A program made the position numbers and the translations under genes. Of a stretch of DNA of 64,000 bases, positions 1-64,000 are shown piece after piece. Under the pieces are notes generated by a model. It saw only the letters and a list, made by a program, of their open reading frames with translations. It had not been told where the DNA came from and searched no databases. Source of the stretch: Cavenderia fasciculata (taxonomy: Eukaryota; Evosea; Eumycetozoa; Acytosteliales; Cavenderiaceae); the NCBI RefSeq assembly GCF_000203815.1, contig NW_004457729.1:930674-994673 (forward strand). The letters are read 5' to 3'. The stretch's first letter is position 1. Every line of letters begins with the position of its first letter.

Positions 1-799
1 TTGTGAGGATATTGGCTGTACAAGGGGTGGTGGTGCATGAAGATTAAGTGGTGATGCCGCTGTTGTCAAAGTACTTGTTGGCGTCGTGGTGGCCGCAGTA
101 CTCTTTGCCAATGAAGACGACGAAGATGATTTCTTTGCAGTCGATTTCTTTGTTGTTGTTGGTTTTTCTTTCGGTTCTTTTTTGGTAGTTGTTGATTTTT
201 TCTTGGATGTTTTGGTTGTTGTGGTTGTTGCAGTAGAGTCTGTGGAAGTTGTGAGCGTGGTGGTGTCTATAGAGTCAGATGATTCGGTGGTTGATGGTTC
301 TGGTTCTGATAATTTCTTGGCGGTTGATTTTTTCTTGCTCGACGATGATTTCTTTTTACTAGTGGTGGTAGTAGTAGAGGTCGAGGTGGTTGAAGAGGAG
401 AGTGATAGTGATGGTGAGGTGGGGTTGGAGGTGGATGCCACAGATGGTGTGGATGGTGCAGTGTTGATGGTGGTGGTTGGAGGATGTTGTTCGGCAATGG
501 CCGAGGTCATGGAGGTGGCAAGGGCTGGCACCGATTGAGGGGCAATTGGTTGGGCTGGGATGGATTGGCGAGCTGCAATATTGGGATGGAGCAGTGGCGT
601 TGTTGAAGCTGTGCCTGTTGTCGACGATGTTGCCGGTACGATTTGTGGCGATGAATGAATGGAATGTTGTTGTTGAGGTGATAGTAATGGTGTTGGTGGA
701 TTGGCAGTGCCCATAATAGTCATATTATTACTAATGACCATGGGCGATGTAATGTGTTGTTGTTGAATATTCATATTATTCATATGTTGTTGTTGTTGC

Positions 800-832
<33 letters not shown>

Positions 833-2163
833 GCCTGTTGTTGTTGGTGTTGATGCAATGTTGATAGAGTCTGATTATACAACGCAGGTGTTGGAATACT
901 TGAAGAAGGTTTGAATGAAACGCCACCAACTATGTTATTGGTTGGAGCAGCACCACCTCCCAATGACGATGAGGATGCAGATGCTGTATTTGATATATGT
1001 GCGGGATTGCCTAAACCAGAGGCCCCACCACCATTATGATAATGAAGATTGAGTTTCATCGATGATGCAGGGTCTAGTAATTCGTTGTTATGTTTGTTGT
1101 TGCTGCTGCTTTGGATCTGTCCAATACTATTCGCCGAGTAGTGTAGATTAATCGAGTTTGACGACATGAGGATGTCCTCTTCTTCATCACTGCTTTGCGA
1201 ATACTCATCCTCGTTTGTAAAAACAGGTTGGTGATGATTGGATGCCGACGATGCGTTTTTGAATGGGTCAAGACTAATAATGATTCTTCTGAGCTTGTTG
1301 CAACGTAGATAGTTTCTCGTCGCAATCGGGATCAAAGTAGAGGCAGAGGATGATGATGAAGAAGAAGAGGAAGAAGAGGAGGGAGGATTGTTATTGTTGG
1401 ATGTGGATGCGTGCTCTGCACCTCCACCTGCTTCTGAACCGTTTCCATTTACATGGATACCATTACTGCTATCTACCAGTGTCGTCTTATCGACTTGTGA
1501 ACCATTGGCTACTTGTTGATCGTCCAATTGTTCCTCTTCGTCATCGTCTGTAGATTTGTGTGTTTTATTATTACCTAGATTAGGAATAAACGAATATTAA
1601 TATCAATGGATTACAAATATTTATCTAGTGTATCGATTCACATCATACCATCATTGGTTCTCTTTCGTGAAGATAGAGAGAATTTCTTTGAAAGATTAGC
1701 GGCGGCCGTGGCGGCAGCAGCAGCAGCGGCAGCCGATGTAGTAGCCAAAGTGGTGTTGGCGGGAGGAGCAGCTGATCCTGCAGTTGGTACGACACTGTCT
1801 TGTGTGGTAGTAGGAACAGGATCAACCTTTTTCTTTGGTCTTCCCCTTCCTTGGTGATGGTGAGATTGTTGTTGGTTTGTTGTCGTAGTATTAGCAGCTG
1901 ACGCATTTGCTGCATTTACAACGGCAGTACCATTATTATTATTATTAGTATTATTATTTCCATTTCCACCAGTACCATTTAATTTTAATTCATTTGCCTT
2001 TTTCTTTGCTGTAAAACATTGATTAATCAAGAGAGTAAGTAAAGAAGAATCAAAATATTAATTTGATATAATATAATACTTTACCATCTTGTGGTGATAT
2101 AATGGAAGATCTCTTTTGTTTAGTTGGATCTTCAATATCCAATAAACAATTTTCTATTTAAAC

Positions 2164-2199
<36 letters not shown>

Positions 2200-2739
2200 A
2201 TTCAATGTTATTGATTATTCATATGTATCAATATTCAATTATATAATCTTACCATAATGTTTAGCAAATCTTGATTGTTTTACTGTTCTTGAGCATTTAT
2301 TACAAACAACCAATACTAGATGTTCCTTTGATGGTAACATACCAAATATATCCATATCTAAATTCATTTGATTGACTGATTAGTATCATCGGTATTCATT
2401 ATTATTGTTGTTATCTTTCTTTGTCAGACGATGATGTGATGAATTCTTACAATTTTCGTTAATATAAGGGAATACACTTCCAGCTTCATCTTCAATGTCA
2501 ACATCTGTTGCAATAGTATCGCTGCTATTGACATTGATGGTGGTTGGTGGTGTTGGAGTAGTTGGTTTCGATCGACTCAACAATGCATTATTGAGTAGTT
2601 CTCCAATTGACTTCCATGTATTTGCGGTATCATTGCTTGTTGTAGTTGTTGTTGTTTCATCTTGTTGGTCTATTGCCATACTACTACTACTACTAGTATC
2701 TAGATTGGCATTGTTGTTGGGTAGTAGTGTTGTCGACAT
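1..2739 (-). CDS. SGF11/ataxin-7-type zinc-finger protein with AT-hook and polyQ (3' end outside window)
   Basis: Probable chromatin/transcription factor of the SAGA deubiquitinase-module type. Exons read on the minus strand as 2739-2451, 2357-2253, 2153-2085, 2008-1649 and 1574-1 (open at the window edge); all joins keep frame and give about 799 residues so far. Seen: an N-terminal Ser/Thr/Asn-rich segment; at about residues 112-134 a CNKC...RFAKHYENC finger, matching the C-x2-C...RFA-x-H-x3-C pattern of SGF11/ATXN7-family zinc fingers; then an AT-hook core GRGRPKKK and an Ala run in exon 4; a polyQ tract near 785-832; and a very long Ser/Thr/Lys-rich tail with repeated KKKS blocks. The zinc finger is known in SAGA subunits that contact nucleosomes and Ubp8/USP22. 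Inference: a fused or expanded dictyostelid SAGA-type subunit. It could instead be an unrelated nuclear protein sharing only the finger. Confidence 0.72.
785..832. repeat. CAA/CAG trinucleotide run encoding polyQ
   Basis: A near-pure TTG run on the + strand, with one CTG interruption, encodes polyglutamine in the minus-strand zinc-finger gene. Such in-frame triplet runs are typical of dictyostelid genes. Confidence 0.85.
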
Positions 2740-3699
2740 TTCTTATATATCGACACACAATTATTAATGACTCTCTCTCTCTATAAGTCTATGTCTGATA
2801 ATTTATATATATCTTGATTAGTTGTCGTACCGATACTCCTTGATTGGCAGACTTACTATATATCTCTCTCTATATCTCCTATATATATTGATTGTACAAT
2901 GAAATGAATACTATAAGGTCAGGCTGCAAAGTATAGTATTAATCCCGATAATACAACAACAACGACAACTCTAACTATAATAATATATATATATCTTGGC
3001 AATAATATTATTCAGAAAGGTGGTAGAGTGTCTATCTATCTATTGTATTGGTCGAGTCTTGCTTTGTTGGTGTTGGATTGGATGGATGGTTGTATGTCTC
3101 TTTCCTTCTGTTCTCTAGCCTCTCCTAATGTATATATCACCTGACTTGACTGATGATTAAAACTCTCAGACAACAATATATATAAACACGTTGAGAAACA
3201 CAAAGTTTTTTATCAATACTTTATTAATATATATATATATTTACTAAACTAATCAATGATTGATTGGCGAGGGATGCTTGATCATCAATGTATATAATCT
3301 ATGTTAATTATAGAGATACACATCATTCTTTACACTAACCATCAAAATCCTTATAGTCCCAACAAACATACAAATTGTTTATTATTAATGTCTTTCCAAC
3401 AACAACAACAACAACATGGTAATGATCGTCCAATCAATAAGGATGATCATAGTGTATACCATACCAACCAAAGAATATTAAATGTATAATTCAATTGGTA
3501 TATCTATAAATCTCTGCAAGAAGAGAAGATGTTGATTAAATCGATTTTCGAGGAGGACAAAAAGGGTCGCTCTCAAACTATGATCGTTTAATTTATATTT
3601 ATATATTTCATTTGAACAAATAGTACTTTGCCAAAGCTTATGAACTTCATTGAGTCATAAAGCAGAGAGAGAGAGAGAGTAGATAAATAGATATATAGA
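2740..3699. other. Divergent intergenic region between the zinc-finger gene and aladin
   Basis: About 960 bp between two divergently transcribed genes, presumably holding both promoters. It shows TATA-like AT runs, short CT/GA microsatellites (for example 3665-3678) and no splice-consistent coding exon. A 62-codon open frame at 3301-3489 has a low-complexity Gln run and no recognisable domain, so I did not call it. Confidence 0.5.
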
Positions 3700-5457
3700 A
3701 TGTTAGCACAGTCACATTGTTTCGAACAATATATCAAGTCAGTACCAGATCATGGCTCGATTGTCTATGGTGAATATCTATCAAAGCTGACTGCATATCC
3801 ACGTGGTATCAATCTAGATAACAATAATCCTCTTACAAATATTCAACAATTACCATATGATCTTCAGTTAGAGGTATGTCAAACTTTGTTAATAGTCTAC
3901 TTTGATGATTGGTTCACTAACAACCCAATCAACATTTCCTTCTATAGAGACATTATTTTACAGATTTAACAATACCAATGGTTGAACACAAAGATTCAAC
4001 ATCAGTCATGATGACACCTACTAGATCTCAACCACCATACATTGAACCAATCAGAAATATACAGTATGTTCAAATCATATGATGTATCAATCTTTCACAG
4101 ACCTAATAATAATTATAAACTTTTTAATCTATAGATCAGTACTTTCAACAGTTACGAATCAATTGAATCAATGGTTAACCAAAAAAGATGAAGTTGTATA
4201 TGATAGTATAGGATTCAATGATTGTGATGTTAAATCGATTTGTTGGCATCCAAAACAACGACTACTTGCCATTTGCAATAGAAACGACGTGGTTTTGATC
4301 TATTCTTTCCCATCCAATGGTGTCGTATCACATGAATATAAACCTTTAGCACTTTGGATGGAATTTCAATCCAGTGTCATTGACATGCAATGGAAAACAC
4401 ATAATCCTCTCACTTTGGCTGTTTCTTGCAAGTATGTGTTGAATCCTAGGATAAATATTATTATTTATCGATCATTAATATTAATATTGATTTAATTTAT
4501 TAATTTTGTAGAAATGGAATTATTTTATGGGAAATTGATTTAAATGATTTTAATAGTTTGGTTGCAAAGAATAATATAAACAAAATGACTCAACCGTCAA
4601 TGACCAATGCAACTATATTAAACTATCCTTGTTTTATACCAACAACAATGAGTTGGCGATCAGATGGATTATTGTTGGCATCGGGGTCGAGATCGTTGAA
4701 TTCGATAGTGGTGTGGGACGTTGCATCAAGAGTACCGAGCCTTGTGCCACGTTATGGAGGCAATGCAGTCGTATCATTCTCGCCAATGGACGATCTACTC
4801 CTCTCGGCCTCAAACGAAAATACAAGAATATTCGAGACTTCCAAATGGGACTACAACAACAAACAATGGGCATTCAACAGTAACTACATTTCATCTGGGT
4901 GGACTCCTCTTGGCGACTACTTGGCTTTGGCATCTGGTGACCAAATCAATTTTATTCAATACAAGAACAAAGCTTTAGATACTTGTAAGTATCGATTAAT
5001 ATAATATAAATACCTTCAAAGGAAGGAGAAGAGAATCATATTAATTAATTAATCGATTAATTAATTTAATTTAATTTAAAAAAAAGTCGGAGGCAATTTA
5101 GTTCATGTAGAGAAAACAACAACTTTTAAAATTACACAAAATGGAAATGATTATCATGTTGGAGGACATATAAGACAGATTGCAATCAGTCCCGATGGCA
5201 CTAGAATGGCAGTAATCTTTCTCAAAAATAGAAGTGAGACTGATAACGATAGATTGATTGCCATCTACCGTATAAAGACTCATCCAACTCTTATCATCAC
5301 ACCAAGAGGTTTCATCCGTAAACTAGATCAATCACTTCAAAGCATTCAATTCGTACCAAACTATTCTAAAGGGTCTTTACTATCGGCCACATATGTCGAT
5401 GGTGTGGTTTCTTTCTTTCCTCTGCTCTATACCACTTCAAATCAATCTAGAGAATAA
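3700..5457 (+). CDS. AAAS: Aladin-like WD-repeat nucleoporin
   Basis: Homologue of aladin, a WD-repeat component on the cytoplasmic side of the nuclear pore complex. Exons: 3700-3873, 3948-4063, 4135-4431, 4512-4984 and 5087-5457; the joins keep frame and give 476 residues, close to the human protein (546). Seen: WD-like repeats at about residues 150-440, including CWHPKQRLLAICN, a WRSDGLLLASGS...VVWDV blade, and a C-terminal blade with NYSKGSLLSATYVDG that lines up with the human aladin segment FNKGALLSVGWSTG. The first methionine (3700) follows an AT-rich leader with GA repeats. The last intron has an unusually A-rich, pyrimidine-poor acceptor (before 5087), but frame and homology both require it. 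It lies in the opposite orientation to the receptor array, with only about 90 bp between the two 3' ends. Confidence 0.85.
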
Positions 5458-5545
5458 AAAATAATTGATGTCAAAAATTAAAGACAATCAATCAATCTCG
5501 GTTGGGTGTTAATTTATTTAAAGTTTCATTTATTTATTTATTTAT

Positions 5546-8500
5546 TTATTTATTGTTCATTTGAGCTAATCTATTGCTCATCATTTTGTTATGTTTGGCA
5601 AAAATTGCTTTCTTTTGATATAATATTACAGTGCCAACAGAGATGGCAATGGCAGCGAATCCACCAACTACAACACCAACAATAATCTTCCATGTTTTAC
5701 TGTTGGTTGAATCACAATCACTTTGAGAGTTGTCGATTAAAAGTGGTGTGAAATCTGGGTCGAGTAAACATGATTGACATTGAGGTAATGATACTCCAAT
5801 CAATGTTGACATGATTGTTGTTGGTGATGGTGATGATTGACTGGTTGTTTGGTTGATCAGTGTTGTTTTGGAGAATGTTGGTCTTCCATCTGATAATACA
5901 TAATCAATGAATCGACCGTTGTATTGGATATTATCTTTGATTACTCTGAGATATTGGATGGTTGATGATAGTTGATCGTATGAAAATGTTGATATCGGTT
6001 GTTGTTTGCACTCATATTCAATCGTTTGGTTCATATTGACATCGGTTCTAAATACAACTCGAAGTGTTGATATTAGATTGCTGTATTGCCAGTTGGTGAT
6101 ATTCAATGCCAGTTTGATTGAGTTTGGATTGATGTGAAGTAGTTGATCTCCAAATTGGATATCTCTTGGTTGTGTTGAGAATGATATCATTGCCTTGACT
6201 ATGGTGCCAGTGTAAATTCGGTTAGTAATATTGACAAGTTGATAATTAACCAAAGTTGTTGAATTATCATTGTTGATGCTTGCATTCCAACTGTTTGTCA
6301 TCAATTCACCAACTACCTTTCCATCTGGATCAATTTCTTGAATAGCAACCAATTCAAAATCACATTTAGTTCCATCAATTTCAAATGATGATGTTGGTGC
6401 TGTTGTATTTGCAGACGGTGTTGTATTGGTATCTAAAATACATTAAATAGATTATTAGCATATTTATCCTTAATTAAAATAATTAATTCTTTTCTCTACA
6501 CATACATTTAGTCAAACAATTATCAATTGGATTATAACCACTATCACATTGACAACGGCCATTAACATCACAAGATCCATGTCCAAAACAATTTGATGTT
6601 GATTCTTGACATTGTGTTTGTGGTGTTGTTCCTCCTCCACCTGTTGTTGATCCAGTGGTTGTTGTAGTTGAACCACCAGAAGTAGTTGTTGAACCATTAT
6701 TATTTGGTGGAGCTGTGAAATATAAAAAGTCATTTGATATATATGGATATCCATCAACAAAGATACTAACATTAGCAGGACCATAACTAGCACTCTCTGA
6801 CAATGTACAATTAATTGCATCAACAGCTGATGATACTACACTACATAGTATTTTATCATTGATTGTAATGTTTGCCAGAGAATGGTTTTGTCTAAAATCA
6901 CCAAACAAATAAATTAATCTTTGATTTGTTGAATCAACTTGTCCTGATAATAATCGAGGGTAATCTATAATATTTGAAAATAAATATATTAATTTAATTA
7001 ATTAGGATATGGTTGTTAATTTTAATTATTCATCAAAATACATTTAAAAGGAACAATAAATGTTTCTAGATTATAAGCATTTGATACTCTAAAAGTATAG
7101 GTTGCAGTATTTAATTGATTAATGTCCAATTCACAACTAACTATTGAACTTCCAAGGGCTTGGTTGTATTGGGTCTGGAATATAGTACAATTTCTTGAAG
7201 ATGGAGACACCGTGAATTGGTGTTGGAGATTATTATTATAGAATAAAAACGTCCAAGTGAACCATACTTTTTGGTTTAATTGTTGAGTGGCATTGACCGA
7301 TGTTAAAATAATGCCAACTTCTTGAATTCTAAAGCTTATAGTATAAGCTTCATTTTCATTCAATTTAATTGATACAGCTTGTTCAAGTCCATTTGTTTGA
7401 TAATATAATCTATAATAATTGAAGGGATGGAAATTAAATAATTAATTAATTATAAATTGCCTGGAGATTTTTTTTTTTAATATTTACGTTAACATTTTCT
7501 GTGGAACTACAGGAACAAGAGTATAACCTCCTTGAGTTGGATGTAGTGCCTCATTACCCCACCCTAGTAGATTTCCTGTGAGGACTCCTCTAAAACCCTT
7601 TGTATAAACCAGAGTTTGATCGATTGTAGGTTGACATGTAAATCCAGGTAGTAAGGTTAGATCAGTTTTAATAATACTTTTATCATTGAAATAGCACCAA
7701 TAACAATCTATAAATGATTTAGATGAGAATGTTGATTAATATAATGGTTATATTATATAATATTGTAATTTTAAATCTATTTCTTACCAGGAAGACTAGA
7801 GATAAGAGTTCCGGTTATATCGAGCTTGTTGATACAAGAACTTGGTGGAACAGTACCAGCAATGGTAGGATTATTACTAATATCGAGTAATCTTGATGTG
7901 TTGTCTGGAGTCATCAATGCCCATGGGACAGTAGTGATTCCGGTCAATCTGTGATACTGCCATTTCTGAAAGTTGGCGGTTGGTGCTGGAAGGGTTGGAA
8001 GTGTTGTAGTTGTTGTAAATTGTCTTATCCTTTAGTATTAAAGAAAATAAATAAATATATTATTATTTAAATACTGTTGATTAAATAAAAAACACATACA
8101 TATGTTGTAATTTTGGGGGGAATACAGTGAATGGGTATTGATCACCCGGGTTAGCATAGTCTGATACAAGATACACTAAATTGACAAATTTATCCAATGT
8201 AGGCACTGAAGTGAATTTTCCTTCAAATCTCCTGTAAAAAATATTGTTGTTGTTGTTAGAATTGAATGAAGAGGGGGTATTGAAATATATTGTACTTACA
8301 ATTGTGTACTTATTTCAGGTGATGGTGAGATCAAGTTGTATAGACCAGTTGGACTGATTGCAAGTAAAGAACTAAAAATGAAATGGTTAAAAAGAGGAAA
8401 AATCTTGGATTTAATAATAATAATATAGGTGACCGTTGATTTTAATTACATACATGGATTGAAAACTAGCAGTGACAGTAATAGTTCCAGAATTAACTTT

Positions 8501-9441
8501 TGCATTGTTTCCAATTGTCAGACTAGCTAATTGTTTGAAAAGTGAATTCTTTAAATTGATTGATAGTGGAGCGTCGGTAGCAGAGACATTAATATAATAT
8601 GAAAAGGCACCCAAGCTGGTCATAAAGCTATTTGTACCATTCTCAAACAATGGATAGGTTTTTAAAGAATTGAAAACAAACGAGGCTGTGGCCAGAGGTC
8701 TTTTAACAGTCAACATATTGTCATTTAAAACGGTAACATTTCCAAATGACAGAGTAGCTCCTGTTAGTGATGGGAAAAACTCTAATAATCCACTTGGAAA
8801 TATTGATGTTCTATCATCAAATATCCTAAATAAATAAATAAATAAATGATTATGTTATGCCTTTGTCTATTTAATTGACTAAGCTTAAAAGGGAGTCATA
8901 CATTATAGAGACTACTTTTGGTAATCCTCCTGTCAACTTGGTGTATACACTTTGATTGGGGTCTCTTAAAAATACTCCGGGTGGTTGAATTTCAAAGGCA
9001 AGACACTCTGGTAGAGAAATAGTAGTAAATGTATTTGGTGCTAATCCATTGGTGATAAATGTTGTATATACAGGTCGTAAATACCTAAGAAATAAATAAA
9101 TAAATAAATAAATAATAATAATTAGTTTTCTATCTTTGCTAAAGTTTCCACTTGATCACCACAACATACACATGTGTAATATGAGCATTGCCAGCTGAAC
9201 ATTCAAATACTGCAGATCCACATATACTATTTGAATCTTCAGCGATGGTGCTACCATATTGACGAATGATCCATACTGCTGAATCAACTATAGAATTAGG
9301 TTAGGTGGAAATATGTTAGAAGTGATGATGATTCTTTGAGGTGAGAGATATTAACATACTTTCATTTTGAGGTAATACTTGACAACTCGTAAACTGTATA
9401 AAACATTGAAGTAGTAGAATAAAAAATACTATCTGTTTCAT
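5546..9441 (-). CDS. Array copy 1: LRR/IPT-TIG/EGF single-pass membrane protein
   Basis: Predicted cell-surface receptor or adhesion protein. Eleven exons on the minus strand: 9441-9360, 9287-9170, 9084-8902, 8825-8454, 8371-8300, 8231-8100, 8029-7788, 7707-7488, 7409-7042, 6964-6506 and 6432-5546. They sum to 1045 codons (1044 aa), which supports the model. Order: signal peptide (1-24); Cys-containing segment with WIIRQYGS; LRR-like region to about 320; a block with TPDNTSRLLDI; CYWCY block; IPT/TIG-like domain (about 597-700); Asn/Thr/Gly-rich stalk; EGF-like domain with CFGHGSCDVNGRCQCDSGY (about 720-750); conserved membrane-proximal domain; TM about 997-1021; tail of about 20 mostly basic residues. 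From memory this resembles Dictyostelium EGF-like/ComC-type proteins. The function is inferred, not shown. Confidence 0.85.
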
Positions 9442-9692
9442 TGTGGTAGTATTTGTTTTTCAAGAGGTGGTGATCATTCAACAAAGGGCGCCCACCCTAG
9501 TATGATATACTTCATCATCTTGTGGATAGTTTGTCGTTACAATATTGGGCGTCAATACTCTTGATACTTGTATGCTTTAAAGGAAAAGAAGGCGCATGAA
9601 ATAATCGCGATAAATATTAATATCTTTGATGTCATTCAAATAAATAGAATCTTTGATTTTGAAAAATATCTAATATTCTATTTATTTTTATG

Positions 9693-12600
9693 TTATTGCA
9701 TATTTTGTAGTTTTTGTTGCATTGCTTTCTTTTGTTTGTTCACTGTAACATTCTTTTTCAATAACATTACAGCACCAACAGTGATGGCAATGGCAGCGAA
9801 TCCACCAACGACAACTCCAACAATAATCTTCCATGTTTTACTGTTGGCTGAGTCACCACAGTCACTTACAGTATTGTCGATTAAAAGTGGTGTGAAATCT
9901 GGGTCAAGTAAACATGATTGACATTGAGGTAATGATACTCCAATCAATGTTGACATGGTTGTTGGTGTTGATGATGATTGACTGGTTGTTTGGTTGATCA
10001 ATGTTGTTTTGGAGAATGTTGGTCTTCCATCTGATAATACATAATCAATGAATCGACCGTTGTATTGGATATTATCTTTGATTACTCTGAGATATTGAAT
10101 GGTTGATGATAGTTGATCGTATGAGAATGTTGATATCGATTGTTGTTTGCAATCATATTCAATCGTTTGGTTCATATTGACATCGGTTCTAAATACAACT
10201 CGAAGTGTTGATATTAGATTATTGTATTGCCAATTGGTGATATTCAATGCTAGTTTGATTGAGTTTGGATTGATGTGAAGTAGTTGATCTCCAAATTGGA
10301 TATCTCTTGGTTGTGTTGAGAATGATATCATTGCTTGAACTATTGTATCAATGTACAGTGCATTACTAATATTGACAAGTTGATAGTCTACAAGGGTTAA
10401 ACCATCACTGTTGGTAATAGTTGCATTCCAACTGTTTGTCAGTAACTCTGCAATGACAATACCTTCATTATCCAATTCTTGAATAGCAACCAATTCAAAA
10501 TCAAATTTAGTTCCATCAATTTCAAATGATGATGTTGGTGCTGTTGTATTTGTAATAGGTGTCGAGTTGGTGACTATAAAATGAATTAAATATTAATATT
10601 AATATTAATTGATTTTTAATAATTAATTAATAATTTTCTACATACATTTAGTCAAACAATTATCAAGTGGATTATAACCATTATCACATTGACAACGGCC
10701 ATTAACATCACAAGATCCATGTCCAAAACAATTTGATGTTGATTCTTGACATTGTGTTTGTGGTGTTGTTCCTCCTCCTGTTGTTGAACTGGTAGTTGTT
10801 GTGGTTGATCCACCAGTAGTTGTTGTTGAACCATTATTATTTGGTGGAGCTGTGAAATATAAAAAGTCTTTGGAAATAAATGAATATCCATCAACTACAA
10901 TATAGACACTTGCAGGACCATAACTTGCACTCTCTGATAAAGTACAATTAATTGAATCTGGTGTCGATGATACAACACTACATGCTATTTTATCGTTAAT
11001 TGTAATATTTGCCAAAGAATGATTTTGTCTAAAATCACCAAACAAATAAACCAAACTTTGATTTGTTGAGTCAACTTGTCCTGATACTAATCTTGGATAA
11101 TCTATTGTTTGTCGAAAGGTATTGAATTATTAATATAATATACCTTTAATATTAATTTCAAACTCTTTGTTTTAATTAATATTAATCTAATACTTACACT
11201 TAAAAGGAACATTGTATGTTTGTTGGTTATAAGCATTTGCGACCAAAAAATTGAATGACATGATGTTTAATTGGCTGACATCTAAATCACATCGTACAGT
11301 TGCATTTCCATATTTATTGTTGTAAATCGTTGCCAAATTTTTGCAGCTACGTCCAAGTGATAAAGGAAGCAGTGTGAAATTGTGTAGTAGAGTGGGATTA
11401 AAGAATAAAAATGACCAATTGAATGAAATGATTTGATTGGGGTTTTGGGTTACATTGACAGATGTGAATATAATGCCAACTTCTTGAATTGTAAACCCAA
11501 CAGTGTGTGCCTCTTTATCATTTAATTTAATCGAAACAGTTTCCTCACTACCATTATTAGTTTTATAATATAATCTATAAAAAAAAAAGAAAAAAAAGAA
11601 AAATTAATATAAATATATCAAAATTAACATTAAATTAATAGTTACTCTAATATTTTGTTTGGAACAATTGGAGTAAGAGTATAATTGCCTTGAGTTGGAT
11701 GTAGTCCATTGTTACCCCACCCTAAAAGCGATCCGGTCAAATTGGCACGATAACCAATTGTATGAATCGTTGAAAGGTCCAAAGTTGGTTGACATGTAAA
11801 TCCAATGGGCAATGGCATACTAGTTTTAAAAATGGTTTGATCATTATAATTGCACCAATAACAATCTATACAATTAATTAAATAATAAATAAAGATAAAA
11901 ATAAATATAATGTCTGCAAAATAAAAATGATGTTCGATATATATTTATCTTTCTTACCAGGTACTTTGGTGATACTAGTAGTTGTGATAAAGAGTTTGTT
12001 GATACAGAAATACTCTGGAACGGTTCCCACAATACCTGGATTACCGCTATCTAAATCGAGTAATCTTGATGTGTTGTCTGGTATCAATGATGCCCATGGC
12101 ACAGTTGCAATGCCACTCAAGTGATGATAAACCCATGTATTAAAGGTAGTTGTTGGTTTTGGAGTAGATGGAAACGTTGTAATATTTGAATATTGTCTTA
12201 CACTAGTGAAAGTAGTAGAAAATATGTAATTATTAATTATTATTATTTCCCAATCTGATTTATATCTATCAATCTATCTATCTATCTATATTTCAACATA
12301 CTATTGTGTTAGACTTGGGGGAAAACTTGTGAAAGGGTAACCATTTCCAATATCAGAATACTCGAAAATAAGTTTATATAAATTGTTAAATTGGTGTAAT
12401 GGAGGTGTACTCGTTAACCTTCCTCTAACTTTACTAAATTAATTTAAAGTTTAAATAAATAAATAAATATCAATTTGTTCTTCATTTTTCTGTTTTTTTT
12501 TTTTTTTTTTTTTTTTGAATTGTTGTTAATACTTACAGCTGTTTGACAGCATCTGGATTCAAAGAAACCAAGTCGATAGAGGTTTTAGGATCATTTTCAG

Positions 12601-13751
12601 TTAATAGTTTTCTACTCATACACAAAAAGAAATAATAATAGGTGGAATGGTTAGATAAAGATTTCATTTTAGCAATATATATAATTTTGTTAAATACAAA
12701 CATGTCTTCACAACTTGCAATGACAGATACAGTGCCTGGATTAGGACTAATGTTTTTCAATTCCAATACACCTAGGTTTTTGAAAATAGAGCTGCTAATG
12801 TTGAATGTAACCGGGTTATCAGAGACACTGGTGTTAAAGTACATGGTAAATGTACCGACTGAAGTCATCAAACTATTGCCGGCAGTTTGAAACGCTGGAA
12901 AGGATTTCAAAGAGTAGAGTTCTAGTGATATCTGTGATATCGGTGTCGATGGTGCAAGGGTCAGCTGGTTGTCTTGCAAAGTGGTGATACCAAGCTCCAT
13001 GGAAAGAAGCCCAAGTCTTGGGAGCTGTGTAAAGAATCCAGCTGGCAATATAGTGATTAATTTATCAAAAATCCTATAATATATTATAATCACAACTTTG
13101 TCGTTAGTCATCATCAATCATCATGGATGGAAACTGTTACTCTTATGTACATACCAAAAAATGTTTACTATTGGAAGACCTGTTCCTATCTTTAAAAGTA
13201 TATTTTGACTTGGGTCGCCTCTATAATTATTTGATTGGGGAGGTTGAATAACAAATTGAGTACATAGCTGTAGGTCAATGTTGGTTGTTGGAGAAGGTGG
13301 CTGACCACCAGAAGCTATAAACCCAGATGTCCCGGGTCTAAGATTGCTATAAATTTATAAAGTAAAGTAAAGAAATAAAGAAAGGTGTGAATGATTATTA
13401 TGATATATCACATTTGATCAATATATTTATCATCATGTTAAACATACACTGCTGTGATACGGTTATTTGTACAAACAAATGCACCTGATGCACATATACT
13501 CACTGAATCTTCAACTATGTTGCTACCATATTGACGAATGATCCATCTAATAGAACTAACTTTAATATATAAATGAAATGAATCAATGATGTTTTGTTAG
13601 ATCCTTTCGATCGACGAGAGAGAGAACAGAGAGTTGAAATATACATACGATCAGCTGGAAGTAATGTTTGTGCACCCGAAAACTGAATAAAACTACTGCA
13701 ATGGATGAGTAAAACAAATACCACTACTATCTGTTTGATAACACACATCAT
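9693..13751 (-). CDS. Array copy 2: LRR/IPT-TIG/EGF single-pass membrane protein
   Basis: Paralogue of copy 1 with the same exon plan and reading direction. The start codon opens a hydrophobic signal peptide (MMCVIKQIVVVFVLLI...). LRR-like exons lie at about 12533-13080, the CYWCY-type block at 11650-11870, the IPT-preceding exon at 11200-11580, and IPT/TIG plus Thr-rich stalk plus EGF-like domain at 10640-11100. The last exon (to 9693) carries the membrane-proximal domain, TM and basic tail ending KLQNMQ. I saw no break in the exons I translated. Introns include a 24-base poly-T tract at 12493-12516. The N-terminal half differs strongly from copy 1 while the last exon is nearly the same. Likely role: surface recognition or adhesion (inference). 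Confidence 0.82.
12493..12516. repeat. Poly-T tract in an intron of array copy 2
   Basis: An uninterrupted run of about 24 T lies just 5' (on +) of an exon of the minus-strand gene, so on the sense strand it is an A-run inside the intron. Its length may vary between strains or be an assembly weak point. Confidence 0.8.
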
Positions 13752-14191
13752 TTTATCTTATTTGTTGGGGGGTGTTTAGAAACGAAAAGTATTAGAGTTG
13801 TTGTTTGTTCTAGATGATCTAAATTTTATGATGATCTATGGTACACAACCCCCCATTATCAGAACCTTCTCATGAAGTCGAATAAATATCTTGCAACAAA
13901 CGGATCGATTTTTAAAATATCATCAAACCAGTGCTGGATTTTGTCGTTTGTTTGATGAGCCGAGGAAGATCGAGGTCATACTATTGATGACATCACACAA
14001 ATAAAGAATGACCCAATTATTTTCCTGAATCAATTATGCATTTGGACAAATAGTTGTTGGGTGAATCATTGCCATAGAAATAAATTTTGTTTTGGAATTA
14101 GCCTACCATCATTTATTTCTAACAAATAATTTGTTATAAACGACTCACGTTGTACGAGAATGATGATGTTGAAAAGAAAATGTTTTTTTTT
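13752..14191. other. Intergenic region upstream of array copy 2
   Basis: About 440 bp of AT-rich sequence between the start of copy 2 and the 3' end of the small coiled-coil gene. I see no ORF, RNA gene or clear repeat; it presumably contains the promoter of copy 2. Confidence 0.45.
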
Positions 14192-14522
14192 TTAAATAAA
14201 TATTTGTAAATTGGGTGGGTAAATGTTCTGATTCGAGACTTCTTGGTGCAAGCTATTCGATTTCTTTAATTCTTCTAGTTCTTCTTGTAATAGTTGTAAC
14301 TTTTTAATAATCTTTGATTGGATGGTTTCTATGTTTATTGTTGCTCTCCACCAACAAATGTTCAAGTGAACCGGGAAGTTCTTTGATTTCTTTGTCCTTC
14401 TTATTGAGTAAATCCTTTTCCAACACGTGTTGTCTATGCAATGCCTTCTTGTAATTTTCTTTCATCGTTATTGTTTCTGTTAAGAGTTTATCGAACTCGT
14501 TACACTTTGGACATTCATACAT
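14192..14522 (-). CDS. Small CxxC/coiled-coil protein, unrecognised
   Basis: A compact gene wedged between array copies 2 and 3 on the same strand. It opens MYECPKCNEFDKLL and runs through a Lys/Glu-rich helical stretch. The first open frame then stops, but a second frame continues with KKLQLLQEELEELKKSN, an obvious coiled coil, to a stop at 14192-14194. The two can be joined by removing a 43-bp GT...AG segment (14329-14371), giving 95 residues in frame. That intron is shorter than the others here and its donor (GTTCAC) is weak, so a single frameshift in a decaying gene is the alternative. An ORF extension upstream (to 14549) crosses a possible splice acceptor. The CxxC pair near the N-terminus could bind zinc. 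No family recognised. Confidence 0.45.
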
Positions 14523-14738
14523 GATTAGTACTAGTACTGGAATTAACAAATGAATAGTATTTACATAATATTAGCTTTCTATAATTGGTATAATCGAATT
14601 TTTATTATAAAAATTTTATCATCAAATTTTATTTTTAACAATTTAAACAATACATCCATAAAATGATGTTGTTGGTGATGGACGTTGTGTTTGGTGTATT
14701 GGATAACCAATTATTATCAATTTGGATCAGTGTCTAGA

Positions 14739-17700
14739 CTAGGACATATTCTTTAATTTGTTCTGCATTTTTTTGTTTTGGTGGGAACTAGTTTTCTTCT
14801 TTTTAATATATATTACAGTGCCGGTGGCAATGGCAAGAGCGACAAATCCACCAACAACAACACCAACAATAATCTTCCATGTTTTACTGTTGGTTGAATC
14901 ACAATCACTTTGAGAGTTGTCGATTAAAAGTGGTGTGAAATCTGGGTCGAGTAAACATGATTGACATTGAGGTAATGATACTCCAATCAATGTTGACATG
15001 ATTGTTGTTGGTGATGGTGATGATTGACTGGTTGTTTGGTTGATCAGTGTTGTTTTGGAGAATGTTGGTCTTCCATCTGATAATACATAATCAATGAATC
15101 GACCGTTGTATTGGATATTATCTTTGATTACTCTGAGATATTGGATGGTTGATGATAGTTGATCGTATGAAAATGTTGATATCGGTTGTTGTTTGCAGTC
15201 ATATTCAATCGTTTGGTTCATATTGACATCGGTTCTAAATACAACTCGAAGTGTTGATATTAGATTATTGTATTGCCAATTGGTGATATTCAATGCTAGT
15301 TTGATTGAGTTTGGGTTGATGTGAAGTAGTTGATCTCCAAATTGGATATCTCTTGGTTGTGTTGAGAATGATATCATTGCTTGAACTATCGTATCAATGT
15401 ATAGTGCATTACTAATATTGACAAGTTGATAGGTGACAAGAGTTGTTGTAGTATCATTGTTGATAGTTGCATTCCAACTGTTTGTCAGTAACTCTGCAAT
15501 GACAATACCTTCATTATCAATTTCTTGAATAGCAACCAATTCAAAATCAAATCTTGTTCCATTGACCTCAAATGATGATGTTGGTGCTGTTGTATTTGCA
15601 ATAGGTGTTGAGTTGGTATCTAAATTGGAAAAATAATTAATTAATTAATTGTTTTAATTTAAATAATTAAATTGACACGTACATTTAGTCAAACAATTAT
15701 CGATTGGATTATAACCACTATCACATTGACAATGACCACTAACATCACAAGATCCATGTCCAAAACAATTTGATGTTGATTCTTGACATTGTGTTTGTGG
15801 TGTTGTTCCTCCTCCACTTGTAGTTGTTGATCCAGTAGTTGTAGTAGTTGAACCATTATTATTATTTTTAAAAAATAAAAAGTTGTTTGCTTCAAATGGA
15901 TATCCATCAACTACGATACTAACATTGGCAGGACCATAACTAGCACTCCCTGATAATGTACAATTAATTGCATCAACAGCTGATGATACAACACTACATG
16001 ATATTTTATCATTAACAGTAATATTTGCTGATGAATGATTTTGTCTAAAATCACCAAACAAATAAACTAATCTTTGATTATTCTGATCAACTTGTCCTGA
16101 TAATAATCGAGGATAATCTAATATTTGATAATATTTGTGTGTTAGTTTGATATTCTGTAAGATTTAAATTATTAATTGAATACGTAACATACATTTAAAA
16201 GGAACGGTGAAGGTTTCTTGATTATAAGCATTTGATACCGAGAATGTATAGATGGTAGTTATTAATTTGCTCATATCCAATTCACAACTAACTATTGAAC
16301 TTCCAGTGCCAAAGTTGTATTGTATCAGTACTATCGTACAATTACGGCCATCCAAAGCTGGAAGTAATTTGAATTGGTGTTGAAGATTTTTATTGTAGAA
16401 TAAAAACGTCCAGGTGAACCATACTTTTTGGTTTAATTGTTGTGTAGCATTGACCGATGTTAAAATAATGCCAACTTCTAAAAGTGTCAGATCCACTGAA
16501 TAGGATGATAGTTCATTCAATAAAATTCTAACATTTTGTTGTTGTCCATTTGTTTGATAATATAATCTATAATAATCGATTAACAAAAAGGAATTTAATG
16601 AATTGAAGCTGAACAAAAAAATATGGTATTTAATAAATAGATTGATTGATATAGTTACGTTAAAATTATATGTGGGAGTACAGGAGTAAGAGTATAATTT
16701 CCTTGGGTTGGGTGAGAAGCAGTATTCCCATATCCTAGTAAAGTGCCAGTCAGGTTGGCTCGGAACCCCTTTGTATAAAGAATGGTTTGATCAAATGTCG
16801 GTTGACATGTAAATCCAGGGGGCATGGCCAAACTAGTTTTTATAACAGTTGTATCATTATGATAACACCAATAACAACCTAAATATAAATAAATGAGTCA
16901 GTCATATGTATTACTTTTTAAAAAGCTTAAACATACTTGGAATACTAGTGATAGCAGTATTAGTGATATCGAGTCTGTTGATACAGAAACTATCTGGAAC
17001 TGAACCGGTAAGTCCTGTATTACCAGAGACATCAAGGAATCTCGATGTGGAGTCTGGTGTCAATCCTTCCCATGGAATTACCATTGACGGGTACAAGTAA
17101 TAATATCTCCACGCCTTAAAGTTTGGGGTTGGTAGTGGAAATGTTGGAAGAGTTGTTGATGTGTTTGTAAATGATTTAGTACTAAATAGAATAATTATTA
17201 TTATTAATAATAATAATAATAATTGGGTCAATACAATAAATATACAATATATATTCTAAAACTATTGTTAATGTAATCTTACAATAAAGCCAAGTTTGGT
17301 GGAAACACTTCAGTGAATGGATAACCCTCACTCTGTAAAAGATCAACGCCCAATTTTATCAAACCTGTATATAGGCCACCCAAAGGAGGTGAGATTGTTG
17401 ATTTACCATTTAAAGTTCTAGATATAATATTTGATTAGATTTTTAATTAAAGAAACATAAACAGTCTTATCACTGCTACCTACAATTCTTGTAATACTTG
17501 AGGATTAGGAGCAGTCAAATCGAATCCATATTCGCTCGATCCCAAGATACCCCTATAATTATTTAAATGAATCATCAAGTTAGATATTAAGGGTAGTCGA
17601 GCTATTTGTTTCTGTGAATAATACAAACATTTTGGGAAAGTTTGCTTTAACTTTAATCGTTGCAGTATTAGCACTTTGCAACATCAATAGTTGTAGATTT

Positions 17701-18685
17701 GGGAAAATGGTCGATGAAAACTCGAGTGAAATAGGAGCAATCGCATTTGATTCGTTGATTCTAATAGTAAGTTCCTGCACTGAATTCCATAGCAGTGTCG
17801 TTGAACTGTTACTAAACGGCGGATAACTTTTCAATGCATAGAATTTAAAGTAGACACGTGTAATTGTAGGGTTTGGGCTCACTTCAAATGAACTCTCTTG
17901 CAACGATGTAACATTGCCAAGATTCAAATTTAGTTCAACCAATGATGTAAAAGGTTTGAGAAATCCAATTGGAATGTTTGGTATTGAGTCTTCTGTCATA
18001 CTTTATAAAGACAAAGAATAGGTTAGAATATATGATCGTAGAGTATTGAGTAGTACTAGTAGGTTGACGACACATACATGAGATTTCCTACTTTAGGTAA
18101 ACCAGTTAGTTTATCGAGAATCGATTGATTAGGATCACCTCTGAATGTTTCAACGATAGGTCTGAGAGCGAATTGAATGCACTCTGGTAGATTGATTGAA
18201 GGTAACAATGCATTAGGTATACCAGCTGTAGCTGTAAAAGCAGACGACTGTGAACCAAAGTTACTTTAATAACAATAATAATAATAATAGATGTTAGATG
18301 TATGAGTTTTCTATGCAGTCTGATCGCGATCAACGATGAATGAATACCTACACTCCTGTTATATGACCATTTGCGCATGTGAAAGCTCCAATTGCTGCAC
18401 ATATACTCGCTGCATCTTGTCCAATGTTACTACCATATTGTCGAATGATCCAAACAATAGAATCAACTATAGAATATAATTATATTGGTTGAGGGGAATG
18501 CGTTAGAATTTAAATGTGGTACCTCTCTTGGACAATAAAAAAAAAAATCCAAATAAAAGCAGTCCGAAGTTCACACCCAAGCTCACTCACCTTCTACCTG
18601 TGGCAATATCTGAGCTCTTGTTGATGGAATAACAAAAAAGCAATAAATGAACAAGTATGTTAATATTTGAATGAATAATTTCATT
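14739..18685 (-). CDS. Array copy 3: LRR/IPT-TIG/EGF single-pass membrane protein
   Basis: Third paralogue. The signal peptide begins MKLFIQILTYLFIYCFFVI at 18685, followed by the conserved WIIRQYGS exon. The LRR-like exon at about 17580-18000 has TEDSIPNIPIGFLKPFTSL. The block with TPDSTSRFLDVSGN is at 16930-17190, CYWCY-type exon at 16665-16880, IPT-preceding exon 16190-16567, IPT/TIG plus stalk plus EGF-like exon 15680-16120, and the last exon runs from about 15620 to the stop at 14739. The tail reads KKKKTSSHQNKKMQNKLKNMS. The outer face of the IPT domain ends FFKNNNNG, unlike copies 1 and 2 (APPNNNG). No break seen. Role inferred as for copy 1. Confidence 0.82.
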
Positions 18686-18889
18686 TTCTTTCTTTTCTTA
18701 TTTGTTTGAGGATTAAATAATGATAGTCAAAGATGAATTTTGGTGATCGGTTGATAAGGGGGTACGCGAAAGAAAATTCATAAATATCTTTATTTTTATA
18801 ATTAATCATTAGAAATATCTATAGGTTCAATGAATAAATTTATAAGATAAGATTGAGATGATGATTGGTGATTATATAGATTGGATTGG

Positions 18890-21800
18890 TTATTTTTCAC
18901 TTTCCATATTCTGCAATTTGTTGTTCATTTTTTTGTTTTGGCGGTTCACAGTTCTATTCTTTTTCAATAACATTACAGCACCAACAGTGATGGCAATGGC
19001 AGCGAATCCACCAACGACAACTCCAACAATAATCTTCCATGTTTTACTGTTGGTTGAATCACAATCACTTTCGGATTTATCGATTAAAAGTGGTGTGAAA
19101 TCTGGGTCAAGTAAACATGATTGACATTGAGGTAGTGATACTCCAATCAATGTTGACATGATTGTCGTTGTTGGTGTTGATGATGATTGACTGGTTGTTT
19201 GGTTGATCAATGTTGTTTTGGAGAATGTTGGTCTTCCATCTGATAATACATAATCGATGAATCGACCGTTGTATTGGATATTATCTTTGATTACTCTGAG
19301 GTATTGAATGGTTGATGATAGTTGATCGTATGAGAATGTTGATATCGATTGTTGTTTGCAATCATATTCAATCGTTTGGTTCATATTGACATCGGTTCTA
19401 AATACAACTCGAAGTGTTGATATAAGATTGCTATATTGCCAGTTGGTGATATTCAATGCCAGTTTGATTGAATTTGGATTGATGTGAAGTAGTTGATCTC
19501 CAAATTGAATATCTCTTGGTTGTGTTGAGAATGATATCATTGCTTGAACTATAGTATCAATGTACAGTGCATTACTAATATTGACAAGTTGATAGTTGAC
19601 AAGAGTTGTTGTAGTATCATTGTTGATAGTTGCATTCCAACTGTTTGTCATCAATTCTCCAACTACATTCCCATCATTATCAATTTCTTGAATAGCAACC
19701 AATTCAAAATCAAATCTTGTTCCATTGACCTTAAATGATGATGTTGGTGCTGTTGTATTTGTAATAGGTGTAGAGTTGGTGACTATAAAATTAAGAAATA
19801 GAATTAAATATTAATATTATTGATTTTTAAATTAATTAATTGATGTAATTTTAAATTAAATAATTTTCTACATACATTTAGTCAAACAATTATCAATTGG
19901 ATTATAACCACTATCACATTGACAACGACCATTAACATCACAAGATCCATGTCCAAAACAATTTGATGTTGATTCTTGACATTGTGTTTGTGGTGTTGTT
20001 CCTCCTCCTGTTGTTGAACTGCTTGTTGTTGATCCAGTAGTTGTTGAACCATTATTATTATTATTATTATTTTTAAAAAATAAAAAGTTGTTTGCTTCAA
20101 ATGGATATCCATCGACCGTGATACTAACATTAGCAAGACCAAAAATTGCTCTTGAATTCTCTGACAATGTACAGTTAATTGCATCGATAGTTGATGATAC
20201 AACACTACAAGATGTTTTATGATTAATTGTAATGTTTGCTAAAGAATGATTTTGACCAAAATCACCAAACAAATAAATCAAACTTTGATTATTCGAATCA
20301 ACTTGTCCTGATAATAATCGAGGATAATCTATAATATTTAAAAAGAATGAATATATTAATATATGATTTTTAATAATTAATATTATTTATCAAAACACAT
20401 ACATTTAAAAGGAACAGTGTAAGTTTCCTTATTATAATCATTTGATATTTCAAACTTGAATGATGTACCAACAGTTGTAAACGATTGATTTAACGCTATT
20501 AGACAAGTATATATGGCTTGAATGGAAGATAAGTTGAGCTGAGCTGAATAAATGTCACAAATTCCAATCAATGAATCCGACAGTGGTTTGAAATTGTGAA
20601 TAAGCTTGGTATTGATAAATGGAAAAACCCAAGTAAACTCCAAGATATGATTTGGTAGTTGAGTGACATTGACCTTTGACAATATAATTCCAACCTCTAA
20701 AATTGTTAAAGGAAATGAATAAGATTGAAATTCATTTAATGTAATAACAGTATTGATTTGAGTTCCATCGGTTTTATAATATAATCTAAAAGACCATAGT
20801 TGGTTGAATGAGTTAATATTAAATAATAAATAAATAAAAATAAAAATATTATATATTTATAGTTACTCTAATATTTTATGTGGGACTATAGGAGTAAGAG
20901 TATAATTTCCTTGAGTTGGGTGAGAAGCAGTATTCCCCCACCCTAGATTAGAGCCTATGATTAAACCACGGAAACCTTTAGTGTAAATAGTACTATTATC
21001 AATTGATGGTTGACATGTAAATCCAGGGGGGAGCGGCAAAGTGGTTCGGAAAACAGTTGAATCATTTCGATAGCACCAAAAACAATCTATACAAATAATA
21101 TAAGAAAGATTCTTAATTAATATATTAGAATTAAATATTAATGAATAAGCCTTCTTACCTGGAACACTAGATATATTGGTTGATGATATATAGAGTTTGT
21201 TGACACAAAAACTATCTGGAACCGATCCAGAAAGTTGAGGGTTGAATTGGACATCGAGTAATCTTGATGTGTTATCAGGTGCCAATGCTTCCCATGGGAT
21301 TACGACATCCTTGCCCAGCGAACGATATTCCCAAGATTTAAATGTAGTTGTTGGCAATGGAGAATATGGAAGTGTTGTAATCGCTGTGTCATATTTGATA
21401 CTATAAAAAATTATTAATAATGGGAATAATCATAAATATATATAAATATAATAAATATATATTTTAATATCGTGCATCATAACATACAATTTTTGTAACT
21501 TTGGAGGGAATGTTGAAAAAGGGTAAGTAGTAGTATTTGCATGACTAGTTTCCAAAGTCAATAAATTTGTAAAAAGGTGTAATGGAGGTGAAACTGTAGA
21601 AATACCATTTAATGTCCTATATAATTATATTTGTGATTAGTAATTGATTGAAAACGTACTAAATTTAATTTCAACACTCCACTTCATACATGTATTCAAC
21701 AATGTCTGGGTTTGGAACAGTAACATTAAATCCATTGGCTAAATATCCAAAGAAAAACCTAGAGACAGTAAAATTAAAATTAATTATAATTAATTTAATA

Positions 21801-22899
21801 TTTATATTTAAAATGATCATCCCAATCACTAAGTATACTTACATATATTCAACACTTGCAGTAACTGAAACTAATCCATCTGCGTATGACCCAATTTGAA
21901 GGATTTCCAAGTATGGGAATACAGATTGTGGAAAGACGAGTGAAATGGGTTCATCGGCTGCAGTAGAATTGGTAAGGAATGAGAAAAACCTCAATTGCCT
22001 CCACATCAATGATGTGGAAGTATTGGTAAAGGTAGGATACTTTTTCAAAATGTTGAATTGGAGATAGGCAGATGCGATTGAATTGGTTGCTATTTCAAAT
22101 GACTGTTCATTGAATACTGTCATGTTGAATAGGGTTAATGTAATGGATGTCAGTACAGGGAAGTTCTTTAAAAAACCTACTGGTATACTTGGTGATACTA
22201 GGTCATGAATTCTGTTTGACAAAAAAAAAAAAAAAAAGGAACTTAATTAATTGTTTCTATCTATCTATCTATCTATCATTATACATACAATATAGAAGTT
22301 ACTTTTGGAAGATTTGTTAATTTATCAAGAATTGATTGGTTTGGATCACCGACATACTTGGCATTGGGGAATGGTTGAACATCTAATAAAAGACATTCAG
22401 GGAAATCGATAGCTGTCAAAGATGGGTCAGGAGCACCAGTTCCATTTATATTAAATGTAGTAGTTGTCATTGACAATTGACTAAGATAGATAGATAGATA
22501 AAGAAACATGTCAGTACTTGTGTATCCATCCAAAAACTCCTATCATATGCATAATAATAATAACTCACACAGTTACAATATGACCATTTTCGCACGTAAA
22601 CACTGCTGATGAACATATACTCGATACATCTTGTGCAAGCTCGCTACCGTATTGACGAATGATCCATATTGCTGAATCAACTATTATAGAATAGAATAAA
22701 TAAATTGTCTTTGAAATTAGAACTGGCACTATTCTTTTTTAAAATATGATCTCTCTCTTATCTCTCTATCAATAATAATTAGTTTTAACTCACTTTCTAC
22801 CTGTGGAATTAGCTGAGCTGTTGTTATATAATGACTAATGTAAACTACATAAAATAGAACAACAAACGTTATATGTTTGATTGTATCTCTATATTTCAT
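18890..22899 (-). CDS. Array copy 4: LRR/IPT-TIG/EGF single-pass membrane protein
   Basis: Fourth paralogue. Its start at 22899 opens MKYRDTIKHITFVVLFYVVY, a signal peptide with a charged lead. LRR-like exons lie at about 21840-22480, the TPDNTSRLLDV block with PWEALAPDNTSRLLDVQFN at 21160-21400, CFWCYRND exon at 20875-21090, and the IPT-preceding exon at 20400-20785, which is the most divergent of its kind in the array. IPT/TIG-stalk-EGF exon is at 19880-20330, last exon to 18890. The tail ends NNKLQNMESEK. The IPT domain carries a small insertion (SENSRAIFGLANVS where others read SESASYGPANVS). No break seen in the exons I translated. Confidence 0.82.
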
Positions 22900-23303
22900 T
22901 GTGTTTGATGATGGTGATAATAATGATGGTCAACAAGTTGCGTTTCTAGATACTCATGATGTGCTGTTGCAATTGTTGTAAGATCTTGCTTGCTTGTACT
23001 TACAGATATTATAAATAATATTTACCAAATATCTATTCACCGATTCCCAATGATTATAAAGATATTTATAATCTTCTTCTTGGGATCAAAGTATCATCAA
23101 TGGGAAAACGATCAATAAAACTAACCACAGATTTGTCCCCATTTCATTTTTATGTATTATTATTATTTGGACTCAATAGGATGCATAAAAGAAGAAAAGA
23201 ATGAGGGATGTGATGAATAAATAAAGGACATCAGATTATGATATTTATTGTAGATAGAGTATACATGAAAGTACAAAATGTTATGTACATTTGTATAATG
23301 GAA
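22900..23303. other. Intergenic region between array copies 4 and 5
   Basis: About 400 bp upstream of copy 4 on the minus strand. AT-rich, with no convincing ORF or structured RNA seen. Probably contains the promoter of copy 4 and the 3' end of copy 5. Confidence 0.45.
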
Positions 23304-26300
23304 TTATACCTTGTTTTTAAGAGCTTTCATAAATATCATTGGTTTAGAGTATTTAAAGTTGGATTTTTTGAGATAGATCGCTAATCCAACTATGACTGCT
23401 ACCAAGGCAGTACCACCAACAACTACACCAACAATAATCTTCCATGTTTTACTGTTGGTTGAATCACAATCACTTACAGTATTGTGATTCAGTATTGTCG
23501 ATTAAAAGTGGTGTGAAATCTGGGTCGAGTAAACATGATTGACATTGAGGTAGTGATACTCCAATCAATGTTGACATGATTGTTGTTGGTGATGGTGATG
23601 ATTGACTGGTTGTTTGGTTGATCAATGTTGTTTTGGAGAATGTTGGTCTTCCATCTGATAATACATAATCGATGAATCGACCGTTGTATTGGATATTATC
23701 TTTGATTACTCTGAGATATTGAATGGTTGATGATAGTTGATCGTATGAGAATGTTGATATCGGTTGTTGTTTGCAATCATATTCAATCGTTTGGTTCATA
23801 TTGACATCGGTTCTAAATACAACTCGAAGTGTTGATATTAGATTGCTGTATTGCCAATTGGTGATATTCAATGCCAGTTTGATTGAGTTTGGATCGATGT
23901 GAAGTAGTTGATCTCCAAATTGGATATCTCTTGGTTGTGTTGAGAATGATATCATTGCTTGAACTATCGTATCAATGTATAGTGCATTACTAATATTGAC
24001 AAGTTGATAGTTGACTAGAGTTGTTGTAGTATCATTGTTGATAGTTGCATTCCAACTGTTTGTCAGTAATTCTGCAATGACAATACCTTCATTATCCAAT
24101 TCTTGAATAGCAACCAATTCAAAATCAAATCTTGTTCCATCCACTTCAAATGATGATGTTGGTGCTGTTGTATTTGTAATAGGTGTTGAGTTGGTGACTA
24201 AAATTGGAAAAATAAATTAATATATTAATTTTAAATTAAATATTTCTTTTTTCTCTCTACACATACATTTAGTCAAACAATTATCAATTGGATTATAATC
24301 ACTATCACATTGACAACGGCCATTAACATCACATAATCCATGTCCAAAACAATTTGATGTTGATTCTTGACATTGTGTTTGTGGTGTTGTTCCTCCTCCA
24401 CCTGTCGTTGTTGTAGTTGAACCATTATTATTTGGTGGAGATATGAAATATAAAAACTCTTTAGCCATAAATGGCTTACCATCAACTACGATACTAACAT
24501 TAGCAGGACCATAACTAGCACTCTCTGACAATGTACAATTAATAGCATCGACAGTTGATGATGTAACGCTACATGCTATTTTATCGTTGATTGTAATAGT
24601 TGCCAAAGAATGATTTTGACCAAAATCACCAAACAAATAAATTAATCTTTGATTTGTTGAATCAACTTGTCCTGATACTAATCGAGGATAATCTATAATA
24701 AATAATATTCGAGGATAATCTAATATTTGATAAATAAATAAAATAATGAGTCATTTAACAATCAATGTACATTTCATCATCCTCATCATTTACAAACAAA
24801 CTATATTTACATACATTTAAAAGGAACAATAAATGTTTCTTGATTAAAAGGATTTGATACTCTAAAAGTATAGGTTGCAGTATTTAATTGACTGTTATCC
24901 AATTCACAACCAACTATTGAACTACCAGATGTAGAGTTGTAATTGGTCGAAACAATTACACAATATCTACCCAATTCAACAGGGAGTAGTTGGAACTGGT
25001 GTTGAATGAAGATGATCATTGAAGAATAAAAATGACCAAGTAAACCGTAATTTGTCGTTTGGTATTTGAGTGACATTGACCGACGCCAATATAATGCCAA
25101 CCTCTTGTATCTAGAGGGAAATTGTATAAGATTGATATACATTTAATTTAAAGGTATTGATTTGCACAGTTCCACTTGTAGGATAATATAATCTAAATTG
25201 ATTTTAATCAAATGTATTGATTGTGATTAATATTAAAAATAAATATATATTTTGTATAGTTTTAGTTACTCTAATATTTTATGTGAAAGGGTTTCCGTGG
25301 TTTAATCACAGGCTCTAATCTAGGATGGGGTATTACCCAAGGATCATATACTCTTACCCCTATAGTTCCACATATACGAAAGTGTCATCTCCACAGTGAG
25401 GTGATTTTATGTGATACAAAAACTATCGGAAACTAATCCATCAAGTGTTGTATTGTTACTAATATCAAGTAATCTTGATGTATTATCTGGTGTCAACAAT
25501 GCCCATGGAATTACTACAAATCCTATTATAGATGAGTATTTCCACTCTTTAAATGATACTGGTGGAGTTGGAGATGTTGGAAATGTTGTCATTGCTGAGT
25601 ATACTGTTAAACTAAATCAATCATATATATATAATTAGTAATGATATTAATATATATGAATGGACGATAACATACAATTTTTCCAACTTGGGAGGAAACT
25701 TTGAAAAAGGGTAGACATCACTGTTTGAAAACCCAGTAGTCAACGTTTTTAAATTTAAGAATTGTTCTAATGGAGGTGAAACGGTTGTTTGACCATCAAT
25801 CCTCCTATAATATAAATGATTGTCAGTATAAAAAAAAAAGGTAGCATTATTCAAAAATCACAACAAAAAAAATAGATTCTTCAGCTTACAAATTAACTAC
25901 TTTGCTTGGATTTGGAACAGTTAATGCAAAGCCATTGGTAGCTTGTCCTAAAAGATATCTAGAAATGAATAAGATAATGAATGATAAATAAAAAATAGAT
26001 ATAGAGTTTGAAATATATTCTTGTTCAGCAACATCTGTAGTCTGCTTTTCACCAATAATAATAATACTCTACTTACATATTTATGCAACTTATAGAAACT
26101 GTGATGGTTGCCATATCCAAGTTGGAAAGTTGTAGGTATACCAAGTTTGGGAAAACGGTTGGTGAAAAGGTGAGAGAAATGGGAGAGTCAGAGGCACTTG
26201 AATTAATATTCATACTCAACTGAGTCAATGATCTCCACAACAACGATGAAGATCTATTGCTAAACGATGGATAGCTTTTCAATGCAATGAACTCGAAACC

Positions 26301-26808
26301 AGCAATTATTGTTGTTGCAGAGGTCACCTCGAATGAGCCTTCTTGTAACACTGTAATGTTACCAAGATCTAATGTCAGGCTTATCAATGATGTAAAAGGT
26401 TTGAGAAATCCAATTGGAATATTTGAAATGACATCCTCATACATGCTATATAAATATATATATTGTTGGTAGTAGTAGTCGTAAGTATTGAGTAGTGAAT
26501 ATCCTATTGTGTATTATGAATAGTTTAAACTTACGATAAAGATTTAACCTTTGAGACGATCGTTAATTTGGTCAATATTGATTGATTAGGATCGCCTCTA
26601 AAATTACCGATTGGGTGGATATCCAATTGGGCACACTCTGGTAGCGATAGAGCTGTCAACGACGGATCTGGAACTAATCCAGTGTTAATAATAAAAGGAG
26701 AGGTCGCTGGGCTTAATAATCTAATATTAGATTTGAAATGGTCAGTTCAACATTCAAACTTTGAATACAAAAGATGAGTGCAATGATTATAATCTGAACT
26801 ATCTTCAT
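23304..26808 (-). pseudogene. Array copy 5: rearranged and probably non-functional receptor paralogue
   Basis: Closest to copy 6 but broken in at least four places. (1) After the signal peptide (start 26808) the Cys-containing WIIRQYGS exon is missing; sequence jumps into what is intron 2/exon 3 in copy 6 and soon meets a stop. (2) At about 25285-25374 a block matching the KGFRGL...LGWG...YTLTPIVPH exon is inverted, so it reads on the + strand, and the neighbouring CYWCY coding and its intron are lost. (3) The exon before the IPT domain is frameshifted near 25000. (4) A 13-bp duplication at 23477-23489 shifts the frame just before the TM segment. Downstream, intact TM-coding sequence continues to a stop at 23304 with a tail unlike the other copies. 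The IPT/EGF exon (24250-24690) and LRR exon (26073-26444) are still open. This is a host gene; its loss looks recent because most exons remain clean. Confidence 0.8.
25285..25374 (+). other. Inverted exon fragment inside array copy 5
   Basis: The + strand here encodes KGFRGLITGSNLGWG followed by TLTPIVPH. In every other array copy this motif is encoded on the minus strand (for example near 20880-21000 and 28970-29090). The sequence on both sides is in the normal minus-strand orientation, so the block was flipped in place. Copies of cacata lie at both boundaries. Confidence 0.85.
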
Positions 26809-27037
26809 ATTCTTAAGATCTGATATCTATTATTATGTTAATAATAGAAAACCTACAAAGAACGGAGATTGACAACAAAACTAACGAAAAAATCTTTGCT
26901 ACGACATGTCGTCGTGATGCATGGACATTCAATGAAATTTCAGATCTTTCTTTTCTTATTTTTTTTTTTTTATAATCTTATTTATTTACAAATCAAATGA
27001 TTGCGATTTGATTGCTAACTATAGTGCTACTGATAAC

Positions 27038-30000
27038 CTACTTGGACATATTCTTTAATTTGTTTTGCATTGATTTGTTATGACGGTTCATAGTTTTCTT
27101 TTTTTTCATATATATTACAGTGCCCGCAGCAATGGCAATGGCAGCGAATCCACCAACGACAACTCCAACAATAATCTTCCATGTTTTACTGTTGGTTGAA
27201 TCACAATCACTTTGAGAGTAGTCAATTAAAAGTGGTGTGAAATCTGGGTCAAGTAAACATGATTGACATTGAGGTAATGATACTCCAATCAATGTTGACA
27301 TGATTGTTGTTGGTGTTGATGATGATTGACTGGTTGTTTGGTTGATCAGTGTTGTTTTGGAGAATGTTGGTCTTCCATCTGATAATACATAATCAATGAA
27401 TCGACCGTTGTATTGGACGTTATCTTTGATTACTCTGAGATATTGGATGGTTGATGATAGTTGATCGTATGAGAATGTTGATATCGATTGTTGTTTGCAA
27501 TCATATTCAATCGTTTGGTTCATATTGACATCGGTTCTAAATACAACTCGAAGTGTTGATATAAGATTATTGTATTGCCAGTTGGTGATATTCAATGCCA
27601 GTTTGATTGAGTTTGGATTGATGTGAAGTAGTTGATCTCCAAATTGGATATCTCTTGGTTGTGTTGAGAATGATATCATTGCTTGAACTATCGTATCAAT
27701 GTATAGTGCATTACTAATATTGACAAGTTGATAGGTGACTAGAGTTGTTGTAGTATCATTGTTGATAGTTGCATTCCAACTGTTTGTCAGTAATTCTCCA
27801 ACGACAATACCTTCATTATCCAATTCTTGAATAGCAACCAATTCAAAATCAAATCTTGTTCCATCCACTTCAAATGATGATGTTGGTGCTGTTGTATTTG
27901 TAATAGGTGTTGAGTTGGTGACTAAAATTGGAAAAATAAATTAATATATTAATTTTAAATTAAATATTTCTTTTTTCTCTCTACACATACATTTAGTCAA
28001 ACAATTATCAATTGGATTATAACCACTATCACATTGACAACGGCCATTAACATCACAAGATCCATGTCCAAAACAATTTGATGTTGATTCTTGACATTGT
28101 GTTTGTGGTGTTGTTCCTCCTCCTGTTGTAGTTGTTGATCCAGTAGTCGTAGTAGTTGAACCATTATTATTATTTTTAAAAAACAAAAAGTCATTTGCTT
28201 CAAATGGTTTCCCATCAACTACGATACTAACATTAGCAGGACCATAACTAGCACTCCCTGACAATGTACAATTAATAGCATCCGCAGCCGATGATACAAT
28301 ACTACACGCTATTTTATGATTAATTGTAATAATTGCTAGCGAATGATTTTGACCAAAATCACCAAACAAATAAATTAATCTTTGATTTGTTGAATCAACT
28401 TGTCCTGATACTAATCGAGGATAGTCTATAATAAATAAATAAAAGAATGAATAAATATAATTATAATTTTACAATCATACTCTTTTCATGTTTATATATA
28501 TATTTACATTTAAAAGGAACGGTGAATGTTTCTTGATTAAAAGGATTTGATACTCTAAAAGTGTAGGATGGCATATTTAATTGGCTGTTATCCAATTCAC
28601 AAATGACCATCGAGCTTCCAGATGTAGAGTTGTAGTTTGTTGTTGTACGTTGACATTCACGACCCAATTGAAGAGGGAGTAGTTGAAACTCGTGTTGAAG
28701 ATGATCATTGTAGAATAAAAACATCCAAGTAAACAATAATTTATCGGTTGGTATTTGAGTGACATTGACCGATGTCAATATAATGCCAACCTCTAAAAGA
28801 TCTAAATCAACTATATATGATTCTTTTTCATTTAATTTAATCGAAACTGATTGTTGTGATCCAATTGTACGATAATATAATCTAATAGTAAATATAAATT
28901 GTGATTAATACTAATAGGATACAAAAATAATAAATAAATATAAAAATATAGTTATAGTTACTCTAATATTTTATGTGGGACTATGGGAGTAAGAGTATAA
29001 TATCCTTGGGTGGCGTGAAGAGCAGTATTACCCCACCCTAGATAAGAGCCAAACAAAAGTCCACGGAAACCTTTAGTGAAAATAGTACTATTATCAATTG
29101 ATGGTTGACATGTAAATGGAGTTGGATATGCTAAACTTGTTTGAATAACAGATGGGTCATTATAATAACACCAATAACAATCTATATACAAACAAAATAA
29201 ATCAATTTTTAATTAATAAAAGAATTATTCTATTTTTCTCTTTTTTTTTTTTTTTTTTTAACTTACATGGAATAGTTAAAATATTGGTATCTGTGATAAT
29301 GAGTTTGTTGATACAAAAACTATCAGGAACTGATCCAGTAAGTATTGGGTTGTTACTAATATCAAGTAATCTTGATGTATTATCTGGTGTCAACAATGCC
29401 CATGGAATTACTACAAATCCTATTATCGATGTATATGACCACCCTTTAAATGATACTGGTGGAGTTGGAGATGTTGGAAATGTTGTCATCGCTGAGGATA
29501 CTGTTGAACTATATCAATCAAATCATATATATATAATTAATAACGATGATCGATCGAAACCTAACAGTTTTGGTAATATTAATAGACGATAACATACAAT
29601 TTTTCCAACTTGGGAGGGAATTTTGAAAAAGGGTAGACATCACTATTTGAAAAGCCAGTAGTCAACGTTATTAAATTTACAAATTGTTCTAATGGAGGTG
29701 AAACGGTTGTTTGACCATCAATCCTCCTATAATATAAACGATTGTTAGTATAAAAAAAAGGTAGCATTATTCAAAAATCACAACAAAAAAAAATAGATTC
29801 AGCTTACAAATTAACTACTTTGCTTGGATTTGGAACGGTTAATGCAAAGCCATTGGTAGCTTGTCCTAAAAGATATCTAAATAAATAAATTAATTAATTA
29901 ATATCGATATATTTCTAAGCAGCAGGCAGTCTGCTTATTACCTAATAATAACAATACTTACATATTTATGCAACTTATAGAAATAGTGATGGTTGCCACA

Positions 30001-30972
30001 TCCAAGTTGAAAAGTTGTAGTAATACTAAGTTTGGGAAAATGGTTGGAGAAAAGGTGAGAGAAATGGGAGAGTCGGCAGCACTAGAATTAATATTCATAC
30101 TCAACTGAGTCAATGATCTCCACAACAACGACGAAGAACTATTGCTAAACGATGGATAACTTTTCAATGCAGTGAACTCGAAATCAACATTTGTTATTGA
30201 TGCAGAGGTCACCTCGAATGAACCTTCTTGTAACACTGTAATATTACCAAAGCTTAATATCATACTTGACAATCCGATAAAAGGGTTGAGAAATCCAATT
30301 GGAATATTTGAAATGACATCATCATACAAGCTATATAAATATATATATATTGTAGGTAGTAGGGTTATTCAGTAATCAATTAAATATAAAATATATATAT
30401 ATATTATCAAAACTTACGTCATGGTTATGACCTTTGAGACGATAGTTAATTTGGTCAATATTGATTGATTAGGATCGCCTCTGTAGGGACCGATTGGGTG
30501 GATATCGAATTGGACACACTCTGGTAGTGATAGAGCTGTCAACGACGGATCTGGAATTAATCCAGTACCCAAAAATGTATTGGTTGATTGAACCAATGAT
30601 CTAATATTCATTTAAATGGTCGGATATTAGTAACTAGATCTAGATAACCAAATTTGAAATTGTTGTATTCTACTCACACTCGAGTCAAGTGACCATTTTC
30701 ACATTTGAATGCAGCTGATGCGCATATACTTGGTATATCTTGTACAATATTACTACCATATTGACGAATGATCCATATTGCTGCATCAACTAGAATAAAT
30801 AAATAAATAAAATAGATATTAATATTAATATTAGATATTTGTGTTTATGAATCCTTTCTAAAAATAGTTTTAAATCACACATACGTTCTTCTTGTGGTAT
30901 CTGAGCATTCAAAGTTTGAATGCAAAAGATGAGTCCGATGACTATAATCTGAACTACCACTTTTATATTCAT
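27038..30972 (-). CDS. Array copy 6: LRR/IPT-TIG/EGF single-pass membrane protein
   Basis: The most upstream and apparently intact member, and the nearest relative of broken copy 5. Start at 30972 (MNIKVVVQIIVIGLIF...), signal peptide, then the exon with WIIRQYGSNIVQDIPSIC. LRR-like exons are at about 29580-30610, with GSFEVTSASITNVDFEF. The TPDNTSRLLDISNN block is at 29270-29500, CYWCYYND exon at 28968-29180, IPT-preceding exon at 28505-28880, IPT/TIG-stalk-EGF exon at 27990-28430, and the last exon to 27038 with tail KSMQNKLKNMSK. An in-frame upstream ATG (31014) would add 14 residues ahead of the signal peptide and was not chosen. The 3' end of the ankyrin-type gene lies about 220 bp upstream on the same strand. 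Confidence 0.82.
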
Positions 30973-31190
30973 TCTATGTATTCTGTATTTGTTGTATTTG
31001 ATCGATGGTTGCAAAAGAGAGGAGAGAAGAGGACAACAAAGATGGTTTGTGAACCTGATACAAAGTTTGATCGATGGAAAAAAATTTTGGCAAAAATCTT
31101 TTGGTGGATGGGATATTTTTGTAAATATCTGTTAATTAAAGTACGGCTCTATCTATGTTGGTTGTTGTTTTATTCAACGGAATTCGAATG

Positions 31191-32873
31191 TCATTGACTT
31201 GGTCCATCGTTTGAAAGAGATAAAAGTTGTTGATGTTGATTATCTTCTTGTTGCTTTTTAAATTCTTTGTTTACATATTTGTTGCTAAACAATCGCTTTT
31301 GTAATTGTTCCCGTTCCATTTCGAGTTGTTGTAGATGCGTTTTGTGTGCCTCGAGTATGTCGGGGATGTTGAGGAACCCATAGGTACTCTGGTACTTTTT
31401 GTGGCTGTAATAGTCGGCAAATTGGATACGCTTGTAGATAAAGTCGAGTATTTCAAACCGATTAAATGCTACGCAGTAAAAGAACGAGTCGTCTGAAAAG
31501 GGGATGGTCTGGTACCGGATAGAGACATACTCTATCATGTCCAAGTATCCAGCCTTGCAACACAGATCGATACTTCTTGAAGTGGGTTCGGATAATGGCA
31601 TGATGGTCGCCAAATACAGTGCCACGTCGAGATGTCCGTTGCCAATGGCATCGTCGAGTGCCTCTCGTGTGCACCGCATCAATACATTCTCGTACAGGTA
31701 TTGTACTACTTGCAAGTGTCCTCCTAGGCAAGCACTTTCGATAGCTTTGATGGTCGCACCCTCGGTACGATTTAAATGCAAATACCTAACTACTTCGAGG
31801 TGGCCACCCGCCGAAGCCGAGTCGATGGCAAGTGTTGTGCATCCCTCAGACCGAGACAAGTGAAGAAACTGGACGACATCCAAAAACCCTCCGCCGGCAG
31901 CGCCGTCCAGAGCCGCTCGACTACACCCTTCCTTGCGTTCATTATGCAGGAACTTTACAATATCGATGAATCCACCAGCAGCCGCACCATCCAGAGCTGC
32001 CTTACTACTCCCTTCCTTTCGATGCTCGTGCAAAAACTTTACAATCTCAAAGTATCCCATCGCTGATGATGTGTCCATTGCCTTTCTCGTACACCCTTCC
32101 TTTCGATGTTGATGTAGATACAACAATGTATCCATTCTACCCATCTCGCATGCAGAATCCATAGCCATCTTTGAGCATCCTTCTGATCGATTTTGATCCA
32201 AATAATTCAACTAGTAAATGAACATAGTTAGTAAAAGATAGAGTTGACAGAGTACTCTTCAATATTGTCAGTTTACACATACCAATTCCAAATGACCATA
32301 TCTAGCACAATTATTGATTGCATCGGCAGATGCTTTGTAGTTTTGTTCAGTGAGGTATTTGACAATGTGTATGTGACCGGCCACACAACAATCGTCGAGC
32401 ATGTAGAATGAGGGACGATTAAAGAGAGCAATGGAACTGGTTGGTTTGGACCCTCCACGTTGATTAGCCAACAAGTTGGGGTACTTTGCAATGAGCCTGA
32501 TGAGTAGATCAAGCTTGTTGTTGGCAAAGCAAAAGTATCGAAGTGACATCTCATCAAATGTAAAGAGAGGGTCGTGTTGCAACTTGTCAGACAAGACAGC
32601 ATAGTACTTGTTGAATGCGATCCATTCTGATTGTAATAGTCTGTATTTGAAGGTCTTGAGTTGCAATCGATGATGGATGTGTGGTACCTGATGTAATATC
32701 ATCCTCAATAGATATTTATCTCTAAATACCGATCTGTAGATTGATTGTTCATCTCTTTCAAGATGAATGCGACCATAATCATTGGTTGATGTTGTTGATG
32801 TGATTGTTAATGATAAATCATCATCTATATTATTATTATTATTATTATTATCACTACTATTGATTGTTGTCAT
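31191..32873 (-). CDS. Ankyrin-type repeat protein (dictyostelid family)
   Basis: Exons 32873-32283 and 32210-31191 join in phase at GHLEL|LNYLDQ to give 536 residues. The N-terminal 60 residues are Asn/Ser/Thr-rich, followed by SVFRDKYLLRMILHQV, an N-terminal module common to many dictyostelid ankyrin-type proteins. From about residue 150 there are at least nine degenerate 33-residue repeats of the form FLH-x2-R-x-EGC-x3-A-x-D-x-A-x3-G-x4-V, for example FLHEHRKEGSSKAALDGAA. These would form an ankyrin-like helical solenoid used for protein binding. The C-terminal 60 residues are Gln/Glu/Lys-rich and may form a coiled coil. The partner is unknown. Third-position GC is higher across the repeats than in the receptor genes, as if the repeats were under stronger codon selection or shuffled from related loci. 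Confidence 0.82.
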
Positions 32874-33507
32874 TTTGTATATGCGTATTTGTATTCATAA
32901 ATTAGTTTATGAACGATTGGTTTAATAATCAGCTGAGTAAAGTAGCCTGCAGGCAAAGAAGTAAGCAGCATTTTACTTGAAATTAGTAGTAATTTTTTTT
33001 GAAGTTGTAAAGTGGTTGGTCAGTTCATGTTGAGCAATCAATTTTAATAGTATTGCAACAAAATAGTTTCATGTATGAGACAAACATTAAATTGTTTGCC
33101 AATCGCATCTCTCCACCTGGAGAATGTTTTGAAATGCAAGGTTCCTCTTCTATGTCTGAATTTAAAGATCATAAGATATCTATTAAAAATCACTTGATGG
33201 AAATTTCAAACCCAATATTCAATTATACGTGAACTATAAGTATTTATCCAATCCATCTATCTATCTATCCATCCATCTACCAAAATCCACATCATTAGTA
33301 CGATGCAAAGAATCGAAAATAAATAAATAAATTAGGTTGATTAATCATGTCTTCTTTCGTTTCGATTTTTCATTATTCGACTGTTTGAAACAAACATCTT
33401 ATCTTTAATTAATTAATTAATTGACTAATCAATTAATTACAAGACTCTTGCACATTTAATATACACATATATATATACACATATTTACACTCATTCGTTC
33501 AACAAAG
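32874..33507. other. Divergent promoter region between ankyrin-type gene and nfu1
   Basis: About 630 bp between two divergent genes. It contains tandem ATCT/ATCC repeats near 33255-33280, TTAATTAA-rich stretches at 33405-33440 and TATA-like runs close to the nfu1 start. No ORF or RNA gene seen. Confidence 0.45.
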
Positions 33508-34596
33508 ATGATGTTTAGAAGAGCAATAGTATCGAGCCGACGAATCATAGGCAATCAAGCATCATGTGGTGCTCTAAATACCTCATCTACTGTATCATAT
33601 AATCATAACAATAACAATAACAAGTGTAGTAATACTGCTGTTGCTACCAACAAGTTTACAACATTCAATACATTCAACTACATTAACAATAATAATCAAA
33701 CAAGATACTATTCATCGACGACAAGCACAACCGAAAAAGAAGAAAGCGAGTTATTAAAAGAGTTGTTTCAAAAGGGTATGTACTATGATATGATGAATGA
33801 TAAGTATTATTGATATTAATTACATTTATTTATATTCATGCGCAGATAATAGTCCAGAATCAGACCCAACAACCAAACAAAATAGAATCTTTATTCAAAC
33901 CGAGACAACACCAAATCCAGACAGTTTAAAGTTTCTCCCAGGTGTTGAAGTGATGGAACAAGGAACTGTCGACTTTCCCGATTTCAAATCATCTCAAATA
34001 TCACCATTGGCCAATGCAATCTTTAAGTTGGATGGTGTTAATCGTGTATTCTTTGGTCCATCCTTTATTTCTGTCAACAAATTTACAGAGACTGAATGGT
34101 CTATTTTAAAACCTCGTATGTCTCTACAATTAATATGTCATACAAAACCTATACTTTATATTAACTTTATTGTTTTTTATTCATACCTACAGAGGTATAT
34201 GGAGCAATTATTAATTTCTATCATTCTGGACAACCATTGTTATTGGAGAAACCATCAGCAGAAAACAATGATACACTTATTCTACCAGAGGATGATGAGG
34301 TTGTTGCAATGATTAAAGAGTTGATTGAAACTAGAATCAGACCAACCCTCCTCGACGATGGTGGTAATATTCAATATTTGGGATTCAAGGATGGCATTGT
34401 ATTGGTCAAATTGCAAGGTACCTGCTCATCTTGTAGCAGTTCACAAGCCACACTAAAAGGTGGTATTGAAAGAATGTTGATGCATTGGATTAGTGAAGTA
34501 CGTGGTATCATGGCAGTCACCGACGATGAATTGGATAAATTAAACCTTGATTATTTTAATCAAGTTGAAAAAGAAAAGGAAGAAGAAAAGAAATAA
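33508..34596 (+). CDS. nfu1: NFU1 iron-sulfur cluster scaffold, mitochondrial
   Basis: Late-acting mitochondrial iron-sulfur carrier that delivers [4Fe-4S] clusters to targets such as lipoate synthase and respiratory complexes. Exons 33508-33775, 33846-34115 and 34193-34596 give 313 aa in frame. Seen: a basic, Ser/Asn-rich presequence (MMFRRAIVSSRRIIG...), the N-terminal Nfu domain with TETTPNPDSLKFLPG (about residues 105-200), and the C-terminal NifU-like domain with the cluster-binding CSSC at about residues 257-260 in LQGTCSSCSSSQATLK. The tail is Lys/Glu-rich. All hallmark residues are present. Confidence 0.93.
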
Positions 34597-35442
34597 TAAT
34601 CAAATAATAATCAAATAATAATCAAATAATAATAATAATAAACCCGAGGCAATCAAAACCAATCAAAAATGAAAAGAGTAGAGTAGAGACCTAGGTAGAA
34701 TATCTTTTTTAACCGTTGCCTGTGGGTTTGCAACCTTGACAATCGAAGTAAACTCAACTATCTCCTACAACAAACCATGGTCGGGTGGTTACCCTACAAG
34801 ATAAATTGGTTGCGAGCTGGTCAATACTCGTAATGAATAATCATAGGGATGAAAGGAAAAGGTTATGGATTGTTCAGATTACAAATCTAAAAGTAAAGGG
34901 GATCACCTTTAAGAGTTGGGGTTTTCTTTGCCGCGATTACAATGCACGAAAATGAAGGGAATACGCTGAAAGTTGCTTTGAGAGTAAAGAATCTTTGCTT
35001 AAAATGCTCAGAGATATCTTGCAACGAAGATTCCTCCAATGATATTCGGATCGGCGTCGCAGGTGATAAGATGTTTTCGAGTGGGTGCCCTGGGCAATAT
35101 TGTTTGGGTTAAAGGCGTGTTGTCAACAGGATCACCTGTTGTTATTTGCGAAAATATCCAAAGCGCTTTTTTATATTCCCGTCGTCGAAAAAGGATTCTA
35201 TTGCTGGTCTACGTTCACCCCCATCCCACCTATCATCACCCCCTACGGTTTTGAATAAAAAAAAAAGAAATTCATTTTTTTTAATTGGTTTTGTTTCCCT
35301 TCCTTTCACTCTCTCTCTGCAGTCACTCCTCTCCTCTGCTCTCTCCACTATTTATCTATCTAATTTTTGCTTCACTCTTCTTTAATTAAATAATTATCTT
35401 TTTATTCACAACAAACATATATATATAGACATATAAAGAATC
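34597..35442. other. Intergenic block with non-simple sequence, possible ncRNA or promoter
   Basis: About 850 bp. The first part holds ATA/ATC repeats after nfu1. From about 34680 to 35240 the sequence is noticeably less AT-rich and less repetitive than other intergenic DNA here, yet has no convincing exon: the longest open frames (35039-35254 + and 35142-35348 -) are low in domain content. From 35240 a pyrimidine-rich segment and TATA-like run lead to the ML-domain gene. I could not match the block to tRNA, 5S or spliceosomal RNA. Confidence 0.4.
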
Positions 35443-36188
35443 ATGTCATTCCTTACCAAGATTTTCGTCTTATTCTGCGTCTTTGCTTTAGCTACTGCTG
35501 ATATCTGGACCAACTGTGGATCTTCATCTGACCACTTCCAAATTGGCTCTGTCACCATCACTCCAGATCCCCCAGTCAAGGGTCAAGATATCACCGTCAC
35601 TGCTAACGGTAACCTCAGTATGTATAATCATTCATTCGTTTCATTCATCTCCGACATCATTCCCTTCAAAGAATGAAACAACAAACAGTCTGTCGGTCGG
35701 ATGATATTGCGAACCGACCCGAAATTCAGAGTCAATTATTCAAATTGTTTTGCCCAATCTCTAACAATCCTATTTTTCATATTACTTTTCCTTTCTTTCT
35801 CATCCTTCCACTACTACTACTATTATTACAGATGAAGAAATCACCTCTGGTAACGTAAAGCTCTTGGTCAAGTTTGGTTTCATCACCATCCTCAACCAAA
35901 ACGAAGATCTCTGCCAAGCCAAGAACCCAATCCCATGTCCACTCCAACCAGGTGCTTACAACCACACCATCACTGCTCAAATCCCATCCAATGGTATGTC
36001 TCTATTAATATATATATATATATATAACCCTGATGATAAATTATTTAAATAATTGGTACTTGTTTATTAACCTTTTCTTTTTTCTTTCCTATTTTTTAGC
36101 TCCATCTGGCAAGTACTCTGGTAATGTTGTTGTTACTGACCAAAACAGCCAAGAAGTCGCCTGCATTGACCTCGCCTTTAGCTTGTAA
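35443..36188 (+). CDS. Secreted ML-domain (NPC2-like) phospholipid-binding protein
   Basis: Small secreted or lysosomal lipid-binding protein of the ML/phosphatidylglycerol-phosphatidylinositol transfer family. Exons 35443-35617, 35832-35993 and 36100-36188 give 141 aa. Seen: signal peptide MSFLTKIFVLFCVFALATA; mature start DIWTNCGSSSDHFQI, typical for the family; VTITPDPPVKGQDITVTANG; and paired cysteines (CQAKNPIPCPL and the C-terminal VACIDLAFSL) expected for ML disulfides. Codon use is strongly biased to C-ending preferred codons (ATC, GTC, AAG), which suggests high expression. It converges on the COQ4 gene. Confidence 0.9.
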
Positions 36189-36379
36189 ATTGTTATGTAA
36201 TAAACCACCACCATCACTTACTCAACCAATATCTTTGGTTTAAATTTAAAAGAAACAAAAAAAAAAACAAATCAATACTACAACAATTGTCAATTGTATA
36301 TATTGATTGATGGGTTTATATATATATATATATATTATATTTATTTGTATTTACAAGTTGGTTGTGTGTATTTATTTAA

Positions 36380-37290
36380 TTATTTGTCGATGATGGTTGG
36401 ACCTGAATAAGGTTCGAAATTTAATTTCTTTCTTAATTCTATTAGATTGTCATTCCAATGATTCTCATAGATGACGTTGAGAAGGAACTTGCTGTTGCGA
36501 CCACACCTGACGGCCCATGGAGCAGTGTGTTGGATGAGTTGTCGTTGCTGCTGGAATGGTAGTCGGAGGGGACCGACCAATGCACTGAGTGCACACATTG
36601 GTTGACCGGTTTGTACCATTTCCAACCACTTGATGGCAAGTTCACCTGGAACGTTGGGTGGAATATCAGCTAGAACGTGCCAGAAATCATGTACTTCTCT
36701 GTATCGTTGCAAGACATATGCTTCATCGTCATCCTCTACCATTCTAACCTCTGCTCTGTCGTCTGGCGAGAACCCATTATCTGTTAGGAATTTATAATAG
36801 GCACCACCAAATGTATCAGGTGCCAACGATGACAATTGCTCTGGCAACGTTTCAATACGAATACGTGGTTTGTGTTCCAACAACCATCTTCCATCACTAT
36901 CATTCATCATCTTTGTCTTTAGATGTGGCAGTACACATCCACCAGACACTTCACCCAATGCTGCCACCATATCAGTTCTACCAGGATTATACATTGCAAT
37001 CAAACTTGATCCAACTCCAAGTAACACCTTTTGAAATAGATTGGTTGGTAATACATTTCTTTTCTTCTTTTCTTCAGTAGTAGTAGTATTCTAAAGATCA
37101 AAGTTAATCATCATATCCACCAATTATAAATATGTATATGTATACATACAAACGATGATGTACTATAACAATAACTAAAGGAGGATGATGGTGATTGTAA
37201 TACAGTTAAACTTGTCAAACATCTTTGATTAGATGTTGTTGATGTTGATGATACTCTAAGTACACTCTGTAATGTTGATCTAATCATCAT
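36380..37290 (-). CDS. coq4: COQ4-like ubiquinone biosynthesis protein, mitochondrial
   Basis: COQ4 is a mitochondrial matrix component of the coenzyme Q synthome and acts in ring modification. Exons 37290-37150 and 37090-36380 give 283 aa. The first 45 residues are Ser/Thr/Arg-rich, as in a mitochondrial presequence. The family metal-binding HD-x2-H motif is present as RYREVHDFWHVL (His about 181, Asp 182, His 185), with the conserved ALGEVSGG and DTFGGAYYKFL segments. Length is normal for the family. Confidence 0.93.
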
Positions 37291-37742
37291 AGTTTATTAA
37301 CAACAACACAACAATTAGAGTTGTTGTAATAATTAACAAGCATGCAGTCGGAGTTCAGATCAACAACATGCACCAATGACGCATGCAATGCCAAAATATT
37401 GAAAAGATCGCGTGATGGATGTCTCCCTCTTTTTTCCCCAAACGAAAAGTCAAGAGCGATCTCCCCTTTTATGAGGTGACTCACCACTTCCCAATTTCAC
37501 CCTCCCCACAATCTTTGCAACCAAACCACACAACAAAGTAGTAGAAGTAGTAGTAGTAGTAGTGATGTACTATTAAATCAAGTTGTTATATCGATTTACA
37601 TATTTATTTATTAATATTAAAGTAGTTGTAGCAAGTAGTAACATAACAATCATTCGTAGTAGTTAGTAGTTAGGAGAGTAGAAGAAGAAAGAAAGAAAGA
37701 AAGAAAGATTCCCTCCTCACTCTCACTCCTCTGCTTGGGAAC
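37291..37742. other. Divergent promoter region between coq4 and the TRIC-like gene
   Basis: About 450 bp. Contains AGT repeats near 37540-37562, an AAGA tetranucleotide run near 37684-37708 just before the downstream start, and a non-repetitive central part. No ORF of note. Confidence 0.45.
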
Positions 37743-38687
37743 ATGTTATCATATATACCACATCTAAGATATATACTATTAACTACTAAATGTATATCAT
37801 CGTGTAATGCATTTAGAAATGTTCGAGCCAATCATCCAATCTTTTTGTCGTTTGCATGCTATTTGGTGCATATATTCTTTGGATCGACTCTGACTCATCT
37901 TTTATTGGGACATTCTCCGTATTGGCTATACAACGATATAACATTGATGTTGGTCATCTTTCAATGGGTGATATTCACAACCAACGTTTGCTCGATACTA
38001 TTCTCTCAGACACTGGTCAAGATACTTCAAGTGGTAGGACTGTCGTTGTTGGCGACCAACGATATTGTAAGTGTCTATCAAATGAGAATGTTTCAAGCCA
38101 ATCCATTTAGTAATAACCATCAAGTATTATCATCATCCTATATGGATAATCCTACCGGATACCAATACGTTGTACTCCCTAAAACCTACTTCTCCCCACT
38201 CATATTTGCACTCATTTCTGCATGTGCTGGCGAATTTATTAAAACATGTCTATTTAAAATAGCCAATCCTTCCTATCCAACCTCTTTATCAAAACCTTCA
38301 TTGTTTGTATCCAAAACAATTATAAATAATATTATTAAAATATTAATAATTATAATTATCCTCTTTTCTTTTCTTTTCTTCTTTTTTAGACCATTTAAAA
38401 CGGTAGCTATTTTATGTGTATATTATCATTTGTGTTCAAATACGTTTGAAACCAATCCATTGATAAAATATATTAATATTCCAACATTCCATTCATCCAT
38501 AATCATATTTGTCATCATGTTGGTAGCAAATTATATGGATATTTTCCCTTCTGTGACCAATGGACCTGGATCTGCAACAAAAACAACATCTAATCCAACC
38601 TCAGTCACAACTCCCTCCAAATACAAAGTTGACAAAAGATCTTTGGCAATTGAACGACCTTCATTTTATTCTACAAAATATGATTAA
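37743..38687 (+). CDS. TRIC-like intracellular cation channel
   Basis: Likely trimeric intracellular (ER) monovalent-cation channel, TMEM38 family, which balances charge during calcium release. One intron (38303-38389, donor GTTTGT) splits it. Reading straight through is open but inserts a long Ile/Phe-rich stretch; splicing yields 285 aa with ...KPSLPFKTVAILCVYYHL. Seen: ANHPIFLSFACYLVHIFFGSTLT-type first helices matching the TRIC FGG-LLLG region (HLLLGHSP), a VGLSLLATNDIVSVYQMRMF helix matching the TRIC KEVVRVRKI region, and several further hydrophobic helices. The C-tail is Ser/Thr/Lys-rich. Assigned by motif spacing rather than strong identity. Confidence 0.7.
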   Translation: MLSYIPHLRYILLTTKCISSCNAFRNVRANHPIFLSFACYLVHIFFGSTLTHLLLGHSPYWLYNDITLMLVIFQWVIFTTNVCSILFSQTLVKILQVVGLSLLATNDIVSVYQMRMFQANPFSNNHQVLSSSYMDNPTGYQYVVLPKTYFSPLIFALISACAGEFIKTCLFKIANPSYPTSLSKPSLFVSKTIINNIIKILIIIIILFSFLFFFFRPFKTVAILCVYYHLCSNTFETNPLIKYINIPTFHSSIIIFVIMLVANYMDIFPSVTNGPGSATKTTSNPTSVTTPSKYKVDKRSLAIERPSFYSTKYD

Positions 38688-38959
38688 CAGTACTATATAT
38701 ATATATATATATTATACTAAACACATAATAATACAGATCATTCACACAAACAAATTTATATAATATACAAACAAATCGAATAATTAGAGTAGCTTGATTT
38801 TAATTATTATTATTTTGATCATTTATTATTATTATTATTTATTGGATTATTATTATTATTATTATTATTTATTTTATTAGTAATTGATTATTATTTGATT
38901 ATTAAACTTACCTTTTTTGTTGTTTGTTATTTGTTATTTGTTATTTTGTTTGTTTGGAT

Positions 38960-41095
38960 TTAATTGTTAATATCAATTATATATGTAATTGATGACTGAG
39001 ATTTTGGTTCCAATTTATTTGGGACTAAAAGTGGAGTACTGGTTGGAGTTGGATTACAACTGCTGTTGTTGTTGGATTGTTGTTGTTGTTGTTGTGGGGC
39101 ATTAATTGGGACAGATGCACAATAGTTTTGGCCGTTTAGTTGGAGTTGGTGAGCGTATTGATGGTACTGTTGTTGTTGTTGTTGTTGTTGTTGTTGAATG
39201 TGTAGTTGTTGAAGTTGCATTTGATGGAGGTGTTGAGGATGATGGGGATGTTGGTTTAAAATGAAACCATTGGCTTGTTGTTGTTGATATTGTGGTGGTG
39301 GTTGTTGTTTTTGATGAAGGAATATTGGTACTGGTGGAGCGTTTGGATATGATGATGATGATGAGTGAGATGGAGATGGTGATGGAGATGGGAGTATTTG
39401 TACAAGGGAATTGGTGATGGTCATGGACGGGGAATGAGGGATACATGTGGCAAGGGAAGGGAGGGATTTGGTGAGTCTGAGTCTTTGGTTTTGATTGGAC
39501 GATGGAGATACATAATGCGATGGTGATGGAGGTGGTGAGGTGGGTGATGGTGGACAGGGGTTCATAATGTTTTGGATAGAGTAGGACGATGGGGATGGAG
39601 GTGGTGGTGGTGGAGGTGCGTGGAATGATTTGGGTGACATCATTTGAGGGGCGACTTGGTCACTGTTGCGCAAAGAGGAGAATGTTGGAGGTGACACCAT
39701 CAACATTCTTTTCTTGGGATGTGAAGGTGGTGAAGAGTAACCTTCATCCTCATCCTCTTCAACCATTTCATTTTCCTCAAAGATTGGTGATGACGTTCCA
39801 CCCATATGTTGCCACAGAGCCTTCATCTTGTTCTTGGCCTTTCTAATCTCCTCGGTCACCATATCCAGCTCTCTCTTTACATCCTCATCATTTTTAACCA
39901 AGAAATCCCTAATATTGAGCTCGTCTAAAATGAAAAATAAATTTGTTAATGGAATCAACCTTGGTTTCATTCATTGTTTGTACATACCAATGGGTAAATC
40001 AGGTTCAGATTCATCGTCAGATTCTGATTTTGATTTTCTTTTGAGGTGATTTCCAAGATCATTCTCAGAGAGTGATCTCTTCTTTAGTGGGATCTTGGAT
40101 TTGTCGCGGGGAGGCTTTTTGATGGTCCAGGGGTCAATGTCAATCGATGGTTTCAGTCTCCAAAATCCATTTTGTCGGAAATGTTCTGTTCCAGACTCGA
40201 ATAGATTTTTGCTGTGGCTGAGCATATCCTGAACTTGCTTTCTCCAGTTGTTGTCACCTTTTTTAAAAAAAAGAATAGGAATTAATTAATATAACCATAT
40301 ACTCTAATTGTGTTACTACTTTACTTTATACATACGGTCTTTGTGGGAAGGCTTACAGAGATAGTTCCAATGTTCATCCATCCAATTATAGACATCAGCT
40401 CGTAGATTAAAATAGGGCTGATGGGGATAACTTCTAGAGAGTGTATAAAACACGACTCTCATGATGGTAGACCAAGTTGGGTTTCTGATGACCAGTGTCG
40501 GGCATCCCCGAAGGCATAACATGCATTGAGGACGGTCACATTTGAACGAATCCATGGATGGAACGGTCGGTTGGTTCTCACAGATGGTCGGCGAACTATA
40601 AGAGTCGCTTGTCGAGTCGGCAGAGGTACAGGTATTCGGGGCGGCACTGGTCGTTACGGGAGAGGATGAACTAGTGGTGGTGATTTTGGTTGATGGGGAG
40701 GATTCGTTGACTAGGACGGTGAGGTTGTTGAATGATGAGTGATTGGAAGAGTTAGAGGTCAAAGTCGAGGTGGAGGAGGAGGTGGAGGTCGTAGGTTGGA
40801 AAACAGATGTTGGAGATGGAATGATGGTGGTGGTGGCGGTGGTGACAGACTTTGTCATTGGGGATTGTTGGTGGTGGTCTTGTCGTGATGGGTGTTGTGG
40901 ATGATGAACCATTTTAGCCAATAGTTTTGGGGTGTTTTCCACCGACAATTGTCTGTCAATCAGGTCTCCAGAGGCATCTGGTGATTCGGGTTTTGTCATC
41001 ATAGATGCCAATATGCATGCATAGTCGTTTTGGCATGGCGGGTGGTTGTCCCCGCCGTCAATAGGTGCCATAGATTGTAGAGTTTTAATATTCAT
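38960..41095 (-). CDS. Forkhead-like winged-helix nuclear protein with Pro/Gln-rich tail
   Basis: Exons 41095-40336, 40257-39988 and 39924-38960 join in frame to 664 aa. Residues 1-180 are Ser/Thr/Pro-rich. Then comes a Cys cluster (CDRPQCMLCLRGCP), and at about 200-290 a helical domain: WSTIMRVVFYTLSRSYP, YNWMDEHWNYLC, NWRKQVQDMLSHSKNLF, and RQNGFWRLKP. This spacing parallels forkhead/ASH2-type winged helices (helix, YxWI, WxNSIRHxLSxNxxF, GxWxL). A bipartite basic region follows (LKKRSLSEN...LKRKSKSES), then a coiled coil (about 345-390), then Pro- and Gln-rich sequence including polyQ. Probable DNA-binding regulator. The family call rests on pattern only. The start ATG is the first in frame after a possible splice acceptor. 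Confidence 0.65.
39171..39197. repeat. Triplet run encoding polyQ
   Basis: A pure TTG run on the + strand encodes Gln in the tail of the winged-helix gene. Confidence 0.8.
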
Positions 41096-42944
41096 TGTCA
41101 AATCCAAACTTTTAGAAAAGAATTAAAAAAAAAAAGTAAAGCAATCTTTTTAAAAATGGGTAGATAGAGACAAGAAAATAATTAAAAAATATAATCTATT
41201 TTAAAAATGAAAAATACCATAAAAGGTTAAATTGTTTTAATGGATTGATTTGGATTGATACTTGGAAACAATATTGATTGTTTCGGTGGGTAATCACAAT
41301 ATTCCAATAGAAAAAAAAAAAAAGTAAAAAGGAATGGATGGATGGAAATGGATGGGATTGATTGCGTGTAACAAAAAATAAAGTTTGGGGGAAATATCCT
41401 ATAATTATTAAAGAAAGTTATTTAACAATAATTATATGAAAAAAGTTGGGTTTTCTAAATTTGTTATTTGATTATTTTACAATTATTATTATTATTATTT
41501 TAGTTATTATATTATTTTAGTTATTATTTAAAGTGGAACCACAACTAGAATTGATATCAAACAGATATCTGGTTAAATAAAAAAAAAAAGATGGTATTGT
41601 TTGGAAAAAAAAAAAAAAAAAAGACCAGGTCCTTTTTGGATAGTTATTAAATAATTAATAATCTATCTTTTTCTTTTGAAAACCTAATAATCTAATGACA
41701 ATGGGTTTGGGTTGGTAGTAGTAGTAGTAGTAGTAGTGGTGGCGTTATTGTTGTGTTGTGTTGATGATGGGGAAAGAGAAAGAGTGATGATGGTAAGGTG
41801 GGGAAATACAGGCGATGAACGCGAGAATTTAGGAAAGTTCTTCTTTCTATTTTGATATTGGAAATGACCCAACAACAACAATTGTCTACTAACAATTCAA
41901 GAGATGAAAGTTAGTTATTAAAAATATAATCATCAACAACAACTGTCTGTCGATAAACAACAATTAATGGGTGGTCAGAGACGCCTTTAGTGATACACCT
42001 CAATAGATAGCATGGGGAATTCAAAAATAAAAAGGAGTGGGATATGAGCTGAGTGTAGAGCAGAGCAGAGCACACGACGATATAGAGAGAGAGAATAAGA
42101 GTAGGTGGTGTTTTTTGTCAAAGGAAAGAGAGAGAGAATTAATTAAATCACTATATTAATAAATCAAATATTGTTTTGTTTGATGTTTTTGCAATCGTCG
42201 TACGATACCCTCGCTCTACCTCTCCCATCCTCTTCTGGCTGATATGGATGGATGGATGATGGAATTGAATTGCGATTTGCAACAACAGTAAATTCAAAAA
42301 AGGTTAGGTGAATCAATTCAAAAATACCATATGTTCATTCTATTGAATCAAACTTAAACTTTTTGGAACAAATTGTTATCTCCTTCTCTCTCTCTCTCCC
42401 ATGGAGAGGAAGGGGGTGAGATATGATTTATATACTAATATGTGGGATCAGCTATCTATGCACAGCAGTACAGTCCTATTTGTTTTATTTTTTGATTGAT
42501 GGTGGTGGTGTTTTTGCTAGCTGTTGTTATTATCTATTGCCATTGTCGAGCGTGTGTGTATGTGTTTGACTGGTGGATGGTGGGAGGTATGTTTTGAATG
42601 GATGGATGGATGGATGGATGATTAAATACATTAAATGAATAATGAGGAGGGATGCTGTGCTGCATCCCTCACAGTCAGCAGTCTGTTGTTGTTTTGTACT
42701 TGCACTGCAGTGTAAGAGTAGAATGGCAAAACACTATGCGATGCGATGACAACTGTTGTGTGAGTGTGTCAATGTGTGTAAAGGTGTGGATTGATTATTA
42801 TTTTTTGGATATTGCCAGCAATCTCATGGAAATGCCAGGTTGGTTGTTGATACGATCAAATCGAAATCGGATAGAGGATGATATTACTACACAAATTGAG
42901 GGAGAATTCATGCAGTGAATAATGATATTAATGTGTATGTGTAA

Positions 42945-42956
<12 letters not shown>

Positions 42957-42979
<23 letters not shown>

Positions 42980-43005
42980 ATTATTATATATATATATATA
43001 TATAT
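42957..43005. repeat. (TG)n/(TA)n compound microsatellite
   Basis: A TG dinucleotide run is followed shortly by a TA run. The same strand has ATG/GAT repeats 80 bp downstream. Confidence 0.85.
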
Positions 43006-43221
43006 TTGTATATAACCAAACCCAACGAATTGGATTTGAGTTTGCATCATTTCGCAGGACAGACAATCATATAGTATGATGGATGATGATGATGATGATG
43101 AAGATGATGAGATGGATATGAATCGATGATGGAGAGAGAGAGAGAGAGGGGATGGTAAAGCTTGGGTGGGGTGGTGTGATCCAGTAAAGATTTTAAAAAA
43201 GGCAATGAGCAAATTGGTCAA

Positions 43222-43252
<31 letters not shown>

Positions 43253-43912
43253 TAAATACACCACAGATGATCAATAACAAAAACACAGTAGCGTGTGGGT
43301 GGTGTTTAAATAAGTTAGTTAGTTAGTGATCCTCCTTGCTTGTTCTAATACAAAAGAAGAGAAAGAGGAGGGTATTGGTATGGCTGATTGACTGACAATG
43401 CCATGATGATGATTAGGACGGTTTGTGATTTTATCAGGGGTAGGGGGTGTCAATCCGATTTATAAATCACTTGTAAGTGAAGAGGTAGGGAGGGAGGGAG
43501 GGAGGGAGGCAACCTATTTTTCCTTGTAAGGAATCTTGGAAAAAATAATAATTAATAATCATTATAATTAATTCCAGTCAGTAGTAGTGTGATGTGATGG
43601 TATGCCATACTATTCCTTCCTTTCAAAAATCTATACATCCATTTTTAACATTTTGTATTATTATAAATAAAGACCAAAGAGGGAGGGAGGATGTGGAATC
43701 AATTAGAAGTTATCTTTTTTACCCTAGAATGACCACGTTGCATTGCTAGCTGCTGTGATCAATTAATTCTTGTGGGTGGGTGGGCGGCCACGATAGATAT
43801 CTCATTAAATATCCATCATGATGGATGGTTGGAGTGTTGATGTTGTTGTTGTTGTTTATATTTGATCACTAGTGATTGTAACCATGGGTTGGGTGATAGT
43901 TTGTTGGTGGGA

Positions 43913-43928
43913 ATATCATGCATGATAT
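43913..43928. promoter_or_regulatory. 16-bp perfect palindrome atatcatgcatgatat
   Basis: Self-complementary over all 16 bases, in the long upstream region of gbpD and the winged-helix gene. A dimeric transcription-factor site is possible but unproven. Confidence 0.4.
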
Positions 43929-43963
43929 CATGGTGGTTGATTTGTTTAATTGATCGATTGGTT

Positions 43964-44000
43964 GAATTGTTTGATAAATCACTTTGATATCAAACAATTC
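43964..44000. promoter_or_regulatory. 13-bp perfect inverted repeat with 11-nt loop
   Basis: Arms gaattgtttgata (43964-43976) and tatcaaacaattc (43988-44000) pair perfectly around an 11-nt spacer. It could be an extended protein-binding site or an RNA hairpin; no T-run follows, so a terminator is unlikely. Confidence 0.45.
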
Positions 44001-45171
44001 AGATCACACAAATACATATGCCCGACATCCAATCCACTTTAATTAAATATTCTAATTTGTAGTTGGTTGGAAAGAGAGAGAAAGAGAGAGGGATGGATGG
44101 TATGGTATGGTGATTATGTCAAACTTGAAAACAGAAGAGTTATATATACCGATCTATACAGATCAAATTGAAGTTCTATTCTTCATCAATATTGATTGTA
44201 GTTTGTCTATATTGGGTTGCATTGATCATTGTTCATTTGAATGGTTGTTTCGGCAATGGATTGCCCAATATCTATCTATCCTTTAAGGTTGGATGATTGG
44301 ATAATAGCTAGAAGGAAGAAAAGTAGAACTTCAGAGAAGCTCGTAACTGTTGGCAAGAGCCTTTAACTTTTGAAGGATGAATGAACTGATCGATTTTGCC
44401 CAAGAATGGGCACATGAATTGTATCCGCAAATATAAACAAAGTGGTTGAGGAGGAAAAGGGGGAGAACAATGATAGAAGTTAACTGATGACCCCTATCTG
44501 TTGTGTGTAGTTTTGGTCATCGAACAATCGCGGCCGACTCATCAAAGTCGAGATTGATTTCTGAGTTGCAAAGTCGATTCGTTGAAGTGTTGGTGAAAAA
44601 AATAACAAATCGGAACAAGTTGTTTTCGGATCGACACAACAACGCTGTGATTGATGAATAGGGTGGATCACTGGTACCACGGGTATGGAGACCCTCCAAC
44701 CAGTTCTCTCTTTATCGACATGTTGTTTCCCAATCGCCACCTCCCTCCCCACAAAAAAGAAAGATAAGGAAAAGAGCCTTATTAGATGTTTCGATTCATT
44801 CATTCATTCTTTCATTCATTCACAACAACACACAACGTTTGATTACCTTCGTCGTTTATTATTATATTTGATATATAACATACAATTATTTATTTATTTA
44901 TTATTTATTTATTTATTTATTACAACATTATTTATTTGAAACAGAGACAGAGAAAGAGAGAAGTAGAAAGTAAAGAGTCAAAAGAAAGAAAAAGAATAGT
45001 GTACAAGTCATAGTTGATTATTTGAAATAAGATATAAAAGGTAATGTGTTATGTTGGTTTCCTATCCCCTAAACCCCCGTCCCTTTCACTTCACCTTCAC
45101 ACCACCACCACCACCACCACCCAACTATATTGTGACAGGTCATCGTCAACTTCAAAGTGTGTAGGGCTAAA

Positions 45172-45183
45172 ACCATGCATGGT
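45172..45183. promoter_or_regulatory. 12-bp palindrome accatgcatggt
   Basis: Perfect palindrome 38 bp upstream of the 18-bp palindrome at 45221, in the same gene-free stretch. Confidence 0.35.
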
Positions 45184-45220
45184 CTCTCTCTCTCTCTTTA
45201 AATCAATCAATGATTAGCAT

Positions 45221-45238
45221 CGACGATACGTATCGTCG
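45221..45238. promoter_or_regulatory. 18-bp perfect palindrome cgacgatacgtatcgtcg
   Basis: Completely self-complementary and GC-richer than its AT-rich surroundings, so unlikely to arise from simple-repeat drift. Candidate binding site for a dimeric regulator, about 1.9 kb upstream of the gbpD start. Confidence 0.45.
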
Positions 45239-47097
45239 GAGACTGGTTGTTGTTGTTGTTGTTGTTTGTGTAGAGTGGTGATGATGATGATGATGATCAT
45301 GTGATGTTTAGTCTCTCTTCCTCCAATAAAGTTTAGATGGCTGTAATATAACTAGTATTTATAGCCTTAACCACAACCACAAAACAATAATAATAATAAT
45401 ACATGCATTCATGCATCACCACCTAGGTGGCTGGTTTGGGGGGTTGGTTGTTGAAAACTGATTGATGACACCCACATACCACACACGCACTAATCTCGAT
45501 CTGGCTGTTTGGTTGGGTGAGTGGGGGTAATACATACACACATTTTTAAACAACGTCGATTTTTATTATCAGCTGCATGGGATCGCACTTTGTTAATGTT
45601 AAAACAAACAAAACAAAACATATCAATCACAAAGCAAACATACAACAATTGTACATTTAACAAACTAATCCCAAACAACAACAACAACAACAACAACAAA
45701 CATCATAACATATTGTCGCAGTCATCGTAGAGACCTCCAGAGGAAATAGACAGATAACCAATCAATCAATCAATCAATCAACCAACAATAGACAGATAAC
45801 CCTTACTACTACTACTATAGATAGAATATAATATATATAAATATAACATATTAATAATAATAATAGAACAATCATTCAACAACAGATAATAAGAGATAGA
45901 TAGATTGATAATAAGGTGTTAGAGAGAGACAGACGAAAAAAAAGGTGTAGTGTATGTGCTGTGTGTGGTGTAAATATTGATGTGAGGGTGTGTGGTCAGG
46001 ATAGAGAGAGAGAGAGAGAGAGAGTGTGCTGCAGCAGTATTGTGTAGTTGGTTCGTCGTCGTCGTCGTTTCATTCACATATACCATGGTATCGCAGTCAG
46101 TCAGGTCAGCAGTACTACTACTACTTACTTGGTTATATTAAAGAATCAAATCAAATTATTACGTCCTCATTCCTCCTCCATACCAACTTTGGGAGAGACA
46201 GACAATAAGAAGTGGGTAGGGTGGGTGTGCCGATGAAGAATTGATTGATTGATTGATTGATTGCTAAATGGTGTGATTGGTCAGCCACAGACTTTTCATT
46301 CATATTTAATAATCTACCCAATCGACTATCATTCCACAACACACTCTATCAAACAAACAAACAACAGACAATCAATTATATAATTATCGTTCCCACCACT
46401 TTTTCTTCTTCTTCCTATTATTCTTCTTCTTCTTCTTCTACTTGTTTCTCTATTCTCACTAAATAATTGATATCAATTGTATTTGTATATATATATATAT
46501 ATATATATGATTATTTAATTGATTCATTCATTCATTCATTCGTTCATTCAATTGTTATAATAATAATCACACTTTTTAAAACAACGCAGCATCACACAGC
46601 AGACAGCAATATCAGCATCGACATTTTTCTTATTTATTTATTTATAATTTAATATATTTAATATTAATACCTATCTATCTATCTATTTATTTATTTATTT
46701 ATTTATTTATTTACTTGTATACACACAAATTTAGTAGTTAACATTTATTCTGCAGCAGAGGGTATTATTAGCATTCGGCACACAACAACCCATCATCGGA
46801 AATAGAAATCAAAAAAAAAAAAAAAGAAGGGTAATCGCGATTAACGGCACCTTACTTTGGTTAGACATCCACAACAACAACAACTACAACAAAAAAAGAT
46901 ATTTTAGTTTCACAATTGGGGTATTACAAGCAGGCTGCAAAGTAATCTTAAAACTCCATCAATCACATCCACTACTTACCTACTACTATAACAAGCAGCA
47001 ATACTAATAATAATAATAATAATAATAATAAGATTACAACAACAAACAAAAAAAGATATACAAAAGACAACAACAATAATAGGAATATTATATAAAA

Positions 47098-50000
47098 ATG
47101 GAGGGAGGAGGAGTAGTATCAGCTCCATCTTTTCCATTCTACCTGCCAGATGAAGAAAGCTATATTGTATACTTAACAAATGTAAATAGAAAAGATGGTT
47201 GCAGTGCCATCAAATGTTGCACTCTTGCAAAACTTATAGAGAAATTGTCACAATCCATTAATTATGGTAAGTCAGTCAACAACCCAACGAAATCAACAGT
47301 GATCACAAACTTAACAATATAATTCTATTTTATAGATAATTATTCAGTGTCTGCATTTTTTTTAACATATAAAGATTATACTCGACCAATGGAGGTATTA
47401 CAATTGCTTGCATCAAGATATGCTGGCCCACCACCTGGATCTTGTAAAGATCATCTTAGAAGATTTGAAATTGAAATTGAAATTGTTCAAACAAAGTATG
47501 TTATTTGTTGGAGTCAATCTATATGTATTAATGTTGTACAATTATTAATATTCTGAATCTTTCATAGTGTAATCAATATGTTTAGACAATTAATTGGAAC
47601 ACTTGTTGAAAAGGATTTTGAAGATAAACCATTTTCCAATTCTGCCACTGAATTTATGAATTCATTGCCAGAGGATGTAAAGAATGAAATGTTTTTAATT
47701 TATTACAAAGCCAAGAAATTGACAAAGTCACCATCTTCTCAAACCATAGTTACTCCACCACCAAAACCTAATAATATTTCATCGGCATCATCGACCATGA
47801 GATTCTCCTATTCAGTTAGTCCTGTATGTATAGAGTAGAGCTATGAGAATATTAATAATATCCAGTGAACTATATTGACTCTTTTTTTTACTTTTAGAAA
47901 ACTCAATCACCCAATTCAACATCAAATGTATTACAAGGATTATTAAGTGTGAATAGTCCTAGTAATAGTGGAGGTAATAGTCCGACCAATAGTACACATC
48001 TTCAACCATCGACATCATTGGACAATCCAAGAAGCAGTGTAAAGTTACCAAAGGGTTTCATGTCGAAAATACTGCCCTCTGGTAGTAGCACCAATTTAAT
48101 GTCCTATGCCAATACCAGTAACCCAAATATCAATGTGAATGGTAGTAAAGATAACAGTAGCAACAACAGCAGCATAAGTAACAGCAGCAGTAACAATAGT
48201 AGTAGTGGAGGTAGTTCTAGTATATCCAATTCCTCATCAGCATCATCTACGAATCTTTATAATAATTATCATGGTATTAATGGTCAAAATATTGATGAAG
48301 ATAATCCTTGTAAGTGATATGAATATATATATTTTAAAATCAATAATATATTAATCATACTATATATTATTATTTAGACCCAGAGAAAACAGCATTTGCA
48401 CCAGAATATATTGCAAGAGAATTAACAGTTATGGAATTTGAATTAATATCAGCATTAACATTAAATGAATTTTCACAAAGACAATGGAACAAGGAAAATC
48501 AAGCTATTAATATTCAAAATTTAATTACTTGGTTTAATAGAGTATGTGTGATTTTTTAAAAAAATACAATAATAATACATTGTATTGTGTGATGTGTATT
48601 AATATTATGAGTTTATTTTTTTAGATTAGTTCGTGGGTATCAACAAAAATTATTTCAAAAGAAACACCAGAAGAAAGGGCGGTTATTATAGAGGCATTTA
48701 TTAATATAGCAAATTATGCAAAGGAATTAAAAAATTATAATTGTGTTATGGAAATTCTTGGTAGTTTACATAATTCATCGATCAGTAGATTAAAAAATAG
48801 TTGGGCTGTATGTATAGATAGATAGATAGATAATTATATCTATTGATACTAATAATATATATTTAATTTTTATTTAGTTAATATCACAAAAAGCAAATGA
48901 TATGTTTCAAACATTAAATACAACGATGAGCCCGGATATTAATTTTAGATTGTACAGAAAAAATTTGGGAGCCGTTTTACCAAGCGAACCATGCATTCCA
49001 TATTTGGGATTATTTTTGACAGATTACACCTATTTGGTGGAGAGCAACCCGCCGATGATTGGCGCCGATGGCTCGATGGTCAACGTCGAGCGTATTTATT
49101 TAATTAGTGCGCGTATACAAGAGTTCTTCCAGTTGTTTACCAACTGCAGCTATGGATTCACATCGATGCCACAGATCAGAGAGGCGATCCTCACCGAAAA
49201 GGTGTGGGAGGAAAACGAGATCTTTAGACTGTCGAAAATACGCGAGGAGCAGCACTCGATAGCAAACAGTGTCGGCGGTGTTGGTGGCGGTGGGGCAGGC
49301 GCAGATGGAAAAGGGAGTGGTGTTGGCGGAAAGGGCGGCGACTCGTCGGCGCTGAGCGGCAGCACGGTGGCGGGGTCGAGCAGCGGCAGCAGTCTCAACC
49401 TGGCATCGTCGTTGGCGGGCGAGAAGAAGCGCAAAAACTTTGTCACCAAGTACCGCATGTCGTTTACGGGCAACGACCCTCCACCCAGCATTTCGCCGAC
49501 GCTGTCGGAAAGAGACTGGAAGATTTTGACGACCAATGCCAAGACGATAAAGTGTAAAAAGGGAAAGAAGATATTGTCGATTGGCGAGGTCAACAGCAGC
49601 TTGTACCGTGTGGAGGCGGGTCGCGTCAAGTTTGAGAACGCAGCGTCGCCCGAGGATGTGCGGTACATAGAGATGGGCGAGATCTTTGGCGAGGAGTCGT
49701 TCCTGTACGAGCGTCCGATGCCGTGCAACGTGCTGGCCGACAGCGACGACTGCGAGCTGATCGAGATTGAAAAGACATTCATCCTGCAGCTGTTTACGAG
49801 CGAGCCTATCCTCGCGGCCACCTACTACAAACATATTGCAGTGTTGATGGCTGAGCGTCTGCTATTTGTATTAAACAATGAGACGACGTTGACCAGCGCC
49901 AGCAGCTTTGTTGGCGGCAACCGCTACAACGGCTCGTTTGCACCCATCATCTCGATCAACAACATCATCCGCAATGCCAATGTCGGGGGTAGCAGCAGCG

Positions 50001-51172
50001 TCGGCAGCGCGAGCAGCTCCACGCATAGCAGTCCCAACCACAGCCCAAGCAACAGCCACTGCTACGGCCAGCCACCCGCCTGCACGACACCCAGCGACTC
50101 AAACAGCACCGGCTCGGGCACACCAACCTCCGCATCACCCAAGCTGCAGTCGTCGCAGTCGTCCATGTCACTCAACGAGAACAAGCGCCGCTCCATCGCC
50201 ATCGAGCCGAGCTCAATGGACCTGCTCCGTTTGGGCAACGACAGTCGCTTCATCACGACGTTCCGTCTGTCGCCCGAAGAGGTCATTGTCAAGAGCTACA
50301 CGTGCAAGCATAATGGTATCACTGGCACACTCTACATCACCAAGCATCACCTGTGCTTTGAGGGCAAGTTGTTTGGCATCCACAAACAAAAGACCAACCC
50401 CTTTGACAAGATCTCCAAGATCCTGCCGGAAAAGGGCGGTCTCTCGCTGACCACAAATGGCAAGGTCAAAAAGTACTCTTTTAAAAACCAAGATGAAGTG
50501 ACCGAGGCCTACAGCATCATGACCAAGATCTGGAAGAACCACTTTAACAATGTTCGGTCGCCGGCCAAGTCGGTCTCTGCGTCCACGACCCCACCCACGC
50601 CACCCCGTTCCCCCAAGGTTGGACGCGGTGAGTCATTTTCAGGAATAACAGATCTCCCGACCAAAGACGAATGGAGTGCTATTCTCAAAGGTGCCAAGAC
50701 TGTCCAATTTAAAAAAGGAGAGGTTATCATTGTCGAAGGTGTAGAGTTTCACAAGATCTTTCAAATTGCAAAGGGTGAATGTACCATTGTCAAAGGATTG
50801 GTAAATGATAGTTTGGGTAGTGACAATACAACTACCTCGACCACCTCTACTGCTACCACCACCACCACATTAACAACACCAGTTACATCACCGATGAAGT
50901 CTATTTCATTCTCTTCGAGTTCTAGCAAGGGATTGACAGTCCTCACCAAGTTGTCGACGGGCAGCATCTTTGGCGAGATGAGTTTCTTGCTACAAGGAGG
51001 TTCGCCCATTTCCGTTATTGTCAGCAGTGATGTTTTGGAAGTCTATACACTCGAAGGCTATTTCCTCAACATTATCCTAAAATCCAAACCACTCTTGGCT
51101 CCAAAATTCTACAAATATTTGGCATGTGTATTGGATACTCGAATCAAACAATACAAACAATCGATTTTATAA
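47098..51172 (+). CDS. gbpD: GbpD-type RasGEF with two cyclic-nucleotide-binding domains and GRAM domain
   Basis: Guanine-nucleotide exchange factor. In D. discoideum GbpD acts on Rap1 and controls substrate adhesion and polarity. Exons 47098-47266, 47336-47495, 47568-47823, 47898-48309, 48378-48541, 48625-48807 and 48878-51172 total 1212 aa with all joins in frame. Domains: RasGEF-N about 1-150; Ser/Asn/Gly linker to about 330; catalytic RasGEF about 333-575 (YIARELTVMEFELISAL, LVESNPPMIG); cNMP-binding fold 1 about 660-780 (GEIFGEESFLYERPMPC); GRAM about 905-1010; cNMP-binding fold 2 about 1045-1205 (GSIFGEMSFLLQGGSPISV). The order matches GbpD rather than GbpC, which has LRR-Roc-COR-kinase ahead. 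The phosphate-binding cassettes depart from the classical RAA motif, so cyclic-nucleotide affinity is uncertain. Codon use changes sharply inside the last exon. Confidence 0.92.
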
Positions 51173-51544
51173 AAATAATCAATTTAATTTATTGGTTACA
51201 ACTAACTAACACAAACTAACAACAGACAAAAGAAAGAGAAAGAGAGAGAGAGAGAGAGAAGAAAAGAGTCAATCAATCAATCAATAATTCTTCTTTCTTT
51301 TTCCCCCCCCAATTTATTTATTTTTTGGGTATGCAACAAACATTCAACATTTAAAATAATAATATTAAATAATAATAAATGGATGTCATACTTTTAAACT
51401 CTAGTTTATATAACAACAAACCAGAGAATCAAAAACACAAGAATAAAATTATCATTTTTATTCTTTCAAATAGGGTACCTACCCTACACCTTTTTTTTTG
51501 TAATTATTATTTTTACACATTTATTTATTTATTTATTCTTATTC
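51173..51544. other. Convergent 3' intergenic region
   Basis: About 370 bp between the 3' ends of gbpD and the unrecognised minus-strand gene. Contains a GA run near 51239-51261, a C-run near 51303 and AATAAA-like polyadenylation signals. No gene seen. Confidence 0.5.
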
Positions 51545-52612
51545 TTAAGAAGTCATACATAATAATTTACTAATCATGCTCTCGCCACTGCCACTAGTGA
51601 CTTGGCAGAGATAGTTGGCATATTCAAAACCAACAGTCACTTGATTTGTAAATGATTGATGAGAAAATGTAATTTCATTGATTCTTGATGTTCTGGTAAT
51701 CATCGAGTCTCTAGATGGAGGATCAATCCAGTCGTACTTGTCCCAGTCACAGTTAATCAATCTTGGCATTTCACCTACGTATCCCTCTGCATCTTTTAAA
51801 AGAAATCTGAAATTGGTGATTTCTTGGTTCAATCGATTTTCATTGATATGGTATACTCCCTTTTCAGCCCATACATGATAAACGAGGGTTTGAACTGCCA
51901 ATTGATTTTTAAAGTGTTGTTTGAGAGCGTTGAGATTACATGAACCAAGGTTAATGCCCTTGACTGTTTTGTTTGCTCCCATAATACCCAATCTTGCGTT
52001 GATTATACGTTCGGCAAAGTGGAGAAACTCTACCAAATTCACCTGCTCCACATATTTGAATAATTCACCAGTCGTCATTTGAATAGTACCGTTCATGTCT
52101 TGGGGAATGTTTGATTGCGATGATGAAACAGAATACTTTGGAGTGAATTTAACCCTTACATCGTCCTCTTTCAAGTGCGTCACTTCATGTGAATGCATGC
52201 TTTTGGGTTCCTATCGATAGATAGATAGAAAGAAACTTTGTTAGTTTGCATATAAATAAAAATAAAATTCTATACATACAGTTGCTTTATTGTCATAAAT
52301 TGTAATTAATGCGTGATCTTGATACAAGAATGGAAAATCTTTGATATTGCCAAGTTCTTTACCATCCAAACATTTCCCAACCTTTTCAATGTCAATTTTT
52401 TTGGTATCTGGTTCGTTGATCTTTTGAGTACTAATTTGAACAAGATTAAATGTTCTTTGTTTAGGAACTTTAGTGCGTTCTGGTTTTTGAGGCACTTTTG
52501 TTCAGAATTGATATAGAATAGAAGGATAGGTAATTAATAATTAATTATTGAGTAATCTATGTATGTATGTACATTGAAACATACCAGCAGTAGAAGAAGT
52601 TGATTCAGACAT
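51545..52612 (-). CDS. Unrecognised protein, 302 aa
   Basis: Exons 52612-52585, 52494-52280 and 52210-51545 join in frame, starting MSESTSSTAVPQKPERTK. No family recognised. Seen: a short basic Pro-containing N-terminus, a mixed alpha/beta middle with DFPFLYQDHALITIYDNKAT, then a likely globular C-terminal 200 residues with LFKYVEQVNLVEFLHFAERI, GINLGSCNLNALKQHF and GYVGEMPRLINCDWDKYDWI. There is no signal peptide, membrane span or low-complexity insert. The compact composition, three clean exons and normal codon use argue for a real cytosolic or nuclear protein. It shares a roughly 290-bp divergent promoter region with the Cys-rich membrane protein. Confidence 0.75.
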
Positions 52613-52904
52613 GACTATCAACAAACAAATATTTTGTTCTATCTATTTAGATAAATATCGAATAAATGAATGAATGTCCCAATTTCGACATTCTCGTTTT
52701 ATGTATCATACCAAAATATATTAATTAATTTTACTTTAACGACAAGAACCGAACTTTACATGTAGGTGGTCCTGAGGTTTCAGTTCAACTACAAGTATTA
52801 AAAATAATACGATTATTGTAGCTATGATGATGATGATGATCAACACAACTCTCTATCTTATATATAGAGAGAAGAGAGAGAGATATATATAGAGAGAGAT
52901 AAAG

Positions 52905-53781
52905 ATGTACAAAATGAATCTTCAAATTACGATATTGGTTGTAGTTGCAATGATAATGACGATCGGTCATATAAATGCACAAACATGTCTAATTAACAAT
53001 GGTATGCTTCCAGCATCAGGTGCATGTCTTGGTCCATTACAAAGAGCGGTTGTTAGATTATCGAGTTCTAGCACAAACCAAGAATGTCCTCCCAATCAAG
53101 TTCGATTCAATATTGACGGTGATGAATCTAGAGCAATGGTATGTGTGGTGACAACCAAACAATAGTTAAATTTATCATGTGACATCTTTGTAACTAAAGT
53201 TTATATTATTTACATTTTTATAAAACTACTCTACTATCTACTATCTACTATCTACTTTCTACTTACTACTTACTTCTTTAGTGTGGAGAATGTGTACCTG
53301 GTACATCGGGAATAGAGTCACCTGGTATGTGCGGAATGAACGAGTATTGTAACGATAATGGAGTGTGCACTTCACTGCAGTCACATCCTCTACTCGATAG
53401 TATGTGTCCCCAAGAGACCGACAATAACAATCCAACGCTTGGATGGTGTGGACCAGGTCTACATTGTTACAGTCACCGTTGCCAAGTATGTCTCGAGGGA
53501 TCGGTTGACAATACCGACGGCAAGATGTGTATAAAAGGTGAATGGACCTACTCGTCGTGGGATCAATTCAAATATGCTATCGACCCAACAACTCTATTTA
53601 TCTTTATCATCTTCTTGCTGGTTGCATTGTACATTGTCTACTCGCTGTCTCGATCTCTACTACCCAATGCAAAGGAGTGGAAGAGTCTTGGTCGTTGGGT
53701 AACCAAAAAGACAAAGAAAGTGATTCCTACTAAATCAAACAATAATAACAATAGCAACTTTTCAACTAAAAGATCAATAAC

Positions 53782-53812
<31 letters not shown>

Positions 53813-53902
53813 AGAGATGGTGACTATAATAATAATGATAATGATTACGGTCAAGATGGTGCTGACGGTATTGAGCTGCAAGATTATCACCATCATAATT
53901 AA
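52905..53902 (+). CDS. Cys-rich type I membrane protein with polyQ/Asn tail
   Basis: Exons 52905-53138 and 53282-53902 join at SRAM|CGECVPG to give 284 aa. Signal peptide: MYKMNLQITILVVVAMIMTIGHINAQ (a second in-frame Met at codon 4 is an equally good start). The extracellular part (about 27-175) has some 16 cysteines in short EGF/granulin-like spacings, such as CGMNEYCNDNGVC, CGPGLHCYSHRCQVC and DGKMC. One TM helix lies at about 181-203, followed by a basic stretch and a low-complexity tail with polyQ and Asn/Asp runs. No named family recognised. It could be a small surface receptor or adhesion molecule (inference). Confidence 0.8.
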
Positions 53903-54193
53903 ATTAATTAAGGAGAGAGCTCTCTGAAGAAATAGAGTAAATAAAAAAAAAAAAATTAAATTAAAAAAAAAATTGGATTCTTGGTAGATGTTCGAACTTG
54001 GCGCGCAAATTCATTCATTCGTTGTTTGTTCAACTCTTTAATAATTATATATTTATATCTATATCTATTATAGTCACTCTTGTTATTTATTTGTATAGAT
54101 TGACTAAAAGTAATAGTATTATATTATATATTATAGATAGAGATAAAAAAAGATTAATAGATAGGATAGATAACAAATATCATCATCATCAAC

Positions 54194-57100
54194 ATGGAGA
54201 CATCTACAACATCAACTACAACAACGAATTCATCTACAACATTTAACGGTGCACAGATGTTTAAGAGACTGCGTTTGTTGTATGATTCATGGGAGAATAC
54301 AGAGAATGAACCATTGTGGAAATCATGTGATGCTGTAGTGTTGGCTCTCGGCAATGCAGACGACAACAACCCATACCAAAAGACTACTACCCTTCAAACT
54401 TGGTTGTGTGGTTATGAACTCAAAGAAAGTGTCATTGTCTTTTTAAAAAAGACTATTCATATCATTTCAAGTCCAAAAAAGAGTATGTAGAATAAGAAAG
54501 GAAGGAATACACAACAACAAACAAGACGACACAACAACAACAAGACGACGACCACAATGACGATAAGAGAATGAGATACTAACATTCATATTATCTTTAC
54601 TTTCAGTTCAATTATTTGAATCTACTACCAAGCCAACCGATGTAGTATTCAACGTTCAATTCCAGTATCATACTGTCAACAATGCAGATAATAACAAGAA
54701 AAACTTTGATTTAATATTTGAAGAAATTAAGAAATCAAAGACTGGTGTATGTACATTAATGAGGGACATCGATGGTGAAGTTTACTTACTTTTTATATTA
54801 TATAGAAAAACGTTGGTGTCATTATAAAGGAAAAGTTTATTGGTGATTTTGGTAAAGCATGGAGTGAAGCACTCGAACAATCAGGATTGACCAAGATAGA
54901 TGTTACAATGGGATTGGCATCATTATTGGCTATTAAAGATGCACAAGAATTGGTATGTTATAAATAATACATGAGACAGAAAGACATCTATATCTCATTT
55001 ACTTATTCTTTTCTCTTTTCTCTTTTCTTTTTTTATTTATTTTAGAAACATATAGCAACATCAGCAAAGATTTCAGATAAAATATTAAAGAGTCATTTAT
55101 TACCAAAGATTGAATCGATTATTGATAAGGAGGAAAAAATGTCTCATAACAAGCTTACAGATTTCACAATTGATGTCTTTTCACATCCCGAAAAGATCAA
55201 TGCCAAGTTATCGACAGATACTGTCGACTATGCCTACACACCATTTATTCAAAGTGGTGGAAAATATGAGCTCAAGCTCAGTGCAACCAGTAACGATGAT
55301 GACTTGCACTTTGGCACCATGATTGTGTCACTTGGTTCACGTTTCAAGAGTTACTGTTCCAATATTGCTCGTACCTACTTTGTCGACCCAACCAAAGAAC
55401 AAAAACAAAATTACATTCTTTTGCTCAACGCTCAAAGCGTATTGATCAAGAATCTCAAGGCTGGTGCCAAATTAAATACAGTCTATGATAATGTAGTTAA
55501 ATTCATTGAAGAACAAAAACCTGGCATGTCAAAGTTTTTCCTTAAAAATTGTGGTTATGGTGTAAGTAAAAGATCAAAAGATCAAAAGATCAAGAGGCAA
55601 AAGAAAATGAATCAATATATATATATTAATCAATTTATTCATACATTTTTATTTTCTTTTAGATTGGATTAGAATTTCAAGAATTATATTCAGTTATTTC
55701 ATCAACCAATCAAAGAGTGATTAAATCAGGTATGGCATTTAATATTATGGTTGGTTTCCAAAATCTTGAAAATCCAGATGCCAAGGATGAAAAGTGTAAA
55801 TTATATTCAATGATGATTGCCGATACTGTTGCCATTGAAGAGGATGGCAAGGTCAATGTGTTTACACAAGAGAGTCAAAAGAAACCAAGTGAAGTATTCT
55901 ACACAATGAATGATGAAGCTCAAGATGACGAAGAAAAGGAAGATCTCTTGGAAATGACCGATGAACTTAAAGCTGTTGCAGGTAAAACAAGACAAACAAA
56001 ACAAAAATCAAGAACTATTGAAGAAAAAAGAAGAGATCATCAAGTATGTAAAGGAAAAGGAAAAGAAAGTAAATATTACTTTACTAATTATTATTTATTA
56101 TTTATTTAATTTTGTTTAGAACATGTTGGCACAAAAAAATTTAGAAGAAACTGAAAATAAGATTAGAATGATGGAAAATAAGAATGGTACAGGAGAAAAG
56201 GATCAAAAGTCTGCAGTTGAATTGGATTATAGCAGTTATAATGAGAATCTAAGACTTTACAATTCCGTTGGAAACTATCCAACCGATGTTGTAAAGAACA
56301 AAATTACCATTGATTCAAACAAGGAAGCAGTTCTTTTACCAATCTATGGGTACATTGTGCCATTCCACATTTCAACCATCAAGAATGCCAGCAAGACTGA
56401 AGACTATTTACGTATTAATTTCAACGTGCCAAATACATTGACCGAGGAACAGATCGAGTCTATCAGTGTGCCACAGTCACTCTTTTACATTCGTGAGTTG
56501 ACCTTCCGTATCCAAGACCCCAAGTCACTCACCAACACGGTACGTCTCATCAAAGAGTTGCGTAAACGTGTCACCACCAGAGAGACAGAGAACCGTGAAA
56601 AGTCGAGTTTGATCGCACAAGAGAAACTCATCTTGACACGTGGCAGATTCCCCAAGTTGAACGATGTCTCGATCCGTCCAACTATTGCCGGTCGTCGTAC
56701 ACTTGGTAATCTCGAAGCACACGAGAATGGTTTCAGATTCAATCCAACTGGTATCAAGGATAAGACTCCAATCGACGTTCTCTACAAGAACATAAAACAC
56801 GCTCTCTTTCAACAAGCCGAGCAAGAATCGATTGTACTCATCCATTTCAACTTGCACGATGCTTTGATGATCGGTAAGAAAAAGGCCAAGGACATTCAAT
56901 TCTTTACAGAAATCTCTGAAATGTCTCAATCGTTGGATGTTGGCAGCAGATCGTTCCGTGATGAAGAAATGGAAGAACAACGTGAACACCAAATCAAGGG
57001 CAAGTTGAATGGCGAGTATGCTCAATTTGTCAAGCGTGTCGAAGAGATTGTTCCAGGAGGCATGGAGTTTGATATTCCATATCGTGATCTTGCCTTTTAC

Positions 57101-57828
57101 GGTGTGTCCAATGTCACCACTACCCTCCTTCAACCAACTGTTCATTGTTTGGTCAGTATCCATGAAGTCCCATTCTTTGTCCTCACCCTCGACGAAGTTG
57201 AAATTGCTTGTTTTGAACGTGTCAGTCGTGCCCTCAACAACTTTGATCTCGTCTTTGTCTACAAAGATTACAACAAGGTTCCAACTCGTATAAGTATCAT
57301 TCCACGTCAATATTTTGAAACTATCAAGGAATGGTTGGATCAAATCAACATTAAATTCTATTTGTCCGAAAGAAATCTTGTATGGAAGAAGATTATGGAT
57401 TCAATCAAACAAGATTTGAAACAATTCAAGGAAGATGGTGGTTGGTCTTTCCTCGATCCAGAAGGTGATGAAGAAGAAGAAGAAGATGAAGGTGATGATG
57501 ATTATGAACCTTCTGATTATGAACCAGAATCTGATTCTGTATGTAGATTGATTGATAAAAAAATAGGAAACATAACAAAAATACTAACCTCATTTCATTT
57601 ATTAATTTAATTTACTAGTTATCATCTCAATCATCAGCATCTGATGAATCAGAAGATTCAGGTGAAAGTGAAGGTGAGGATTGGGATACACTCAATTCCA
57701 AGGCTGCAGCTGAAGACAAGAGAAAGAATTATGATGTCAATGCACCAGGTGGTGCTACCGGTGGTGGTAGTAGCAGTGGTGGTGGTAGCAGCAGCAGAGA
57801 AAGTGAACAAAAGAGAAAGAGAAAGTAA
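54194..57828 (+). CDS. spt16: FACT complex subunit SPT16
   Basis: Histone chaperone that, with SSRP1/POB3, disassembles and restores nucleosomes during transcription and replication. Exons 54194-54482, 54607-54746, 54806-54952, 55046-55561, 55663-56043, 56120-57538 and 57619-57828 give 1033 aa, the usual family length. Seen: N-terminal SPT16 lobe with LGNADDNNPYQKTTTLQTWLCGYE; inactive creatinase/aminopeptidase-like domain (about 165-425) with FGTMIVSLGSRFKSYCSNIARTYF and GMAFNIMVGFQNL; middle domain (about 530-930) with FNVPNTL and DLAFYGVSNVTTTLLQPTVHCLVSI; then an acidic C-terminal region (Asp/Glu/Ser, about 940-990) followed by a Gly/Ser spacer and basic end KRKRK. The start Met is the first in frame after the upstream gene's 3' end. 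Confidence 0.95.
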
Positions 57829-58237
57829 AAGTAACCAAACCAAAACCTGGAATCCAAACAATCAATTACAATTCAACTAAACTCATTAATTTCAAAATCA
57901 TCTTTATTATCTTTTAAACAATCTAATAAATTTATTACAAATTCAAAGTTAAAAAGTAAAGTAAATCAAACAATACCAAATCAAGTAAATAATAACACCA
58001 ATACCACCCATCGCCCAGGTGACCATTCGGTCGGGATTCATTGGGACACCGATGATAGATTTTTTTTACTCGTCTCCTATTATCCCGCCGAAAAACATTG
58101 GGTGTAGGAATCAAAATACAAGTGTGGGTTGTAATCTTTCAATTTGTCTTGGTGTTGTTATTATCATTCAAGATTATATAGATAGATAGATAGATAGATA
58201 GATATAATTATTTCATAAAGATAGATAAAATAAGAAG
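57829..58237. other. Intergenic region between spt16 and the TMEM104-like gene
   Basis: About 410 bp with spt16 polyadenylation-like AATAAA sequences at its start, a short non-repetitive stretch (58010-58110) and a GATA tetranucleotide run at about 58178-58203 directly before the downstream start. Confidence 0.5.
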
Positions 58238-59984
58238 ATGGGAGGAGCAGTAGATCCAGGAGCAAGTTATAGTAAAAAGACAGCATTCATTTATATATTC
58301 AACTTGGTTGTTGGTATTGGTGCACTTGGTCTCCCTTTGGGTGTAAGACAAGCAGGTATTGTACTAGGTACTTTGTTTCTAGCATTCTCTGGTTTCTTGG
58401 CGTATGTATATTGACTATATAGATAGAAAGAGGAGAGGGGAGAGAGGAAGATGATAGATGATCAGATGATCTAATCAATGACTATCTATGTTCTATAATA
58501 TAATAGATATGTAACAACACAATGGATTATAGAAGCACAAGCAGCAGCCAACTTTATCTTAAAGACTAAAGAAGATGAGAATCAAGTTCTAATCAATCAC
58601 GAATCATCACCACCCAACGTAGCAAATGATTTTGAAATTGTTCAACGTACCGAAGTAGGTTTCATGGCAAAGCTATTTCTCGGTGATATAGGTCATAAGA
58701 TATTCTATGTTATTTTAATTGTATGAAATCAAAGAAACAAATTTATTATATTATATTATATTTATTAATAATTTGATTTTGATTGTTATTTTTTCTAGAT
58801 TTATTTATTTGGTGATTTAGCTATTTATGCAGCAACAGTACCAACTAGTTTGGCAACTGTTACTGGTGGATTTTCGATTGGATCAATTCATTTTACCGAT
58901 GATTCTGTTTATTACTTTTATCTTGTACTCTTTGCAATGTTTGTCGTACCATTTTCAATGTTTAACTTTCAAAAGACAAAATACCTCCAAATTGCTACAC
59001 TCTTTACTCGTAACTTGGCATTCTTTTTAATGATTATCCTAGCCATCATCTATATTGCCCAAGGTAATGGTGCCAAATCAAGTGAACTTCCAATGTTTGA
59101 TATAACTCATCTACCAAAAATGTTTGGTGTTTCAATTTATGCTTTTATGTGTCATCATTCTGTATGTAATCTCCAATATTTATATAAATATATATATATA
59201 TAGAGTAGTGTATTAATATATATATATTTTTTTATTTTTCAGTTGCCATCAATTATTACACCAATTGAAAAAAAGAATAGATTACCATATCTTTTAGGAT
59301 TTGATTTCATTGCTATTTTCATTGCCTATGCTACATTGTGTATTACTGCTATGTATGCTTTTGGAAATGTAACCAATCCAACATGTACTCCAAATAATAT
59401 TCATACATTTATTCCATGTACTATTCAATCACTTTATATTTTTAATTTTTCTTCTTATAGTAAGTGTTAAACCAAACCAAATCAAATCAACCTCCAATCT
59501 ATACTATATTTATTTATTATTCCTTTTAATTTTAATTTATTTTTTAGATATTAAAATATTTGCAGACTTTTTAGCATTATTCCCTGTATTTACATTATCA
59601 ACCAATTATATTTTAATTTCAATTACCCTTAGAAATAATTTAATGCAATTGATTAAATACAAAGAGGATACATCTAGACAGTTCCTGCGTGGAGCTATCT
59701 TTTCAGTGGTATCATCTCTTGTTCCAATTGGCATAGCATTCATCACTAGAAATGTAGATTTCCTCGTCAGCATTACCGGAGGCTATGGTGGTTTGGGTAT
59801 CATGTTTATCATGCCCTGTCTGATTTCATACTACTCAAACAAGATGTTGGAGAGAGACTACAATATTAGCAACCCATATAAATCTGTGTTTTCAAAACCA
59901 GAGTTTTACATTACTATTCTCGTAATTAGTGTAATCTCCCTCGTCCTCACCACCTATAATCAAGTAATCAGTCATATGAATTAA
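58238..59984 (+). CDS. tmem104: TMEM104-like amino-acid/auxin-permease-type transporter
   Basis: Multi-pass membrane protein of the TMEM104 branch of the amino-acid transporter (AAAP/SLC38-like) superfamily; substrate unknown. Exons 58238-58401, 58507-58720, 58799-59161, 59243-59459 and 59548-59984 give 464 aa. Matches to human TMEM104 can be read by eye: FNLVVGIGALGLPLGVRQAG, YVTTQWIIEAQAAAN, YLFGDLAIYAATVPTSL, FQKTKYLQIATLFTRNLAF, FMCHHSLPSIITPIEKK, LFPVFTLSTNYILISITLRNN, and LVSITGGYGGLGIMFIMP. About ten hydrophobic helices are visible. A hydrophilic loop after helix 2 (about 72-105) is shorter than in animals. The start ATG sits 17 bp after a GATA-rich leader. Confidence 0.92.
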
Positions 59985-60508
59985 TAGTATCATCATCATC
60001 ATCATCATCATTTGCAAGATTATCATAATAGAATAGCCAGCTAGCAATCAATCAACCAATCAATCAAAAACCCAATTATACAAACCAATAAAATTCAATG
60101 TAGATCACATTCTCTCTTATTGTATCATCCATAGATATGCCTACCATACCACAATACATATAAATGCAATTAATTTAATTTACATCAAAGATCCATGGAG
60201 ATGGGTTGGGATTGAGTGGGGGGGTCACCAATCAGAACACCTTAAAAAGATCAGCCTGATTTTTAATTCATTTTTAAAAAAAACAAAGGGGTGCGCTCCT
60301 CCCTTTTAAAATTTCCCCGTCCTCGGTATCTTTAATCTCAATCAAACAACAAGAGACAGACAGACAATTCAATAACAATAGTCATTCATTCTCACTCATT
60401 GCTCTTTGCATTATCATCATCATCATCATCATCGTTCCTATAAACTATTTTATCTAATTTAGAGAAAGAAAGAGAGAGAGAAAAAGGGACTATAATATAT
60501 TAAAAAAA
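59985..60508. other. Intergenic region upstream of the CH-DH-PH-PX gene
   Basis: About 520 bp. Two ATC triplet runs (59990-60013 and 60415-60433), a G-run near 60219-60226 and a GA-rich leader. No ORF or RNA gene seen. Confidence 0.45.
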
Positions 60509-63493
60509 ATGGATTCTAAGGTGTGTTTATTTAAACAAGATAGTATCTATCTTTAAAGATATGGATATATATATATATAGAATATTAATACTATTTATAT
60601 GTACAGGAGATACAATGGGCAAAGAAACTATTATTAGATCGTAAACAATTAAGTTTTGAATCGTTTGATGATTGGAAGAATGGAGTGTTGTTGCTAAACA
60701 TATTAGAGATTATAACGGCAAAGAAACTGCCGTCAAAGGGGTACCCCAACCCAAGAAGCAGAATTCAGTCGATTGAGAACATCAACATTTCTTTTGCCTT
60801 TATGGAGTCGTCTGCATTGATGCTTCCCAAGTGCTCACCACAAGACTTTGTCGATGGCAATGAAAAGAGTATTCAAAGTATCATCTACAGACTCTACCTA
60901 TTGTCAACGGGAAAGACAAGTTCTGCATTATTCTATACTACAAAGCAGCAGCAACCTACTACCAGTACTGGTAGTAGACATATTAATAATACACCAGTCA
61001 ACAGTAGAGGAATGATTCATTCAGAATCAACAGATAGTTTGGGTTTTGAACCTATCCTCAATAGTATTAATTCTATTATTAATACTCTCAATAATAATAG
61101 TAACGGTAATAATAATAATAATACTGGTGCAGTGGTTGCAACGGTTGCTGGTAGTCGTGATCAACAACAAGAACTGTCAATGTCATCGATGGGAGCTTCT
61201 TCTTCTTCTTCAACCTCATCCCCAATATCATCCACATCCACTACACCAATTCCAAGATCAACATCAAGTGATTTTAAACAATATTCATCAAACAAACCAA
61301 ACTTATCACCCGCTATCCCATATAATAATAGCAATACAACGACAATACCTCCAAGACCTCTCTCGCGTCCACCTTCTATTCAATCACTTGATTCTTCATC
61401 ATCCAATGAAATCAAGAAATCACCATCAATCAATTCATTGTCACCATCCAGTTCACCTGAAAAGGATTCGAGTATAAAGAGATGGAGAACAATCAATCAA
61501 AAAGATAGACCACAATCTGGTACTGGATTTAATCTTGCTGGATCTAGAACCAGTTTTATCGATATGAAATCAGGCAACTCTCATGATTTTAGAAAGAGTT
61601 TGGCTCAAGAGTTGGAACAAGCTGACAGTAGTCTCTCATCTAGCACAATCACTCCAACGATTCAACAACAAAAGCAATCGGCATGGTTCTCAACCAAAGC
61701 AGGTAGTACCGATAAATTGGTTAGAAGAAAAGTATATTTAAAACAAATTATCGATACTGAAAGATATAGTGATCCTGAACTATTACCAACCATTATTCGT
61801 TGTCAATGTATTGTTAGAACTTGGATTGCAACTAGAATTGTTAAAAAAAGAAGTATGTCAAAAAAAAAGAATTGAAAAGAAAAAGATATTAATACTTTGA
61901 TCTTTTTTTAGTTAAATTCCATAATCATAGAAATAGAGTATTTAAAGAAATATTATCATCAGAAGAGAATTATATGGGAGGAATTGAAATGATTGTAAAT
62001 GTGTTTTATCAACAAGTTGTTTGGAATAATAAGGTGTCACCAACTCCATACTTGACCCAAGACCAGATAAACACTATCTTTTCAACAGTCAAGGAAATAT
62101 ATTCTTTCAACAGAGAGTTGATTACCCGACTACGTGAACGTTCAAAAAACTGGGATCATCGTCAAAAGATTGGTGATATTTTTGTGACACTTGCTCCATA
62201 CCTCAAACTGTACAAGACCTATTGTCTAAACTATGACACTGCCATTGAATGTCTCCAACAAGCCAAGAAAAACGAGACATTCAAGTTGTTTATCAAGGCT
62301 TGTCTAGACCACCCCGAAAACAATATGAAGCAGAGTCTCGAGTCGCTGCTCATTACGGTCGTGCAGAGAATCCCAAGATACATTCTCTTGTTGCAAGATT
62401 TCTATCGTAATACTTGGAAAGATCATTGTGACTATGACAGTTTGGCATTGGCACTCAAGAATGTGCAACAGGTTGCCGACGAGGTCAATTCATCCATCAA
62501 GATGGCCGAGTCGCAGAGCAAGGTGTTGGAGATCCAGAGATCTCTGATTGGATGGGATGAAGAGGCCGAATTGGTTCGTCCATCACGTCACTTTATCAAA
62601 CAAGGGTTGGTCTATCAGTGCCAGCTCGATCAGCGATTCCAAAAGGACAAGGAGGAGCTTGTCTGCTTTTACTTTAACGATGCCATTTTGTTGACCGAGA
62701 AAAAGGCCGACAAGTATCAACTCAAATTCTTTTTCGAAACTGCACATCTCCGTGTCAAAGACGTTGAGGACAGTGCTGTCATCCAAAACGCTATCCATCT
62801 CATCTACAATGGAACCACTGCCTTTGTATCACTCCACACCCCAGAGTTGAAAAAAGCAATGATCCAGTTTATCGATAAATCAAAACCAAGATCAAGTAGA
62901 CTCACCGTTGATATTTCCGATGCATCCACTATCACAAACATGGCAAATAATGCTGCTTGGTTCACAGTTCAAATCAAGAAAACTGAAAGTAAAAAAATTC
63001 AAGGAAAGAAACCTTTTACTGTATTGTATACAAACAAAAATAATTTAATAATAATAATAATCTAATATATATTTTTATTTTTTATTAGGTATATTATATT
63101 GATATATTAAATGAAAGTACAGGAGAACAATATACAATAGAAAAACGTTATAGTGATTTTGATAGTTTAAATAACAAGTTGAAAAAGAAATTTTCAGATT
63201 CCAATTTGAAAGAATTGCCAAAGAAACATCTTTTAAATAACCTTGGTACAAACACGGTAGAGTCACGTAGAATCATGTTTGAGTTGTATCTGGTAGATTT
63301 GTTCCAGAAAGAGAATATTAAAAATAGTAAATACCTTTTGCAATTCATCTCTCCCAAAGCAAATCTTCAGAAATCAACTTCCCAATCTTCAATGGCCGAT
63401 GAAGCATCATCAATTAATAATAATAATAATCCCTCCCTCCAAACTCAACTATCTGATGATAATTTAATTCACAATAACGAGGAAGAAGATTAA
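60509..63493 (+). CDS. Rho GEF with CH, IQ-like, DH, PH and PX domains
   Basis: Predicted exchange factor for Rho/Rac GTPases linking actin, calmodulin and phosphoinositide membranes. Exons 60509-60520 (only four codons), 60607-61852, 61912-63020 and 63089-63493 give 923 aa in frame. Domains: CH about 5-110 (WAKKLLLDRKQLSFESFDDW, GVLLLNILEIIT); Ser/Thr/Asn-rich linker; IQ-like helix about 398-418 (IIRCQCIVRTWIATRIVKKR); DH about 425-620 (EILSSEENYMGGIEMI, LLITVVQRIPRYILLLQDF, the conserved CR3 helix); PH about 635-745; PX about 766-880 (YTIEKRYSDFDSLNNKL, in which the RYSDF motif supplies the phosphoinositide-binding Arg). The tail is Ser/Asn-rich. The 12-nt first exon is supported by frame and by the CH start that follows, but remains the weakest part of the model. 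Confidence 0.88.
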
Positions 63494-63589
63494 CCATAAT
63501 AATAAATTTGTATATATAAGTTTTTTTTTTTAGTAAACTTAATCTGATTAATGAGATTCAACCTTTCGCCTTGTGTAAAGAAGGAAGAA

Positions 63590-63800
63590 AATAAGGTGGG
63601 GTTCTGAGCCATAGGACGACGTATGAAAATAAGGTCAGGTTCTAGATGATTGATGACCCAAGGACCCATGAGAAAAGGCAATATCCCAGATGATGGATCA
63701 TTCATAGGTTCGGGGCTATAGGTCATAGGTTCCAGGCGATGGATGACACGGGCATAGGTTCTGAGCTATGGGTCGTTCATAGGTTTTAGATGATGACTTG
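63590..63800. repeat. Degenerate tandem repeat around gcataggttctgagctatgg
   Basis: At least five imperfect units of about 20-30 bp, each starting near ggttc/ggttt and containing (c)tatagg or gatgatgga, follow each other directly. The open frame on the minus strand here (63490-63726) is explained by the repeat rather than by a gene. Confidence 0.6.
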
Positions 63801-63840
63801 CTTGGATACTTGAAAGTTGTAGTTGGCGTCAAAAGTACGT

Positions 63841-63999
63841 TTAACTGAAAAAACGATCAATTGTATAACGATTGAATGAAAATCTGCCAACCATATTACT
63901 AGCAACTGTAAATTTGATCAATGATTTTGATTGAATAAAGTATTGTGGGTTGTATACAACCATATCGTCATCGACAACCAAGTATTCCACAGTATCATT
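63841..63999 (-). CDS. Possible 3'-terminal exon of a gene continuing past the window
   Basis: The minus strand is open from the window edge for 53 codons and reads like ordinary coding sequence (VEYLVVDDDMVVYNPQYFIQ...SNMVGRFSFNRYTIDRFF), ending at a stop at 63841-63843. A TTTTTCAG lies just before the stop, so an intron acceptor could change the end. No domain can be named from this fragment. Confidence 0.4.
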   Translation of the reverse strand, partial: NDTVEYLVVDDDMVVYNPQYFIQSKSLIKFTVASNMVGRFSFNRYTIDRFFS

Positions 64000-64000
64000 G

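What the first reader, a model, noticed from the sequence alone, without database searches (positions are those of the whole stretch)
5546..30972. Six-copy tandem array of modular surface receptors (candidate recognition/adhesion system)
Six head-to-tail genes encode the same modular protein: signal peptide, Cys-containing domain, LRR-like region, IPT/TIG-like domain, Thr-rich stalk, EGF-like domain, conserved membrane-proximal domain, TM and basic tail. Known dictyostelid allorecognition genes (tgrB1/tgrC1) are also IPT/TIG-containing single-pass proteins in expanded families. Inference: this array may be a surface-recognition or adhesion repertoire. I know of no functional description of these genes.
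Basis: partly seen in the sequence, partly recalled or inferred. Interest (0 to 1): 0.75.

Follow-up and report, generated by a model that had tools for sequence, protein, structure and literature searches.

The report
Amoeba receptor array with variable tips
A social amoeba carries a tandem row of cell-surface receptor genes whose outer tips differ strongly at the predicted binding face while their membrane-near halves stay nearly alike, a pattern that suggests a recognition repertoire, although what the receptors bind is unknown.

Summary
The array is real: six head-to-tail minus-strand units at 5546-30972, five intact 11-exon genes (1034-1055 aa) and one broken unit, in Cavenderia fasciculata. 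The nearest family is ComC, not Tgr: all six units carry Pfam ComC_SSD, with at least 150 such stretches in this genome; no Tgr sequence was available to compare. A structure model gives an LRR horseshoe, tandem IPT-type folds and a supersandwich resembling lysosomal GLMP. (1) The LRR half and the EGF-SSD half have conflicting genealogies, with much lower synonymous divergence in the latter, in 3 of 3 gene sets tested. (2) Variation concentrates on the exposed face of the LRR strands in the same 3 sets. I read them as LRR recognition receptors with a membrane-near half kept alike within loci, probably to dock a shared partner. Omega at the exposed face is near 1, not shown to exceed 1; introns give no support for conversion tracts. 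Ligand, expression, localisation and strain variation could not be tested.

The parts
5546..9441 (-). g1 (DFA_00692), intact, 11 exons, 1044 aa; exons 1-9 9441-7042, exons 10-11 (second IPT fold, Thr linker, EGF, SSD, TM, tail) 6964-5546
   Evidence: spliced model; identical to deposited P0002
9693..13751 (-). g2 (DFA_00693), intact, 11 exons, 1054 aa; exons 1-9 13751-11198, exons 10-11 11101-9693
   Evidence: deposited P0003 (1079 aa) keeps my intron 4 as coding and starts exon 10 later
14739..18684 (-). g3, intact, 11 exons, 1041 aa; exons 1-9 18684-16193, exons 10-11 16117-14739
   Evidence: deposited DFA_00695 (P0118) fuses it to g4
18890..22899 (-). g4, intact, 11 exons, 1055 aa; exons 1-9 22899-20403, exons 10-11 20328-18890
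23337..26809 (-). g5, broken copy: two in-frame stops, two frameshifts, exon 1, most of exon 2 and exon 8 not recognised; left out of all codon analyses
27038..30972 (-). g6, intact, 11 exons, 1034 aa; exons 1-9 30972-28508, exons 10-11 28425-27038
   Evidence: deposited DFA_00697 (P0001) fuses it to part of g5
5546..6432 (-). exon 11 of g1: ComC_SSD, TM and tail
9693..10573 (-). exon 11 of g2: ComC_SSD, TM and tail; 9858-10571 was folded alone
7788..9084 (-). g1 exons 3-7, coding most of the LRR horseshoe with the variable exposed strand face

Best explanation
These are type I cell-surface LRR receptors of the ComC family, one local array of a repertoire of at least 150 ComC_SSD coding stretches. 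Shown by computation: the LRR half keeps old, diverged lineages and varies most at the exposed face of its strands, while the EGF-SSD half has low synonymous divergence within loci and another genealogy. Inferred: the LRR face binds ligands that differ between copies; the half kept alike is a common stalk and docking module for a shared partner, because the short basic tail has no recognised signalling domain; it is kept alike by gene conversion or unequal exchange. Ligand class is a guess: microbial or prey surfaces about 45%, conspecific cells about 35%, other 20%.
Against: Omega at the exposed face is not significantly above 1, and in the C17 run it is below 1 (p 0.018), so relaxed constraint on that face is not excluded. 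The site test M2a over M1a in exons 2-9 (2dlnL 13.18, p 0.0014) can be inflated by recombination; it was stronger still in exons 10-11 (44.6), where I do not believe it for the tail. Exposed and buried classes come from a predicted model and hydrophobicity. The genealogy is mosaic: near residues 29-65 C7_a is closer to C7_b, the exon 7-9 tree does not join C7_a to g6, and in exon 10 the five C5 genes do not form one group. SSD trees of C14 and C17 have mostly weak branches. Introns and 3' flanks are not clearly homogenised, which simple conversion tracts would predict. No ligand, expression or localisation data; signal peptide and TM were read from sequence and model only.
Confidence: 0.63

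Rival explanations
1. Allorecognition or greenbeard system: the copies, or strain-specific alleles of them, distinguish kin from non-kin during aggregation, as TgrB1/TgrC1 do.
For: Social amoeba; IPT-type folds in the model; comC listed with aberrant aggregation; duplication and recombination are proposed to diversify tgr genes (preprint passages).
Against: Tgr allorecognition uses a polymorphic divergent pair (passage); here all six units are on one strand and the genome has at least 150 SSD stretches, 83 of them in 25 clusters. Strain polymorphism was not testable.
Confidence: 0.2
2. General cell-cell or cell-matrix adhesion proteins with little ligand diversity; LRR divergence is drift after duplication.
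For: LRR, IPT and EGF mosaics are common in adhesion proteins (general knowledge); omega at the exposed face is near 1, as relaxation would give.
Against: The rise is confined to the exposed strand face in three gene sets; buried strand and remaining LRR positions are at omega 0.22-0.43.
Confidence: 0.2
3. The conflict of genealogies comes from swapping of 5' halves between loci (exon shuffling), not from keeping 3' halves alike.
For: Topology alone cannot say which half moved; introns near the boundary are uninformative.
Against: Within a locus dS is lower in the 3' half than in the 5' half (C7 pair 0.15 in exon 11 against 0.85 in exons 1-6; C1 pair 0.14 against 0.33), with similar pS gradients in C14 and C17.
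Confidence: 0.2
4. Relics or artefact: a decaying array or misassembly.
For: One of six units is broken; in the C17 run 4 of 11 models needed a stop or frameshift; deposited models fuse neighbours.
Against: Five intact frames of over 1000 codons; omega 0.34 in exons 2-9 and 0.22 in exons 10-11 of nine subfamily genes; exon 11 copies differ at dS 0.13-0.26, so they are not collapsed repeats.
Confidence: 0.04

Closest known systems
ComC family (Pfam ComC_SSD PF22933, LRR_ComC PF24141, Beta-sand_ComC_2nd PF24143), e.g. DDB_G0292098 and D. citrinum ACTFIU_006117
   Same: LRR with a PDCFxCY-type end, beta sandwiches, EGF, SSD, TM, short tail; aligned over most of the length.
   Different: About 20% identical to g1; LRR_ComC and TIG models do not match g1, g4, g6 at E <= 1; here in local arrays with 3' exons kept alike. 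comC itself was not identified among the hits.
Tgr (Tiger) family, TgrB1/TgrC1
   Same: Transmembrane, IPT domains, expanded family in a social amoeba (passages).
   Different: No LRR, EGF or SSD in the passages I read; tgrB1/C1 are a divergent pair, here head-to-tail. No Tgr sequence compared.
Mammalian TLR1/TLR6 (PMC2077338, abstract)
   Same: Tandem LRR receptors whose C-terminal part is kept alike by gene conversion while the N-terminal part diverges.
   Different: No TIR domain here; a different receptor family; many more copies; the resemblance is in pattern and LRR fold.
GLMP (NCU-G1), accessory subunit of the lysosomal transporter MFSD1
   Different: 8% identity; no hit of the SSD profile among PDB sequences at E <= 10; partner unknown.
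OG5_153020 IPT/TIG, EGF-like, C-type lectin family (PMC4334915 Table 2 passage)
   Same: Reported expansion outside the D. discoideum lineage, 50 members in D. fasciculatum and 9 in D. discoideum; may overlap this family.
   Different: Whether the array genes belong to that group was not checked; the passage mentions no LRR or two-halves pattern.

Membership tests
ComC family | ComC supersandwich domain (PF22933) above cut-off | tested here: met
   Six of six units over 24 bits.
ComC family | N-terminal LRR homologous to the ComC LRR | tested here: met
   LRR fold and profile-profile alignment through the LRR and its PDCFxCY-type end. Against: the Pfam model LRR_ComC itself gave no match at E <= 1 to g1, g4, g6.
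ComC family | IPT/TIG-type beta sandwiches | tested here: met
ComC family | EGF-like domain | tested here: inconclusive
   EGF_2 18.4 bits, cut-off 22.1, in g1, g4, g6; E <= 0.01 in 18 of 36 C. fasciculata members, two of the 36 being array proteins.
ComC family | Role in development (comC: aberrant aggregation) | not testable with these tools
   No expression or mutant data for C. fasciculata.
Tgr family | Sequence homology to TgrB1/TgrC1 | not tested
   No Tgr sequence was available; the lists name none, but most rows bear only hypothetical-protein or EGF-like names.
Tgr family (B1/C1 pair) | Divergent gene pair with a shared promoter | tested here: not met
   All six units on the minus strand, gaps 205-987 bp.
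Tgr family (B1/C1 pair) | High polymorphism between strains | not testable with these tools
   Only one C. fasciculata genome was at hand.
LRR recognition receptors | Excess variability on exposed residues of the LRR strands | tested here: met
   Three of three gene sets.
LRR recognition receptors | Positive selection (omega > 1) on that face | tested here: inconclusive
   Partition omega 0.87, 1.08, 0.67, none significantly above 1; M2a p 0.0014 with recombination caveat.
GLMP / NCU-G1 | Homologous luminal domain | tested here: inconclusive

The most novel reading that the evidence does not exclude
Cavenderia uses well over a hundred ComC-type receptors as an innate recognition repertoire built like antigen receptors in logic though not in mechanism: a variable LRR tip and a constant module, kept alike by conversion, with a GLMP-like supersandwich that docks a shared multi-pass membrane partner. 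It would be a candidate for the missing bacterial pattern receptors of amoebae, which lack Toll-like receptors.
Probability: 0.27. Interest if true: 0.87.

Novelty: new variant of a known kind. Interest (0 to 1): 0.6.

Why it matters
How amoebae recognise bacteria and each other is open: D. discoideum does not have Toll-like receptors (PMC5758549 passage). A large LRR receptor family with a mapped, variable face and a half that is kept alike gives concrete candidate binding residues, defined ectodomains to express, and a prediction of a common partner. It would also extend to a distant eukaryote, and to several loci, the TLR1/TLR6 pattern in which gene conversion holds one part of a receptor constant while the other diversifies.

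Tried and rejected
Tgr membership: kept only as a rival, because the family hit is ComC_SSD and no Tgr sequence could be found. IPT/TIG by Pfam on g1, g4, g6: no match; a genome-wide TIG search scored 150 of 449 candidates and listed none in this array, so the IPT call rests on the model. NCU-G1 (GLMP) family search: matched nothing anywhere, uninformative. SSD profile against PDB sequences: 0 hits at E <= 10. Shared promoter motif: a scan of 450 bp upstream of 15 genes for G/C-rich boxes gave matches in 5 of 15, no pattern. Introns as a test of conversion tracts: too short and diverged, trees poorly supported; they neither support nor exclude cDNA-templated conversion. One intron comparison fits co-conversion (intron 9 of the C1 pair, identity 0.83, z 12). 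The C14 and C17 exon-intron comparison used a permissive aligner and is only rough. The exon 10-11 site test (2dlnL 44.6) is discounted: its five sites with posterior 0.98 or more lie in the poorly aligned tail (1027-1042), though sites 644, 665 and 783 reach 0.87-0.91. A few single-exon pairwise omegas exceed 1 (C1 pair exons 3 and 6, 1.83 and 1.96; g4/C7_b exon 5, 2.99; C7 pair exon 5, 1.07; g4/g6 exon 9, 1.24); they are short and untested. Selection tests exclude g5 and, in the C17 run, 4 of 11 models with a stop or frameshift. A last profile search returned 13 proteins: 7 from C. fasciculata, one unnamed protein with ComC_SSD (P0119) and five LRR proteins without it, so the taxonomic limit of the family is not established. 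Foldseek gave low whole-length scores for the 1044-residue model. tRNA scan of the window: 0.

Literature: ten answered searches. In those listings I found no description of these genes or of a two-halves pattern in ComC genes; the library lacks most subscription papers, and a genome paper looked up by a DOI that I recalled was not held. Seen as passages only: PMC4931340, PMC4334915, PMC3188802, PMC11088635, PMC12324515 (preprint), PMC5758549, PMC2474670, PMC2873529; abstract and outline: PMC2077338; GLMP/MFSD1 papers: search listing with abstract starts only. PMC11754127 gave no comC passage. In PMC2474670 comC appears with negative values in a table of responses to Pseudomonas; I drew nothing from it.
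Full report
What is there. The window lies in a 31.0 Mb, 21-contig genome (G000:C5:930674-994673), and its array genes are deposited as Cavenderia fasciculata proteins (DFA_00692, DFA_00693, DFA_00697). I built the g1 model by eye and the others by spliced protein-to-DNA alignment. Five units are intact, with 11 exons, GT-AG introns and 1034-1055 codons; unit 5 is broken. Gaps between neighbours are 205-987 bp. Deposited models fuse g6 with part of g5, and g4 with g3.

Family. The SSD exon of all six units matches Pfam ComC_SSD; the genome holds at least 150 such stretches (282 candidates, 150 scored, all 150 over the cut-off). Grouped within 10 kb, 83 of the 150 lie in 25 clusters, 52 of 58 neighbouring pairs point the same way, and 40 lie on the 0.94 Mb contig C17. 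The closest relatives of the array are a pair on C1 and a pair on C7, which with the five make nine genes whose models have no stop or frameshift. Dictyostelium relatives carry LRR_ComC, Beta-sand_ComC_2nd, TIG, EGF and ComC_SSD in varying sets. A profile-profile comparison aligns 36 C. fasciculata with 17 Dictyostelium proteins over 940 columns, and an Acytostelium relative exists.

Two halves. Among the five intact C5 genes mean pS is 0.68, 0.47, 0.71, 0.68, 0.73 and 0.62 in exons 1-6, 0.47-0.56 in exons 7-9, 0.25 in exon 10 and 0.18 in exon 11, with a low of 0.04 around the EGF. Such low synonymous divergence is unlikely to be protein constraint alone. Trees bear this out: with nine genes, exons 1-6 group C7_a with g6 (100) and C7_b with g4 (81), while exon 11 groups the C7 pair (100), the C1 pair (100) and the five C5 genes (88); AU tests reject C7_a with C7_b, and the five C5 genes together, in exons 1-6, and reject C7_a with g6 and C7_b with g4 in exon 11. 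The change lies near residue 590-600 of g1, between the two IPT folds, and similarity falls again after about residue 976, in TM and tail. The picture is mosaic: near residues 29-65 C7_a is closer to C7_b, exons 7-9 give a weak tree without C7_a beside g6, and exon 10 groups the two pairs but not the five C5 genes. Two other sets, the C14 array (6 of 6 genes) and a C17 run (7 of 11 models), show the same pS gradient and significant LRR-SSD conflict, though with weak branches inside the SSD trees. I infer that the block from the second IPT fold through the SSD is repeatedly kept alike within loci. Introns in and beside it are not clearly alike; fast intron turnover, exon-limited tracts or cDNA-templated conversion could explain that, and I cannot choose.

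Recognition face. Using the model's strands and hydrophobic alternation only, I split strand residues into exposed and buried. Mean posterior omega from a site model on exons 2-9 is 1.38 at exposed, 0.52 at buried and 0.59 at other LRR positions (permutation p printed as 0.0000 of 20000), with exposed above buried in 10 of 12 strands. Limiting the others to polar positions gives 0.61 and 0 of 20000. Carried over by alignment, the same positions have higher entropy in the C14 and C17 sets (0 of 10000 in each of four mappings). With dS shared, omega at exposed, buried and other positions is 0.87, 0.35, 0.33 (subfamily), 1.08, 0.43, 0.30 (C14) and 0.67, 0.24, 0.22 (C17). So the exposed face accepts replacements about 2.6 to 3.6 times as readily as the rest, but is not shown to exceed the neutral rate. 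The M2a test (p 0.0014) hints at a few positively selected sites; four of the ten sites I looked at (201, 253, 298, 342) are exposed strand positions, but recombination can inflate it. Over six pairs, omega is 0.41-0.79 in exons 1-6, 0.23-0.39 in exon 10 and 0.24-0.37 in exon 11, except 0.67 for the C7 pair.

Interpretation. A receptor whose binding face diversifies while its membrane-near half is kept alike is best explained by many ligands and one partner. The published precedent is TLR1/TLR6, whose authors propose co-evolution with binding partners as the reason (abstract). Allorecognition remains possible but needs strain data. The comC gene points to development ('Has EGF domains', S+T in its column, group 4 only, in a table of PMC4931340); a repertoire of this size in one genome fits environmental sensing at least as well. 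An expanded IPT/TIG-EGF gene group in D. fasciculatum has been reported (50 members against 9 in D. discoideum), so expansion itself is not new.

Verdict. The family is ComC, a known kind; the two-halves pattern and the mapped face make it a new variant as far as my searches show.

Noticed in passing
window 23337-26809: By eye, the tail of the broken unit g5 resembles that of C7_a (L054) more than those of its neighbours, a hint of exchange between loci.
   Followed up: no
P0001, P0118, P0117 (DFA_00697, DFA_00695, DFA_07013): Deposited gene models fuse adjacent receptor genes: g6 with part of g5, g4 with g3, C7_a with C7_b.
   Followed up: yes
G000:C17 (0.94 Mb): 40 of the 150 scored ComC_SSD stretches sit on this small contig, among them a run of 10; in another run 4 of 11 models carry a stop or frameshift.
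   Followed up: partly
P0038 (DFA_04439): A deposited protein combines ComC_SSD with ankyrin-repeat Pfam accessions (the names of those accessions are recalled), either a real chimera or a fused gene model.
   Followed up: no
introns 9 and 10 of the array genes: Introns within or beside the 3' block are much less alike than its exons.
   Followed up: partly
window 14180-14540, minus strand: A short open stretch, seen by eye, lies in the long gap between g3 and g2; it may be a small gene or a fragment.
   Followed up: no
window 31191-32894 and 4046-5457: By eye from the translations, the array is flanked by a gene with ankyrin-like repeats beyond the g6 start and a WD40-like gene beyond the g1 end.
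   Followed up: no
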